A DNA stretch of 64,000 nucleotides from Isoetes taiwanensis (taxonomy: Eukaryota > Streptophyta > Lycopodiopsida > Isoetales > Isoetaceae): assembly GCA_021234155.1 (NCBI GenBank), contig JAJEKV010000075.1:1612001-1676000 (forward strand), in the 5' to 3' direction. Below, piece after piece: positions 1 through 64,000 of this stretch. Position numbers and translations under genes: made by a program. Every line of letters begins with the position of its first letter. Position 1 is the first letter of the stretch. The notes under the pieces were generated by a model. The model had not been told where the DNA came from and searched no databases. It was given only the letters and a program-made list of their open reading frames with translations.

Positions 1-1250
1 ACAAGCGATTCCCGGTATCTTTGTGCCTTCTTGATGAGAATCTTCCGGGCCTCTATTGAATCTTTGGCCATCTATTATCATAAAATGTATGTCCGGGTTC
101 TCGATGAAGTCCTCCGGCTTGCTCCGGATGATTACCTTTTTGTTCTCGGTATCGTAAGGCACTACATCTGCGGGCATTGGCACCGCCTGGATTTTCGATC
201 ATCTTTGTTCAATATCTCCAAGGAGTGCTTTGCTTGTCATACCTTCTGGCGATATAAATAGCTTTAGTGGACTGAAAAGCCCTGTCCCACGTTATTTGGA
301 TGTGTGAAGGCGAGGCCCGGTGGATACTTGTCGGCATATTTCTTCGGTTTGCTCATTGCCTCCAAGCTGCACGGCCTTGTCATGCGTCACTTGTAAGGCC
401 TCTTTGTCACTCACAGGTTTCCACGCCTCTAGAGCTTCGCTTCTTCCTTGTCCTTCACTTTGCACTTTGTAAGTAGACCTTTGCCCAGGGGCCTCGTGCT
501 AATGGCTCGTCGAGCGGTTGTAAGCCCTCGCATATTCTTCTAGGAGTCAATGGCTCGCCAACTGTCCAGCCAAATTTGAAGAGGTTATCGGCCATGTCGT
601 CTGATCTTAAAGCAGTTTCTTTAAAAGAGCTCGCACTGCATCGATTGATCTTCTTTAGGCTTTTCTTATGTTTTTGGCCCACTTCAACTAGCACGCGAAC
701 GAAAGAATCGTCACGTACTTCACATGTAATAAGAATTCCCTGCTTCTTCATTTGATCAGTCTCTCTTAACCTTGACATGAATATGAAGTCTGTCTTCCCA
801 CCAGTTTTGAATATCTCCACATACCATTATGACCCCTCTATAAGATCTTCTTCTGGACATGGAGGTTCTACCTGAGCCTTTATTATTCCAGATGTATCTT
901 CTAACGTCAATACATGCTGCAGGTCTGTAACAGTAACATCTTCTGTCCTTTGCTTTTTCTGGGCTGTAGAGGTCTCGCCTTGCTTGGTCCTCCCTCTTTT
1001 GATTGTCTTTTGTGATCCTGTGAAATTACAGCACATGGGTTAATCTTTTTATGCTCAAATAAATGCTGTCGACACATATGCAACAAAACGGCGGCTTGGC
1101 GATTTGAAAATGAATACACAGCAAGTTCATTTAGTTTATTGGGGTTAGGGGCCAGGCGCGTTTTGTCCCAGTTAAAATGCAACAAATACGCGCTTGGCGC
1201 GTTTTAGAAGTGACCTGAAAGATAAAGAAACTAATGTAATGCCTAATTAA
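1..1250. other. No recognised gene; two weak minus-strand ORFs
   Basis: I recognise nothing here. On the minus strand 1036-827 (69 codons) and 820-455 (121 codons) lie end to end and are lysine/arginine/threonine-rich then mixed. They could be remnants of one decayed protein, but there is no family motif and no clear splice sites. The first ~500 bases are relatively poor in CAG/CTG, like the suspected low-quality patches further on. Confidence 0.3.
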
Positions 1251-2640
1251 ATCTGCGCCCGTATGCGTTTCGTCCGAATCAAAATGCTCGGGACACAACT
1301 AACTATAAAAATGCAACTTAAAGAGTTGAATCTTCATCGAGGACACAACTAACTATAAAAACACAACTAGCTACCGAATCTTGTTCAGCTAAGTATACAA
1401 GCTTCAAGCGGCTTTATACAAAGATTAAAAGAGAAACCAACATGTACACATTAAGCATTTGTTTCCATACATTTTTGGGACATATGAACTCAAACATTAG
1501 AGGACACATGCTTCTTATTGATAATAACTATATTATTACGTAAAAACATCCTAAAACCTAACAAAAAGGGACACGAGAAATCAATTCTGAAACAAAAAAA
1601 CGGATCAATTACCCGAGGCGCTTGTTGGATTTGTGCTTTCGCTTGTTCAGCCCTCGGGCATGGGATTTGTGCTTTGATTGTCGCCCACCTCTACCAAATA
1701 CCCTACGGCCGTGGCCGATCCTCTAGGCGCCATAGAACCGCAAGTGCGGATAATATGAGACTGGGATTTTGGTTTAAACTTATATGCTTGGCCGCCAGAT
1801 TTACAAATCAGAAATTCAAATTCAAGCGCCCTTTTAAATTTATACCGCCTTAATTAACCGCCCGGCCCCGCTCATTTACAAATTTAAATTGTGTTTTTCT
1901 TTTTTAGTGCAATTTCAAGAACAATTAATCATTAATTTCAAGAAACGATATGTGGCAATCTACTACCACCTAATCGGCCACCTACTATCGTGAGCCCAAG
2001 ATCATTCCTACTATCGAGCGCCCAAGATCCGCCTACAACGCCTTCAATCCTATTCGATCGAGCGCCTTCAATCCCATTCGATGTCTCAAAGCTATGGTGA
2101 GTGTGATTCCATTCGAATGCATTCTCTTGTTCTCTATTTTTCGTCCTCTATTTTTCCAATGCATTACGGTTCTTCATCGATTAATGGGAGAAGAATGCTA
2201 TCTTTTAACAAAGAAACTTGAAGCGCCCGAGTAGGCTTATGTAAAATCAAGATCTGAATCCAAGTTCTATGTGTCATGGTGTTCCTCTTGAAAACAGTTT
2301 ACGAAGATTTCCATTATAAACCGCAATTACGAAGATGAGGCTCTTCCAAGAAGACATCCCTACAAAAGCGTCTGGTTGGTGAAAGCGTGGGCACATTTGT
2401 AGCATGGCCAAAAGACCGTCTGAAAAAGGTATGTATATTTGGATATTCAAAAAAAAAATGAATATATCATAACATCTGCGTGATGTTGTGAATTTTGGAT
2501 TCTTTGATGTTCTTTTAGCCAGTTCATATCAACCCCATGAAACTACACATTAATGAAAATATGTAGTTTCTTGGGGTTGGTCATACTGGCTGGGAGGGCA
2601 TCAAAGGATTCAATGTTTTCGACATTGCATATAAAAAAAC
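1251..2640. other. Gene-free, AT-rich
   Basis: No convincing coding sequence. A 111-codon plus-strand ORF (1518-1853) is basic and low in information and has no recognisable motif. Small duplications are present (for example the phrase ggacacaactaactataaaa occurs twice near 1290-1365). Confidence 0.4.
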
Positions 2641-2772
2641 ATAATAAACTAAATGACATAAAAATATAGTGCAAAATTGCGCCAGGCACGCGAGTTTGTA
2701 TTCATATTCCAAAAAAGTGTATGTACATTTCTTCTTCTGCAAAAATGCGCCAAGCGCGAATTCTTTCTATCT

Positions 2773-3183
2773 CTACAATATGTCACATAGCCCCACTTCA
2801 TCGGCCCAATCCCGTAAAAAGTCCCACCTGAACCACCCTGATATGACAGGATCCTCATCTTCCCTGCGGATGTCGAGTCTCCAAACCAGAGTGTTGTATC
2901 GATCCTTGATACTATAAAGCAAATCCTCGTACTTATTTGTTGGCATGAGCCTTACTAAGAGCATGAGGAGTCTGATATGTCCATAGATGCGATGGAAGTG
3001 TACCCATGGCCCCGATCTGAATCTGTCTATTGGATTCTCCAACTCTCTTTGAACGTTTTGAACAGCACACTCAAGTAATATCTTGTACAGGGTCCAGAGT
3101 TGATGGTCGTCCAGGGGAAGTGTATTTGAACTAGAACCATCCAGTGCAGGATCAGCTAGTGTCCATGCATAAGGAAAATCCAT
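2773..3183 (-). CDS. Hypothetical protein, 136 aa
   Basis: An uninterrupted minus-strand ORF beginning ATG at 3183. The protein is well mixed in composition, acidic at both ends, with a tryptophan-rich C-terminus (SGWFRWDFLRDWADEV) and a central helical stretch (residues ~70-100, RLLMLLVRLMP). I do not recognise the family. It lies between clusters of the GCGCC/GGCGC motif, which suggests it may be carried by a small DNA transposon. It may be a single exon of a longer gene; no partner exons were identified. Confidence 0.35.
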   Translation of the reverse strand: MDFPYAWTLADPALDGSSSNTLPLDDHQLWTLYKILLECAVQNVQRELENPIDRFRSGPWVHFHRIYGHIRLLMLLVRLMPTNKYEDLLYSIKDRYNTLVWRLDIRREDEDPVISGWFRWDFLRDWADEVGLCDIL

Positions 3184-3539
3184 GGCACTAGAACGAGAGA
3201 AATTAAGTCATTAGCAAATGATATATTACTCTCCCCATAAAACGATTCTCGAACATACATAATTCAAAACGCCCAGCGCCGCTTTGCTATGTTTTTTTCA
3301 CAGATCTATTTTACACGCGCCTGGCGCGATTTGTATAGAAACTAAAAACGCGCCTGGCGCACTTTGATTAACCTAATGGAAAATCGGAAACCAAAAATGA
3401 TTTCTCCCATTCTAACATATTATTCTAACAGAATGCATAATCGTTGAATACATTATTTTAGTTCAATATTTAGTTCATTCTTTTAGTTCATTATTTAGAA
3501 CAGATAGAGGAAGAGCTAGTGAAATAGAATAAGAGCAGA

Positions 3540-3690
3540 TACATCAAAATCATATAAGCATGATCATAGAGCAGATAGATCATAGAGCAGATAGATCATA
3601 GATCATAGAGCAGATAGATCATAGAGCAGATAGATCATAGCTCATAGATCATAGAGCAAGATCATAGAGCAGATAGATCATAGATCATTA
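3540..3690. repeat. Tandem repeat, unit like atcatagagcagatag
   Basis: Irregular tandem copies of a ~14-17 bp unit (atcatagagcagatag). A looser version of the same phrase recurs around 3,500 and 3,720-3,780. Confidence 0.8.
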
Positions 3691-3889
3691 TTTACTTCAT
3701 TATTTTAGATCATGGCTTAGAACAGATAGAGGAAGACCTATTGAAATAGAATAAGAGCAGATCATATAGGCCAGATCACAGAACCAATCCTGTGAGGAAC
3801 TGCTTTATGTAAAATAACTACTTTATGTATATAACAGGAAATACTAACCTACTTGTGTTCAATACCCGATTCTAGAATTGAGCCTTCTA

Positions 3890-4450
3890 ACCGAGAAGCC
3901 GAGAAGCTTTAACACAAAAAACCAAAGTTATTCAAAGTCAGAGAGATTGTAGAGAGCCAAAAAACCAAAAAAACCAGAGACATTGTATAGAGCCTACAAA
4001 CCTTTGAGCCGAAAAAACCTTTGAGCCGAAAACCCTAAAGCAGATAGAAGCCGGAAGCGGATAGAAGTCTAGATTGATGCGATAGAAGCCGAGAAGCGAT
4101 AGAAGTCGAGATTGATGCGATAGAAGCCTAGAAGCGATAGAAAACCGAAAACCCAAAAGCTCGAAAAACGATAAAAATGATAAAAGCTCGAAAAGCTCGA
4201 AAAAGATAAAAGCTCTGGAAGCGATTGAAGCCGAAAAGATAGATTGACGATTCCTTAGGTCATGCAAATGATAGATTGATTCCTTAGGTCATGCAGCAGA
4301 TAGATTGATGCCCGTGAAGCGAGAAGATAGATTGAAGGTAGATTGATGATGCCGAAAGCGATAGAAGCCGAGAAAGCCGAGAAAGCAGAAGCGCCTGGAA
4401 TGCCGAAATTGGAAGCGTAGTTACTGAATGCCAAAATTGGAAGCGAAGCG
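3890..4450. repeat. Imperfect repeats of gcgatagaagccgagaag
   Basis: Purine-rich variants of gcgatagaagccgagaag and agattgatgcgatag are iterated many times. The phrase ttccttaggtcatgca occurs twice (about 4252-4295). The 109-codon minus-strand ORF over this stretch (4267-3938) is only the translation of the repeat (Leu/Phe/Ser-rich) and is not called a gene. 4,500-5,000 is very AT-rich with iterated aagttataagtttaaaag-like phrases and no gene. Confidence 0.7.
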
Positions 4451-5015
4451 CTAATGTTCGAAAGTGTGAGAGAAAAGTTTGAAAAGGAAGGCTAACTTGA
4501 AATAATAACCGCTTTTAAAATTTCAGACCCATGCCATTATAACTTCCGCGAAAATTTATTACAAGGGTTAATTGTTTTAAGGACAATTGTTTTAAGGGTT
4601 ATTAAGTTTAAAAGTTATGACTTATAAGTTTTTAAAATAGTTTTAAGTTAATAGTTAAGTTATAAGTTTAAAAGTTCATGAATTAGACTTCTAACCTTAA
4701 AACTTTTAACCTACAATAACTTTCCAACCTTAAATTTTCTAACCTATAATAAACTTCTTAACCTTAAAAATCAAAAACCTATAATAACCTTAAAAGTTGT
4801 TTCTAAGGTTATTATAGGATACAAGTTTGAAGGTTATAAGTAGAGGGTTTTATTTTTATATAATGTTGAGGAAAATAACTTGGGGAATCCCATTATATAA
4901 ATAGAATGATCAAATAGAATAAGACATATGAGGCTTTCATTTATGAACATGTTAGTTAGAGGTTATTTGGATATGCTAACTTACTATATATTTTTATGCA
5001 TTCTAGGTCAATGGC

Positions 5016-7848
5016 ATGCAAAATGCTAAAAAAAAAACCCCCAATGATGCTAATCAAGGCAAGGAGAAATTCCCAACTAATGAACATGATGTCCAAGGAA
5101 AGGAAAATACCTCAAATGATGTTGATGATGGCAAAGGAAAGGAAAAGACTCCAAATGATGTTGATGATGGCAAAGGAAAGGAAAAGACCTCAAATGAAAA
5201 GGATGATGGCAAAGGAAAGGAAATTGTCCTTTATACTCGGGTCGATTGGAAAAACAAAAAGGTCAAGATCCTGCATGCATGCAACAGAGAGGCAGTAGGA
5301 GAAGGGATTATTGTTCTAGCAGATCCTATCAATGCAGTGAATGATGAAAGATTAGGGGAGGACAGGTTAGGTGTGGCAATCTCAAAATTATATGACAATT
5401 GGAAGGAAAAGGGTTCAGGCAAACAAGAATGCCTAGCTTGTGTGAAGCAACTAGAGGTTCCAACTATTGTTGCATGGCCTAGGGACAGTATTCAACTGGA
5501 GGGGAACTACACGTTTCCTTTAGATGTAGAACCATTGTCAACAATGTTCACACAGTGTAGCAAGAGGCCACTTCCAACTTTCAAACATTATCCCACCAAA
5601 AGATGCAAGTCAAATTATGATTGTTCTCCTGAAGCTATGATGAAGGTTAGAGGAGGTGAATGTTGTTGTTTTTCTTGTGTTAGAATGTTCACAATAGAGG
5701 AGTTGGTGGGAGCAAGAGCTACATATCAGGAACATAAGTGTGATAGCAGGAGGAATTTCATGTACACCATATTTGGCTATGCAATTCAGGATGAAAGATC
5801 AAAGAAGAAAAGATTCCCATTGAATGGAAAGTGGATATGTTCAAAAGCATGGATGGCTATACATGGAATTCCAACCTCTTCTTGGCACAACTGGCAAAAG
5901 AGACATGAAAATGGTAGTAAAATTGCATTGCATGGAAACAACGGCCCGGTAAGGCCTACCTCAAGAACTATAGCTACAAAGGAAATATTTGAAAGATATG
6001 TGGATTTCAATGCAGAAAACATGCCACATAAGAGTAAGAAGGATGAACAGGGTAGAGTTATTGTTGAAAAGAGATTGCCATCCCATTGTACCCAGAAGAG
6101 CATATTAGAGGAAATAAATGCATTGCTTCGTGAACTTGGAGTAGCCTCTATATCCCAGCCAGTTTTTAGTAGGCTATGGAATAAGCATTTCAAGCATGTG
6201 ACCATAGCAACTTCAAACAACTTTGCCAAGTGCAATTTATATGCTAAGTTGAAGGAGACACTAGATAAGACTGTGCAACCAAGTCTAAGGGCAAAGATAA
6301 GGGAACATATGAAGGACCATATGACGATCAACTATCATGTAGATCAACTTATTGGATGTGGAGGACCTTATCTGCAATGGAACCTAATAACTATCTATGT
6401 ATTATACATGATAAAATGGACCAACAGAAGACTTGTCTTCCACAATTCAAGTACATTCCTAAGTCATGTGGAAGATCATATCCTTTGCAGATTTCAATGA
6501 TCAAGGCAATATTGCATGGGCGGCGTGCTCGCACCTATTATGGCCATTTCAGTTTAGAGTTGTGGAGTGATGGTCCGATTTTCACATTGGGAGTATCATG
6601 AGGTGTTTAAGAAACTATGAGAAGGGTTACAATGGTAACCTACATGATCCTACAGCTAGCCAGGCACTACATAGTGCATTGTTGGATGGAACCCCTAATA
6701 GTATTGAAAAGTTTAGCAAGGCAAGATTTAGGAGGAATGGACCTAATGAACATGTTGGAGCTTCAACATCTCGTGCTAAACCCTCGAGATCTGCCCAAAG
6801 CCCTCTTGCAACTAGATAATTGTCTTTGGTCAAAATAAGAACAGTGGATGTTTTCTTTCCTATCCTACTTAACAACATGTGGGTATTTTTGAAAGAGTCA
6901 ATTTGGGGTTCCTAATGCCCTGACATACTCATGAGGATGTGGATGCATTGTTTGGAAAATATAGTCATGTATTGAGACAATGACAGTTACCAACTTTCCC
7001 GTGCTATTGGAAATATTTCATGGATGTACAAATCCATCTCCTATAGGATCTATCATAGAAGAAGTGCCTGATTGGAAGAGTTTTGTGGATGGTTATGCTC
7101 TCGACATGGAAGGTCATTCTAGACCTCTTCAATTCACTTTTTGGGTGAGAGAAGGGATTCCAATCATGCAATGGAAAATGAGACCTTGAGGAGGAGAAGT
7201 GGAGAGGTGGGGCAGAAATTTGGCATGTGGGGATGCAAATGGCAAGCCTATGATACCTCCCGTCAACCAAAAAGCTCTAAAACCAACCAAGAAGTCAAGC
7301 AATTGGGATTGACTAAGGATGGCATCAATGACTACATCAAGCATTGGCAAACTAATTCGGATGAGACTAATCGTGCATTGATAGATTATTGGAAGAAGGT
7401 GATCAACTTGTTGGATGAGGTAGACACATCCTCAGAAGAGCTAAAAGAAGGGTGGTTCCCTAAAAGTAAGTGGAAAACATTAGCTGGTGCTGACGAAGAT
7501 GATGGTACCATTAGTAGCATTGTGAAGGCATATGCTCCTCCTCAATCGATAAACACTATGTTGGTCCTAAGAAGGATAGGCCAAAATATCTAGGCATGGA
7601 TTGTTATGAACCTTCTACTCGACGTGGAGTGCCACCAATTTGTAGTAGTAAAACCAGCAGATCTAGAGACCTATCCAAAGGTGGTTGGGATGGACTATCT
7701 CGGATATTTGCAAAAAGAAGAAGTGATGTTAACTTCAATAAGGTGCTTGGCGTGGAATGGTGGTGTCCAAAGACATCAGTTGAGTAATGTCACCGATAAA
7801 GAAAGATATTCATTGTTGGACAAAGAGGTGGAAGAGAAATCCAAGTGA
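5016..7848 (+). pseudogene. Decayed transposase-like gene (DKMDQ / LDNC / HTHEDVD family)
   Basis: The first frame runs 494 codons from ATG 5016. It has a Lys/Asp-rich repeated N-terminus (residues ~20-70), then a region with WICSKAWMAIHGIP and an FSRLWNKHFKHV-like segment, and a CNLYAKLKETL motif before the frame breaks near 6330-6356. Other frames then supply CIIHDKMDQQKTCLP (about 6398-6442), LDNC (about 6816) and HTHEDVDALFG (about 6919-6951). That order, an aspartate in a (D/H)xMDQ motif, then DN, then HTHEDVD, is the signature of a widespread uncharacterised transposase-like family. From memory it resembles an RNase-H-like (DDE) fold. A TGA interrupts the codon before HTHEDVD, and several frameshifts follow, so the gene is broken. 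The C-terminal third (7141-7848) is poorly conserved. Assigning all pieces to one gene is inference from collinearity. Confidence 0.6.
5100..5222 (+). repeat. ~45-bp coding tandem repeat
   Basis: About three copies of a unit containing gatgatggcaaaggaaagga, encoding DDGKGKEKT-type repeats at the N-terminus of the transposase-like ORF. Confidence 0.85.
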
Positions 7849-7849
7849 T

Positions 7850-10600
7850 CCCGATCTTTGGCTAGACGTTGAAAACCGTATTGTACTCGTGGACTCCAAA
7901 AACTATTCCTAGTAAAACAGCGAGAGTTACAATACCTCAGGATGTAAGGAATAAGGTTCTCATATCCTTGGGGATGCTAGTGGAAAAATGAAAAACAATT
8001 ACTATGTATCTTTTCTACAGTTAATAAAAGTTGTGTACTACTTGAGTTCCATGATATATGATTTTATAATTTGAAGTTAAGGTGTGAGTTTATATTCCCG
8101 TGTGTGATTATATGTTAACGTCTATTCTAGTCTAAGGGCAACAAAGTTACTAAAAAAGTGAATTTAACAAAGTTACTAAAAAAGTGCAATATAAAATTTA
8201 TCCCAAAATTAAGACATAATCCCAATTTAATTGAATGATGGTTAATAGCTCTTGTATTTGAGTAGATTCTGATACTATTGGAGTAGATATGGCATCTTTG
8301 GCTAGCTCGGCCATAGTATGGGATGATAGTACCATGGGATTGACCGAGGTATGTAGCTCTTCTAGTAGGGCTTTTGTCAAGGCTAGTGCTACCTAGATTT
8401 TCTTCCTTTTTTTTTAAATTAAAAAAGCTATATGCATCATGATCAATAGGGATGATGCAAGCAGAGACCCTAATAAGTACAAGGTCTAATATTTATACAT
8501 AATCTTTCCAAATTTTTTTTTTTAATATATGGGTGAAGGAATGTAAAGTACCATAGTTTGGAGGGAGGATGAGACCAACCCATACAAATTGATATCTCCA
8601 AGGTTATATTGGCAGAATGGACCTAGTATGCAACTAGGGCTAGATATAACCAATTTCCATAGAAATGAACACTAAGGGATTGGAACTAAAAATGTTTAAT
8701 GGGTTTTGCATGGTTCTAAAAGGAATGATAAAATTAGGGCAGCCCAAAATTAATGGCTGAACATCAATTAACACAAAAGAATAGAATAGAATAGAATAGT
8801 AATGCAAATAGGAAAAATAGGGCGATGGCAAATTTGTGGGCTGATTTTGCTTGACCCAAGCAAGACATAGTAGACGATTTGCCCATCTTGGACTGCACCC
8901 ACATTATGGGATATGACTCGGATGGAAATGAGACATCTGGTTCAGATGAAGAAAAGTTAAACAGAGAAGCACTAAGATAGAAGTTTGAGGGCTGCGCCTT
9001 GGAGACATTGAGCACTAAGCTTGCTATGGATGGAAAAAACTATAGAGGAAGTTACGGCCAGAAAAGGAGCTTGAATTATAGGGAGGACAGATCTGGAAAG
9101 AGGAAACAGAGCTTATGGTAGAAAATGCCAACAGAACTTCCTATCTGCTCCAAATTTCAGGGATATACAAGACTATTATGAAGAATCGGACGAATTTCAG
9201 GTTCTTTGTAGGTCTAAGATATGTAGATAAGTATATTACGTCTGATAGTCTATTATTTCCTGCAAAATCAAAGATATTTTAGACTCTAGGTCTGCATTAG
9301 ATTGCCAAAAGCACAGGTGATCATACGATAATGGAAGATAGTATGATCATACTCCAAACATGGAGCCTTAAGTAATAATAGGTGCTAGTAGTAGAGCTGC
9401 TGCACATTTTGTTAAAAAAAAAAAAAAAATTCTTTATGGATATGATTACAAAGTACTATATTTAGACAAAAATCAGAGATCTTTTGAGCTATTTATAGAC
9501 ATTAAACAATGACTTTTTGAGCTATCTGTGACTTAAAATAAATATGATAAAATTCGTAGTAATGATCTTATGTATTTGGCATTTTAGATATACAACGGAG
9601 ATAAGATAGTATGATGCAGCTCATAAAATATGAACTGTGGATAACAAAATATAGGTTATTTATTATTACAAGAGAAGAGTTTAAATAACTCGAAGCTCAT
9701 AAAGATAGGTGATGTTAATGCTAATACTCGCCTTCACACAGTAAATGCTGACACATGCATATGCAGCAGTATACATGTCAGAAATGTATGGTAATAATAC
9801 TTGAGATGGATAATATTGATACATGATCTAATAATATAAACTGATGTCCTCTTAACAAACGAAGGCTATGGTTAACATTACTCTATTATTATTTATATGC
9901 TTTGTAATGCTAATGGGCAAAGGGCACAATGGATGATAAGTTATAAACAGAAAACTTTGTAGTACATTTTGGCCCTTGCATCTTTACCGGGTTTACCGCT
10001 AATGTTTGCATGGTTGGCTGCAGATGCGAGGCTTTCCTCCCATTATGTTTTATGCTTTAAAGGTTTTACATAGCATGTTTGGATAATGAAGTAACTTGAA
10101 GAAAAAAATTGCAATGGACGAATAAAAAATGATGCAGATGCTATCTAAAACTGGATGTTCATCTCCTTGAAGACTAAATTTTCTTTGTCAATCAAATATA
10201 TATAGCCTTTTTCAGTAGGGTTATTTGCCTGGAACAACTGATGTAATAGGCTATAAATGATCATGGTATTTTGTATAATACCAGGTCCAATATAGAGTAT
10301 ATTTGGCCCTTAGTGACAATATGAAATGTAGACTATCTGTATCTTCTTTTTGAAACATAGGGAAATTATAGTGCTATATTTTGCTACTGATGCAGATCGA
10401 TCCACATCGTAGGATCGAAATTCTCGTCAGAGGGCGAGTGATATATATTTGATTTTTTCGTGCTTCTCCTCATTCGGCGTTCTTCTCACAGCAGTATAGT
10501 AGCATTGGGCAGTCCCGCCCTTTATTTTCCTCTTATTCGTGGATCATCGACTCAGGATTGTTAAGAAATTTTAATAATGTTTCTTTTTTTTAAGAAAGTT
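7850..10600. other. AT-rich intergenic DNA
   Basis: No gene supported. A short (TAGAA)n run lies near 8,781-8,800 and A-runs near 8,404-8,420, 8,515 and 9,413-9,430. Small ORFs in both strands have no recognisable motif. Confidence 0.5.
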
Positions 10601-10615
10601 ATTGTTATTTATGCC

Positions 10616-10790
10616 CGCCTGACATGCATGACCAGCTCCTCCTGGTTAAAAAGGTTTTTTGTTGCGCGGCACGCATGACCGGCTGATCTGGAGGTTTTCT
10701 TTTCAAGTTCTTTCAAGCTCTTTTCAAAAGTTCTATATTTTCGTGTGGCACGCATGATCAGCCCCTCTGGAGGTTTTTCAAAGTTTTTCC
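10616..10790. repeat. Degenerate ~65-70 bp tandem repeat
   Basis: Three copies of a unit carrying a cgcatgaccagctcctctggaggtttt-like core (about 10,624, 10,672 and 10,750) with diverged spacers. The 79-codon minus-strand ORF across it is the repeat translated. Confidence 0.65.
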
Positions 10791-10859
10791 TATTTCGTTG
10801 GTACCACTGGAATCCCAAACGATTAGGGTAGGAATAATGTAAGCCCATTTTTGTTGTTA

Positions 10860-12280
10860 ATTTACTCTTCTTTAAATGGTCATTCTTTTAACTTGTATGT
10901 TGCATACATGTTGAAATCATGGAAGTTGTTGAAATTATGGGAGTTGTTTTTGTTTGACGCACACTATCATTTGTTGTGCCATTCCACATGTTCATCTTTT
11001 GCTACATAGATGAACATGTGCTATTCGTATCATGGTGTAAAACGTTACATGAGGCGTACACGACATTCCAACTATCTATATGACAAGCATCAAGGAATAA
11101 ATTTTATCAACGTCATTGTTTAGGGCCCCTTAAGATGAAGGCCATTGCCATACCTTGGGTGAGAATAAAGTTACCCTGATTTTAAAGATATCTTCGTAGG
11201 GTATCCCTTCCAGCATAATCGGCAGAATCACTCAACCAAACTGCACAGTAATCCAGTTACTGCGTATTTTGAGGGCAGCTTTATGCCCTCTTATAACTGG
11301 TTAAATCCGGAGGCGTTGGAGCAGATTTTTGATTCGCAGGTTCAGTTCCTCTAATCCCTCTCATTCCGACCATGATGGAAGTCACTCAAACCGATTTGGA
11401 TCAACCACGCTCAAAAATCTGCGCAAAAAAATGGCTAAGGGTTGGGCGCAGTCAGCATGACTGCGCAGTTACTGCGCGATTTTGGTGATTCCGTCAGAAA
11501 GAATACCCTGCAAAGGTACCACCAAAACTAGGGTAACCCTATTTTCACCCCCTACCTTTAATGAATTATATCTATACACCGTTATTTTCCACGTGCAAAG
11601 CAACTATTTGTGATGTGTGTGATATATACACAACACCAACATTTATCGGTCCATAGAAATGGGGGCGTAGGTATGTTAAAGCACAATATGATACTGGTCC
11701 GATACGGTTGTGATTAGATTATGATACATATGGGTGTGACAGATGTTTGGATGTGTGTTATTTGATAGTTGAATGCAGATCATGATAAAATTATCGTGGA
11801 TCATTGGACTCTAGAGAATAGAATGCAAGGATGGTATACTGTTGATTTTCCTTGGATGAGATAGATAATATTTTTTTCCCTAAAGAATGGTTGGACAGTT
11901 TTTGGTTTTGAAAAAATGTGCAAGAAGTTCGAAGTTACATTTTAGAGGCGGGAACTAGGGCGGTAATAGGGCTACGTTATCGCACCAACATTCGTATATG
12001 CCGTATTTGGCGGCAATCCTAAATCTGGAGGAAGCCGCTGCATTTAGGAGACGTTGGCGTAAGTCTTACTACCGCCCAACTGCCTTTGAATATGCAACCC
12101 GCATAATTCAATTTAAGACAGAGAAGCTGCTGGCTATGGTGATCGTGGTCCTTCCTCTGCTCCGGCCATGGCCATGGCTCCATCGCCATTCCCCATCTTC
12201 CCGATGCTCCTCTTTACTCCGTAGCTCCAACGCATCCCCTCGCATTTAATGGATCGTCACCAAATTTTGGGATTTTCTTA
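10860..12280. other. Intergenic region upstream of the acyltransferase gene
   Basis: No gene supported. Inverted and direct copies of ccagttactgcg / gcgcagttactgcg occur between about 11,245 and 11,485. The last ~300 bases before 12,302 become more GC-rich, as expected for a promoter and 5' leader, but I cannot fix a TATA box or transcription start. Confidence 0.4.
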
Positions 12281-12301
12281 GTGCCCCAAAACGCCGGAGC
12301 T

Positions 12302-13988
12302 ATGATTTACGTTCAGCTCGAAGATTCCGTCGCTAAGGCTCAGCAGACAAGTGATCTTGGCAAAACCGATGAATTTGAGGCCTTTGAATCTGTCATGAAT
12401 GCGAAAGCCTCGCCGGAGCAGAGCGTCGTTTCGGATCTAGATGGCACTTTGCTCAGGTCGAAAAGCACATTTCCTTATTTTATGATCATGGCTATAGAAG
12501 CTGGAAGCCCTCTTAGGGCTTTGATTCTTTTGTTAGTAGCTCCGGTGGCTTGGTTTCTTAATTATTTTGTATCAGAAGCGTTGGAAGTGAGATTGTTTGC
12601 GTTTATAGCCTTTGCTGGGCTAAGGATTTCTACTATAGAATCTGTGGCAAGGGGCGTGCTTCCAAAGTTTTTTCTAGAAGATCTCCATTCTTATTCTTAC
12701 AAGATTTTTAAGACTTGCAATAGTCGGCATGTGGTTACATCCCTTCCAAAAATCATGGTGCAAGCATTTTTGAAGGATTATCTATGTGTGCGCCATGTTT
12801 TGGCTACAGAAATGCATGTAACAGCGTCAGGAATATGCAGCGGATTAGTGCAGGGGCCAGTCTTGTTGGGAAAGAATAAGGCTCAAGCTCTAAAACAGGC
12901 CTTGGGCGACAAATTGCCGGACATTGGACTTGGCGATCAAAAGGAAGACCATGATTTTATGTTGTTATGTAAGGTGAGGCTTTTCGTCTTTTCCATGCCA
13001 AATTATCTGTTGTCATGTGAATCTCATGTTCGGCTTTTTGCATTGTCAGAAAGGGTACGTTGTTCCATCCACAAAGGTTGAACCTGTGCGTAAGGATGAA
13101 TACCTAAAACCTTTGATTTTCCATGATGGCAGATTGGTGCATAGGCCGACTTTTCTGTGTTCCATTTTTCTTCTACTGTGGATACCAATTGCTCTGCCAT
13201 TAGCAATATTTCGAATGATGGTTGGAGTTACTCTTCCAAAAAGACTGGTTTTACCTGTTGAGGCTTTGCTTGGAGTATCTGTAACTATAAAAGGAAATCC
13301 TCCTCCTGCAGTAACCGATGGAAAAAAGGGAGTTTTGCTAGTCCTTTCTCACAAAACCCTGCTTGATCCAGTTTTTATATCATTTGCAATGGGGCAAAAT
13401 ATAACTGCTGTAACATACAGTTTGAGCAGGGTTTCAGAGCTTATGTCTCCAATTAAGACTATTAGACTTACAAGATGCAAGGCTCAGGATGCCAAAAAAA
13501 TGGAATCTCTACTCAAAGAAGGTAATTTAGCAGTCTGCCCAGAGGGTACTACTTGTAGGGAGCCATTTCTGTTAAGGTTCAGTGCCCTCTTTGCAGAGTT
13601 GACAGATCAGATTGTTCCTGTTTCTGTGAGCCCTAAGTTGAGCGTCTTCCATGGCACCACTGCTCGTGGTTGGAAAGCATTTGATGCCTTCTTTTTCTTC
13701 ATGAACCCTTGGGCTTCTTACCAAGTTACATTTCTGGACCAATTGCCTAGAGAAGAGACTTGTTTGGGAGGAAAATCTAGCCATGAAGTTGCAAATCATG
13801 TGCAGAAGTTGCTTGCAGATTCTCTTGGTTTCAAATGTACCAACTTAACTCGCAAGGACAAGTATTGCATTCTTGCTGGAAATGATGGAAGAGTTGGAGA
13901 TGTCTCAAAGCCTGTAAGTACCAGGCCACTTTCTAGGATTAAGTTATCTTATATTATCCAAGCAATTCAATGTCTTGGAGGGTACTAG
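12302..13988 (+). CDS. Glycerol-3-phosphate acyltransferase (plant GPAT4/6/8-type, cutin/suberin)
   Basis: Two exons, 12302-12973 and 13050-13988, joined by a 76-bp GT-AG phase-0 intron; 536 codons, close to the family's ~500. Plant GPATs of this clade are ER membrane enzymes that move an acyl chain from acyl-CoA to the sn-2 position of glycerol-3-phosphate. Some also remove the phosphate, giving 2-monoacylglycerol for cutin or suberin. The N-terminal half is a HAD-type phosphatase domain: motif I DLDGTLL (D45, D47) and a late motif GDQKEDHDF (D212, D216). Hydrophobic segments lie at ~75-110 and at the start of exon 2. The acyltransferase half carries SHKTLLDPVF (H325, D330, the HX4D block) and VCPEGTTCREPFLLR. 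The start is the first ATG in frame; an in-frame GTG lies at 12281. The C-terminus (after LAGNDGR) is unlike relatives, and a GTAAGT donor at 13914 suggests a further 3' intron or alternative end. No damage is seen. Confidence 0.85.
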
Positions 13989-14875
13989 GATATCCATTAT
14001 TTCATGTAGAAGAAAAAGTTCACTGGATTAGTGAACATCTTGCATTGCTTGAAATTGTTATTCAACTCCAGAAACATATTGCGTCTGTTTGGGTTCGAGA
14101 ATTGTAATGCTATAGTAGATTGTATGATTTTTCCAGAGTAAGTTCTGTCCCAAACTTTTTCTAAGGCATTAATTGACAAAGCCATCCCTAACAACCTTGC
14201 GTCAAGCAAGTATAAATGCTATCAATGACAACATGTGAAAACACAGCCTTTACAATTGCAATCGATCTCTGGGCTTTGAGTGGCAATTATGAACTATTGC
14301 CTTCTGAACTAAAAATGTCGCTGGTATGAGCCGAAAATCATGTCATATATGCTGTACACTTTTGACTTTACATACGTGCAGCGAAAACAAATTCGTGTAG
14401 ATAAAAAACTCGAAGATAATGCTTTGACCCCATATGTAGAACAAAGACAACTTAAATTACAGTGTTGTCGAGCTTCTGCACCACTGCTAGAGAATAAATG
14501 TCACGTACCAAAAGTAAATGGTTGCTAAGCAGAACATGGGCTTCGGCAAGTATTCGGGCAGATCTGGCTGGCATCAAGGGCTCAAAAATTTTATGTCAGG
14601 TAGAGTACGTTTGACTTATGGCTGGTGTGCTTATATAGAACCTTCACTCATTTCCCTTGTCCTCCACTTAACTTAGAGTTGTATTTCATCAATGCAACTC
14701 GTACATAAGTGCAGAAATTTCAGTTTCTAGGACAAACTTGCTAACCATTGTTATTGTAGTGGTCTGGCTATGTCAATGTTGTACCCATCATGCAATGTCA
14801 AAGTCATAATCCTATCTAGAAACGTGGTCGGGATTAGTACCATTTTCTAGACTACTTGCCAATTTTTTGGGTTGC
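13989..14875. other. Intergenic region downstream of GPAT
   Basis: No gene supported; probably contains the GPAT 3' untranslated region. Small ORFs at 13,997-14,209 (-) and 14,340-14,528 (+) lack motifs. Confidence 0.4.
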
Positions 14876-17312
14876 CCGTATGGGAATGAGAATGAGAATG
14901 ATTTTTTATCGTCCACTGAGGCCAATCGGCCTATGGGACCCATAAGGAGCGCAAAGAAACTTATTACTTGTCCGTTAAAAACCCTCACCGGCGGGTTTTT
15001 GAGGGAAAACCGTGGCGCATTAAGAATGTTTATCAAACCGCATAAGTATACATCAATGCTTATATACATGTCAAGTGTGTGCCCGAGGACATAGCCGATC
15101 TCGCATGTCCATAACCTCCCGGCGGTATGATCTTAACACCCATCGGATCTCCGTGCTCAATGTCACATGTAACGGTTGGCCGTGCCGCACCAACTCAAAG
15201 ATAGCGTCCCGAATTTGATCATATCTTTGGGCAATTTTGAAGGGTATGAGATTCATCCTCAATGACTCCCATTTGGCAAAGATTGACAGAGCTCGTCCCC
15301 GGCGCGGGCTCACCAATCCATCCGCCTGCCTCAATTCGAAGATGATGTGCCCCCGCGCGAATGGAGGCAATGAGTTTGTGCCTTTTCATGGGCAAGTGGG
15401 TACGCATAGCATTGCGGGCCTCGCTTCCAATGTGGGATTTATGTGGTGCCGGTAGTATGTTTGCCTTGACATGTTCAAGGGCATTGGCATCCCAAAGCTT
15501 GCCGAGGAAGCAAGCGCCAAGATATTGCCTCAAGCTATGGTGATCACCTCTGCTTTGCACATGTATGCACCCCACCAACCATTGAGCTCTCTTTTTCCCT
15601 CCAAGAGGGCCTTGAGGCGCTATGCCCCATTGCCATGATATAAGCTAGTTTAGGAGACGAGCATCGTCCATATTGACCACCTTCTCCGAAATGTAGACAA
15701 TGTGGCGATCAAGGGTCACCCTCAAGAGGCAAGAATCCCGCCTCCCTGAGTAGAATTTGATATGGGACTGTGGACTTCACCCCTAGTGCTCGCATTTCTA
15801 AGAAGGCTTTCTCGACTGCCCCAAGTCATTCCAAGTAGCAAGTGATACTACTGGGCCCCATACTTCCACCCCGTATAAAAGGACAGGGCTCTACTAAGAC
15901 CTTGAACAGTGTGGACTGATGGGCCCAATCATACAACTCCGCTCTATGACTATTGTTTTGCATTACATATAGTGCCTTCCACCTGCCACTCAGAGCCGTA
16001 TGGATGTGTCCCAAAGGCATAGTAGAAGGAAACTCCACTCCCAAATACTTGTACGTGGATGCAACTTCCACATTCGCCTTGGTAATCGAAGGAGGGGACC
16101 CTACGGCGACGTGAAGATGATATGAAAACCACCTTAGTCTTGGCCAGGTTGACACGCATATCGCTGACGTAATGTGTCCGTGGCATCGAGATGTCGCTGC
16201 ATGTCCGCTGGTGTGTAAGCTAGGAGGTCCACATCATCGATATATTAACCGGCCCCGATGATCCGATAGAGAAGGTGAGCTCCATCGCCCCCATTATCGC
16301 CAAGCCTCTCTCCAATTGATCAATGTAAAGCCCAAACAATGTTGGGGAGAGAGGGCATCCCCGACGAACCCCGATACTACTATCAAATGGTCGGCTTGTC
16401 TCACCGCAACCCGACCCAAGCATCTTTCATATAGCTCGTGTTAATCGCATTCTCGCAAATCTACAGAACCCCCACCAAGGTGCCTTGCCCATAGTTTTTC
16501 CCCGAGGCACGTTGTCAAACGCCTTCGCAAAATCCACAAAGCAACAATATAGATCCCGACGGCGGGTTCCGCTGCCTTCAATCGAAGTTCGCAACGGAAG
16601 ATGTGGTCAATGGTTGAGTGCCGGGTCTCAATCCTCGCCTGGGTGAGGGCCCGCACCTCTCGCCTCCCGCCTCGCCAATCACTGCTCGAGAATCCCAAAG
16701 AAGCGGTTTTGCAAACACCGAACCGACCATGATTGTTCGGTAATTGGCCGGGCAAAGGTGGGTCACCGCCTTATAGATGGGAACAACTCGCTATTGGTCC
16801 ACCGCAATGAAGCCTTCCCCGTAATGCCTCGCTGAACAAGGCGGCCAAGACCGGGTATTATGGACGGCCTCGCCCACTTAAGCAATTCTCGCTCGCATAC
16901 CATCCAAGTCCGGAGCTTTCCCATTGGCAAGACGCCGTAAGCCTTGTTCCACGTCCGATCTGTGATTTCCAAAGACCGGGCCTTCTTGCAAGGGTAATGC
17001 CGCATGTGCACCCCGGAGGGTCGATAAGCTGTTGCAAGTATTGCCTCCATCGCCGGGAGTGAATTCCGCGGGTTGTAATGGCTTTCTAAGAACCCTTCGC
17101 CGGAAGGTCCCGGGTGACATTCCGTGAGGTAAAACATTTCCCTTTGATGCGCCGCAATGTACCGGCTTTCTTAGCTTTAAGGAAGATGCGATCGTTCGAC
17201 CGCATGTGGGCGAAGCGTGGTCCGTGGACTTGGCGGAACCAAAGATTTGTGTTCCTTGCACTCGCATCAAACCATTGATTACGGGGAAGGTTGTGTTCCC
17301 GGAGGTCCGTCT
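14876..17312 (-). pseudogene. LINE (non-LTR retrotransposon), reverse-transcriptase half
   Basis: Read on the minus strand, this is the 3' part of a plant LINE. Reverse-transcriptase motifs appear in broken frames: RRGCPLSPTLFGLYID near 16,395-16,320, and the catalytic box YIDDVDLL at 16,244-16,221. A C-terminal EDESHTLQNCP motif (around 15,250-15,220) is the Cys/His tail typical of plant LINEs. The 3' end is near 14,876 with a short CATTCT-type tail. The matching endonuclease half lies at 22,888-23,630, displaced by the copia insertion. Frames change every 100-300 bases. Much of that may be consensus error, because CAG/CTG trinucleotides are unusually rare here. Confidence 0.8.
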
Positions 17313-17914
17313 TCAAGGAAATTCATGCTAATTCTCTAGAGAACACAAAGGAGCGTAAGAACACTCGATATATATGATGGTTGCATAGTCACAAAGAAGA
17401 TTACCCGTGGATGCATAATGTTCATATGGTTGCACACGTAAGAACTCTCGAGATACCTAATGGTCACATGACCTTATATTTACAAGAACGCTTTAATGGT
17501 TCCATGGTTCACAAGATTATATTATTACATTAGGGTCAAAGTTAAACATCTCGGTTCAATAGTTTCGAGCGGATGGAATTCAAATTATGGAAACCTCCTG
17601 ATGCAATGGAGATCAATCCAAAGATTGCTCGATCGGTGGGATCCGGCCTAAGCGCCCGGATTCTTGCCCTATAAATGTAAGCAGAACTACATAGGGTTTG
17701 TGTCGATCGGAATGGTGATATAGCTGTTCACTTGGAGCAGGCTTGGGCTATCGAAACTAAGTTATAATAATCTAAGTGGTTTTCGATTGTCTCAACCATT
17801 GTATTTTGAATATCTTATGTATTTGATATTCATTGAAGTAAAACTAAGTTTACATTGCTTATAGGAATAGCATCTAGTTCTATCTGGTGTTGACTTGAAT
17901 TCATAATTCCTTCA
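17313..17914 (+). repeat. 5' LTR of the copia element
   Basis: 602 bp; pairs with 22,283-22,887. About fourteen small differences, all within its first ~410 bp and nearly all at sites that read CAG, CTG or CCGG in the 3' LTR. Identical thereafter to TTCCTTCA at the end. Contains a possible TATA-like tataaatg at about 17,673 (22,644 in the 3' copy). Confidence 0.92.
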
Positions 17915-17916
17915 TT

Positions 17917-17929
17917 TGGTATCAGAGCA
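17917..17929 (+). other. Primer-binding site (initiator Met tRNA)
   Basis: TGGTATCAGAGCA starts two bases after the 5' LTR and is complementary to the 3' end of plant initiator tRNA-Met, the usual primer for copia reverse transcription. Confidence 0.9.
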
Positions 17930-17934
17930 GGAAC

Positions 17935-20900
17935 ATGTCAACTAGACTAGGTGCTTCCTTACTAAGTGCAGTGGATGTTTTCAAAGGTACAGGAGGATTT
18001 CAAGTGTGGAAAGAGAAGATTAAGGAAATTCTGGAAGTTGAAGGTTTGTGGACCTATGTCAATGGAGACATTGAAGAAGGTGAACAAGACAGTGAGACAA
18101 ATAGCAGAAATGAGGCTGCTGAGAGCTCTAGCTCAAAAGGGAAGGGTGTATCTAGTTCCAAGGAGGTAACTAGTGCTGATACGAGTAATGTTGCTAAATT
18201 AATTGAAGCAAAGAGTATACTTACAGTTAAGCTAGGTTCTAGCATACTGTTAAAAGTAAGGGGAATGTCCCGAGGGGCATTTGGAATTACTTGATAAAAA
18301 CATATGAAAATAAGACATCCTCTCAGCTGGATGTACTTGATAGGGAGTTAAGGAACTTGAAGTTCCATGATAATGATGACATCACTGAGTTTTTTCAGAA
18401 ATTGGACAATCTGGTAGCAGATCTGGAGGCAGCAGGCACAAGCATTACTCAAGATTATCAGGTAATGACCATAGCACGTGCATTTTCAAATTTTGATCAT
18501 TTGTCCACTTTAGTGAGGAATGTAGCAAAAAGTAGAGACCATGCTGAGCTGATGGTTAAAACAGAATTGGAACAAAAATCATTGACTAGTGATAATGGTG
18601 ATCACACTGAAATCCTATTTGCTGGAAAAGGGAAAAATAAAACCTCTGATAGGAGCAGATTAGGGCCATGCTATATTTGCAACCAATATGGGCATCTAAA
18701 AAATAATTGTCCAAAGAGGGCACAAGAGAACAAATGTTATAACTGCAATGGCTATGGCCACATGGCAGTAAATTGTTCAAGTCCCAAAGATTTGAATAGA
18801 GGAAGAGGCCGAGGCACTGATAATTTCAGGGGAAGTTTCATAAGAGGAAAAAATCAAAACATTAGAGGAAGAGGGAGAGGAAGAAATCCTGCAGTAAACA
18901 TTGCAAAAAATGTCAACATTGAGGAGGAGGAAGTTGAGGACGAAAATATTGAGGTATGCCCTAATAATTCTGATATTAGCAAATCATTGTCAATCCAAGA
19001 ACTGGATTCTAAAGATGAATTGTTTGTTCTAGATTCAGGAGCTGAAAGATCAGTGATTAAAAACTCAGACAAACTCAAGGAGAAAGTGGTCAAAGGGTCC
19101 AGTTATGTACAAATGGGAGATGGCAGCTTACAAAAAGTCAAAATGGCTGGAATTCTTGAGATCTTTGATTTATCTGGAAAGCCAGTAGATTTAAAGAATG
19201 TTTTATGTGTTCCTTCAATTATTAGAAATCTGATTTCTATCAGTCAACTTGTCGATCTTGGATATAAAGTATGCTTTGAGAAAACTCAATGTAACATCTA
19301 TTTGGATAATACATTGAAATTTTTAGCTAGAAGAGTGGGAAACCTCTTTGCATTAAATGATGTAAAATGTGATGGTTCGATCAATGCAATATCTGTTCCA
19401 ACTGTCAGGAGATGGCATGAAAGATTAGGGCATACCAACATAAATAATCTCAAATACATGGCCAAACATAATTTGATTGTGGCTGAAGAAGAAGGAGAAA
19501 AGGAATTTGTGTGCGAAGGATGCATGCTGGGTAAACATACCAGACTAAAATTTGTTAAATCAAACAAGAGGGCCAAAGAAATTCTCGAACTCATACATAC
19601 TGATTTATGTGGCCCCATCAATGTTACAGGTCTGACTGGGAAGCGGTATTTTATCACATTCATAGACGATTTTTCAAGGAAAACCAAATGTTATCTATTA
19701 AGGCATAAGGATCAAGCATTCTCAGCATATAAATTGTTTGAACAAGAGGTAGAAAGACAAACTGGAAAAAAGATTAAATGTGTTAGATCTGACAGGGGTG
19801 GTGAGTTTTTATCAGGGGCATTTAACAAACACTGCAGAGATCATGGAATTCGCAGGCAATTGACATGTAGGTTCACTCCTCAGCAAAATGGCGTAGCAGA
19901 GAGGAAAAACAGGACCATTCTCAATGCTGTTCGATCAATGCTCAAGCACTCAGGTATGCCTAATTATTTGTGGGAAGAGACTGTTAAAACAGTTGTATTG
20001 TTGCAAAATAAACTACCTTCCACAAGTATTCAGGGGAAAACACCTCAAGAAATGTGGAGTGGAAGTATGCCATCTTATGAACTATTCAAAACCTATGGCT
20101 GCCTGGGATATACTCATATCCCTAAGGAATTGAGGAAAAAAACTAGATAATAGAGCTATCAAGTGCTACTTGGCAGGGTATGATGAACAAGCAAAGGCTT
20201 ATAGGATGTATGATCCTGAAAAAAGGCAAATAATCATTAGCAGGGATGTAATTTTTAATGAGCAGATAGTTTACAGAAACAGGTCTGAAGTACAGCAGGC
20301 ATTAAGTAAAGACATCAATTATTCGAGTGATGATTTGGTCAAGTCAAATAGCTTGAATAATACTGATGATGATGACCTAGTAAATAACACTCAGGAAGAG
20401 CAAGCAAATACAGAGCATAAGGCTGCTGAGACAGAAAAAGAGCAATCAATTGAAGGACAAGATAATGTACATGCAGACCAGCAAGACTATTCTAATGTCG
20501 AAGGGGAAGACAATGCAGACCAGCCAGATCATTCTCATAATATTGAACTTGCGCAGGATAAGGGGAAAAGAAGGACAGAAGTAGAACATCTAAAGGGGAC
20601 AATGGAGACAATGAAAATTAACCCTGATGCGTATGGCAAGACTGAGCATGGTAGGAGCAGAAGGTTGCATAAAGAAGAACTAGATATACATCAAATAATG
20701 GCAATGCTTGACCCTGATATACCACAATCTTATGAGGAGGCTATGAAATCTCAACATGCAGGACAATGGAAAGATGCTATGATTGAAGAACTTGCAGCCT
20801 TTAAAAGAACACAGACCTATGATGTTGTCAAACGTACCAAAAGAAAAACATCATAGGCAGCAAGTGGTTGTATAAAATCAAAAGGGGCATTAATGGAGAA

Positions 20901-22270
20901 GAAAAATTCAAGGCTAGGCTGGTAGCACAGGGCTTTACCCAAAGGAAAGGAATAGATTATGAGGAGACTTTTTCTCCCATAGTGAAGTTGACAAGCATTA
21001 GAATCCTCTTGGCATTTGCAAATGCACATAATCTAGATATACACCACATGGATGTAAGCACAGCATTTTTGAATGCAGAGTTAAAGGATGATGTATACAT
21101 GAAGCAAGCACCAGGATTTGAAGCCCCAGGGGAAGGCATGGTCTGGAAACTAAATCGTGCTGTGTATGGCCTAAAGCAGTCTCCCAGAATGTGGTATGAA
21201 TGCATAGATAAGTATCTTCTCGATCAAGGCTTCACAAAGTTTCTAAATGATGGAAACTTGTATATTCTCAACAAAGGAAGTCAGTTTTGCATACTAGCTT
21301 TATATGTTGATGACAATATTCTAGTGCCTAGTGATATGGAAATACTAAATCACTGCAAGCAAATTCTCACCAGCAAATTTAGAATGACAGATCTGGGGGA
21401 ACTCAAGAAATTCTTAGGAATGGAGGTATCAAGGAATAGAGGAGAACATATTCTGAAAATTTCTCAAACGTGCAATATAGTGAACATGCTCAAAAGGTTC
21501 AATATGCAGGACTGCAATGTTGCCAGAACTCCAATTGTTCAAGGTTTGAAATTATCAAGAACACACAGTCCCGAACTCAAGAAGAAGTAATGGAAATGGA
21601 AAAAGTTCCATACATGGAACTCATAGGATGTTTATTGTACATATCAAACTGTACCAGGCCAGAAATAGCATTCACAATTAATTTGCTAAGCAGATTTTGT
21701 AGCAATCCAGGCAGGCAACACTGGACTATAGCAAAAAGAGTGCTCAGATATCTTAAGTATACACAAAATCAGGGATTGACATTCAACAACAATGATCTAA
21801 TACTCAAGGGGTATGCTGATGCTGATTGGGGCAGCGATATTGATACAAGAAAATCAACCTCTGGATTTTGTTTGATGTTGGGAGGAGCAGCTATTGCTTG
21901 GAAAAGCAAAAAGCAATCATGTGTTGCTATGTCAACAGCTGAAGCAGAATATAATTCTGCAACACTAGCTGCAAAGGAGATTGCATGGGTTAGACGATTG
22001 CTCAATGAACTGAAGGTTATTCAGAAGTTGCCTACAGTACTCTACTCTGACAGTTTGAGTTGCATAGCAATTACAAAGAATCCAGTGCTACATCAAAGGA
22101 CTAAGCATATTGAATTGCATATTCATTTCATTAGGGAATTGGTTGCAAAAGGCGTGGTGACAGTTGAATATATTTCTACACATGAACAAGTAGCAGACAT
22201 ATTAACCAAAGGTCTATCAGAAGCTAAGTTTCAGAAATTTAAAGACAGACTGGGAATTCAAGAAAATTAG
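17935..22270 (+). pseudogene. Copia gag-pol polyprotein with frame breaks
   Basis: Starts at ATG 17935, just after the primer site. Gag occupies 17935-~18,790, ending in two CX2CX4HX4C zinc knuckles (CYICNQYGHLKNNC and CYNCNGYGHMAVNC). Protease follows with LDSGA (about 19,030). Integrase has its HHCC region (HERLGH...CEGC, about 19,415-19,530) and DDE residues in IHTDLCG, FIDDFSR and the glutamate of GVAERKN. The reverse transcriptase carries YVDD near 21,305 (YVDDNIL). RNase H ends with ADWGSDIDTRKSTSGF and the AEAEY motif. It stops at 22268-22270. Frame breaks lie near 18,290, 20,148 (A-run), 20,850 (A-run) and 21,585. Two of the four are in homopolymers, so they may be sequencing errors rather than decay. 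No envelope-like gene. Confidence 0.9.
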
Positions 22271-22273
22271 CAT

Positions 22274-22282
22274 GAAGGGGAA
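22274..22282 (+). other. Polypurine tract
   Basis: GAAGGGGAA immediately precedes the TG of the 3' LTR, the expected primer for plus-strand synthesis. Confidence 0.85.
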
Positions 22283-22887
22283 TGAAGGAAATTCATGCTA
22301 ATTCTCTAGAGAACACAGTGAGCAGAAGAACACTCAGATATATATGATGGTTGCATAGTCACAGGCAGAAGATTACCCAGGGATGCATAATGTTCATATG
22401 GTTGCACACAGAAGAACTCTCAGAGATACCTAATGGTCACATGACCTTATATTTACAAGAACGTTTAATGGTTCCATGGTTCACAAGATTATATTATTAC
22501 ATTAGGGTCAAAGTTAAACATCTCGGTTCAATAGTTTCGAGCCAGATGGAATTCAAATTATGGAAACCTCCGGATGCAATGGAGATCAATCCAGCATTGC
22601 TCTGATCGGTGGGATCGGGCCTAAGCGGCCGGATTCTTGCCCTATAAATGTAAGCAGAACTACATAGGGTTTGTGTCGATCAGAATGGTGATATAGCTGT
22701 TCACTTGGAGCAGGCTTGGGCTATCGAAACTAAGTTATAATAATCTAAGTGGTTTTCGATTGTCTCAACCATTGTATTTTGAATATCTTATGTATTTGAT
22801 ATTCATTGAAGTAAAACTAAGTTTACATTGCTTATAGGAATAGCATCTAGTTCTATCTGGTGTTGACTTGAATTCATAATTCCTTCA
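22283..22887 (+). repeat. 3' LTR of the copia element
   Basis: 605 bp, TGAAGGAA...TTCCTTCA. Retains the CAG/CTG-rich version of every site that differs in the 5' LTR, so it is likely the accurate copy. Confidence 0.93.
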
Positions 22888-23630
22888 CTGTCGCGGGCGG
22901 CTTATCCCAAAGCATCTCTCTGCCGCAGTCCTAAGCACATCAGTCAGCCGGCCTGTCTGTTGCTCTAGTGTAGGATATTGCAAAATTTCTGCCAGGTCAT
23001 CCATAAGCATCTGGGCATAAGCCCCTGCATGTTCATAATCCAGTCGCAGCTGAGGCATGTGAGGAGTTGTTGCACCGGGGGTTCGCACAACCTGCCAAGC
23101 CAACTTCAAGTAAAGTGGTGAGTGGTCTGAGTCGATCTCTTCATCCCTATTAGTTGTTCCCACCTGAAAGTGCTTGATGACATGCATATCTTGCTCCGGC
23201 ACCAACACATAGTCCACCACACTAGATCCGCCCCCCTGGTTTTCCTGCCTACAAGTGCTCTTGCGGGTGGAAGGCCACTGTGCCAGTCCATTGCAGATTA
23301 CCAGGTCAAAGATACTGCAGAGCAAAAGCAACTGTCGACCATAGCGCATGACCTGATTGTCGTCATCTGATGTCCGTGGCCAAGCTCCTTCTGCAGGACG
23401 CAACTGTAATATATCATCAGTCAAGGGATCAAATCTCATGGGTTGTTCTACCCCGGTGCGTGCATTGAAGTCTCCAAGGAGTATGACACTGCCCAACTGC
23501 TTATGCTGCTGTATGTCATCATATAGATCGACATAGGGATCCAGCCTATCCACATCCGAGTGGGTGTGATAGAAGTTGCTTTCTGCATGTGGGGCAACCC
23601 TCTTGTTGGAGGGTGGAGTGACTAATAAAA
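22888..23630 (-). pseudogene. LINE endonuclease half (5' part of the split LINE)
   Basis: Minus-strand ORF from 23,553 (open further right to about 23,620) encoding an apurinic-type endonuclease domain: SVILLGDFNARTG, a later DYVLV and SDHSPLYLKL, the ordered motifs of the exonuclease-endonuclease-phosphatase fold used by LINEs to nick target DNA. The frame runs cleanly into the copia insertion at 22,887, and the LINE resumes at 17,312. The 5' end is truncated near 23,630. Unlike the other half, this piece is rich in CAG/CTG and has no frame breaks. Confidence 0.85.
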
Positions 23631-23639
23631 GGCCTCGAT

Positions 23640-26235
23640 TTGATTTGAATATAATATCCCATAAAATATTCTAAATACGCGGTTGCAATTGTCTGGGATT
23701 AATTAGGGTTTTGTGACACTTTGTGATACTTAGACGACAGAGATTGTTTAGAGATTGTTTGGGATTTCTTAGACGGTAGAGACTGTTTGGGATTTCTGTG
23801 GAAGGTAGATAGCTATGCAATCCAAGAGTCATGTCTATCCATGCTAGGAGGAACTGACCGTGCTTCTTCAGCTTGTAGAAAGAAATTTTAGTGTTAATGT
23901 ATGAAAAGTGACATCATGGTACTTTTGCAGGTGCTCTACTTGTTGCTGGAGGCTTTCTTTCTTCTTTAATCAAAGGAGGTACATAGGGGCTACGATCTGG
24001 CGAAGCAGTTTTGGGAGGCTTGCTTTTAACAGTCTTGGAAACAAGGGCATTCATCTCTGTCTCATGTTGAAGGGCAAGAAGGATCATTTTTGCTTGAAAA
24101 CTTTTGGCTATCCTATTTTGTGAATTCTTATTGAGCTAATGATCAGATTTGTGGAATCACTTTTTGTTATAGCTTCCTCAAGCTTATCCAGTCTTTGGCA
24201 CTCTATAGAGATCCCCGCTGCTTGCGGAAACTTGCCATTCGGCATGCACTTGGAAAGGAATGTTGTGGGACAGAGGCATTGTAGCAGATGCTTAAAAAAA
24301 TAACAGTAATTAAGACTTACTTATTCAACATTCTTTCCACAATTGCTACCAAACGAGGTGTTTCGTTGTTCTCCAATGATTTTGCACGAATAGAAATATA
24401 CTCATCTATGCACTTTGCTGTATTTTAAACATCAAGCACTTAAGACATACAGGGAAAAGCATTTTAGTAAAAATAATCCAAGCATGCTAATGCTTATGTT
24501 CAATTGCTTTCATATAAAAAGCAAGTTGTTGCCTCCGCAATTTTATTTTCGCATCATGCAAAGAATATTACACTCAGTTAGTGATTCATCGTACGTCAAG
24601 TAACACGTTACATTTCAGATGCAGATCAAAGCTATCTTATCCGTGTTATACATGACCATTTGTCGAAAAGGCTTATAAAGGAATACAGAATGAATAATCC
24701 TAAATAGCATTATCTTAAATAGCTACCATACTTTACTCATCACCTATGCTTATATCCTGTCACTGTGGTATTTATGCCACCACAATGTGAATATTAGATC
24801 ATGTGATAAAGCCCTCAATATAGCTCACTAGTCCAGTTTTCTAAACATCAAGAAGCCCTAGGCACTCGATTTATAACGATGAATTATGTTCAATGAGCAA
24901 TACTATTATTTTTAAAATCGCACAAACTAACCCTGAATTCCACTGTTTCATTTTAAACCCTTTACATATGTTATATACAAGTGTTATGTAACACATGTTT
25001 TTGAATAGTGAAATCCACTTTCAAAATTCAATAAACCGTTCACATTCTCTTCTTTGTGTTATGCAGCGATGTGATGGTGTGAAGTTGGCATTTTATGGAC
25101 AACAATCTGCTAAGAATGCCATTTGATGCAACTGCTGCCTTGCTTTTTTTCAAAATTTCTTCTCTCTTCTTTATTTTGTACATGGCCCCCAGAATTGCTA
25201 AAGCAAGAAGTTTGAGTTTTGGCCATATTCTTTAGCTACAAGTGTTTTGTGATTACCATCGGAATTCTAAAACTTATTTTTCGTATAATCTCATTGACCA
25301 TACATTGATCGAAGTTATAAAACTTATTTTGTTCGTGGATGCATATTGATCATACATTGTTTTCCTTAGTAACTTCTAGACTAATTCTCTAAAGAAAACC
25401 TGATGTTAAAATGTGAAATTCTATGCTCAATAACGTTAACTATTAATTGCTTTTCAAGTTATTTCATGAGAAAAAATCGGATGACAATGAATGGCCTTAA
25501 GAACTAGATGCCCCATACATCACTAATCGACATGATTGACCTGGTTTCCCTGTCAACATTTCACATTACAGTGATATATGCCATTCCATATCCATTTTTT
25601 ATGCCTCCTATGCTGAACAATTGAACAACTAGAGAGAAAAAACAAGGAAGTAAGGCATTAACAAACTATATATGCATTTCTCTCTAGAAAAGGATGGAGA
25701 AAATATTTCTAGGGCTTGGGCTTGACATTGAAAACAACAAAATCTTCAGTACAAATGCTGACCTAAAGAATCTGGGATAAAAAAAAATGTTGCTCAGAAA
25801 GGAAGACTTTTGGAGGCAACATATGTCATTGATATAAAATTGTAAAGCATATGTCTGCGCGTATTTCACTTGCAGGTGACCTCCAAGAGTTAGTTTGCCT
25901 AGTACACCCCATCTAAGAATCAAATTTGTGGTATGCCCTCACATGGTCAACATCCATCATTCAAGTTTGATAGTCATGTACTCAAACAAGCATAGTGAAT
26001 GAGAATAATCTATTCAATATCTTTCACTTATCACGTATACTCATCCAAATACAACTATTACACATTAAATATTAGATATTATACATAGGTTTCAATAGCA
26101 GAAAGGTCAACTTGCTCAAAACCAAAAAAACATAAGAAAATGGATAGATCCTCAAACTATATAAATGGTTGCCACCAATGAAGCATGAATTGACTTATGA
26201 TTCGAATTAATTCTATACCATTGTCATGCATGTGT
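23640..26235. other. AT-rich intergenic DNA
   Basis: No gene supported. Small ORFs (23,908-24,123 +; 24,415-24,603 +; 25,684-25,923 -) lack motifs. A short duplication of gattgtttgggattt occurs near 23,735-23,800. Confidence 0.45.
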
Positions 26236-26239
26236 CCCT

Positions 26240-27330
26240 TTGTGTGAATAATAGTTGCAAGATATGTTGAATCCAATCCACAGCTCTATTGATTGCCTCA
26301 TCCTTGCTGGGATTATCTGGAAGATTAATTGGGAGCAAGGCCATCACAACAACAAGAGAATCATCCATATGGGGATATACCTGGTTCTCGAATTGGAATC
26401 TCCATCCTCCCGCCTTTTCTCACTAGTTTCTCATACCCAATCCCCACGTTGCACAACCTTCTGTCGCACCAAAAATTCTGACCCCTTTGAATTGTAGGAT
26501 GATCTGGATTGATCCCAGAATTGACGAGGGATTGAATTACATGGGCAGTATCCCAAAGAACCTAAGTGAATTTCTACTGCACTCGGAGCTCGTCATTTGT
26601 CTCGATGGCAAAGAATTTTTGCCATGCTTTGAAAGCAGTCTCCACAATTGGATCAGATGCCTGTCCTTCGGTCTAGCACTTTCTTGGCAGCTTAAATCCC
26701 TCTATTTCTCAGAGGCACCATATTATACTTTTTTGAAAGCTTAGAAGCATGATCCATACAAATATATACGTCTGCCCATGTGCCTTTATGTGGCATTCTA
26801 TAGCCAACAGTTTTGCGGCCTTCAGTGTAGAGTTCATCTAGAGACAAAGGAAGATTTATGTTGAGGACTAGTTTTTGATCGACAGTGCAGCTATGGCCCA
26901 ACTAGCCATGTCGTAGACATTAAAAGGAAACTAAATTGGCAAAAGCATGATCCAGGGAGGGATGGAAGAAATGCCACTCCAATCAAAGCAGCCAAGGAGG
27001 GCAAGTTTGAGCTTGGTGAATACCAAGCACCCGCTAATGCCACCATGCTCCAAAATGAATCGGCAAGCATTTTGAAGTGCTGGGTCAGTGCCAGGAACAT
27101 TCAGCAGCCTGAGAATCATGTAGACTTCTACAGAGACACTCAAATTTCCACCATCCCTATAGAACAAATCCCACCCTCCATGATCATGCTGGTGGGAGCA
27201 CACAAATTGTCCGGGTCCTTGTCTAGAGGAGCTTGCATTGAAGCATATCTTCTTTTAGTTTCTTTAATTGCCACATTTGATCCTGGGTTATTGGCTTATG
27301 AGGTGTTCGAAAACTAGGAAGGAGCAGAGT
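26240..27330 (-). pseudogene. Squalene-hopene-cyclase-type triterpene synthase, fragment
   Basis: Reading leftward from about 27,330, a DGG-type repeat leads into NLSVSVEVYMILRLL, then ILEHGG and SGISSIPPWIMLLP (27,203-26,931). After a frame change come WDTAHVIQSLV and, near 26,425-26,330, GGWRFQFEN followed by PHMDDSLVVVMALL. The SVSVE-Y and SIPPxIMLLP phrases are those of squalene-hopene cyclases, which turn squalene into hopanoids at membranes. Such genes are known in bacteria, ferns and mosses but not seed plants. The catalytic DXDD acid motif is here HMDD, with the key first aspartate replaced. At least two in-frame stops precede WDTA. Both the N-terminal part and the last domain are missing. 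Confidence 0.75.
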
Positions 27331-28114
27331 ATCACAGGCGCGGACTAGAAAATTGCAAAGCAGATGGTGCTTCTGATAGAGGTTCTTCTGCGGCAGCATC
27401 TTGCTTTTTTGGGTTGAGTTGCATGCTTTTTAGGCTCAGGCAGCAGTAGTCTAGAAATAAAATCTCGATCTGCAAGGTTGTGAAGCCATGAAGCATAACT
27501 TCCATGAAGCATGATCATGCCACTCAGAGGACGTTAATTTTGTGCGAGAATATGGGCGCTAGAGTATTGATTTGCTGTGTAGATCTCGCCAGATTTTAGA
27601 AATGGAAGGAGAGGTTTTGTGGTCTGTGCAGATCCGCTTCTTTCTTCCTTGTTTTCGTTTCTTTTGATTCAGACTGTTCTGCTAGATTTGGATATTGTAT
27701 GTTTGCTTCTTGCTTTAAAGCAGAGATTCTTTAGTAAGAAGCCAATGAGCGAGGGCTCTGTTGAGGCCATTGAGCCTGAAGATTCGATTTCTAGAATTCT
27801 AGAACAGTGGTGCAAGCGCCATTGATGCTGAAGACCCATCTTGGATAGTGTAGGTGTAGTATTATGTAGGCTTGTTTGTAGCTTACATAGTTGTGGACGC
27901 ATCAATGGGTCTTCTAAAGTGCAACCCATTGATGCGTTGGCATCTTGTTGTATTGTGTAGTGAATATTAGTGGAGAGATTTTATAATTGTAATGCAATAC
28001 ACAGCTTGACCGAATTGCTGTAAAATTACACTTCTATAAGGCATAACTTCTTAGAGCGGCGCCGCCAGACTTAATGATAGATCGCTGCTATGCTCTCTCA
28101 TCGATGCTTTGTTC

Positions 28115-28152
28115 TCCATCCATCCATCCATCCATCCATCCATCCATCCATC
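28115..28152. repeat. (CCAT)n microsatellite
   Basis: About nine uninterrupted ccat/atcc units. Confidence 0.95.
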
Positions 28153-28468
28153 AATCACTAGAACCGGTATCGGCCAAGAACAGGTATGTTCTCAACCAAT
28201 ATGCTGAGGGTGCTTTCCCATGGGCCCGTCTGACCTGGATATAAGCGCTTACGTGGCAAGGTCGTGGCAAAATCGTCCTGGACCCTAAATTGCCACTTTC
28301 CTATGGACAAATAAACCTGGACTCTGTTTTTGAAAAATGGGAGGCTAAAATCGACCGGTAGCTCCGGATCTGGCTGCTCCAGTATTCGCTGATAATCCAA
28401 GTAATACTCTGGGATCCGAGTGCTCCAAAAATGTTATGCAGAATCCCGGTGTTGTGATGTCTAAGTAT

Positions 28469-28719
28469 TCTATTCTGGTATTCAAAATCCGAATTTTCCC
28501 ATTTCTTTCTGATGTGCCATCCCTTTCTTATGTCTTCTCTATCCTTTTTGAATCAAATACAGGTTTAAGGATCATAATTTCTAGGACACAATATCCCTCT
28601 AGTTTTGTATTTTGATATTCAGAATCTAAGTTTTTCCATTCCCTTTCTGACGTGCCGTCTCTTTCTTATGTCTTTACTGCTTTTCTGAATCAAACAAAGG
28701 TTTAAGAATCATAAATTCT
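28469..28719. repeat. Tandem duplication, two ~116-bp copies
   Basis: Copies at about 28,469-28,584 and 28,604-28,719, sharing phrases such as tttcttatgtct and ggtttaag.atcata, with moderate divergence. They lie just upstream of the Harbinger transposase start and may be part of that element's 5' region. Confidence 0.75.
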
Positions 28720-28860
28720 TTTAAAGGTGTTGATTAGCTTGATGAATTTTATATTTAGTGGCAAAAGGTATTGATTAGCTTGAATCACCATTTTCTTCAA
28801 TTTTTGTAAACTAGTAGGCCTTTTCTCGAACTGTAGCATTTATTCTTTTTAGTTTACAAT

Positions 28861-29679
28861 ATGGCACCTATTGTGCTGCGAGCAGTTCTGATATTCATAC
28901 TAGCCACTATGATAGAAGCAATGGTAGAGGCACTCAGAATTATTGACCATATGAATGCCTTGATTAACGAGTCCTTTATGGAAACAGAAATGAAGGTATT
29001 TGAGCAAAGACAAAATGATGAACATCTTATCTTTGAGGAATCCAACCACATGATGGACATGAGTACTCCATCTCTTGCAGCAACTCTGATGCATCCAGAT
29101 GCTGGCATTATTGAGGTTGATCTAAGTGGGAGCAATTTCAGCCAATGGTACATAAGGCCTCGATCATAACATTGGTGGATTCATTTTCAAGAAACTGTTA
29201 TGCATACGGATCCAGCTCGATTCAAAGAAATGTTTCGAGTCTCAATTGATACTTATCTATACATTTGTGACCTTTTATTTGATGACTTGTAAAGGAATCC
29301 ACCATTTCCTTTGAGTACCTGGAAGACATATGTCGGTGAGAATACAAGTGGCAATCGGTTTGAGACGTCTAGCATCAGCAGAAACTCTTTTGTCATTATT
29401 AGAACAATTTGGAGTTGGTAAGTCAAATGTCTCGAGGGTCACAAACTTGTTTGTGGATGCACTGCTCTCCCAATCAAGCCATCATTTGAAATGGCCAGAT
29501 TCCAGTCACTTCGTGGCCTTCCAAACTGTTGTGGGGCCATTGATTGTACACACGTGATTATAGAATTGCCGAGTAATGAACTGGAAGTGGACTGGTATGA
29601 TAGAATAAAGAGATATTCTATGGTTCTGCAAGCTATTGCAGATCATCACACAAAATTTCTTGATCTCATGGCTGGTATT
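28861..29679 (+). pseudogene. PIF/Harbinger transposase, part 1 of 3
   Basis: ATG at 28,861. After an N-terminal lead comes the conserved PIF/HARBI1 order: YIRPRS..HWW, FKEMFRVSIDTY, VAIGLRRLAS, LEQFGVGKSNVSRV and GLPNCCGAIDCTHV, whose aspartate is the first catalytic residue. It ends at FLDLMAGI (29,679), where a 3.0-kb element is inserted; the protein continues as PGSVNDTRVL at 32,685. In-frame stops TAA at 29,167 and TAA at 29,290, then frameshifts near 29,330 and 29,490, show decay. This nuclease normally cuts and pastes its own element at 3-bp targets together with a Myb-like partner, which is not seen here. Confidence 0.88.
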
Positions 29680-29918
29680 CACAAACCCCGAGGGGGGGTG
29701 GAATACTATATGCTGTTGATTTTGCACGTACGAAATCAACAGCATATAGTATTCCGCTTGAAATCTTATAGTATTTTGCGAATCTTGTTATACAGTATAG
29801 CAAATTTTGTACTTGCATACCCCACAAACGAGGAACTTTACGTACGGTGTAGATTAAGGAATAAGGGGTGAATATGCCTATCCAACAGCTCTCGTTGCCC
29901 GGAGTCACCCCCCGTGTG
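29680..29918. mobile_element. MITE copy 1
   Basis: About 240 bp. Shares with 31,191-31,439 the sequence from ttttgcacgtacgaaatcaa to the end gtcacccccc, with small changes. Ends are CACA.../...TGTG with a G-run/C-run pair. A local perfect stem (ggaatactatatgctgttga and its complement) lies at about 29,699-29,755. Non-coding. Confidence 0.75.
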
Positions 29919-31190
29919 ATATGTAGCATAATAACATGGGGTTTTCTTTGTGTTTTTGAACGCTTTTCACTAAGGTTTTCCTATGATTTCGTGATGTATT
30001 CAAATGGATGTACTAATGCGTACATCTAGAGTGCACCATTTCTGAGCCATTGATTTTAGCCTTTTTTTTCAATGGTCAACAACCAATGGCTCACAACAAA
30101 AGCCATTTTTTTGTGCGTGTGGTGCATAATGGTCAACAACCAATGGCTCACAACAAAAGCCCTCTTTTTGTGTGTGTGGTGCATAATGGGCACATGACGG
30201 GCTTGAAGGGCGCATGAAGGGCTTGAAGGGCGCATGTAGTGCAGTTTCCCCGCCGGCAACACATTTCTTATCATAACTTTTGATCCGAGCTCTGTTTGGA
30301 TGATTTTTATTGCGTTGGAAAGCTCTTTCCGAGATCTTTTGATAGTGTATGATATGGATATGTTTGGTTAAGTTATCTATGCTAAAACAGCAATTTTTCG
30401 GCCAGGTTGGGCACATGAAGGGCTTGAAGGGCGCATGTAGTGCGTTTCCCTGCCGGCAACACATTTCAGATCATAACTTTTGATCCGAGCTCTGTTTTAG
30501 ATGATTTTTATTGCCTTGAAAAGCTATCTCGAGATCTTTTGATAGTGTATGATGTGGATATGTTTGGTTAAGTTATCTATGCTAAAACATCAATTTTTCG
30601 GCCGGGTTTGGTAGGCTTTCACATCCTACCGGTTGATTATCTGAGATTGCGCTTATTGGATATTGTTTTATGGCTCATTCCGAATGAAGCTTGCAAAAAA
30701 TTACCATGCATTTTTAGATTTTGAGGCAGTTATTAAGCAAATTCCAAGGCTTCTAGATCCTTGTGCTAACAAGCATAAAAGTTTCCCACTTTGGTTTCTC
30801 ACCACAAGAATCCATGGAGGCCAAAGGCTGCTCTTAAATTCCAGTTGAAAAATGTTTGTGTATGGGTGTTGCAAACTTTATGACTTTCAGAATAATGGGA
30901 TTAATCTGCTCTATCTTTATGGTAAGTTTTACTTATGTTCTATTTGTTTTATTGTGATGAAATTCAAAAGCTACAGGTGATGAAAGCCTCAAATGAATTC
31001 TAGTTTTTTTTCTGGTTTGAATTCTAAAATTTTTATCCAATTAACATTCAACCATTAAATCCCCCAACACATAACAACCATTGACATTAACAACCAACAC
31101 ATAACTACCATTGACATTAATTAACACAACCATTGGGTCCAACACATTTAAATTAAAATCCCCATCAAACCCCCTTTGGTTTGGGTGCAT
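29919..31190 (+). repeat. Left arm of the palindrome
   Basis: Starts atatgtagcataataaca. Holds a tandem pair of ~200-bp units (about 30,225-30,405 and 30,425-30,605) and, at 30,663-30,848, a 61-codon ORF ([19 protein letters not shown]...) that is mirrored in the right arm. A GGTAAG donor-like site follows at about 30,919, so this may be a captured host exon; its source is not recognised. Confidence 0.8.
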
Positions 31191-31439
31191 ATTCACACAG
31201 GGGGTGACGTAGGGCAGCGAGAGCCCTCATAATTGTATTTTGCACGTACGAAATCAACGTCATATAGTATTTCGCTTGAAATCTTATAGTATTTTGCGAT
31301 TCTTGTTATACAGTATAGCAAATTTTGTACTTGCATACCCCACAAACGAGGAACTTTACGTACGGTGTAGATTAAGGAATAAGGGGTGAATATGCCTATC
31401 CAACAGCTCTCGTTGCCCGGAGTCACCCCCCGTGTGAAT
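31191..31439. mobile_element. MITE copy 2, at the palindrome centre
   Basis: 249 bp, with terminal inverted repeats ATTCACACAGGGGGTGAC / GTCACCCCCCGTGTGAAT. Same orientation as copy 1. The flanks ggtttgggtgcat and atgcacccaaacc are mirror images, so it lies exactly at the axis of the palindrome. Confidence 0.8.
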
Positions 31440-32680
31440 ATGCACCCAAACCAAAGGGGGTTTAAGGGGGATTTTAATTTAAATGCGTTGGACCCAATAG
31501 TTGTGTTAATTAATGTCAATGGTAGTTATGTGTTGGTTATTAATGTAAATGGTTGTTATGTGTTGGTTGTTATGTGTTGGGGGATTTAATTTTTATATGT
31601 TGGATGTTAATGGTTTGTGTTGCAAAAAAATTTTTTTTGGCCCCTTCGGGCCTTAGGAACTTCGCGGGGTGACAAAAATTTTAGAATTCAAACCAGAAAA
31701 AAACTAGAATTCATTTGAGGCTTTCATCACCTGTAGCTTTTGAATTTGGTCACAATAAAACAAATAGAACATAAGTAAAAGTTACCATAAAGATAGAGCA
31801 GATTGATCCCATTATTCTGAAAGTCATAAAGTTTGCAACACCCATACACAAACATTTTTCAACTAGAATTTAACAGCAGCCTTTGGCCTCCATGGATTCT
31901 TGTGGTGAGAAACCAAAGTGGGAAACTTTTCTGCTCGTTAGCACAAGGATCTAGAAGCCTTGGAATTTGCTTAATAACTGCCTCAAAATCTAAAAATGCA
32001 TGGTAAGTTTTTGCAAGCTTCATTCGGAATGAGCCATAAAACAATATCCAATAGCGCAATCCTGTATTAATCAGCTGGTAGGATGTGTTAGCCTACCAAA
32101 CCCGGCCGAAACATTGTTGTTTTAGCATAGATAACTAAACCAAACGTATCCATATCATACACTATCAAAAAGATCTCGGAGAGAGCTTTCCAAGCAATAA
32201 AAATCATCTCAAACAGAGCTCTGGATCAAAAGTTATAATAAGAAATGTGTTGCCGGCGGGGAAACTGCACTACATGCGCCCTTCAAGCCCTTCATGTGCC
32301 CATTATACACCACACACACAAAAAAGGGGCTTTTGTTGTGAGCCATTGGTTGTTGGGCTAAAATCGATGGCCCTCCATGTGCCCATTATGCACCACACGC
32401 ACAAAAAAAGGGCTTTTGTTGTGAGCCCTTGGTTGTTGGGCTAAAATCAATGGCCCTTCATATGCCCATTATGCACCACACGCACAAAAAAAGGGCTTTT
32501 GTTGTGAGCCATTGGTTGTTGACCATTAAAAAAAAAAAAAGGCTAAAATCAATGGCTCAGAAATGGTGCACTCTAGATGTACGCATTAGTACATCCATTT
32601 GAATACATCACGAAATCACAGGAAAACCTTAGTGAAAAGCGTACAAAAACACAAAGAAAACCCCCTGTTATTATGCTACA
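31440..32680 (-). repeat. Right arm of the palindrome
   Basis: Reverse complement of the left arm. Carries the mirrored ORF at 32,059-31,859 (-) and three tandem copies of a ~80-bp unit containing gggcttttgttgtgagcc (about 32,296-32,540), of which the left arm has two diverged copies. A GC-rich scrap (ggccccttcgggcc ... cggggtgac, 31,640-31,673) has no left-arm partner and may be a remnant of another MITE. Confidence 0.8.
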
Positions 32681-32826
32681 TATTCCAGGTAGTGTTAACG
32701 ACACGAGAGTACTCCGTGTGTCAAGCTTTAAGGCACTAGTGGAAGATGGTCATCGATAGAATGGACCAGTGATGCATCATAACAATCAGCCTATTCGTGA
32801 GTAAATTCTAGGTGATGCTGGATACC
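32681..32826 (+). pseudogene. PIF/Harbinger transposase, part 2 of 3
   Basis: Continues part 1: PGSVNDTRVL (second catalytic aspartate) and, after TAG and TAA stops, ILGDAGY. The reading is cut at the codon for Y by the 20.3-kb element and resumes in the same frame with PLMPWL at 53,128. Confidence 0.88.
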
Positions 32827-32851
32827 GGGTGAAAGCATGTTGTAGTGGAAC
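32827..32851 (+). repeat. Left terminal inverted repeat
   Basis: Begins GGGTGAAAGCATGTTG and continues to 32,851; exact reverse complement of 53,100-53,124. A looser match (accacattttt / tgtggtggga) extends to about 32,900. Confidence 0.93.
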
Positions 32852-33071
32852 AAAAACGTGCATTTTAGCACCACATTTTTGGGTGCTAAGTGTGGTGGGA
32901 ACTACCGAATTTGTAGTGGGAGAGGGTGTAAAATCGCTAGTGGGGTACAACTTTTGGCGAAGCGTTTAAGCACTTTAAGTGCTGAAACTCGCGGACGTCG
33001 AAGCCCGTCACGCCCTTCTCCCTCCTTTTCCCCTGGGCGCGAAAACTCAGATCAGTGTTTCACTGTTGACG

Positions 33072-33386
33072 ATGGAGGCATGGAGCGCGGATGATTTTCA
33101 CACCATCAGAGGTCTGTGCAATTCGGGGGTGAAGCCCCACGAGGAAGAAGCTTGGTTGGAAAATAATGTCACGGATCGAGATTGGGATTCTGTTTGGACA
33201 AAGAAGTTGAAGAAGGGAAAGATAAAATGGCACTGTGCAAAGGAGCATCTTCAAGAGAAGTTGGAAACACTCTCCGAAAAAATCTACAAGAATTGTCACA
33301 ACAAAGAAGTAAGAAAGCAACTGCCCTTGCTTTTGCGCTTTGAAAATTGCACTAGATCAATACTTGCACCGAGGAACACAAAGTAA
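33072..33386 (+). CDS. Hypothetical protein, first exon near the left terminus
   Basis: ATG at 33,072, 245 bp inside the left terminus, opens MEAWSADDFHTIRGLC and runs as a charged, tryptophan-containing ORF. A GTAAGA donor at 33,310 (after HNKE) suggests an intron; otherwise the frame ends at 33,386. Downstream, 33,600-34,053 encodes a glutamate/lysine/leucine-rich stretch (EELKVLEEEQRLLHF) with coiled-coil character. Together with the FCP1-like exon at 35.0 kb these may be exons of one gene, all on the plus strand, but the middle (34.13-34.6 kb) is in a suspected low-quality patch and cannot be joined with confidence. Confidence 0.4.
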   Translation: MEAWSADDFHTIRGLCNSGVKPHEEEAWLENNVTDRDWDSVWTKKLKKGKIKWHCAKEHLQEKLETLSEKIYKNCHNKEVRKQLPLLLRFENCTRSILAPRNTK

Positions 33387-34979
33387 ATCGGGCTGCATTT
33401 GTCGTGCAATGTCAAAGATACCACAACAATAGACAAGTAAAAACAGAGGCGTATGTTGTAGCACATGTTAGGAAAAATCGAAATGAAGGCAAAGCCAAAG
33501 GTGGCAAAATGGATCAAATGAGGTCAAGTGCATGTGATGAAAACATAAAACCTTAGAGAATGCAAAGATGAGATTGGAAAATCAGTTTTACTTATCACAA
33601 AGAACTGAAGCAAGAGGGAAGTGAGCTGAAAGGCAATGAGAAGGCCTCTGAATTACAGAAAATGATGTTGGAAGAGGCTGAAAACAGTTTAAGACAGGCC
33701 ACAAATGATTTGGCTACAAAACAGGAGGAGTTCAAGCTTAATCCAACATGTGAGTTGGAGGCAGAAGTTAAAGATTTGGAGCAGACTGTCCAGATGGAAA
33801 CTTGGCACAGAACAAGGTACAAAAAGCAATGAACCCTACATCCGTTAATGAGCGTGTCAAACGTAAACTCAAACTTGAGGAGGAGTTAAAAGTTCTCGAA
33901 GAAGAACAGAGACTCCTGCATTTCTACATAAACAATTTGTGGAAGCTGAAAATGGATACTCCTGCAACATTTAGCATCTCTACTATTATACGAGATAAGT
34001 TGCTAGTGGAAGATTCATTTTATACATGTTCTAATGTGGTCCGAATTCACTAAAGCTTACAAAAGTTAGTTTAGCAATCGAATTGCCAACATGAGTATCA
34101 TATAGCTTGTTGTTCATTGTTGAGAGGAGGACAATGTATTCATGGTTGCCCCGAAAGGTGCCGAGGGTGTATTTGACGAGCTAGGTTTTGGCCATGTTGC
34201 GTGTGCTTCAAATAGTACACCAAAAAGGATGTGTTAATCCGGCCCCGCAATTGAGGTCTCACCGCTGAGGGTTCAAAGAAGGACAATGGTGCCATTTGAA
34301 GATGCACAACACACCGCAAAAGTCCTATAGGAGTACAAATCAATTGTGACTCGATTTGATTGCAACAAATGCAGAACCACCACCACCACCACCCAAGAAG
34401 TCATCCAAGAAGCTATAGAAGAAGTCAGAAACACAACACCGGTTGTGGAAAAAACAACAGACCGATTGTACACAATCGAAGCACCTAAGGAAGTTGAGGG
34501 AGTAATTCCATCTGGATGAGGGCAACTTGGCTGAATATTTGCGTAAAGGAAAGGGCGTAAGAACAAAGAGGGGTAAGCCGGAGGATAGCAAAGTAGTTGT
34601 TCAAAGCTACAAGAAAGAGAACAAGAAGTAGCTATGCAAAAGATGCAGAAGCGGTCTCAATCATGACACCACACATATCGGTGTGTTCTCAAGAAAATGC
34701 GTAATCAGGGCCCTCAAGGTTCAGGTGAGCCTGATCTTCAACAAGTGATTTCTGCCATTAATAACCCTGGAAAGGGGGTATGGGCATTGTTGGGCAAGTC
34801 CACAACTTAGTGTTGATTAAAACATTGAATATTATTGATTTTCTTTTGTTGCATTCACTGTAGGATTACCAGTTCATTCTGTTAGGTCAGAGAATCCTGC
34901 TGTTGATACAGAAAGGTTTCCACATTCAACCCATTTTTCATTTTCATCTTCATCTATTTATTCATGTAGTAATTCCTGT

Positions 34980-35733
34980 TGTGTAGGTATTCAGGATGTT
35001 CCAACGTACTAAATATTGATTTGCCAGCCAAAGATAAACTCATTGTCTTGGATTTAAATGGTGTGTTGGTAAAAACATTTGGTGCAAATGAACACATACG
35101 CTTGGAAGTAGGATTGACAATGACATACACTAGCAGAAAGAAAGTGATATTCGCACCCGAAGCGTTGTTCTTCTTGAAGACTTTGTTACGTATGTCGTGT
35201 TGGTATATGGTCATCAATGCAACTCTCCAATGTGGAAGATGTGTTTGCAAGTACTATGTCCAGATTTGAGGGACAGATTTGAATTTGTATGGGGACAGAA
35301 AAATGTGTGCGCACCGGTTTTCACCACCCTAACAAACCCGGGTCCGTCCAAATATGATGAAGCCACTTGGGAAAATATATGAGTCATACCCAAGATTCTC
35401 GGGTAAGACTTTGCTTCTTGATGATTCATTGTACAAGTCTTACCTTAGCAAATCCCCTGAAATTTCTCGGGTACCGCATTCAAGATGGATGTCCATGATG
35501 AAGTGCTTCCAGTACTCACCCCAAAGATAGAAGAAATACTGCAGGCCAAGACTGAGGAAGAAATGAAGTCACTGGTGAAGAATACACATAGATACAAGCC
35601 TTGGCCTAAGACAGATAGAAAGATTATGAAGCTATGCTTGGAAAGACTTTCTGGAAAACAGTTGCAGTTCTGCAGGTTTGTGAAGAAGGAATTGGAGAAG
35701 GTTTATGGTGATGACGCTTGTCATTCTCCATGA
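34980..35733 (+). pseudogene. FCP1-type HAD phosphatase-like domain, copy 1
   Basis: KLIVLDLNGVLVK (about 35,035-35,075) is HAD motif I of the FCP1/SCP family. After a frame change comes VGIWSSMQLSNVEDVF (about 35,195-35,245), the WSS motif II region, then FEFVWGQKNVC and, after another shift, KTLLLDDSLYKSYL (about 35,403-35,445), the DD motif. The C-terminal frame (35,485-35,733) is lysine-rich and ends at TGA. Intact members dephosphorylate proteins such as the RNA polymerase II tail. At least two frame breaks. Motif I has DLNG in place of the usual DLDE/DLDG, as in some plant members. Confidence 0.65.
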
Positions 35734-35739
35734 TTATTG

Positions 35740-36600
35740 GCCTGTTTGTCATTTATTTAGGCCAAGGAATCCTACACTTTTCATGTACCATCTTTATCTT
35801 AATTTAAGAATGTTATTGCTATATTGTTTATGTAGTTCAATGCAGACTTGTCTATAAGTTTTTGCTATATTGTTTATATATACTTCAATGCTGACTGAAA
35901 GGGATGCTTAAAACTTATCAAGTGCTTAAAAAAAAAAATTGCCTGCAAGTGCTATGGTTTGAGTCTTAATGGCAGATACTGCTTATTGTCTTGCAGTGAC
36001 AGATACTTTTATGTAGTTGCTTAATGTCATCATGTGCTTACTGTCATGCAGGTAAGGTGCAGTGCTTATTGCTAAGCCATATAACTATTTAAAGGTAGCT
36101 GTTTATTGCATAAGTGCTCGTGTGTTCCAGTGCTTACTCACTGGCACTGCTGAAAGTGATTAAAGTGCTTAGTGTTTGAAACTAATGAAAGAGCTAGAGC
36201 ATCATACACTCAAGCGAGAATCTAAATGGACTCCACATGTGAATTTAACTTCATAAATTTGATAGATAGACAAAAATAACATTTCATAGATGAAAACATA
36301 TATGTTCTCAGACCGCTTGCTTAGCTTCTTTGTTATGCTATATAACTGTTTTTACGATAGTCGTTTATTGCATGTGTGCTCTTGCATTCCAAAGCTTACT
36401 CACAAGCACCTTTGAAACTAATTAAAGTGCTTCGTGTTTTGAGCGAAGAGCTGTTACATTCAAAGCGAGAATATGGACTGTACAAGAATTCAATGTTTTG
36501 CCACCTGCATGGATAATAGAAGTAAGAACATCAAATGAATTCATTCTTTACTCAATAGAAAAAACAAAATGTGATGCTGAAAAGAAGTAGATGAGACAGT
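35740..36600. other. Non-coding interior of the 20-kb element
   Basis: AT-rich, with repeated phrases such as tgctatattgtttat (35,818 and 35,865) and ttaaagtgctt. A ~150-bp segment around 36,040-36,180 is partly repeated at 36,320-36,470. No gene. Confidence 0.45.
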
Positions 36601-36760
36601 ATAGAGAAAATTGTGAGAGACAAAAATTTTTGTATATTAACAAAATTTTTCTACAAAAAGGCCTTCAGCGGGTCTTCTTCGATTCGGGGTGTCTTTGATC
36701 GGGGTGGTCTTGGGGGTGTATTTGAACAGGGGTGTCTTCAAGGAAGTGTCTTCAGTGTCT

Positions 36761-36975
36761 TCAAGGGCTTTCTGGCTCACTCCACACATTCTCCTCCAAT
36801 TCCTGCCTCCTCTGCCTCTTAGTGGGGCGCTCTTCATAACAGTCCCGAAAAGCAACTTGTTTTTCTTCTTCTTCATCCGCCTCTTCCTCTTCCTCTCCAT
36901 CTTCCTCTTCCTCCTCAGAATTGTCTTCCTCAGAATTGTCTTCTTCTTCTTCTTCAGATTCCTCTTCTTCTTCCA

Positions 36976-37006
<31 letters not shown>

Positions 37007-37241
37007 CACTTCCTGCCCCACTTCTGTAAACAATGTTAGAAAAAGAAAAACAAAACAAAAAAAAAATGCAAAACAAGATAATACCTTCTTCTTCCTCTCG
37101 ATCTTCGGTGTCTGTTCTTGAATCTGGCTGAACCGGCTCGAAGAAGTAGGCCCCCTTGTATTGCGGAGCGACATCCGCATCTTCTGGCACTTGTTTAAGC
37201 ACATACTCTGGTGCTTGGTTTCCGCTGCATGTAGAGGCCAT
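36761..37241 (-). CDS. Acidic protein with basic cluster, 139 aa, two exons
   Basis: Exon 1 is 37,241-37,085 and exon 2 is 37,023-36,761, separated by a 61-bp GT-AG intron with a T-rich acceptor. The joined length is 420 nt, an exact multiple of three, and splicing carries the frame cleanly from EDREEEE into EVGQEVEEE. Residues 1-45 are mixed (MASTCSGNQAPEYVLK), followed by ~65 residues dominated by glutamate and then RPTKRQRR, a likely nuclear signal, and a short acidic tail. No known family. It follows the transposase-like gene on the same strand. Acidic nuclear proteins of this kind could act in chromatin binding or activation, but that is speculation. It is one of the few undamaged coding units in the element. 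Confidence 0.6.
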
Positions 37242-37731
37242 TGCAAATAAACGGAGCGTGAGGCGAATTGGAAACGGATTCTGCCGGCTTAAGGCGGTAG
37301 CGTGAGGGCGTAAGAAGAGCTGAAATCCTATGATTAGGGGCCTAGTGCTTAAATCCTATGCTTAGGCGCGTCAGTATACGAAAAACCTCACACGCGCCAG
37401 AACAATTAATTCGTAACCAGGCTTAAATAATTCGTATGACCATTGGAATTGACACATGTCACATCGAGGAAATGCCTTTACAATATAATTTTGCCAAGAA
37501 TGTTGGGATAGTGATGGTATCAAAATAAAAAATTGAATGTTATTCCAATGTCACAAATGTACATTCTTAAACAACAATTCAATCTTCATTTCAAAGTACG
37601 TGTCCATGCACACCACCCTTGTGCATCCTCACTATTATTAATATATATACAAATGTGTGCTTACGTGCTTAGGTGCTGGAACAACAAATCACTTGAAAAG
37701 AATGCCATCAATTTGGTTAAGTGTCAAAGAA

Positions 37732-40308
37732 TTACATTGTTATTGGGAGACTGGCCATAATTTTTTCATGGGTCTCCTGTGAAATTCTGTACATGTCTGT
37801 GCCTTCTATTTTTTCCATATCAATTTTAGGATATCTTACCACATGGTCAGTACCTGAGGCTTCGGGTTGTTTAGTGAGCAACATATACTTGAAATTACCC
37901 ATGAATTGATAATACAATCCACTTAAGATAACCTCATGCACTCCAAATTTTTGCCCCCATCCATCTTTGTATGAATCTTCAAGTGTGCATTTGGGTTCTG
38001 GCACTTGAGGATGTAGAAGTCCACACCCTCCTCAATTGTCTACCTCAAAGATTCACTTTGCAAATTGTCACCTACCTCTACCAAATTATCGATCCATTCA
38101 TTGGCTTGTTCAAGAGTCTCCTTTTTCTTCTCAACTCCTGGTTTTATGTCAGGTTACCTCCCACTTTCCAAATCTACTGTATTGATGCAGAGTCCCAATT
38201 ATGATCCATGCAAAACGAAAGCGAGAAAACATGACAGGGCATCTACGAGCAAGCCTGTTTGGTCTAGTCCTGGCGACAGTGTCCGACATGATGAATCTTC
38301 TTTGTGCCTTTGAGTGTTTCAATTTCATATTCTTCCATGTTTGCCACAACAAAGAAGTTCAATTTCCCAAAAATATCTTTTGATCTCATCTGTTTCATCG
38401 ACCGGTAGATCAATGAAATATGTACACGTAAATTTTACAATATCTTTAGCATGCCTCGGCTTGCACACCATTGGGTTTGAGTTGTTCCTTACTTAGCAGC
38501 CTTTTGATAACAAAGACTGCACCATCATGTTCACCTTTACCATGAGCAAAGGGCAAAGTAGTTCCACACTATTTCCTTGTCATTGATTGTGAAGTACCCG
38601 CCTAAGAAAAAAAAAAAGGTTTTCCCCGACTTGAATTGTGATGAGCAGCCATCACTCCAAAACCAATGCTTCTCATACTCTATTTCCTGTTCCTTAAGCC
38701 ATGCAACATGCTTCAGAGGCGTTGTTCCACAAATAATGAGTCATGCACTTTATCATCGAAATGTAAAAGTGAGTCTCTTTTATGATCTTCCTACCGTTGT
38801 TGAGTCTATTCCCGATCTGCTCCAACCTTCGTTTCTTTTTTTTCTCTTCTTTGACAGTCTTCTTCCGCATCGCGACAACAGAATATCAGCACTTTTGTCA
38901 TGCCTATATGTTATGTGAACAAGTATAGAAACTTGGTCTGTATGCCAGTGCATTGACTGGGGCTCATTCTGGATCTTGATGCTGTAATTTTCTGCAAAGT
39001 CAATAACAGATACAATTGTATCTTCTGGAAATGATGACACACACTGTTTAAACTGATTGGCCTGCCAATGTGCTATGTAATTGTGTGGAACAAAATCTGA
39101 TATTACCTTCTTCACTTCCTCTTGAAATTCTTTTGGGACTTCGTCATTCAGACTAATCTCAAGACAGGTTTGTACCTCAAAGCCTTTCTTGGATCCCTGA
39201 ATTCTCTGTCCTGGTCCACAGGTTGCTTTTCAAATGTCTTCCAATTAACTAGTACTGAACCCGTGCCATCCATTTCCTGTGGACATTTTCTAATTCTATC
39301 CAACCCACATTTTTTACACGCCAACATCAAGCAGTTATGATCAAACCACTCCTCATCATCACCTTTGCTGCAGACCACTTGTCTCCATAAATCACTGGTA
39401 CACTTGATTGTATGCTCCTTGGCTGCACATTCTGGGCCAGGGCCACAAATCTCACAGTGGCAGTTGCAATTGTCATGAACTCCACCCGATTTTCTCAGCC
39501 TGTTCAATCCTTGCATGATGTATTCAAATTTCAAGTGGTAAATGCAACAGCATGTATGCCTCTCACGCATCCTCCTTACAAAACTAGGTTTCAACCTCTC
39601 AAAAGTCTGCAATGCAATTTTGATATGAGGATTCTCCTCTCTAAACCTGAGGTAGAATTGCAACTGCAGGGAAATCGTGTGAATGCCAAATAAATGCTAC
39701 ATATAATGAACACTACAATATAGGATGAATACTTACTTGGCTGACTTCAAGAAGGTGAATTGGATGTTCCATCTTTATTCCTCCTCTGATACATACTTCC
39801 TCACGCCTTTCTTGTATGGAGAAACTCTTGTATTTTCTGTCCAGAACTTGATAACAGCTTCTCTATTGTGATCTAACATGCTATCCATCCGCTTCCTCCT
39901 CCTGAACATTGACCAAGGTCCTTCCCCTTTGTTAGCTTGCACCCTTCTTTGAAAAGCATTTGAAATTGTTTTTCTGGGGATGCTGAGCAATCTGGCCACT
40001 TCTGCTTGATTCAATGGCTTGACACCATTTGTACCTGCTGCTGCCATTATCAGGGTGGACTTCCTTGCACGAAGCATGTCATAATTCCTCTCAAACTTAT
40101 GTTCTTGCATTGTTTCCTTCAAATTCTTCACCATTTGCTCGGCCATAGTAACCTGCTTAGATTTCTTTATAGAAGCAATTGGTAAATCCCTTGCCCTCCA
40201 AAGAAGACTGTCAAGGATGCGGCCTTTGTCATTGTCATCAATATTTGTACTGATTTGGTTGAATACTTCATAAATTTCTCCTGAAATTTCTCTTATTCTC
40301 ATGGTCAC
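37732..40308 (-). pseudogene. Transposase-like gene (DFAENY family), copy 1
   Basis: Starts at ATG 40,308. The N-terminal 177 codons include AEVARLLSIPRKTISNAFQR, a helix-turn-helix-like segment, and end in YKKGVRKYVSEEE. Next (39,663-39,148) comes a Cys/His-rich domain: ERHTCCCIYHLKFEY, CNCHCEIC, CKKCGLDRIRKC. The core follows at 39,115-38,780 with SVIDFAENYSIKIQNEPQS, whose aspartate probably starts a DDE-type triad. The next ~800 bases are frame-broken. The C-terminal domain (38,004-37,732) contains GVHEVILSGLYYQFMGNFKYM. Homologous in order and motif to 52.9-51.2 kb. I recall similar proteins as uncharacterised in animals and plants; the transposase role is inferred from the motif order and its location in a TIR element. 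Confidence 0.6.
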
Positions 40309-40886
40309 TCAGTCTCAATTTCTTATTCGCCTTTGAAGGCTTAATCTTTAGAAGGGGAATTCTTCTTCATTGCTACCTTCTTTGCATATAATCTCGCCCT
40401 CTGATCTCTTTCCTTGTCGCATCAATGGCTCAGAATTGAATCGGGGAGAGGAATTGGGTTTCATCTATCCCGGATTTCTGTGTATTGCTGAATTGTTGAG
40501 GGCAAATTGTTGAATTTCGGTTCAGGCAATTCTTGGAAACAATTAGTCCCTCCATTTTGCTTGAATTCAAGATGGGTTAGCCCGCCATCCAGGAATATGG
40601 CGGGCTACAGGCATTCATGTTTCCGGCACCAAACATGTTCATGATTCTCTCAGCCTGTCATTTGACGGGCGCGCACCCTACATGTCAATACTTCAATCAC
40701 GCACGTCGTGTTTAAAACACACCGATTTTAAGCACTTGTAAGCGGCGTCCGGACGGTGATTTCTGCTACCCAGTACCGATTTTGCACCCGAGAAGCAGTT
40801 AGTTTTTCAAAAATACACATGATTACTTATTCAAAATTTTGTCCTTTCAGTCTTATTCAGGCTTATTTAGCAATGTACACGATCAT

Positions 40887-41006
40887 TTTCCCTCAAAAAC
40901 TCTGATCATGCTCCCTTAATCCGGCAAGACCATTTCTGATTCTGAATTTTCATTTTCCCTCAAAAACTCTGATCACGCTCCCTTAATCCGGCAAGACCAT
41001 TTCTAA
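40887..41006 (+). repeat. Direct repeat (~55 bp, two copies) in a divergent promoter region
   Basis: Copies at about 40,888-40,942 and 40,953-41,007, both reading ttccctcaaaaactctgatc and later ttaatccggcaagaccattt with few changes. They lie between the minus-strand transposase-like start (40,308) and the plus-strand ATG at 41,033. Confidence 0.85.
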
Positions 41007-41032
41007 TTTCTGGCAAGAAGATCGATCACGAA

Positions 41033-41404
41033 ATGGCTCTGATCATACCGGACTTGAATGCCACGGGATACACCTACAAGGAAATGTACAGGCAAGAAAA
41101 GCATTACGCCACACAAAGAGGAAATCGAGTCTGTTTGGGGACCGAAAGTATTAGGAAAATCCACTTACAGGTGGGTTGCATTCTAGATTCGGGGATGCCC
41201 ATGATTCTCTGTTGTTTAGAATATTATTTTGTTTCATCATGCAGGTTGAAGAATCTGAGCAAGGAGAGGTATAACGAATATATGTGCCTTTACAAAAAAA
41301 TCACAGGCAGGAAGTGTGCCTGGAGAGGCATGGCCTCACAGACTATGGTTGTTGCGTATTACCTTCACACAAAAGGAAAAGAAATAAACTGGTTGAGTTT
41401 CTGA
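41033..41404 (+). CDS. Hypothetical protein, 123 aa
   Basis: ATG at 41,033 directly after the 55-bp direct repeat. Begins MALIIPDLNATGYTYKEMYR. CAG|GTGGGT at 41,170/41,171 and TTTCATCATGCAG at 41,232-41,244 look like an intron, but removing it puts the second part (NLSKERYNEYMCLYKKITG) out of frame, so the unspliced reading is given. Downstream the ORF stops at 41,404 and a Ser/Lys-rich segment (KRKHASISNSEEAEQH) follows in the same frame after the stop. Family unknown. Confidence 0.35.
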   Translation: MALIIPDLNATGYTYKEMYRQEKHYATQRGNRVCLGTESIRKIHLQVGCILDSGMPMILCCLEYYFVSSCRLKNLSKERYNEYMCLYKKITGRKCAWRGMASQTMVVAYYLHTKGKEINWLSF

Positions 41405-41928
41405 CAACAGTTAAGAGAAAAAGGGTCTGAAGCCTCTCCGTCCCAACGTAAGAGGAAGCATGCAAGCATTTCAAATAGTGAGGAAGCAGAGCAACATGCC
41501 ACAGATGATGCTTCCTCTCTTGAAATGACTAGGCCACAATTCAAGCCTCCTCAAGTCAGAAGAAGAATCTCTGGGAAAATCAACGAAAAAATAGGTACTT
41601 TTCAACCCTCTTCTTCCGGAACCACCATATGATGCAATTTAATATTGGAATTGTTATTTTCCAGCAAAGGTCTAGCAAGCTTGAACAATCACGCACACCA
41701 CTTACTTCTTCATTTGGGTGTGTTGTAAGTTATGTGTAGGAAATTTGTCTTTGCTAGTTTCGAAGTTGTGGTGGATAATTTCAGTTCCATGATGGTATGT
41801 AGCTCCAAATGTGTTACGTGACGGTCATATGGTGCCAATTATATGTTAATAATGTAGTTTGTAGCATATGTAGTGTCACATATAGTACCAAACGTGGTAC
41901 CTTAACTGAATAGTGAATTGGCTTCTAT

Positions 41929-42310
41929 ATGTTTCTATACTTAGTGTCATATGTGGTGTTAGATATGGTGATACTTGTGAATGGTGGATTGTCTGCCATA
42001 TGTGGTGCCAACTGCTGCGCTAAATATTGCACCACGCCATCCGCCACATATGGGGTGGTGGATGCCCACGGATGTGGTGCCTTCTGTGCATTGTGGTGCC
42101 ACATGTGGTGTCTAATGTGGCACCACTATGGATCCACATTTTGCACCACATGTGGTGTCTTTGACGCCATTTGTGGCGCGAAGTAATGGATTGCCATATG
42201 TGGTGCCTTGGGTGCATTGTGGTGCCATATGTGGTGAATATGACGCCATTTGTGGTGCAAAGTTTGTCATGATGGAATTTGTGGTGTGTAAAGTGGTGCC
42301 CGTTGTGTCA
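41929..42310. repeat. Array of tgtggtgcc-type repeats
   Basis: Irregular 18-40 bp units centred on catatgtggtgcc / ttgtggtgc, more than fifteen copies. ORFs in both strands here (CGAxC... repeats) are repeat translation. Confidence 0.85.
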
Positions 42311-42349
42311 TGTGGTACTAACCTTGGATTACTTTCCGGTTGAATTCAA

Positions 42350-43190
42350 CAGACACCGGGAGAATGGATCAACTCTACAAGATCGAAGTGATTCAAAGGG
42401 CAAGGCAAGGTTGCAAACTTGTGATCAAAGCCCGCAGTGCTACAAATGAAGGTTCAAAGAACTTGAGTTCCGCACCGAGAAGATGAATAAAGATGTAAAA
42501 AATGGGAAGGAATGATTAAGGATAAACCAAGTCGTGCGAGGCGGTATTCCGGCTATATGCCAAGATACGAGGTCGAGCTGAAGGAACTATTACGAAACTT
42601 GAGCGGACAAAAATCGAGGAGCTTAATCTGGCACGGCCGAGAAGCGTACACAACAAAGATTGAAAGTCTTTGGAACCAAGGTTAGAGAGGTTTCTGTCTT
42701 GCAAGGACCGTCTTCCTTTATTTGTCTTGGATCCACTACTTCCAGACCTTGATAAGGCTGAAGATTATGGTAGTGGCTGTCCATTCTGTGGCAAGATCCT
42801 CCAATGGATGGGGAAACCACTACCAACTTTGATTGCCGAATGCAAATCACCAATACCATCTTCCATGTCCGCTTTCGGCCTCTTGAGGTACTTCATAACA
42901 AAATTCTCAAGTGCTTAGTATAATTGTATTCTCATTGACAAATTTTATTCACTTTGGTCGGATTTGTAAGTTGCATTGAGAATTGTCATCATGAATTTTC
43001 TCTGACATGGGTACAAGCCTTAGGTGTGAGTAGGGAGGATCAAAAGCAACTTCAAGCTACTGAGGCACTTACAGGTGAGCACTTATAGGTAGCTTAGTTT
43101 ACATGCTAAGGGCCTGATGTAAGGGACAGATGCCAATTAGGATTAGTGGACTTCCTAATCTTTCACCTCGCTTAGTCTCTTTTCGTTTGT
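42350..43190. other. No recognised gene; partly suspected low-quality sequence
   Basis: 42,370-42,650 has few CAG/CTG and many CG, like the patch at 15-17.7 kb. A minus-strand ORF 42,859-42,623 and plus ORF 42,670-42,918 overlap, neither recognised. Confidence 0.4.
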
Positions 43191-43197
43191 CTCGTTT

Positions 43198-43437
43198 GAT
43201 GTATCTAATTTGCCCCTAGGATGAGGTCGCTCACTCATTTTAGGTGGCGAATTAGATACATCAAGCAGGAAACTCGAAAAGGGAGTAAGCCCGACATAAA
43301 ACAAGATAGCAATCTTTCATCCTGGCTTAGTCTCTTCCATCCTGGCTGGCTTAGTCTCGTTTGCTTGTCCTGTTTGTTGTATCTATAGTGCCCCCTGGGA
43401 TGAGATCGCTCGCTCATTTTAGGGGGCACTATAGATA
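43198..43437. repeat. Twin short hairpins (MITE-like)
   Basis: 43,198-43,263 is an inverted repeat (tgatgtatctaattt ... gaattagatacatca) around gatgaggtcgctcactcatttt. 43,380-43,437 repeats the design (tatctatagtgcccc ... ggggcactatagata) around gatgagatcgctcgctcatttt. The loop is conserved while stem sequences differ but remain complementary. Flanked by repeated ttagtctc phrases. Confidence 0.8.
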
Positions 43438-43499
43438 TATATAAACAGAACATCGTAAAAGAGAGTAAAAAGTCCGGAGCTTAGTTAAAAACCAAAGCA

Positions 43500-44400
43500 T
43501 AGTTACAATCAATTGTGATTCAATTCTAGGTTTGCAGAGCATGGTGCCGTTTACTAATTCAGGTCTAACTGTTCATACTGGTGGCAATGACTTTGTGAGT
43601 CCATATAGCACACCAAAAAGGGAATTATTTTCTACTCTCAAAGATAACCAAGTCTTGTTTGATGCAATTGGGATATGTAGCTTACTTCTTCATCCCTACT
43701 TTATAGATATAGAGGTACAATGTGGTCAGGTAGGGGGACAAGACACTGACACCCCTTCAAAGCATTAGACACAGATAGAAACTTCGGGCAAATCGTCGGA
43801 AGATGCATCGGGGTTCTGAGGAACTTCGGACAAATCGGTAGATGTCAACAAATCGAGAGGGTGCATCAAGTCAAGCTCCGATAGATGCTCCAATCGGACA
43901 ACAATCTGCCGGATCGGCCGGATGCATTAAGTCATGCTCCACACCAATCGCCAAATCAGGCCGGATGCATCGGTTATGATCCGAACAAATCGTTCGGTGA
44001 ATGTAAGTCACAAGATAACTTCCAACCTTTTGTGCTGTCTTCTTTTTAATTTGACCCATATACTTACCGAATCATTTAAATTTTTGCACTTGGAAGTGTC
44101 TCGGAGAAAAAGCAAGAGCAAAATTCCAAGCAAAAGACACCTCCAAGACATTCTCAAGGAAGTTTCCAGCCACGCACCGAAGAGATCTTTGAAGCGAAGT
44201 TTCCACCGCACCAAGAAATGCTTTGGCGAAGTTTCCAGATACACCAACTCTGTCCATGCAGAAGACTACAAGGTTAAGCCCAATCCTGCTTGTTTTTTAC
44301 TACAATGGAGTTCTGGGTAGAAGCTATGACAAGAGTGAGTTACTACCCACTGCCAAAGAAGTTGGTGTTAAGTTGATCACACTTAAGTAACCAAGTGGGT
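43500..44400. other. No recognised gene
   Basis: Short ORFs only (43,532-43,768 +, 43,934-44,320 +). 43,790-44,010 is CAG/CTG-poor with iterated caaatcg/gatgcatcgg phrases and may be low-quality sequence. Confidence 0.4.
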
Positions 44401-44414
44401 AGTAACTAGACCCA

Positions 44415-44902
44415 GTGGGCCGAGTTCATAGATTGGTGCAGTCAGAATTTTCATATAGCACTTTGGTCCAGCCTGCAGGCTCAAACTTGAGAATCATAGT
44501 TAAGGGAGCATTGATGAAACACAAGGACAAATTCAAGTTCATATGGAATCAGGATCAGTGTACCAACACAAATTTATTTAACAGTAAAAAGCCAATTTTT
44601 TTGAAGCACCTCAAAAAGGTCTACGATTTCGGTGTTTCACAAAAGAGAATGTGCTTCTCATTGATGACAGCAGATACAAAGGGTACCTCAATGAGCCAAA
44701 CACCATGATCTGTTCAAACAGCTGGAGCCCTGGCAGACTAGATGGCAATTTCCTCATAAATGATCTAAAGGTTTGGCTTCAGGGGTTGCTGAAGGCAGGG
44801 AATGTGCCAAGTTATGTCGAAAGCAACAAAATGCTGAATATGTTTGACACTGAGAGTCAAATTTGTATTAATATGATGAAAAAACATAGAACTAAAGCCT
44901 AG
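44415..44902 (+). pseudogene. FCP1-type HAD phosphatase-like domain, copy 2
   Basis: First frame: NLRIIVKGALMKHKDKFKFIWNQDQC (about 44,485-44,565), the region after the WSS motif, then KKPIFLKHLKKVYDF. A frame change near 44,640 leads to ENVLLIDDSRYKGYLNEPNT (about 44,645-44,705), the conserved DD motif, and NSWSPGRLDGN...LKVWLQGLLKAGNV to the stop at 44,902. Motif I with the nucleophile aspartate is missing, so this is a C-terminal fragment, of a different subtype from copy 1 at 35 kb. Confidence 0.65.
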
Positions 44903-44919
44903 AAATAGTATTATTGTGT

Positions 44920-46010
44920 ATATGATGTAACCTCTCTTGACTTTTTAATATAAACAAAGTTTTACTTCAATTGTTCATTTCTTGGCTATTTCAATGTTCC
45001 AGAACACTTGCCACTTGAAGTGTTTAAAGGACAGCAGGAGCCTCTTGTGCTTGATCAAGAGGCAATCAGAATATTGGAGAAAAGTAGGGATTGGTTCAAA
45101 GGACAGATAGTCCATTTCTTCATGAGGTTAGTAATTTAATATAAACAACTTCAGATTTGAAGTCTTACATTGTTTCTTAAATCATCTTGTTTTACCGACC
45201 TTGGACTTTGGCGGTGTATGCACCAATTACGCATCAAGCATGACATGGAACGAGGTTCCATTTCATGGATCCGCCATTTACACATTACCGTCCGAACTAG
45301 CTTGCTTCAAAGGACAAACTGTTGAACCCTCAACTTGCAATTTCAGAATGTACCATTCTCGCCAAAGATGTTATTAGCAAAGACCGGCCGATGTATGGCA
45401 TTGTAGGTCTTGGAGGTCACCCGGTTAAATGTCGGCCAGTGTGTACCATTTTGACACCTAGAAATGTACAAGGGCTCCGGAGCCCTGTCATGAGTTTTGT
45501 TGAGGATGCAAACACAAAATTCCCAAAGCACCATAAAGCTGCTGCCACAAGAAAATTACAAGTTCCCCCACTTTCGGTCCCATTCTTTGGTCGTGTGGTC
45601 CTGCTATATGTGTCTTTGTAAAGAAAGTTGTGGCTGCAGTAATGTCGAGACTTGGACATACTATCCCAATGCAAGGTGAGTTCGTAAATTTGAAGGTATT
45701 ACTCATCCAATGTGAGGCCTGATATGTTTGTTGCAGGGGTGTACCAATTTCTAGTAGCGAAACATTGGACACGCCGCTGAATGATGATTGATGTTGTGAA
45801 GCACGGTTGCTCTAGTAATGAAGTCGAGGTTGATGGATCAATAGATCTTTACTTGTAATCACATGTTTGTATTATTGTAACCAAAGAGGTTATTCTTGTA
45901 ACCTATTCTTTCATTGACACTCTAATGTACATTGTTGTATACTATTGTATACAATAGACTTTTTTCTCGGGTGACCCGAGCAACACTGGTGGAGTTCAAA
46001 TCTCCAGAAG
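44920..46010. other. No recognised gene
   Basis: 45,190-45,560 is mildly CAG/CTG-poor. A 94-codon minus ORF (45,772-45,488) and overlapping plus ORF (45,322-45,621) compete; neither is recognised. Confidence 0.4.
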
Positions 46011-46019
46011 AAATTGATG

Positions 46020-46680
46020 TATTCAAAGATTCATGACAATGTGGTGATACATGTCGTGATAGATGTGGTGATGCAAATGGTGCATGTGGTGAATCATGTG
46101 GTGCATTTGGTGAACCATGTGGTGAATCATGTGGTGAATCATAGGTGGCATGTTGGAGCCTACGTGGCATGTTTGAGCCACCTTGGCATGTTGGAGCCTA
46201 GGTGGCATATTTGAGCCTTGGCATGCTTGAGCCTTTACATGACCTTTGTTACATGTTTGACTTTCATTGACCAACATGTTTGGTGATGCAAATGGTGCAT
46301 GTGGTGAATCATGTGGTGCATTTGGTGAATCATGTGGTGAATCATGTGGTGAATTATAGGTGGCATGTTGGAGCTTACGTGGCATGTTTGAGCCACCTTG
46401 GCATGTTGGAGCCTAGGTGGCATATTTGAGCCACCTTGGCATGCTTGAGCCTTTACATGACCTTTGTTACATGTTTGACTTTCATTGACCAACATGTTTG
46501 GTGATGCAAATAGTGCATGTGGTGAATCATGTGGTGCATGTGGTGAATCATGTGGTGAATCATGTGGTGAATCATAGGTGGCATGTTGGAGCTTACGTGG
46601 CATGTTGGAGCCTAGGTGGCATGTTTGAGCCACCTTGGCATGTTGGAGCCTAGGTGGCATATTTGAGCCTAGGTGAAGCG
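46020..46680. repeat. Large tandem repeat of catgtggtgaat units
   Basis: Two to three copies of a ~235-bp unit (starting near 46,060, 46,280 and 46,500). Each is made of shorter iterations of catgtggtgaatcatgtggtg followed by ggtggcatgttggagcc iterations. The long His/Met/Pro-rich minus ORFs (46,660-46,023) are translations of the repeat. Confidence 0.9.
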
Positions 46681-46973
46681 TAAGTCAACAATTGAAGTCA
46701 ACAATCAATTTACACTAGCTAATTATAACTAAAATTACTAAACAAGTGCCAAGCCAACATAATATGATTGGTGTCCAAAAAAGAATGGCCATTTCAGGAT
46801 AGATATTTTTTTTTTATGTTTTTTAGAAAATAAAATAATGGTCATTTCGAGGTTATTATTAGTATCCTACTAAAGCATTATGATTAAGATACTAATGGTA
46901 CGAAATCCTAAAATCGTAGCCTACGAAATTAATTTCACGCCAGCCTTTATAGGCTATGGTCGTGAAGGAGAAG

Positions 46974-48062
46974 CATCGTCCAATTCCTATGGAACATTTG
47001 GAAAGCAAGGAATCGGGTGTTATATGGTAAAAAAAGTGTGTCCATCTTCTGGTTAAAAATGCACTTTCAGTTTGATTTTGAGACTATTGCTACAGCACAT
47101 AAAAAGAAATTTGGAGCTAATTTTGATAGGAAATGGGAAGAATATGGTTTGTATAGGGGTCACTATGATTTGTTTGCTTCCAATCTAAATGTTGTGGTCT
47201 CTAATTTATTTCTTTCTGATGATCCTAGAGTATCTTAGTTTCTTACGGGGAGAAGGAAACAACAAGTTTGATACCAGCAGCTCTCCTTTCAATCAGAGAT
47301 CTCGGGATCAAGTCATGAAAAATGACATTGCCACTTCTATGGAGTCATTCCTGATGAAAAGAGGACGTATGAGTTACAACAAGGAGAGTGAAGATATGTG
47401 GGCAAGTATATTTTGCAGGGAGGTCATCCAGCTCCATTTATTGTGGAAATTCCCCGACAAAGAAATAACCGAATTCTCACAGAAGCTCAGCTCTCAAGAT
47501 ATAGAACATGGTACTATAGTCACAAATTACTGGCAGATCTATATGGGTCACTGTTAATTCTTCTGGAGGATAAGGATTTGTTTCGACTCTGCTATCAAAA
47601 TAATTGGCCCCTTGTCCAATATCTCTTTGGCTCCACAGATGCCGTTAATGCCTACTTCAATTCCTACTTCTCGGATCAACTTTGCTTTGAAATCCCTCGT
47701 CCATTTGACCTTTAAGCCAAGAAGCATATACCGGCTTTTATTTTATTTAAGTTATGGTTTACTCTTTTGGTGGATTTCATTTTTGGCAGGTTTGCAATTT
47801 GCTCGTTGGAATCGGTTCTGCTCCGGAATTGTGTCCTGCTGTTTACCTACTGCTATTTCATTCTACCAAGGGTGGTTGCTGATCGTTCTTCCTCCTTAAT
47901 CTGAAGACTTCATTTTACGCTCTGTTTACACTCTATTATCAACTGCTACACTTCACTATATTTTGATATGCTTCTCCTAAAAGCATACTTTTGCTATGTA
48001 CTCTGAGATTTCATAATTAATGATAAAACCAACTCTTACCTTCAAAAAAAAAAAAAAAAAAA
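46974..48062 (+). pseudogene. Unknown-family unit A with poly(A) tail
   Basis: Frames along 47,017-47,715 encode a protein ending ARYRTWYYSHK-like...LADLYGSLLILL then LCYQNNWPLVQYLF and a stop at 47,713-47,715. The first part (WNIWKARNR near 46,980) recalls the tail of plant LINE polyproteins. Two frame changes (about 47,240 and 47,400). The unit ends at 48,043-48,062 in an A-run preceded by ataattaatgataaaacc, like a retroposed transcript or LINE 3' end. It is paralogous to unit B (49.97-51.08 kb): NDIATSME/RDIGTSVE, YYSHKLLADLYGSLLILL/YYHHESPADAYGTLIILM. Function unknown. Confidence 0.5.
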
Positions 48063-48192
48063 TTTCCTTCCAACAGAATGTCGAAGCTCTGCCTCCCCTG
48101 GCCCTCATAAGCGCCGGAAACTGCTATCAATCCCTTTGGCTGAGGTCCTTGCCAGTCATGGCATAGGATCTTGGCCAATTTTTCATTTGTAG

Positions 48193-48556
48193 GAGCCCGA
48201 TCCTGTGACCCTACTACCCGAGAGCCCTGAGCCTGAGAGCTCTGATTCGTATTCCACCTCTTCTGAAAGCTTTGAAGATCTTTCGGAGCTTTCAGAAGAG
48301 GTGGAATCCTCCTCTAATTTCGATTCCTCTGATGAAGCTTCTTCTGATGATCCCCAAGATTCCCAAGATTCTGATAACGAATGGAGCGAAGACCAGACCG
48401 AAGAACAAGAAGAGGTAGAAGACGAAGAAGAACATGAATTTTTTTTGGAACTCCAAAATTTTCTACAGAGTAAGTAGCATGCATGCATTAAATTTTTGCT
48501 TTCTTTTATGTATTCTAAACTAATTTTCTTCACTTTTTCTTACAGATGAAGCTTGA
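48193..48556 (+). CDS. Acidic protein, C-terminal exons
   Basis: A TTTCATTTGTAG acceptor opens an exon at 48,193 reading EPDPVTLLPESPEPESSD and then a serine/glutamate/aspartate-rich run to 48,469, where a GTAAGT donor occurs. A CTTACAG acceptor at 48,545 adds NEA and a TGA at 48,554. If unspliced, the frame stops at 48,477. A preceding frame (48,065-48,190) has HKRRKLL, a basic cluster reminiscent of the KRQRR of the 37-kb acidic protein, and could be the previous exon. No known domain. Confidence 0.45.
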
Positions 48557-48599
48557 AGTCCCGGCTGTGCCACCTTTTTTTTTTTTCTTTGAACAGGTT

Positions 48600-48740
48600 T
48601 AGTGAAACAGGCCTTAGTGCCTCTTTGAATGTAATGGCCTTGTGCCTCTGATTGTAATGGCCTTAGTGCCTTTTTTGATTGTAATGGCCTTAGTGCCTCT
48701 GATTGTACTATATGATGGCCTTAGTGCCTTTTTGATCTAT
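48600..48740 (+). repeat. Tandem repeat of ggccttagtgcct
   Basis: Five iterations of a ~30-36 bp unit built on tgattgtaatggccttagtgcct. Confidence 0.9.
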
Positions 48741-48962
48741 TAATGTGAATCATCTTTTTCTGCAAGTCCTACTTAATACTGTCAAAGGAAATACAAAAAC
48801 CAAACTAGTTACAACTGATGCACTTCCAAACCAGAGCAGAGGCTGGGTGTGTCACTTTCACCCTGTCAATTAAACAGTGAGAGATTGAAGAGTGAAGATT
48901 TATATTAAACATATAAAATGATTACATAAGGTTACATTTCAGATTACAAGCCAGTGTTGCTT

Positions 48963-49598
48963 TCATTCCTGTGCGTCTATCAAAAAGAGATCTGGGTCCA
49001 GCTCCTCCTCGTCATCTTCTATGACCACCAGATCAGTGGCCACCGGGTCAGCTTGCCGGCCTATTTCATCCCATTCTGGAGGGAAAGCAAAAACCATAAT
49101 GGTGCAAAGTTACCAAAACGTATAGCGGCTTCTCCATGTGCATCCCCGCAAGCCCTTGTGATGATAGAACATATCCCCTCAAGTGAAGGAATTGTTCCTC
49201 TGAAACAACCTATCATAACAAAAGCGTAACCTGTCTAGCGTAAAAGCTTGGTAGCCATTAAGCGTAAACGGTTTCAACCTTTGCGCATCCCGGTCAATAG
49301 TAGGAGGAATAGGCCAAAGATGCCGGTGTGTAAAAATTTCGATGGAAAGCGAGAAAAGTTGAGAGATCCGGGAGGTTTGATGTACAATTCATCCTCCCGG
49401 TGAGAGTTTTCAACATTTCGTGGTCATATTCTCGTCCGGTGAATAGAGAAATTTCTGTTGCCTGAGAATGCCCATCCATTCTGCATGGGTGAAAATCGGG
49501 ACAGCATGCCTAGGTATCATGGGCTCTTCTTCTCTGGTGACATTGTCCCATTCCGGCACTCCATCGTTTTGCAGGATCCAAGAGGTGAAGTTGGTCAT
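48963..49598 (-). CDS. Hypothetical protein with acidic C-terminus
   Basis: Likely start MTNFTSWILQNDGVPEW at 49,598; the first frame runs to 49,410. A last exon at 49,075-48,963, after a strong CTTTCCCTCCAG acceptor, reads NGMK or WDEIGRQADPVATDL, then VVIEDDEEELDPDLF and a TGA. The middle (49,230-49,560) is in a CAG/CTG-poor patch, so exons cannot be joined. Third acidic-tailed unit of the 20-kb element. Confidence 0.35.
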
Positions 49599-49627
49599 GT
49601 CTGCTGAAGTAGCTGCTGTAAGCTGTA

Positions 49628-49675
49628 AACTGTAAACTGTAAACTGTAAACTGTAAACTGTAAACTGTAAACTCG
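49628..49675. repeat. (gtaaact)n minisatellite
   Basis: About seven tandem heptamers, ctgtaaa/gtaaact. Confidence 0.95.
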
Positions 49676-49966
49676 GTCGGGAGCAAGAAGAATGGCACCT
49701 CGGGCCTTTTGGGTTGCCCGAGGTCATTAATTTTTGCCATCCCATAATGATTTTTGCCCGAGGTACGGCTGTCAGCCAAAGGATGATGAGAGGAATTGAT
49801 GGGACCGAGAGAATTTAAGGAAAAGGAAAGCATTTCAGTGGAAAAGCTGTTCAGAAGGATCTCTGTCTCGGGGGAAGAGACAGAAAGTGAAACACGTGGT
49901 GAAACATGTGGTGACACATGTGGTGAAATTTATGGCGAATTTTCCCCAAAAAAATAAACTTTTACA

Positions 49967-51082
49967 TGGCCCGTCAGCCCTAAATTCAAATTCTCTTTCG
50001 CTCCTTCACAATTTCATGCTCCTTCCTGCTGCTCAAAGGGACGCTCTACTCTCACAGTTAAGTGCATTCCATCTCGATCCCAAGATCCTCTGTCAAAAGA
50101 TATGAACCACTTCAGCTATTTTGCTCCAAACTGGGATACACTCTCTCTGGATCAAAGAGGATCTCAAACTCTGCCAAGATTGGATGCTAATGGTGTACCA
50201 GTTCCTCTATTTCCGAGACCAGCTGGGCCGAGCATCTTGGACGAGCAATTTGCTTCAGATTTTGAATACCAACAATCCAGAGTCCCCACAAACATACAAC
50301 TATTCAGAGATTACATGAGGAACCTTAGCAGAGACATTGGAACTTCAGTGGAACCTGTAGAATATAGATTGTTCCCAGGGCAGAGATTGGTACACGATAT
50401 TCAATACACTCATGACATGTGAACAGGCACAGTTAGGGGCATCACAGATATAGATATAATTGATATCCCTGATGATGAACTAGAATGGGCTATAGAATTC
50501 TGCAGAGGCACATATCTTATGCATCAAATATGGTGGTTCATGGAAAGCAACAGCGAAAGAATGACAGTCGCCAGGTTTGAGTACTACAAGGAATGCTATT
50601 ATCATCACGAAAGCCCAGCGGATGCATATGGCACTTTGATAATTTTGATGTCCACTACCAATGCAGACAGGCTGATTACTGAGCTAAACTGGGGAAATGG
50701 CAACACTCTTATACTTCAGCCTAATTTCCGAGCTCACCATGAATTCCTAAACATCCATTTCCACACAAATCACCCCACTCTTCCACATCATTGACTTGCA
50801 CCTCTCCCTTTTTTTGACAAGAAACAGATCTGTATATAACTTCTGCATCTTATTAACATCTACATCTTTTCTGCAGGAATTGGTCTGCTCACTCTGTTGC
50901 AGCATAACACATATCACAACTACTACTGTTATTATAAAACATTGCTATGTGCTTTCAACAGCACGTACTTCATTTGTATTTATTTGCATGCTTTATCATG
51001 AGTAGCCTACCTATAAAGGCTCACTCACTATGTTGTACCTTTTTCTATAATTAATGAAAAAAACCCCATTCACTCAAAAAAA
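49967..51082 (+). pseudogene. Unknown-family unit B with poly(A) tail
   Basis: An in-frame stretch 50,102-50,794 (231 codons) broken once by TGA at 50,420-50,422. It opens MNHFSYFAPNWDTLSLDQRG, continues RDIGTSVEPVEYRLFPGQR, then IPDDELEWAIEFCRGTYLMH, RFEYYKECYYHHESPADAYG and ends HTNHPTLPHH with TGA. An upstream frame (to 50,105) supplies LLPAAQRDALLSQLSAFHLD. The 3' end at about 51,070-51,082 is an A-run after ataattaatgaaaaaaacccc, closely matching unit A's tail. Better preserved than unit A. A short gtggtgaaacatgtggtga array (49,890-49,925) precedes it, as a longer array precedes unit A. Function unknown. Confidence 0.5.
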
Positions 51083-51239
51083 AAAATACAATTGAGCATG
51101 GAATTGAGTTTCTTATATTATTCCCGAACAAGGCAAGACACAACAACATATATTCAAAATTTCTGAATCATTTCCTAACCTGTAAGAATGTGTTCAACTA
51201 TTCTTCATCAGACATGCTATCTTCATCGATAAAACCTCG

Positions 51240-52915
51240 GCAAGTTTTCTAGAATCTTTTCCTCATCTTTGGTCTAGCACTCATAAACGCTTCTCGAGCA
51301 CCTTTCTTGATCTGGCTGCATGGGAACTCGAATAGCACAAATTTGAGTAGAGAATACAAGTGACTTTGGCTCGTTTGTCAACAACTCATACATCACCTTT
51401 TGACCGAGGCTTCTTTCTATAGTAAATGCCCTCCACAACGGTTTCACCTCTCATAAACAAGTTTCCGCTCGCTTGAAGTCATTTTCAACTTCAAATTTTG
51501 GCTTGGTGCATAGCAACATCCAAAATACGTAATCCTCCTCATTCCCTTTAGGTGCGGCAATCGCAAAAGTCGTCTCCTTCTCTAAGTGCTTCGCAAGTAC
51601 ATTTGCCAAGGTTGAGTATAGTGGCTCGGTAGACTTGCGGGTCTCTTCCACATCCGCATGAACATTGGAGGATGGTTCAACGACTACAAGGTTCCATTCA
51701 TCTACATACAATTTGTTCTCACACATGTCCCATTTTCCATCCAAACAATTGCTGCAAAAACATGATAGCTTTCTGGTATGTAGCTATGTTGGATTTCCTG
51801 TGCTGAATCCATGGACTGAATGAATTTGCCTGGTTTTTGGAATTGTCTCTGCACCCCAAGCCTTTTTTCTGTTGATATCCTCAGGTTTTATTTCCCAGAA
51901 GTATCTCTGAACTTTTCTTCTATTTTCAGTCCACTCAGATGTACCACATTGAAATTGTTTCTCTGCAATTTTCACCACATCATGGGCATTATCTAGTTTA
52001 ATGTCAGGATGTTTAAGCTGTAGACCTCGTATCCATCTTTTCAATTCTGTTGCCTTCCCATCATGTTCACCTTTTCCATGGTTTGATCCAAAGAAGTTCC
52101 ACATCATGTTGACCTCTGTATCACAACTGTACCTTCCAACAAAATAAAATGATCTGGCTGCTTTGAATTGTGATGCAGCACCATCTGAAAATACATAGTG
52201 CTGTTTGGGGACATTGCCTTTCTGCTTTAAGTACTCAAAATATTTCATAAAACAATGTTGAACAAAAAGTGTGTCATGTTCCCTATCATCCGACACATAG
52301 TAGTGTGTTTCCTTCTCAATGGTGTCTGTCTGTGGATCAACCTGATAGGTTATTTGAACAAATATAGTTATCTGGTTGTTGACCCAGCGCATGGACTGAA
52401 CTTCATTCTGCTCCTTAAAAGTATAATTCTCTGCGAAGTCAACCACGGATAGGTAAGCATCTCCAGGCAAGGTATCAAGGAGTTCTTTGTCTTGGCACGC
52501 ACGCCACTTATATCCGAAAGTTGTGTAAAGGAAATTTTGGAAGCTTCTCCAACATTTTGTTCACCAATGGAAGACTTGCGGTTTCATTGTGTTGGTGAAA
52601 TCGAGCTTAGACTTCTTCTTTGCCATCTCGAATACGGTTTTTTCATATTCTAGGTATTCCCACTTCACCATGCCACTATCACTAGATTGTTCATGTGGGC
52701 AGATAGGGAACTTCTTAATCCCACACTCTTTACACTCACCCAGAATGCATTCCCTCTTATGGTAAGGTTGGAAGCTAGTTTTCTCACATAAGATTCCCTG
52801 CCACAGACTTCTTGTGCTACTTATTTTGTATTCAGACGCCCTGCATTCACCATATATGTCTGACCTGCAAAGCTGACAAGTGCAGCTGCAGCTTTTTGGG
52901 TGCTTAAGCCGCGGG
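51240..52915 (-). pseudogene. Transposase-like gene (DFAENY family), copy 2, 5'-truncated
   Basis: Opens at about 52,900 inside the Cys-rich domain (CSCTCQLCRSDI), with CKECGIKKFPICPHE near 52,735-52,690. The central 228-codon ORF (52,470-51,784) has VVDFAENYTFKEQNEVQSMRW, then HYVFSDGAASQFKAARSF, then FGSNHGKGEHDGKATE, the probable three acidic-site blocks of a DDE-like core, and KAWGAETIPKT. After a stop the C-terminal part continues (51,744-51,451: WNLVVVEPSSN, DYVFWMLLCTKP). No helix-turn-helix part. It begins only ~190 bp inside the right terminus and points inward. The C-terminal portion falls in a CAG/CTG-poor patch (51,215-51,735). Confidence 0.65.
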
Positions 52916-53099
52916 TGGGTCGTGGGTTTAGAAATCAGTTCGGAGATTGGAATGGGACGGGTGGCGTAGGAAACGGATTATTGCAGTTCAAGAAATGATT
53001 GAATCCGGGCAGTACATGCACTAGGTGCCAAACAAACATTTAAAATCGCACCACAAATTTGATATCTCCCACCACATTTTTAGGGGGGACACCCAGGGT

Positions 53100-53124
53100 G
53101 TTCCACTACAACATGCTTTCACCC
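53100..53124 (-). repeat. Right terminal inverted repeat
   Basis: Ends ACATGCTTTCACCC; exact reverse complement of the left terminus, followed by the TACC target copy at 53,125-53,128. 52,910-53,099 is non-coding subterminal DNA containing cgcaccacaaattt and cccaccacattttta. Confidence 0.93.
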
Positions 53125-53453
53125 TACCCGCTAATGCCATGGTTAGTTGTACCATATTCAGGTAAGAGGCTTATGCCATTGTTTGATAAGTTTAATTTCA
53201 TGCATTGCTCCACACGCATGTCTATGGTGAGGGCGTTTGGTTTATTAAAGAAATCTTGGCAATACTTGGAGACGATGGTGCGCTTACCCAACTTGGATCA
53301 TTTGTCCAAAAGTATTACAACATGTGGTATGTTGCACAATATAATGATTGATCGTGGAGATAGATACGTTGCACAGGTTTACGCAGATGTAGATCACGTG
53401 GATTATCATCATGATAAAGGATATACCTTATCGTGGGCATCCACCTCTAAATG
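53125..53453 (+). pseudogene. PIF/Harbinger transposase, part 3 of 3
   Basis: PLMPWLVVPYSGKRLMPLFD, NFMHCSTRMSMVRAFGLLKK and TTCGMLHNIMIDRGD, the C-terminal motifs of PIF/HARBI1 nucleases, with a stop at 53,451-53,453. The catalytic glutamate expected in (V/E)E(R)AFG is valine here (MVRAFG), so even the repaired protein would lack the third acidic residue. Reads in frame from part 2 across the 20.3-kb insertion. Confidence 0.88.
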
Positions 53454-53459
53454 ATGGAG

Positions 53460-54230
53460 TGCAACTGAGAGAAACATTAGCACATTGTGAGTGGAACATC
53501 CATTAAAGGTAAGCGTAAACATTTGATGGCATTTGATGGCTTTGAACAGTGTAATCCTGCACTGATGTAATTCCTTAAATCTGAACTCATGTAATTCCTT
53601 AAATCAGAATTGGCGTAATTTCTAAATTTTTGAAATGATTGTTTAGGGTTTTTGGAGTTTCTGTGTTCTATGTGTTATCTAATCTCTGCAGAGAGCACAA
53701 GGGTTCGACAGCACAAGGGTTCATTGCTTTGTATGTTTCTAGCCTGATATACTTATATGATGGCTTGCAGCATATTGAAGGTGCTCTTAAAAACAAGTTA
53801 AATGACAGGGATAAGTGCCTTGTATCATAAAAGATGCCTAGAATTCTAGGTGGATCAAGCAAAGATGTTTCACTCATCTAAATTGCAATTGTGTGAACCC
53901 ATGATACAGATTCTTATAAAGTGATATGATAACTACCATATCCTTGGACTGAATGCAAAGTATCTCCAGTGCATATCTCTGTTTTAAATGGTTTCTGTAA
54001 CTTTGTCTTGACTACAAAAGGTAAACTCATGATATTTCTGGTATGATAAACTCATAAATTGTATTCTGATATTTCTGTCTGTATTTGTATTTCCAATATT
54101 TCTGATAAACTGTATTTTGATATTCTCATAAACTGATATTTCTGTATTTCTGCCTTGACTACAAAAGGTAAACTCATGATATTTCTGGTCTGACAAACTG
54201 ACTACATGTTACAGACTACAAAAGGTAGGA
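53460..54230. other. No gene; repeated ~33-bp phrase
   Basis: tgactacaaaaggtaaactc (continuing catgatatttctggt) occurs at about 54,009-54,041 and 54,157-54,190, with a third partial copy near 54,215. Other phrases built on gatatttctg are iterated between. This may be the 3' flank of the Harbinger element. Confidence 0.6.
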
Positions 54231-56860
54231 TTGGTTGTGCTACCTACTAGAACTCCCAGAGTTCCCCTCAATCTTGAGTTCCCAGAACTCCCCACGCACA
54301 AATGGTACTGATCCCCAGGATCAGCCTGAAGCCCAGCTTCAGCAAGTTCTATCTCAAGAACCTAATACTGCAGTAACAGTATTGCTCGTGAAGAGCCCAA
54401 ACGCTCCAACAACGGAACAACTCCACAATCCAGCACTAGTTTTTGGAGTAACTCAGAAAGACCCGAATTGATCCTTGATCAATTCGAAATGGGTTCAAAC
54501 AACAAGATATGAAAGATCAAGCAGAGCGAAAAGCTCCAATCACTTGGCTCGAAGAACAAACTGTCCTTTTTCAAAATGCCGCCAACCCCTTATATACTGT
54601 GATTAGGGCTAAGTTTAGCCCGAAAAAAGCCTGTGGGCCTTTATCCCAGCTCGAATCGAGCCTCCTAAGTATAGATCCGAACCTCTTGGGCTGGATCCGA
54701 CCGCCTGATACAAGTCGCAATGCCACATACCCAATTTTGCCTTTGAAAGCAGTAGACCAACTGGGTGTTGCCACCTCATGCCCTTAAACCCAATGGTTTG
54801 GCTTTTTATGAAGGCCCTTTTAACATTTATTTAAATGTCACTTTAACATACAAAACTTTTGCCATTTAAAATTCCCCAGCACTACCCCTAAGGAGTAACG
54901 ACTGCTTGGAACGTTCCCAGGCCACCCAGTGGCACTTCCAAGGCCAACTCACAACTACCGCCTCTAGGCAGTCTCCCAGCTCTTAAAAACTATAACAGTT
55001 TCCTCCCTTCCTCCTAGGACCTTGTCCTCAAGGTCAAGGAACTTAAAAGGAAAACAACATTATATAAAAGCAATACCAAGAAGCACCATGCTTAGTTCGC
55101 AAATGTTCATCATTTAGAACAAGACATTAGCTCCACATTTGCAAACACAACTTTGTTGAACCTTGTTGCAATCCAAAAGCTGCATCAACAACAAGAAGCA
55201 AATTTAGATCATATGTCTTAGCCGAGAATGCATCAAGCACTACTCACCAACAGATATTCTTGGGAAAACCAGAACGAAGCCCAAGCCCAATCCCTGATTA
55301 GGCAAGCTAGTATGACCTGGAGCAGTTTGGCATACACTCAATGATGCAACTCCAAAACAAAAACGCTTGCCTTTGCAAGAAAAGAAAAAGTTATACTTTG
55401 CATTCTTGGTATATTTACCTTTAGATTGATCTAGCCAATCATGGTTGTCTTGTCAACCCATACAAACACAATGGTTTCAGTCCATTCTTGGACTCCTTAA
55501 CCTTAATTTTATTGTCACTTAAGCATACAAACTATTGCCATGTCAAAATTCACTATCCACACTTAGTAGATACAAGTCATCTACTCATGTCAATCATATC
55601 CCAGACCACCCAGTGGTAAGATCGACACTACTCCACAACCATGGACGTCCCATAGGGTCTAGCATGCGCGACATGCCGCAAATTACCTGTAACACTCTAT
55701 TTTCTCCCCCTCCTTAGAACCTTGCCCTCAAGCTCTAACTAAGGATTCAGTATAGAAAATATATTGTACAATTACTTGTTCTTCTAATGGCCACTTAGGA
55801 ATTCTCATGTTTCTACGAGAACTTGATATTCCAAGAATATCCTTATTGTACAACATTCAAACAAATTGGAGTATCCAGAATCAGTTTGGGTTACAGTGGA
55901 GTTTAACACGAATACTATATCATGGAATTAGCCTCATTATCCACCATAGTATAGTTCGTATTGTTAGCTTTCACAATACTCAGTACTAGATCTAGTTTTC
56001 CAAACAAAGCTAACTCATATGTTAATAATCCCAGCCTTGTTCCTCGAAAAGGATTAGCATAATGTGGAATAAATATTACTTTTTTTTAACCATATTGTTT
56101 AAGAAAATTGTTCGTATAACTAAGAAATTATCATTTTTTAGGTCGACACAAGATGACCTCAACTTGCATAACTTGGAGATTCAAACAACTCTACTTCTGG
56201 GAAAGTGAGAATTGCCTCTCTATCATGTAATAACTCAAAGTAGAATCCTTTTGAGGTACTCATGTACTGCAGTACATATCATAGGATTCTACTCCAATCC
56301 ACACATACTAGATCGCTTTAAATCGTTTACATAGGTTAATTTGAGGCAACAAGGTAGGGTAGTTAATCCTTCCACTTAGTTAACTTCTAACCAAGGACCA
56401 TTAAGAAAATATAAACAGTCATATGCTTTTCCATATCCCTTACTCTGTTACGGCTCTCTAGTATTAGCCATCATGGAATAGACTAGGTTATCTGACAACA
56501 CTTGGTTGTCATCTCTCTAATACTAGTAAATTGCCCACCGTAAATATCGGATGAATTAGATTAAATCCAACAATAATTCGGCAATTAGGATCCTCCAGAT
56601 AAGCATTTAACGGGATCCATTTTTTACCAAGCATTAGGAAGACAGGAGTCAAAAGGGGACAAAAAGATAATGGTGCATGTGAAGGTGGAAGCTAATTAAT
56701 AAGGGCAAGGGACAACGAGGCAAGCTCTGACGCGTGCCATAAACAAAGCAACAACATACAAACATTTTGGCCAGACAAAAAAAAAATAATACAAACAAAA
56801 AGAAAAGGGATCGCACATGGCGATGCAAAGTGACCAATCAAAGGATCCTTACTCGTACAA
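54231..56860. other. Degenerate repeat DNA, possible LTR remnants
   Basis: Two diverged copies about 680 bp apart (roughly 54,870-55,040 and 55,530-55,740) share ccaccagtgg-like, ccacccagtgg and ccttgtcctcaagg/ccttgccctcaagc phrases. On the minus strand the last phrase reads LEDKVLG/LEGKVLR, which recalls the end of Ty3/gypsy polyproteins. Short plus-strand ORFs (54,235-54,471; 54,509-54,787) are unrecognised. The remainder is AT-rich without genes. Confidence 0.4.
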
Positions 56861-56874
56861 AGGAGCCATCATGT

Positions 56875-57335
56875 CTATGTTTTTTTTCTTTTTCTATACT
56901 CATCCCGAAGTGCAATCATTTGATTGTTCTCTTCATGTAGAAAAACTTTCCTCTTATCTGGAGTGACATTAATATCATAGGCTGCTGGGGAGAGAATAAA
57001 ATTTAAAATTGCCATTGGATACTGCTGGGAATTAAATGATTTGTAAAGCTCATTTAACAATTTGCTAACTTTTGGCATATCCACAGAACGTCCATTTATG
57101 TAGAAATATTGCCTATCCCCAGATGGTCTACCACATCCAGTGCCAGGTTTGGAGACAAAGCCTTTTATCGAAAATCCCTCGGCAACAAAAACACAGTTAT
57201 TTTTGTCCCAAATACAGTTATGATATTATCTTTGATTAAATTAGTGCCCTGCGTATGAAGAATATTTGATCTTCCACCCTTTTCTGTTTGACTCGTACAT
57301 ATCAAATGAACGCCTTTGGCAATCAAAGCATAAGC
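56875..57335 (-). pseudogene. PMS1: PMS1 mismatch-repair protein, transducer-domain exon
   Basis: After a TTATTCAG acceptor, the exon at 57,335 reads AYALIAKGVHLICTSQTEK and DNIITVFG. A frame change near 57,190 leads to FSIKGFVSKPG, RQYFYINGRSVDMPKV, NELYKSFNSQQYPMAILNF and INVTPDKRKVFLHEE. This is the MutL transducer domain of plant PMS1, part of the MutL-alpha endonuclease that acts after mismatch recognition. The linker and C-terminal endonuclease domain are not found to the left. The frameshift and missing ends make this a gene fragment, unless the break is a sequencing error. Confidence 0.8.
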
Positions 57336-57629
57336 CTGAATAAAGTGAAATTAGAACAGAAGCAAACATTAATTAGCCTGGTACTTGACCAATGACATGC
57401 ATATAAATACTTGTTCATTTGTTTACAGAGAAGTTTTATACAATTCACATTATTCTGAACCATGCGGAAATTATTTCGGAGAGTGTTTCCTTGCCACTGG
57501 TACGAACAAAGCATAAACTTTGCACCACTAACTTGGGAAAGTTTAGTCCCTCATATTCTCGTTATAAATTAAAGTATAATGAGCAACTCCTGATGATGCA
57601 AAGGCAAAGGTTTTGAGCACAATATTCGT

Positions 57630-58180
57630 AGTTTACTTTCAGAAAAGGTGTTGAGCACAATATGGATGCCACCTTTGGCACCCAAATTGGGCTTCTATTA
57701 TAACAAAGTCAACCTCATGATGATGTATGTTGAACAGGACTATCTTAATAGTCGCATATCAGTAAAAACACGTAAGCTCATCTCCCAAGTGCGCCTACGC
57801 TCCCATTCTTTGGAAATCGAGTACAGACATGACTTGCCAAGGGAGTTGAGGTTTTGTCCTTGTTGCAGAGAAGCGGTGGTTGAGGATGAAGAACACGCAT
57901 TCCTTGAATGCTCCAGGTTTGAAGAAATACGGGAGATCTATGGGATTTATGGGAATTTTTCTATGCTACTTACATTACCAGCAGCCCACTTAGGAGCTTA
58001 CCTTCAAGCTTGGTGGAAACATCGTAAGATAATTTTAGAACTAAATGATGTTGCAGATAATCTTGAGGCAAATGGCCTCGTTTAGTGTTTCTTGCTACAT
58101 GTATTTCTCTTGTCGCCTAATGGACCTGAGGGTCTGAAATGGCGTGACAATAAATCAAATCAAATCAAATCAAATCAAAA
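57630..58180 (+). mobile_element. LINE 3'-end fragment
   Basis: ORF 57,648-58,085 ends in LRFCPCCREAVVEDEEHAFLECSRF, the Cys/His motif of plant LINE tails (compare EDESHTLQNCP in the 15-kb LINE). Its 3' end carries taaatcaaatcaaatcaa tail repeats (58,151-58,180). It is inserted antisense in what would be a PMS1 intron. The phrase ttgagcacaatat occurs twice near its left edge (57,614 and 57,651). Confidence 0.75.
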
Positions 58181-58237
58181 TTTGTGACTTCATATGCCGC
58201 ATGCCCAATATTTCAAAAATTATCTCAGTTAACTTAC

Positions 58238-58556
58238 TTGCAAAACACTATGGAGTCTTGCATACTCTCTTCTGATATTGCGATTGAATTCCTTATGTCT
58301 GACATGTATTAAATAAAATAGCTTCCCCACTGAAACAATCGTCCCCATTGTACGTGCTAAATTTTTTTGCGATCCATTGTACGTGATCAAAGATTAACTG
58401 CACCCCAACCGGCTGATCCTTGGACCTTGTGTGGATTGTCACATCAGCTAAAGTACAAAGTGAACTTAGTGCCTCACCACGAAACCCAAATGACGTAAGT
58501 GATCGTAGATCAGAAAAAATTGAGATTTTTGAAGTATGATATTTAAGTGTCAAGCC
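58238..58556 (-). pseudogene. PMS1: PMS1 mismatch-repair protein, ATPase-domain exon
   Basis: After a TTTGTGTCAG acceptor the exon reads LTLKYHTSKISIFSDL, SLTSFGFRGEALSSLC (the conserved GFRGEAL ATP-lid motif of GHKL ATPases) and VTIHTRSKDQPVGVQL. A 2-base disturbance after AKK breaks the frame, then MGTIVSVGKLF and EFNRNIRREYARL follow to a CAA|GTAAGT donor at 58,238/58,237. The N-terminal exons with the ENSLDAG motif are not seen to the right. Together with the 57-kb exon this gives only the middle of the N-terminal half. Confidence 0.82.
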
Positions 58557-58696
58557 CTGACACAAAGATAAATAAGAGGTTCACATATACATTTAAAGTT
58601 TCAGCACAAAGGGAAACTAAGTATAGTAAAACCGGAATACAAATCTCAAATCAATAGAAGTTCCCTAGTTTGGTATTCATGTTATCTCCAGAGAGG

Positions 58697-59336
58697 GTGG
58701 TCCGGCGTTGCCAGCTATTGCTGCAGATACACACAAACCCACAGATTGATGGAAGAAGAAAAAATTGGAAGAGCAATTTTTCCGAAAGCAATTGGCGAAC
58801 TCCACGGTCATGAAGGAACTGCCAGATTAATGGTTTTTTGTGCCAAAAATTTATTTGGGCTTCTTGATAGAAGCAAAGGAATGGGTCCGGCGAATGCAGG
58901 GGTTATTTTCTTTGATGGCCATGTTCTAACCATGTCAAAAGATCTTCAAACTCTGGGCCGGTATGATTTTAATGGGCAATTGGGTGCCTCCATGATCGCT
59001 CATCCAAAAAAAGACCCCAAAATAGGGGAATTGTTTGCTCTGAGCTACGAGTTGTGAAGAAACCATATCTGAAATATTTCTACTTCTCTACGGAAGGAAT
59101 AAAAGGGTCGGATACTCTGCCATGATGCATGATTTTGCCATTACAGAGAATTATGCAGTTATTCCTGATCAGCAGCTCGTTTTCAGACTTGAAAAAATGC
59201 TTAAAGGTGGTTCACCGGTAGAAAGGGATGCCGAAAAAACTTTGAGATTTGGGGTTTTGCAGGATGATAAGGATCTCAAATGGATCGATGCGCCGGATTG
59301 CTTCTGTTTCCATGTTTCTGCTTCCAGCTATATCTA
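58697..59336 (+). pseudogene. NCED: 9-cis-epoxycarotenoid dioxygenase (NCED) fragment
   Basis: Opens [17 protein letters not shown]; then [48 protein letters not shown] and DAPDCFCFH. NCEDs cleave 9-cis-epoxycarotenoids in plastids, the committed step to abscisic acid. Three of the four iron-binding histidines appear (ELHGH, IAHP, MMHDF); the C-terminal fourth is absent. About 18 residues are missing between MSKD and LQTLGRYD. Frames change at 59,054 (after FALSYE) and near 59,120. Both ends are missing, so it is a relic of a normally intronless gene. Confidence 0.82.
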
Positions 59337-59339
59337 GCT

Positions 59340-62300
59340 TCAGGAGAGACCTGCAAAGATCGGGCCCCCAGCAGCCCATTAGGAAGCTCCGCCATAGCAC
59401 AACAGAAGGAAAAATCGTCGACGACCTAAACCAATAGCGGAAGAAATCTATGGATAAACTTCGGCCTTCGATCACCTTTTCTAGCACCTTTTCGCATTAA
59501 AAATGCACACATAGCATGCCACGTGGCACAATCCGAGCCGTCAATGTTTGATGCATGACATACATACTTACAGGATAATTTTATAATATAAAAGAAGTTA
59601 AGAAGATTAGTCATCATGGAATGGAATATGTTGTGTGTCTAGTATACAGACTAGGTTCACATGATTTTGTCATATACAAAGATTTGCTATACGTTACTGA
59701 CGTACAGGGCACTAATGATCAGTGATGGCACTATCATCAGTGAGGGTACTAAAATTAGCTATATGTTACTGACCTACATGATGGCACTACTAGTAAGGGA
59801 TGTTGAGCTAGATCTCCATGCTCTTTATATTATATGGAAAAAACTGATGCAATACACATATGCTAGCTAGGTTATTCTTGCTAAGCCCGACCATTTCATT
59901 CATCTCAGCAGAATTCTACAATGGTTGAGAATGTGCACTTACTGAACTAACCTTAGATTAGTTTTAATTTATTGAATGGACATTCTGTTTAGTCACAAGC
60001 AGGATTTACTGAGTTCCCCGTTCACAATGGTTCTTTGGGAAGTCAACGAACCTAATTGGGTTATTGAGTTATGTTGGGCAAATGCATTATACAATCGCAG
60101 TATTACTAAAACATGGTGACAATGACCTGGACATGCTCTTTTCTGACTATGCATGAATTGCCATTGAATAAGATAAAAAACTACTATCAGAGACCTATCA
60201 TAGGCACTGCATCACAAAGATTACACCACTTCTATTTATTGGTCGAAAATTTGTTCATTATGTTAGGGGTATTAATACTGTTGTTTTATTTTGCAGGTCT
60301 TGAATTCAGAGAGATTTATGTGTTTGAGTCTTTTATTTAGAGCAATGGCACTGAATGGAAGCGTTGTGCCATTGAACCAAGCAGCTCCATTTTTTTCAAA
60401 CTCAGATCCTGATATGCCTGCAGGCTGCAACTGCAGTACCACTTCCTCAAATACCTGATTGGCTATCACAAACATATCCATTCTTGCCCTAGACATGCCC
60501 ATGATAAGTCTACAGTTAAGGGGAATGAACCAGTGACCATGGTGCACTGGGGCCTGACATTACCATGGTGGATGCGTCCCTGGGTTTTGGACGCATTTAT
60601 GTATCACAATCTGGTATTCTACTAATTTGCCTATTTGCATGAAAAAGGAATGTGGATGGATTGACAAGTACGTCAACTCTCAAAACTGAGGCTGGCATCT
60701 GGGGTAAAACTGTGAAGGTTAGCTTTACTAATCGGTATTGTCATGTGAAACAATAAGCATCAAGCATTTCACTTCCAACTTTAGCAGGCCTGAAACTATT
60801 CTAAATATGTTAATTGTCATTGAAAGCCAATCAACTTTCCTTGTGCCATTGCCTGTTTTGTTACATTTGTCTAATGTGTTGTCACTAAATGAATTTTTCT
60901 TAAACTTTTTGTTAGTCTCCCAAGCAAATTAGCTTGGTGCAAAGCCGTTAATAATAATAATAGTATCATCCCATTAGCAATCCTGCTTTGATGTCATTTT
61001 GGCAGCTCTGTATGTCCAGGCCATTTTCCCTTACCAATGTAGTCAGTCGTCTTTGCATTTTATTATATTTGTATTTGGAGAATAAGTTCATAAATATATT
61101 CTCATGACTTCTACATGTCAGCATAGTCTTCCTGATTGGACCTTAAGCTATGCATACGCACACAAGAAATGATGTGGCTTCTTTCAAGATCTACATGTCC
61201 CACTTTTCCATATTATTCTTGGATACCTCATGACCTTCACCCAAACATCATAAGGAATTCCTTGAGAAAAGAAACTACACCGTAAGAGGTTGATATTTTG
61301 GGATGATTTATTAATAGGTTGTACTATATTGGCTTTAGGTTCTGTTGAGCCTACCCTTGGGACAATATTTGAAGCATCTCTTGAATCCCACTACTCGGTG
61401 AGGAGCAAAGCCATTGTGGTATGATATGTGCCATTCTTTGCATGTGGCAGTGTGCTTGCTATCTGTAGGCATTTTGATATATTTTGAAGGTATGGAACTG
61501 GATTAGTCTACAGTCGCAGAAGCATCGTAAGGAATGTGAAGCATATTGTCGTCCACTATATAATCAAATCATGAATTTTGAAGGATATGCCCATTGGGGA
61601 GAATAGACAATGATACATTTCAACCATCTCATCAATTCTCATCAACTAAATTTACAACCTTTAAAACTGGAGACATTCCAAAGGGTTGAGTTCCCACGTT
61701 ATGTTTTTCTCAAATACAATTCTTTTAAGCATGGATTATAGTAAACCAATGCTAAATTAAGTCTTTTGTTACAAACTTAAAATAAGTTGAACTAACTAAA
61801 CTTATAAAAGTATCACCCAAAGTAAAATTCATGCATTAAGCCTTGACTTAGATATAAACACTCGCCACATATGCTTATATCATAAACCTTAAGGTTATGA
61901 ATCCTTTACAATGTTTTTTTTTTTTTTTTTTTTTTTGGTTAATGTTCAATACCCTTTTAGAACACATTTAACTAACAAAAAGAAACACTGATGAATCACA
62001 TTAGCACTCACATGCATCCACATCAACACGTTACTATCCTCTTGGGTTCACTGGACTAGATTGTTACAAATCCACATACAAGAATATATCCACACATTTC
62101 CTCCATATTTCCACACATTGTTCATTGGACTAGGGACTAGATTGTGACAAATCCACATATATATAAAATCCATGTACAAGAACATAGCCACACATTTCTT
62201 CCATATTTCCATACATACAGAATATCCAAAATTTTCACTACACTTCACTTGCAATTGTGTCGACTATGCCTTGGATTCTCAGTCCTCAACAAACCTTGAA

Positions 62301-63390
62301 CTATCACATCCGTCTATTCTAAACTATGTATTCCATTATTCCTATCCATTCCACGCGTTATGATTAATGCCCGACATCCCTAAACCCTTCGCACTTGGCC
62401 CTCCATTACACCTACGAATACATTTACATTTACAACTTTTTATTCTACCTACAAATTTTCTTACATCTACAACAAATGTCCGGTCGAGCCGGGCACATGT
62501 ATTTGATGTACCCAAGTATTTGATCTACCCATTCCCACGTCCACACTATTTGATGTACATATGAGACAAATATTTACTTTAGTGATTTGTTTTACAAACT
62601 ATACCAAAGTAGGTGTTCTATTTTGTTTACTTTGGTTTCATGTTTACTACCAACCAAAAAGATCATTTGCACATTGTGTTTCAATATAATCCACAAGTAC
62701 TAAAAATGCTATCTACACAATGCTTTTATCTCATGCATGGCCACCAACACACTAGACATGCCCGAACATTTCCACAATGAACCTTACATGCAATATCATT
62801 TACAACTACACCCATTTGAGCATGAACATCCACATGCTCCGATGCAATTAGCACCTTCATTCTATACATGCTACCAGTCACATAAATGACTCTGTTGATA
62901 ACATTCTGTTGCATATATTAAGAGTCTTAACACATCGCGCACGTCCGCGATTAATGCCCAGCATCGCCGGCCACATGTTTCCAGTTTAGTATTAAAATGT
63001 TGTCTCTCTAAAATATTTAGAGGACATTTGGTTGAAATAATTTAAATAATAAAGTTTATAATTTATTCATATTAGATAGTTTAATATTGATCAAGTAAAT
63101 AATAAAATTGTTGAAAATTAATCAAACGTTTATTATAGCAATAATCAACTATCTACAAAATGGTCATTAAAATATAAAATTAATCATTTAATCAATTTAA
63201 CCTAAAAGTAATCTTAATTAGCTATAACTATACAGAAACTAACGATATATAAAGACAATTCTCTTGGCTGCTGAAGGCATCGCTTGTATAAAACTTACTG
63301 TTATAGAAATGGATATTAACTAGAAAAACCTACAACCTAATGTTCTCAAGTGTAGAGTTATAGCTGACATAAGAGGTACATTCTCTTATA
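59340..63390. other. AT-rich intergenic DNA
   Basis: No gene supported. A 91-codon minus ORF at 60,547-60,272 (FVIANQVFEEVVLQLQPAG, WFNGTTLPFSAIALNKR) has good composition. On the plus strand, however, a TTTATTTTGCAG acceptor at about 60,286-60,297 starts an equally plausible reading (MALNGSVVPLNQAAPFF), so the coding strand is unresolved. A T-run is at 61,917-61,938. Variants of agaacat/acacatttcctccatatttcc are duplicated at 62,060-62,215. Confidence 0.4.
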
Positions 63391-63398
63391 ACCCGAGA

Positions 63399-63462
63399 GA
63401 ATAGAATAGAATAGAATAGAATAGAATAGAATAGAATAGAATAGAATAGAATAGAATAGAGA
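63399..63462. repeat. (AATAG)n microsatellite
   Basis: About twelve uninterrupted atagaatag units; a shorter array of the same unit is at 8,781-8,800. Confidence 0.95.
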
Positions 63463-63820
63463 GGTGCTCATGATGGCGCTTAGGGTTTTAACTTTGCTCT
63501 TTTGCTCATAGTTCGGGATTTTGATGTCAGATTTGGGTGTTCTTCGTCTCTTTGAAAAGCTTGTGGCATGACCTTCTGTATTGTATGATTTGTATGGTGG
63601 TTCTATTGTTTTGATGGAAAGAATTCGTCTCTGTCTCCCCCCCCCTTTTGGCAGTCCTAGAGTTTGGCTGCAATTATCTTTTGGTTATAACTTCTACATT
63701 TGGTTGGGCGTGTTTGGGCTTGTTGGAAAGCTCTTTGAGCAGTGGTGTTTAATCTTTTCAGCTATTGGCCTATTGGAAAGGACTGTTCAGCTCTGAAACT
63801 TCGGCCCCCTTTTTGTGGAG

Positions 63821-64000
63821 ATGACAAGATTCAGTCACAGCCCTCCAAAATGCTCTTCTGGTAATTCCAGCGTAGTATATAGTGGAATTGGAAAAGAAAA
63901 TGCTATAGATTCTCCAAAAATAAGTGTATGTGATGCACACAAAATGTTTCGTGCGGGTGCTCTTTCAGCTCCTGAGAGTTTGATTTCTTCGGTGCATCTC
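63821..64000 (+). CDS. Start of an unidentified ORF, open at the window edge
   Basis: ATG at 63,821 opens 60 codons without a stop to the last base: MTRFSHSPPKCSSGNSS, then KENAIDSPKISVCDAHK and APESLISSVHL. Serine-rich, mixed composition, plausible as the N-terminus of a real protein. A more upstream ORF (63,581-63,796, LCLPPPFGSPRVWL) ends before it and could be leader sequence. No family recognised. Confidence 0.35.
   Translation, partial: MTRFSHSPPKCSSGNSSVVYSGIGKENAIDSPKISVCDAHKMFRAGALSAPESLISSVHL

Follow-up and report, generated by a model that had tools for sequence, protein, structure and literature searches.

The DNA transposons that come closest by description to the locus analyzed here are the Sola elements. 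They duplicate 4 bp of target DNA, encode a DDD transposase, and have been recorded in moss; their terminal inverted repeats (TIRs) range from 11 to 1124 bp, and their length is mostly 2-9 kb, with some elements over 15 kb (PMC10741241). Amoebozoan Sola2 elements carry an accessory gene, Fanzor1 (PMC3627910), and in many families of fungal DNA transposons a gene for a TET/JBP enzyme lies beside the transposase gene (PMC12730594).

The window, a stretch of 64,000 nucleotides from Isoetes taiwanensis, contains a 20.3-kb block that is most likely a 12-kb plant transposon which received, near its left end, an insertion of a distantly related 8-kb element. We consider it probable that the two belong to a single Sola-like family of cut-and-paste DNA transposons, one being nested in the other, with a phosphatase as standing partner gene. 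Like Sola1, Sola2, and Sola3, they combine 4-bp target site duplications (TSDs) with a predicted DDD transposase, and the lengths of TIRs and elements are in the published range (PMC10741241). They share with amoebozoan Sola2 the presence of an accessory gene, but this is a phosphatase instead of Fanzor1, and the TSDs are TACC and GAGA, in contrast to the AT-rich TSDs of the amoebozoan elements (PMC3627910). An enzyme gene beside the transposase gene is also the layout of the TET/JBP transposons (PMC12730594), although those belong to other superfamilies, occur in fungi, and carry a different enzyme. A PIF/Harbinger element supplied the gene that was hit by the outer element (DDE_Tnp_4); its transposase is unrelated to that of the family described here, and the canonical PIF/Harbinger TSD is 3 bp (PMC12730594) versus 4 bp at this locus.

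The Outer Element and Its Insertion Site

The target of the outer element was a Harbinger transposase gene, and insertion produced a TACC duplication that is found on both sides of the block (32,823-32,826 and 53,125-53,128, unstranded). Its left TIR, GGGTGAAAGCATGTTGTAGTGGAACA (32,827-32,852, plus strand), is the same as the right TIR (53,099-53,124, minus strand) over 26 bp, and the first mismatch is at base 27; the inverted termini are thus exact, as initially annotated, but 26 bp long and not 25 bp. With up to three mismatches allowed, the window contains two occurrences of the first 22 bases, and 100 shuffles contained none. The same outer ends are supported by a subterminal imperfect inverted repeat of 34 nt (32,888-32,921, plus strand), which is 79% complementary to 53,046-53,079 (minus strand). 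When the flanks are joined, a single open frame results, ...ILGDAGY-PLMPWLVVPYSGKRLMPLFDKFNF... (frame 2), and the right-flank open reading frame (ORF; 53,044-53,454) matches Pfam DDE_Tnp_4 with 32.1 bits (cut-off 24.8). Removal of the block therefore restores the Harbinger frame, and its boundaries are as secure as had been claimed.

The Inner Element

Inside the block there is a second TIR pair with a TSD of its own. The left TIR, GGGTGTAAAATCGCTAGTGGGG (32,924-32,945, plus strand), agrees with the right TIR (40,768-40,789, minus strand) at 18 of 22 positions, and GAGA is present on both sides (32,920-32,923 and 40,790-40,793, unstranded). This inner element (32,924-40,789) comprises 7,866 bp and starts 97 bp inside the outer left end; without it, the outer element has a length of 12,428 bp. 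GGGTG termini and 4-bp TSDs are common to both elements (two of two insertions).

Transposases and Placement in a Superfamily

Both elements have a minus-strand gene of the same transposase family near the right end, and the transposase-like ORFs of the initial annotation were recovered as two diverged copies. Transposase A of the inner element (37,720-40,308) is full length, including the N-terminal part, and the gene is broken by frame changes; pieces of P0001, P0038, and P0040 found by tblastn span 40,272 to 37,720, and helix-turn-helix matches of the N-terminal part are all below threshold. Transposase B of the outer element (51,274-52,977) is in one frame with three in-frame stops and does not have the N-terminal approximately 300 residues. 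Both genes are decayed, and both elements now look broken.

The core of the transposase is predicted to adopt an RNase H/integrase fold with a D-84-D-40-D triad, represented in transposase B by D41, D126, and D167 of ORF 51,784-52,560. Sixty-two homologues were found. Relatives are present in the liverwort Calypogeia fissa, in Taxus chinensis, and in a beetle. The first Asp is a 90% conserved column in only one of two alignments; both Calypogeia relatives do not contain the stretch that holds it, and the beetle relative does not contain the second Asp. NurA structures took the top ranks in Foldseek and superposed poorly (rmsd about 17). The transposase alignment, searched against PDB sequences, retrieved three matches with E values of 0.25 and worse. 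None of the 45 alignment members matched a Pfam transposase family at E 0.01. Pattern matches in viral contigs (56) and in prokaryote genomes (75) yielded no confirmed relative.

For piggyBac the target duplication is TTAA, which neither TACC nor GAGA is. Ginger elements encode a Gypsy-type integrase, for which the Pfam model is named rve, and this model matched neither the transposase pieces nor the 45 alignment members (E 0.01). The motif C/DxxH, which hAT transposases have between the second and third catalytic residues, is absent from residues 126-167 of the ORF with the triad. Kolobok, MuDR, and P share this motif (PMC10045372). The CMC group (CACTA/Mirage/Chapaev/Transib) has C(2)C and H(3-4)H between the same catalytic residues (PMC12730594); here residues 126-167 contain one Cys, so that C(2)C is absent, and H(4)H at residues 161 and 166 represents half of that signature.

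Several features reviewed for Sola are found at this locus: both TSDs have 4 bp, the conserved Asp columns and the predicted integrase-like core point to a DDD transposase with an RNase H fold, and the TIRs (26 bp and about 22 bp) as well as the elements (12,428 and 7,866 bp) have suitable lengths. Because DDD and 4-bp TSDs are as reviewed for Sola, we call the family Sola-like, a likeness by description and not by Sola sequences. The initial annotation, which could name no plant superfamily for the ends, size, and cargo, was therefore half right: TSD, triad, and lengths fit the reviewed Sola elements (PMC10741241), again by description.

This manner of naming also leaves considerable room for an alternative, namely, that the family falls outside Sola, either in a different group that makes 4-bp TSDs (Academ, Ginger, Chapaev, or IS481EU) or in a new superfamily. 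We regard this as a serious competitor, albeit not as the better choice. The absence of a Pfam transposase family from all 45 members is in its favor, as is the H(4)H ahead of the third Asp. Academ elements have TSDs of 3-4 bp and a Cys-rich finger, and Cys-rich parts are also present in the transposase described here. However, neither an rve domain nor, in the stretch from the second to the third Asp, a C(2)C is present, and the combination of DDD and 4-bp TSDs fits Sola as reviewed. A bolder version is that GGGTG ends, 4-bp TSDs, a Pfam-less D-84-D-40-D transposase reaching animals, and a conserved NIF/FCP1-type phosphatase together define a plant DNA transposon lineage outside the named superfamilies, which we put forward as a speculative and rather improbable reading.

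NIF/FCP1-Like Phosphatases

Each element contains its own NIF/FCP1-like phosphatase gene on the plus strand, upstream of the transposase gene, and the phosphatase-like ORFs reported for the block were thereby recovered. Both genes are in pieces in three frames. Phosphatase 1 of the inner element (35,018-35,482) has the first motif DLNG. In phosphatase 2 of the outer element (44,277-44,833) this motif is FYYNG, and the catalytic Asp therefore looks lost. After joining of the pieces, phosphatase 2 matched Pfam NIF (PF03031) with 32.8 bits, above the gathering cut-off of 21.8, and its C-terminal part gave 22.9 bits. Phosphatase 1 remained below the cut-off (17.8 bits, E 0.0028), and earlier, less careful joins of it gave 13.1 bits or no match. 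NIF was matched by none of the four unjoined pieces and, in one Pfam run, by neither of the earlier joins of the two phosphatases.

The two phosphatases are 26% identical (BLASTP E 2e-7, which applies to a single comparison only); the unjoined pieces cross-matched at E 0.006-0.007, a level also reached by rows of the same comparison that look like chance. A protein search with an early join of phosphatase 1 among 346 candidates gave none at E 0.1. PDB searches with the phosphatases returned two dual-specificity phosphatases (E 1.2-1.3), and two further PDB searches returned none at E 1.

The phosphatase had been described as cargo. The gene is indeed present, yet a standing family gene is likelier than a one-copy cargo because it is found in both members with the same layout. 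That NIF genes of the host were captured twice, independently of each other and with no part in the life of the transposon, is in our opinion the less likely possibility. Plants have many NIF/FCP1-like genes, capture of host genes is frequent among transposons, and an identity of only 26% would be in agreement with independent origins; against this, both genes are on the same strand and at the same place relative to the transposase gene, although the transposases are far diverged.

Other Open Reading Frames in the Block

The inner element also contains broken ORFs for a charged protein (33,072-34,053, plus strand) with no Pfam match above the cut-off; this is possibly a coiled-coil protein, a reading without database support. 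The acidic ORFs of the initial annotation were found again. That of the inner element (36,761-37,288, minus strand) is of low complexity and may be nothing more than a TCT-type repeat that is open in this frame. Homology between the acidic ORFs of inner and outer element was considered and rejected, since they differ in strand and the inner ORF crosses that repeat.

In the outer element, ORFs at 40,973-41,632 (plus strand) have no assigned function and no Pfam match. Protein U1 (49,958-50,794, plus strand; one frame, one stop) and its paralogue U2 (47,189-47,715, plus strand) are 36% identical over 50 amino acids (E about 1e-6). No candidate scored in a protein search with U1 (306 candidates, E 0.001). 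Protein U3 (2,773-3,207) was rejected as a third copy (E 0.35 and 0.096 in a five-sequence set). No counterpart above the level of E 0.006-0.007 was found for U1 and U2, for the charged ORFs, or for those at 40,973-41,632. The pair U1/U2 is wholly in the outer element, and nesting does not explain it.

Probable Nesting of Two Elements

When 32,701-53,250 was scanned for TIR pairs that differ at no more than 4 of 22 positions and have an exact 4-bp TSD, two pairs were found, both starting with GGGTG. A separate TIR scan with 4-bp TSDs gave 12 pairs in total, namely, the outer pair, a shifted register of it, the inner pair, and nine weak pairs with at least 6 mismatches in 22. With 3-bp TSDs there were 42 pairs, the best 25 of which are of low complexity or weak. 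A third element with GGGTG ends was not found in the TIR scan. In the whole window, the threshold of 4 mismatches in 22 with a 4-bp TSD gave the two reported pairs, two further pairs (4,688/4,840 and 37,039/61,937), and many that lie within the fold-back at 29.9-32.7 kb.

Nesting of elements of 12.4 and 7.9 kb explains why the block is so large and why transposase and phosphatase are each present in two diverged copies. Of the single 20.3-kb element of the initial annotation, the outer TIRs and TSD are real, and a composite with several captured genes would account for the location of all genes between these exact ends; it is nevertheless very unlikely, because there is an internal TIR pair (32,924/40,789) with its own TSD and the diverged gene copies are split cleanly by the inner boundary. 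It is also very unlikely that the inner pair is a chance match and the doubled genes an old internal duplication of one element: while its TIRs agree at only 18 of 22 positions and 5 of 40 dinucleotide shuffles contained some pair of that quality, none of the six shuffle pairs started with GGGTG, a full-length transposase and a phosphatase lie between the inner ends, arranged as in the outer element, and any duplication would have to be very old, since nucleotide similarity between inner and outer element is limited to stretches of 109 and 23 bp at E <0.001.

Proposed History and Implications

According to the nested reading, the outer element inserted into the Harbinger transposase gene with duplication of TACC, and the second member later inserted into the outer element with duplication of GAGA. 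The transposase would have bound the ends via its N-terminal domain, excised the element, and joined it to target DNA cut with a 4-bp stagger. As a partner gene that presumably belonged to the family, the phosphatase may have acted on RNA polymerase II or on the transposase itself. Both copies are now decayed.

Among the literature matches listed, there was no report of a phosphatase in such a transposon; subscription papers are mostly outside this coverage. As the transposase is Pfam-less in the 45 members scanned, elements of this kind may be annotated as unknown repeats or as genes of the host. Provided that the phosphatase is a standing partner, the family would be an example of a DNA transposon equipped with its own signalling enzyme, comparable to the fungal carriers of TET/JBP dioxygenases, and the role of the enzyme would be directly testable. 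Should the elements represent a lineage of their own, the phosphatase could target the polymerase II tail or the transposase, and thereby enable escape from silencing or the timing of transposition.

Structure and nesting of the insertions

The block that interrupts a Harbinger transposase gene (32,827-53,124) was described in the initial annotation as a single 20.3-kb element with exact 25-bp inverted termini. Its ends are real, and the exact match extends to 26 bp; with up to 3 mismatches allowed, the first 22 bases of this terminal inverted repeat (TIR) have two sites in the window, namely the two termini, and had no occurrence at this tolerance in 100 shuffles. As had been claimed, TACC is present at the left and the right flank, and removal of the block restores the Harbinger frame, the joined flanks reading continuously ILGDAGY-PLMPWLVVPYSGKRLMPLFDKFNF. 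A 34-nt subterminal inverted repeat, imperfect at 79%, lies just within each terminus. The open reading frame (ORF) in the right flank matches Pfam DDE_Tnp_4 with 32.1 bits (cut-off 24.8), and an upstream piece (29,422-29,871) reaches 17.5 bits, under the cut-off. The same gene is broken immediately left of the block by a fold-back of about 2.76 kb (about 29920-32681), a near-perfect palindrome with tandem repeats within its arms.

What probably does not stand is the unity of the block, because a second TIR pair with its own GAGA target-site duplication lies inside it. The block was scanned for every inverted pair whose 14-base termini differ at up to 2 positions and are flanked by an exact duplication of 4 bp, which yielded 12 pairs: the outer pair, its shifted register, an inner pair at 32,924 and 40,789, and nine weak pairs with at least 6 mismatches in 22. 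The inner termini are GGGTGTAAAATCGCTAGTGGGG (32,924) versus GGGTGCAAAATCGGTACTGGGT (40,789), with GAGA at each flank. When inverted pairs with up to 4 mismatches in 22 plus a 4-bp duplication were counted, the real region contained two, both starting with GGGTG, versus six in total in 40 dinucleotide shuffles (found in five of them), none with this start. The inner left end is 97 bp inward of the outer left end, at the point where the outer subterminal repeat ends. We read the sequence as two insertions with 4-bp duplications, one inside the other, with lengths of 7,866 bp for the inner element, 12,428 bp for the outer alone and 20,298 bp for the block. The outer insertion is the older one, since the inner is nested within it. 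It is quite probable that these are two nested elements resembling the DNA transposon superfamily Sola, each with a transposase and a phosphatase; we refrain from a firmer statement because the phosphatase evidence has weak points and because of an H(4)H motif in the transposase.

Transposases

The initial annotation was right in reporting transposase-like and phosphatase-like genes: each element carries, near its right end, one minus-strand gene of the same transposase family, and phosphatase-like pieces were seen in frames of each. Transposases A (inner, 37,720-40,308) and B (outer, 51,274-52,977) share 37.5% identity over 88 aa (E 1e-16) and 31% over 83 aa (E 6e-12), and each of the eight relatives queried by tblastn matched both. 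When ORFs of the inner and the outer element were compared, 14 matches reached E <=0.01. The four with E <0.0003 are transposase; the other ten are at chance level, among them a match to part of the charged ORFs of the inner element at 33,072-34,053 (E 0.0058).

With B as query, 62 proteins were retrieved at E <=0.001. Of the nine with a source name, four give an organism: two are from Calypogeia fissa, one is from Taxus chinensis and one from a beetle, Brassicogethes aeneus. Two alignments were built, one with B and 36 of the 62 homologues (37 sequences) and one with the 258-aa ORF of B and 44 of the 62 (45 sequences, including fragments without the first Asp). The blocks DFAENY, SDGAASQFK and HGKGEHDG are conserved in both. 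In the larger alignment, Asp is invariant at the third position and conserved to at least 90% at the second; the first Asp reaches at least 90% in the smaller alignment and is outside the listed columns of the larger. Both Calypogeia proteins lack the stretch bearing the first Asp, and the Brassicogethes protein has Tyr at the second position. The spacing in B is D41-84-D126-40-D167. Modelling predicts a core of the DDD type.

Transposase A can be followed from its N-terminal part to its C-terminal end in tblastn pieces (40,272 to 37,720) with several frame changes; a Pfam scan of its first ORF gave helix-turn-helix matches below threshold only. B lies in a single frame interrupted by three in-frame stops. 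It has lost its N-terminal part, because the alignment with two long relatives (P0038 and P0040) begins only at residues 333 and 296 of these proteins and just 147 bp remain to the element end. Therefore, either a transposase produced elsewhere mobilised the outer copy, or the N-terminal part was lost once the copy had inserted.

Superfamily placement and proposed mechanism

According to a review (PMC10741241), Sola elements encode a transposase of the DDD type, duplicate 4 bp of target and have termini that vary, with TIRs of 11-1124 bp and lengths of mostly 2-9 kb, some above 15 kb; they are found in moss and rare in flowering plants. Amoebozoan Sola2 elements with accessory genes are described in the Fanzor paper (PMC3627910). 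The described features that were checked agree with our elements, and on these features we call the family Sola-like. It may instead belong to Academ. The CMC group (CACTA/Mirage/Chapaev/Transib) differs in that C(2)C is absent here, with H(4)H present before the third Asp. Membership in the C/DxxH group (Kolobok, MuDR, P and, presumably, hAT) is disfavoured, as B has no C/DxxH between the second and third catalytic residues, and so is Ginger, as no Pfam rve match was obtained with the transposase pieces, or with the 45 aligned sequences at E 0.01.

From established knowledge of such enzymes, the N-terminal domain of the transposase would bind the element ends, and the element would be excised before strand transfer to target positions separated by 4 bp. 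A role of the phosphatase in transposition is speculative.

Other features of the window

The outer element also contains two paralogous genes absent from the inner one, U1 (49,958-50,794, plus strand) and U2 (47,189-47,715, plus strand); no homologue was found among 306 candidates searched with U1. A minisatellite lies within the outer element at 46066-46631 (218-bp unit, 2.6 copies, 95% matches). Outside the block, long retrotransposon ORFs at 18243-22270 (635, 240, 255 and 276 aa) are presumably Copia-type by their motifs, and we take a minus-strand ORF (22885-23670) to have a LINE-type endonuclease motif. A RAM2-like glycerol-3-phosphate acyltransferase is encoded at 12143-13988 (Pfam HAD_RAM2_N 157.9 bits, Acyltransferase 31.2 bits) and is the best pointer to a land-plant host. 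A fragment at 58572-59057 matches Pfam RPE65 (carotenoid oxygenase, 53 bits). A 497-aa ORF with a Cys-rich patch (5007-6500) gave no match in a Pfam scan; our guess is that it may be part of another undescribed transposase.

Phosphatases

Phosphatase 1 (inner, 35,018-35,482) and phosphatase 2 (outer, 44,277-44,833) both lie upstream of the transposase of their element and are encoded on the plus strand. After careful joining of the pieces, phosphatase 2 matches the Pfam NIF family with 32.8 bits (cut-off 21.8) and phosphatase 1 scores 17.8 bits, below the cut-off; the two are 26% identical across 155 columns (E 2e-7, from one pairwise comparison). Other results speak against this assignment. 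Earlier joins gave no NIF match in one scan and 13.1 (phosphatase 1) and 22.9 bits (phosphatase 2) in another, and four unjoined pieces (two per phosphatase) gave none. When an early join of phosphatase 1 was searched against proteins, none of 346 candidates scored at E 0.1, and single unjoined pieces compared between the elements gave E 0.006-0.007, the level of chance-looking matches. The catalytic Asp of phosphatase 2 seems to have been lost, since FYYNG stands at the position of DLNG in phosphatase 1.

Two separate captures of phosphatase genes are the less likely reading, because the same layout of transposase and phosphatase is found in two diverged members. This shared layout suggests that the phosphatase is a standing partner gene of the family.
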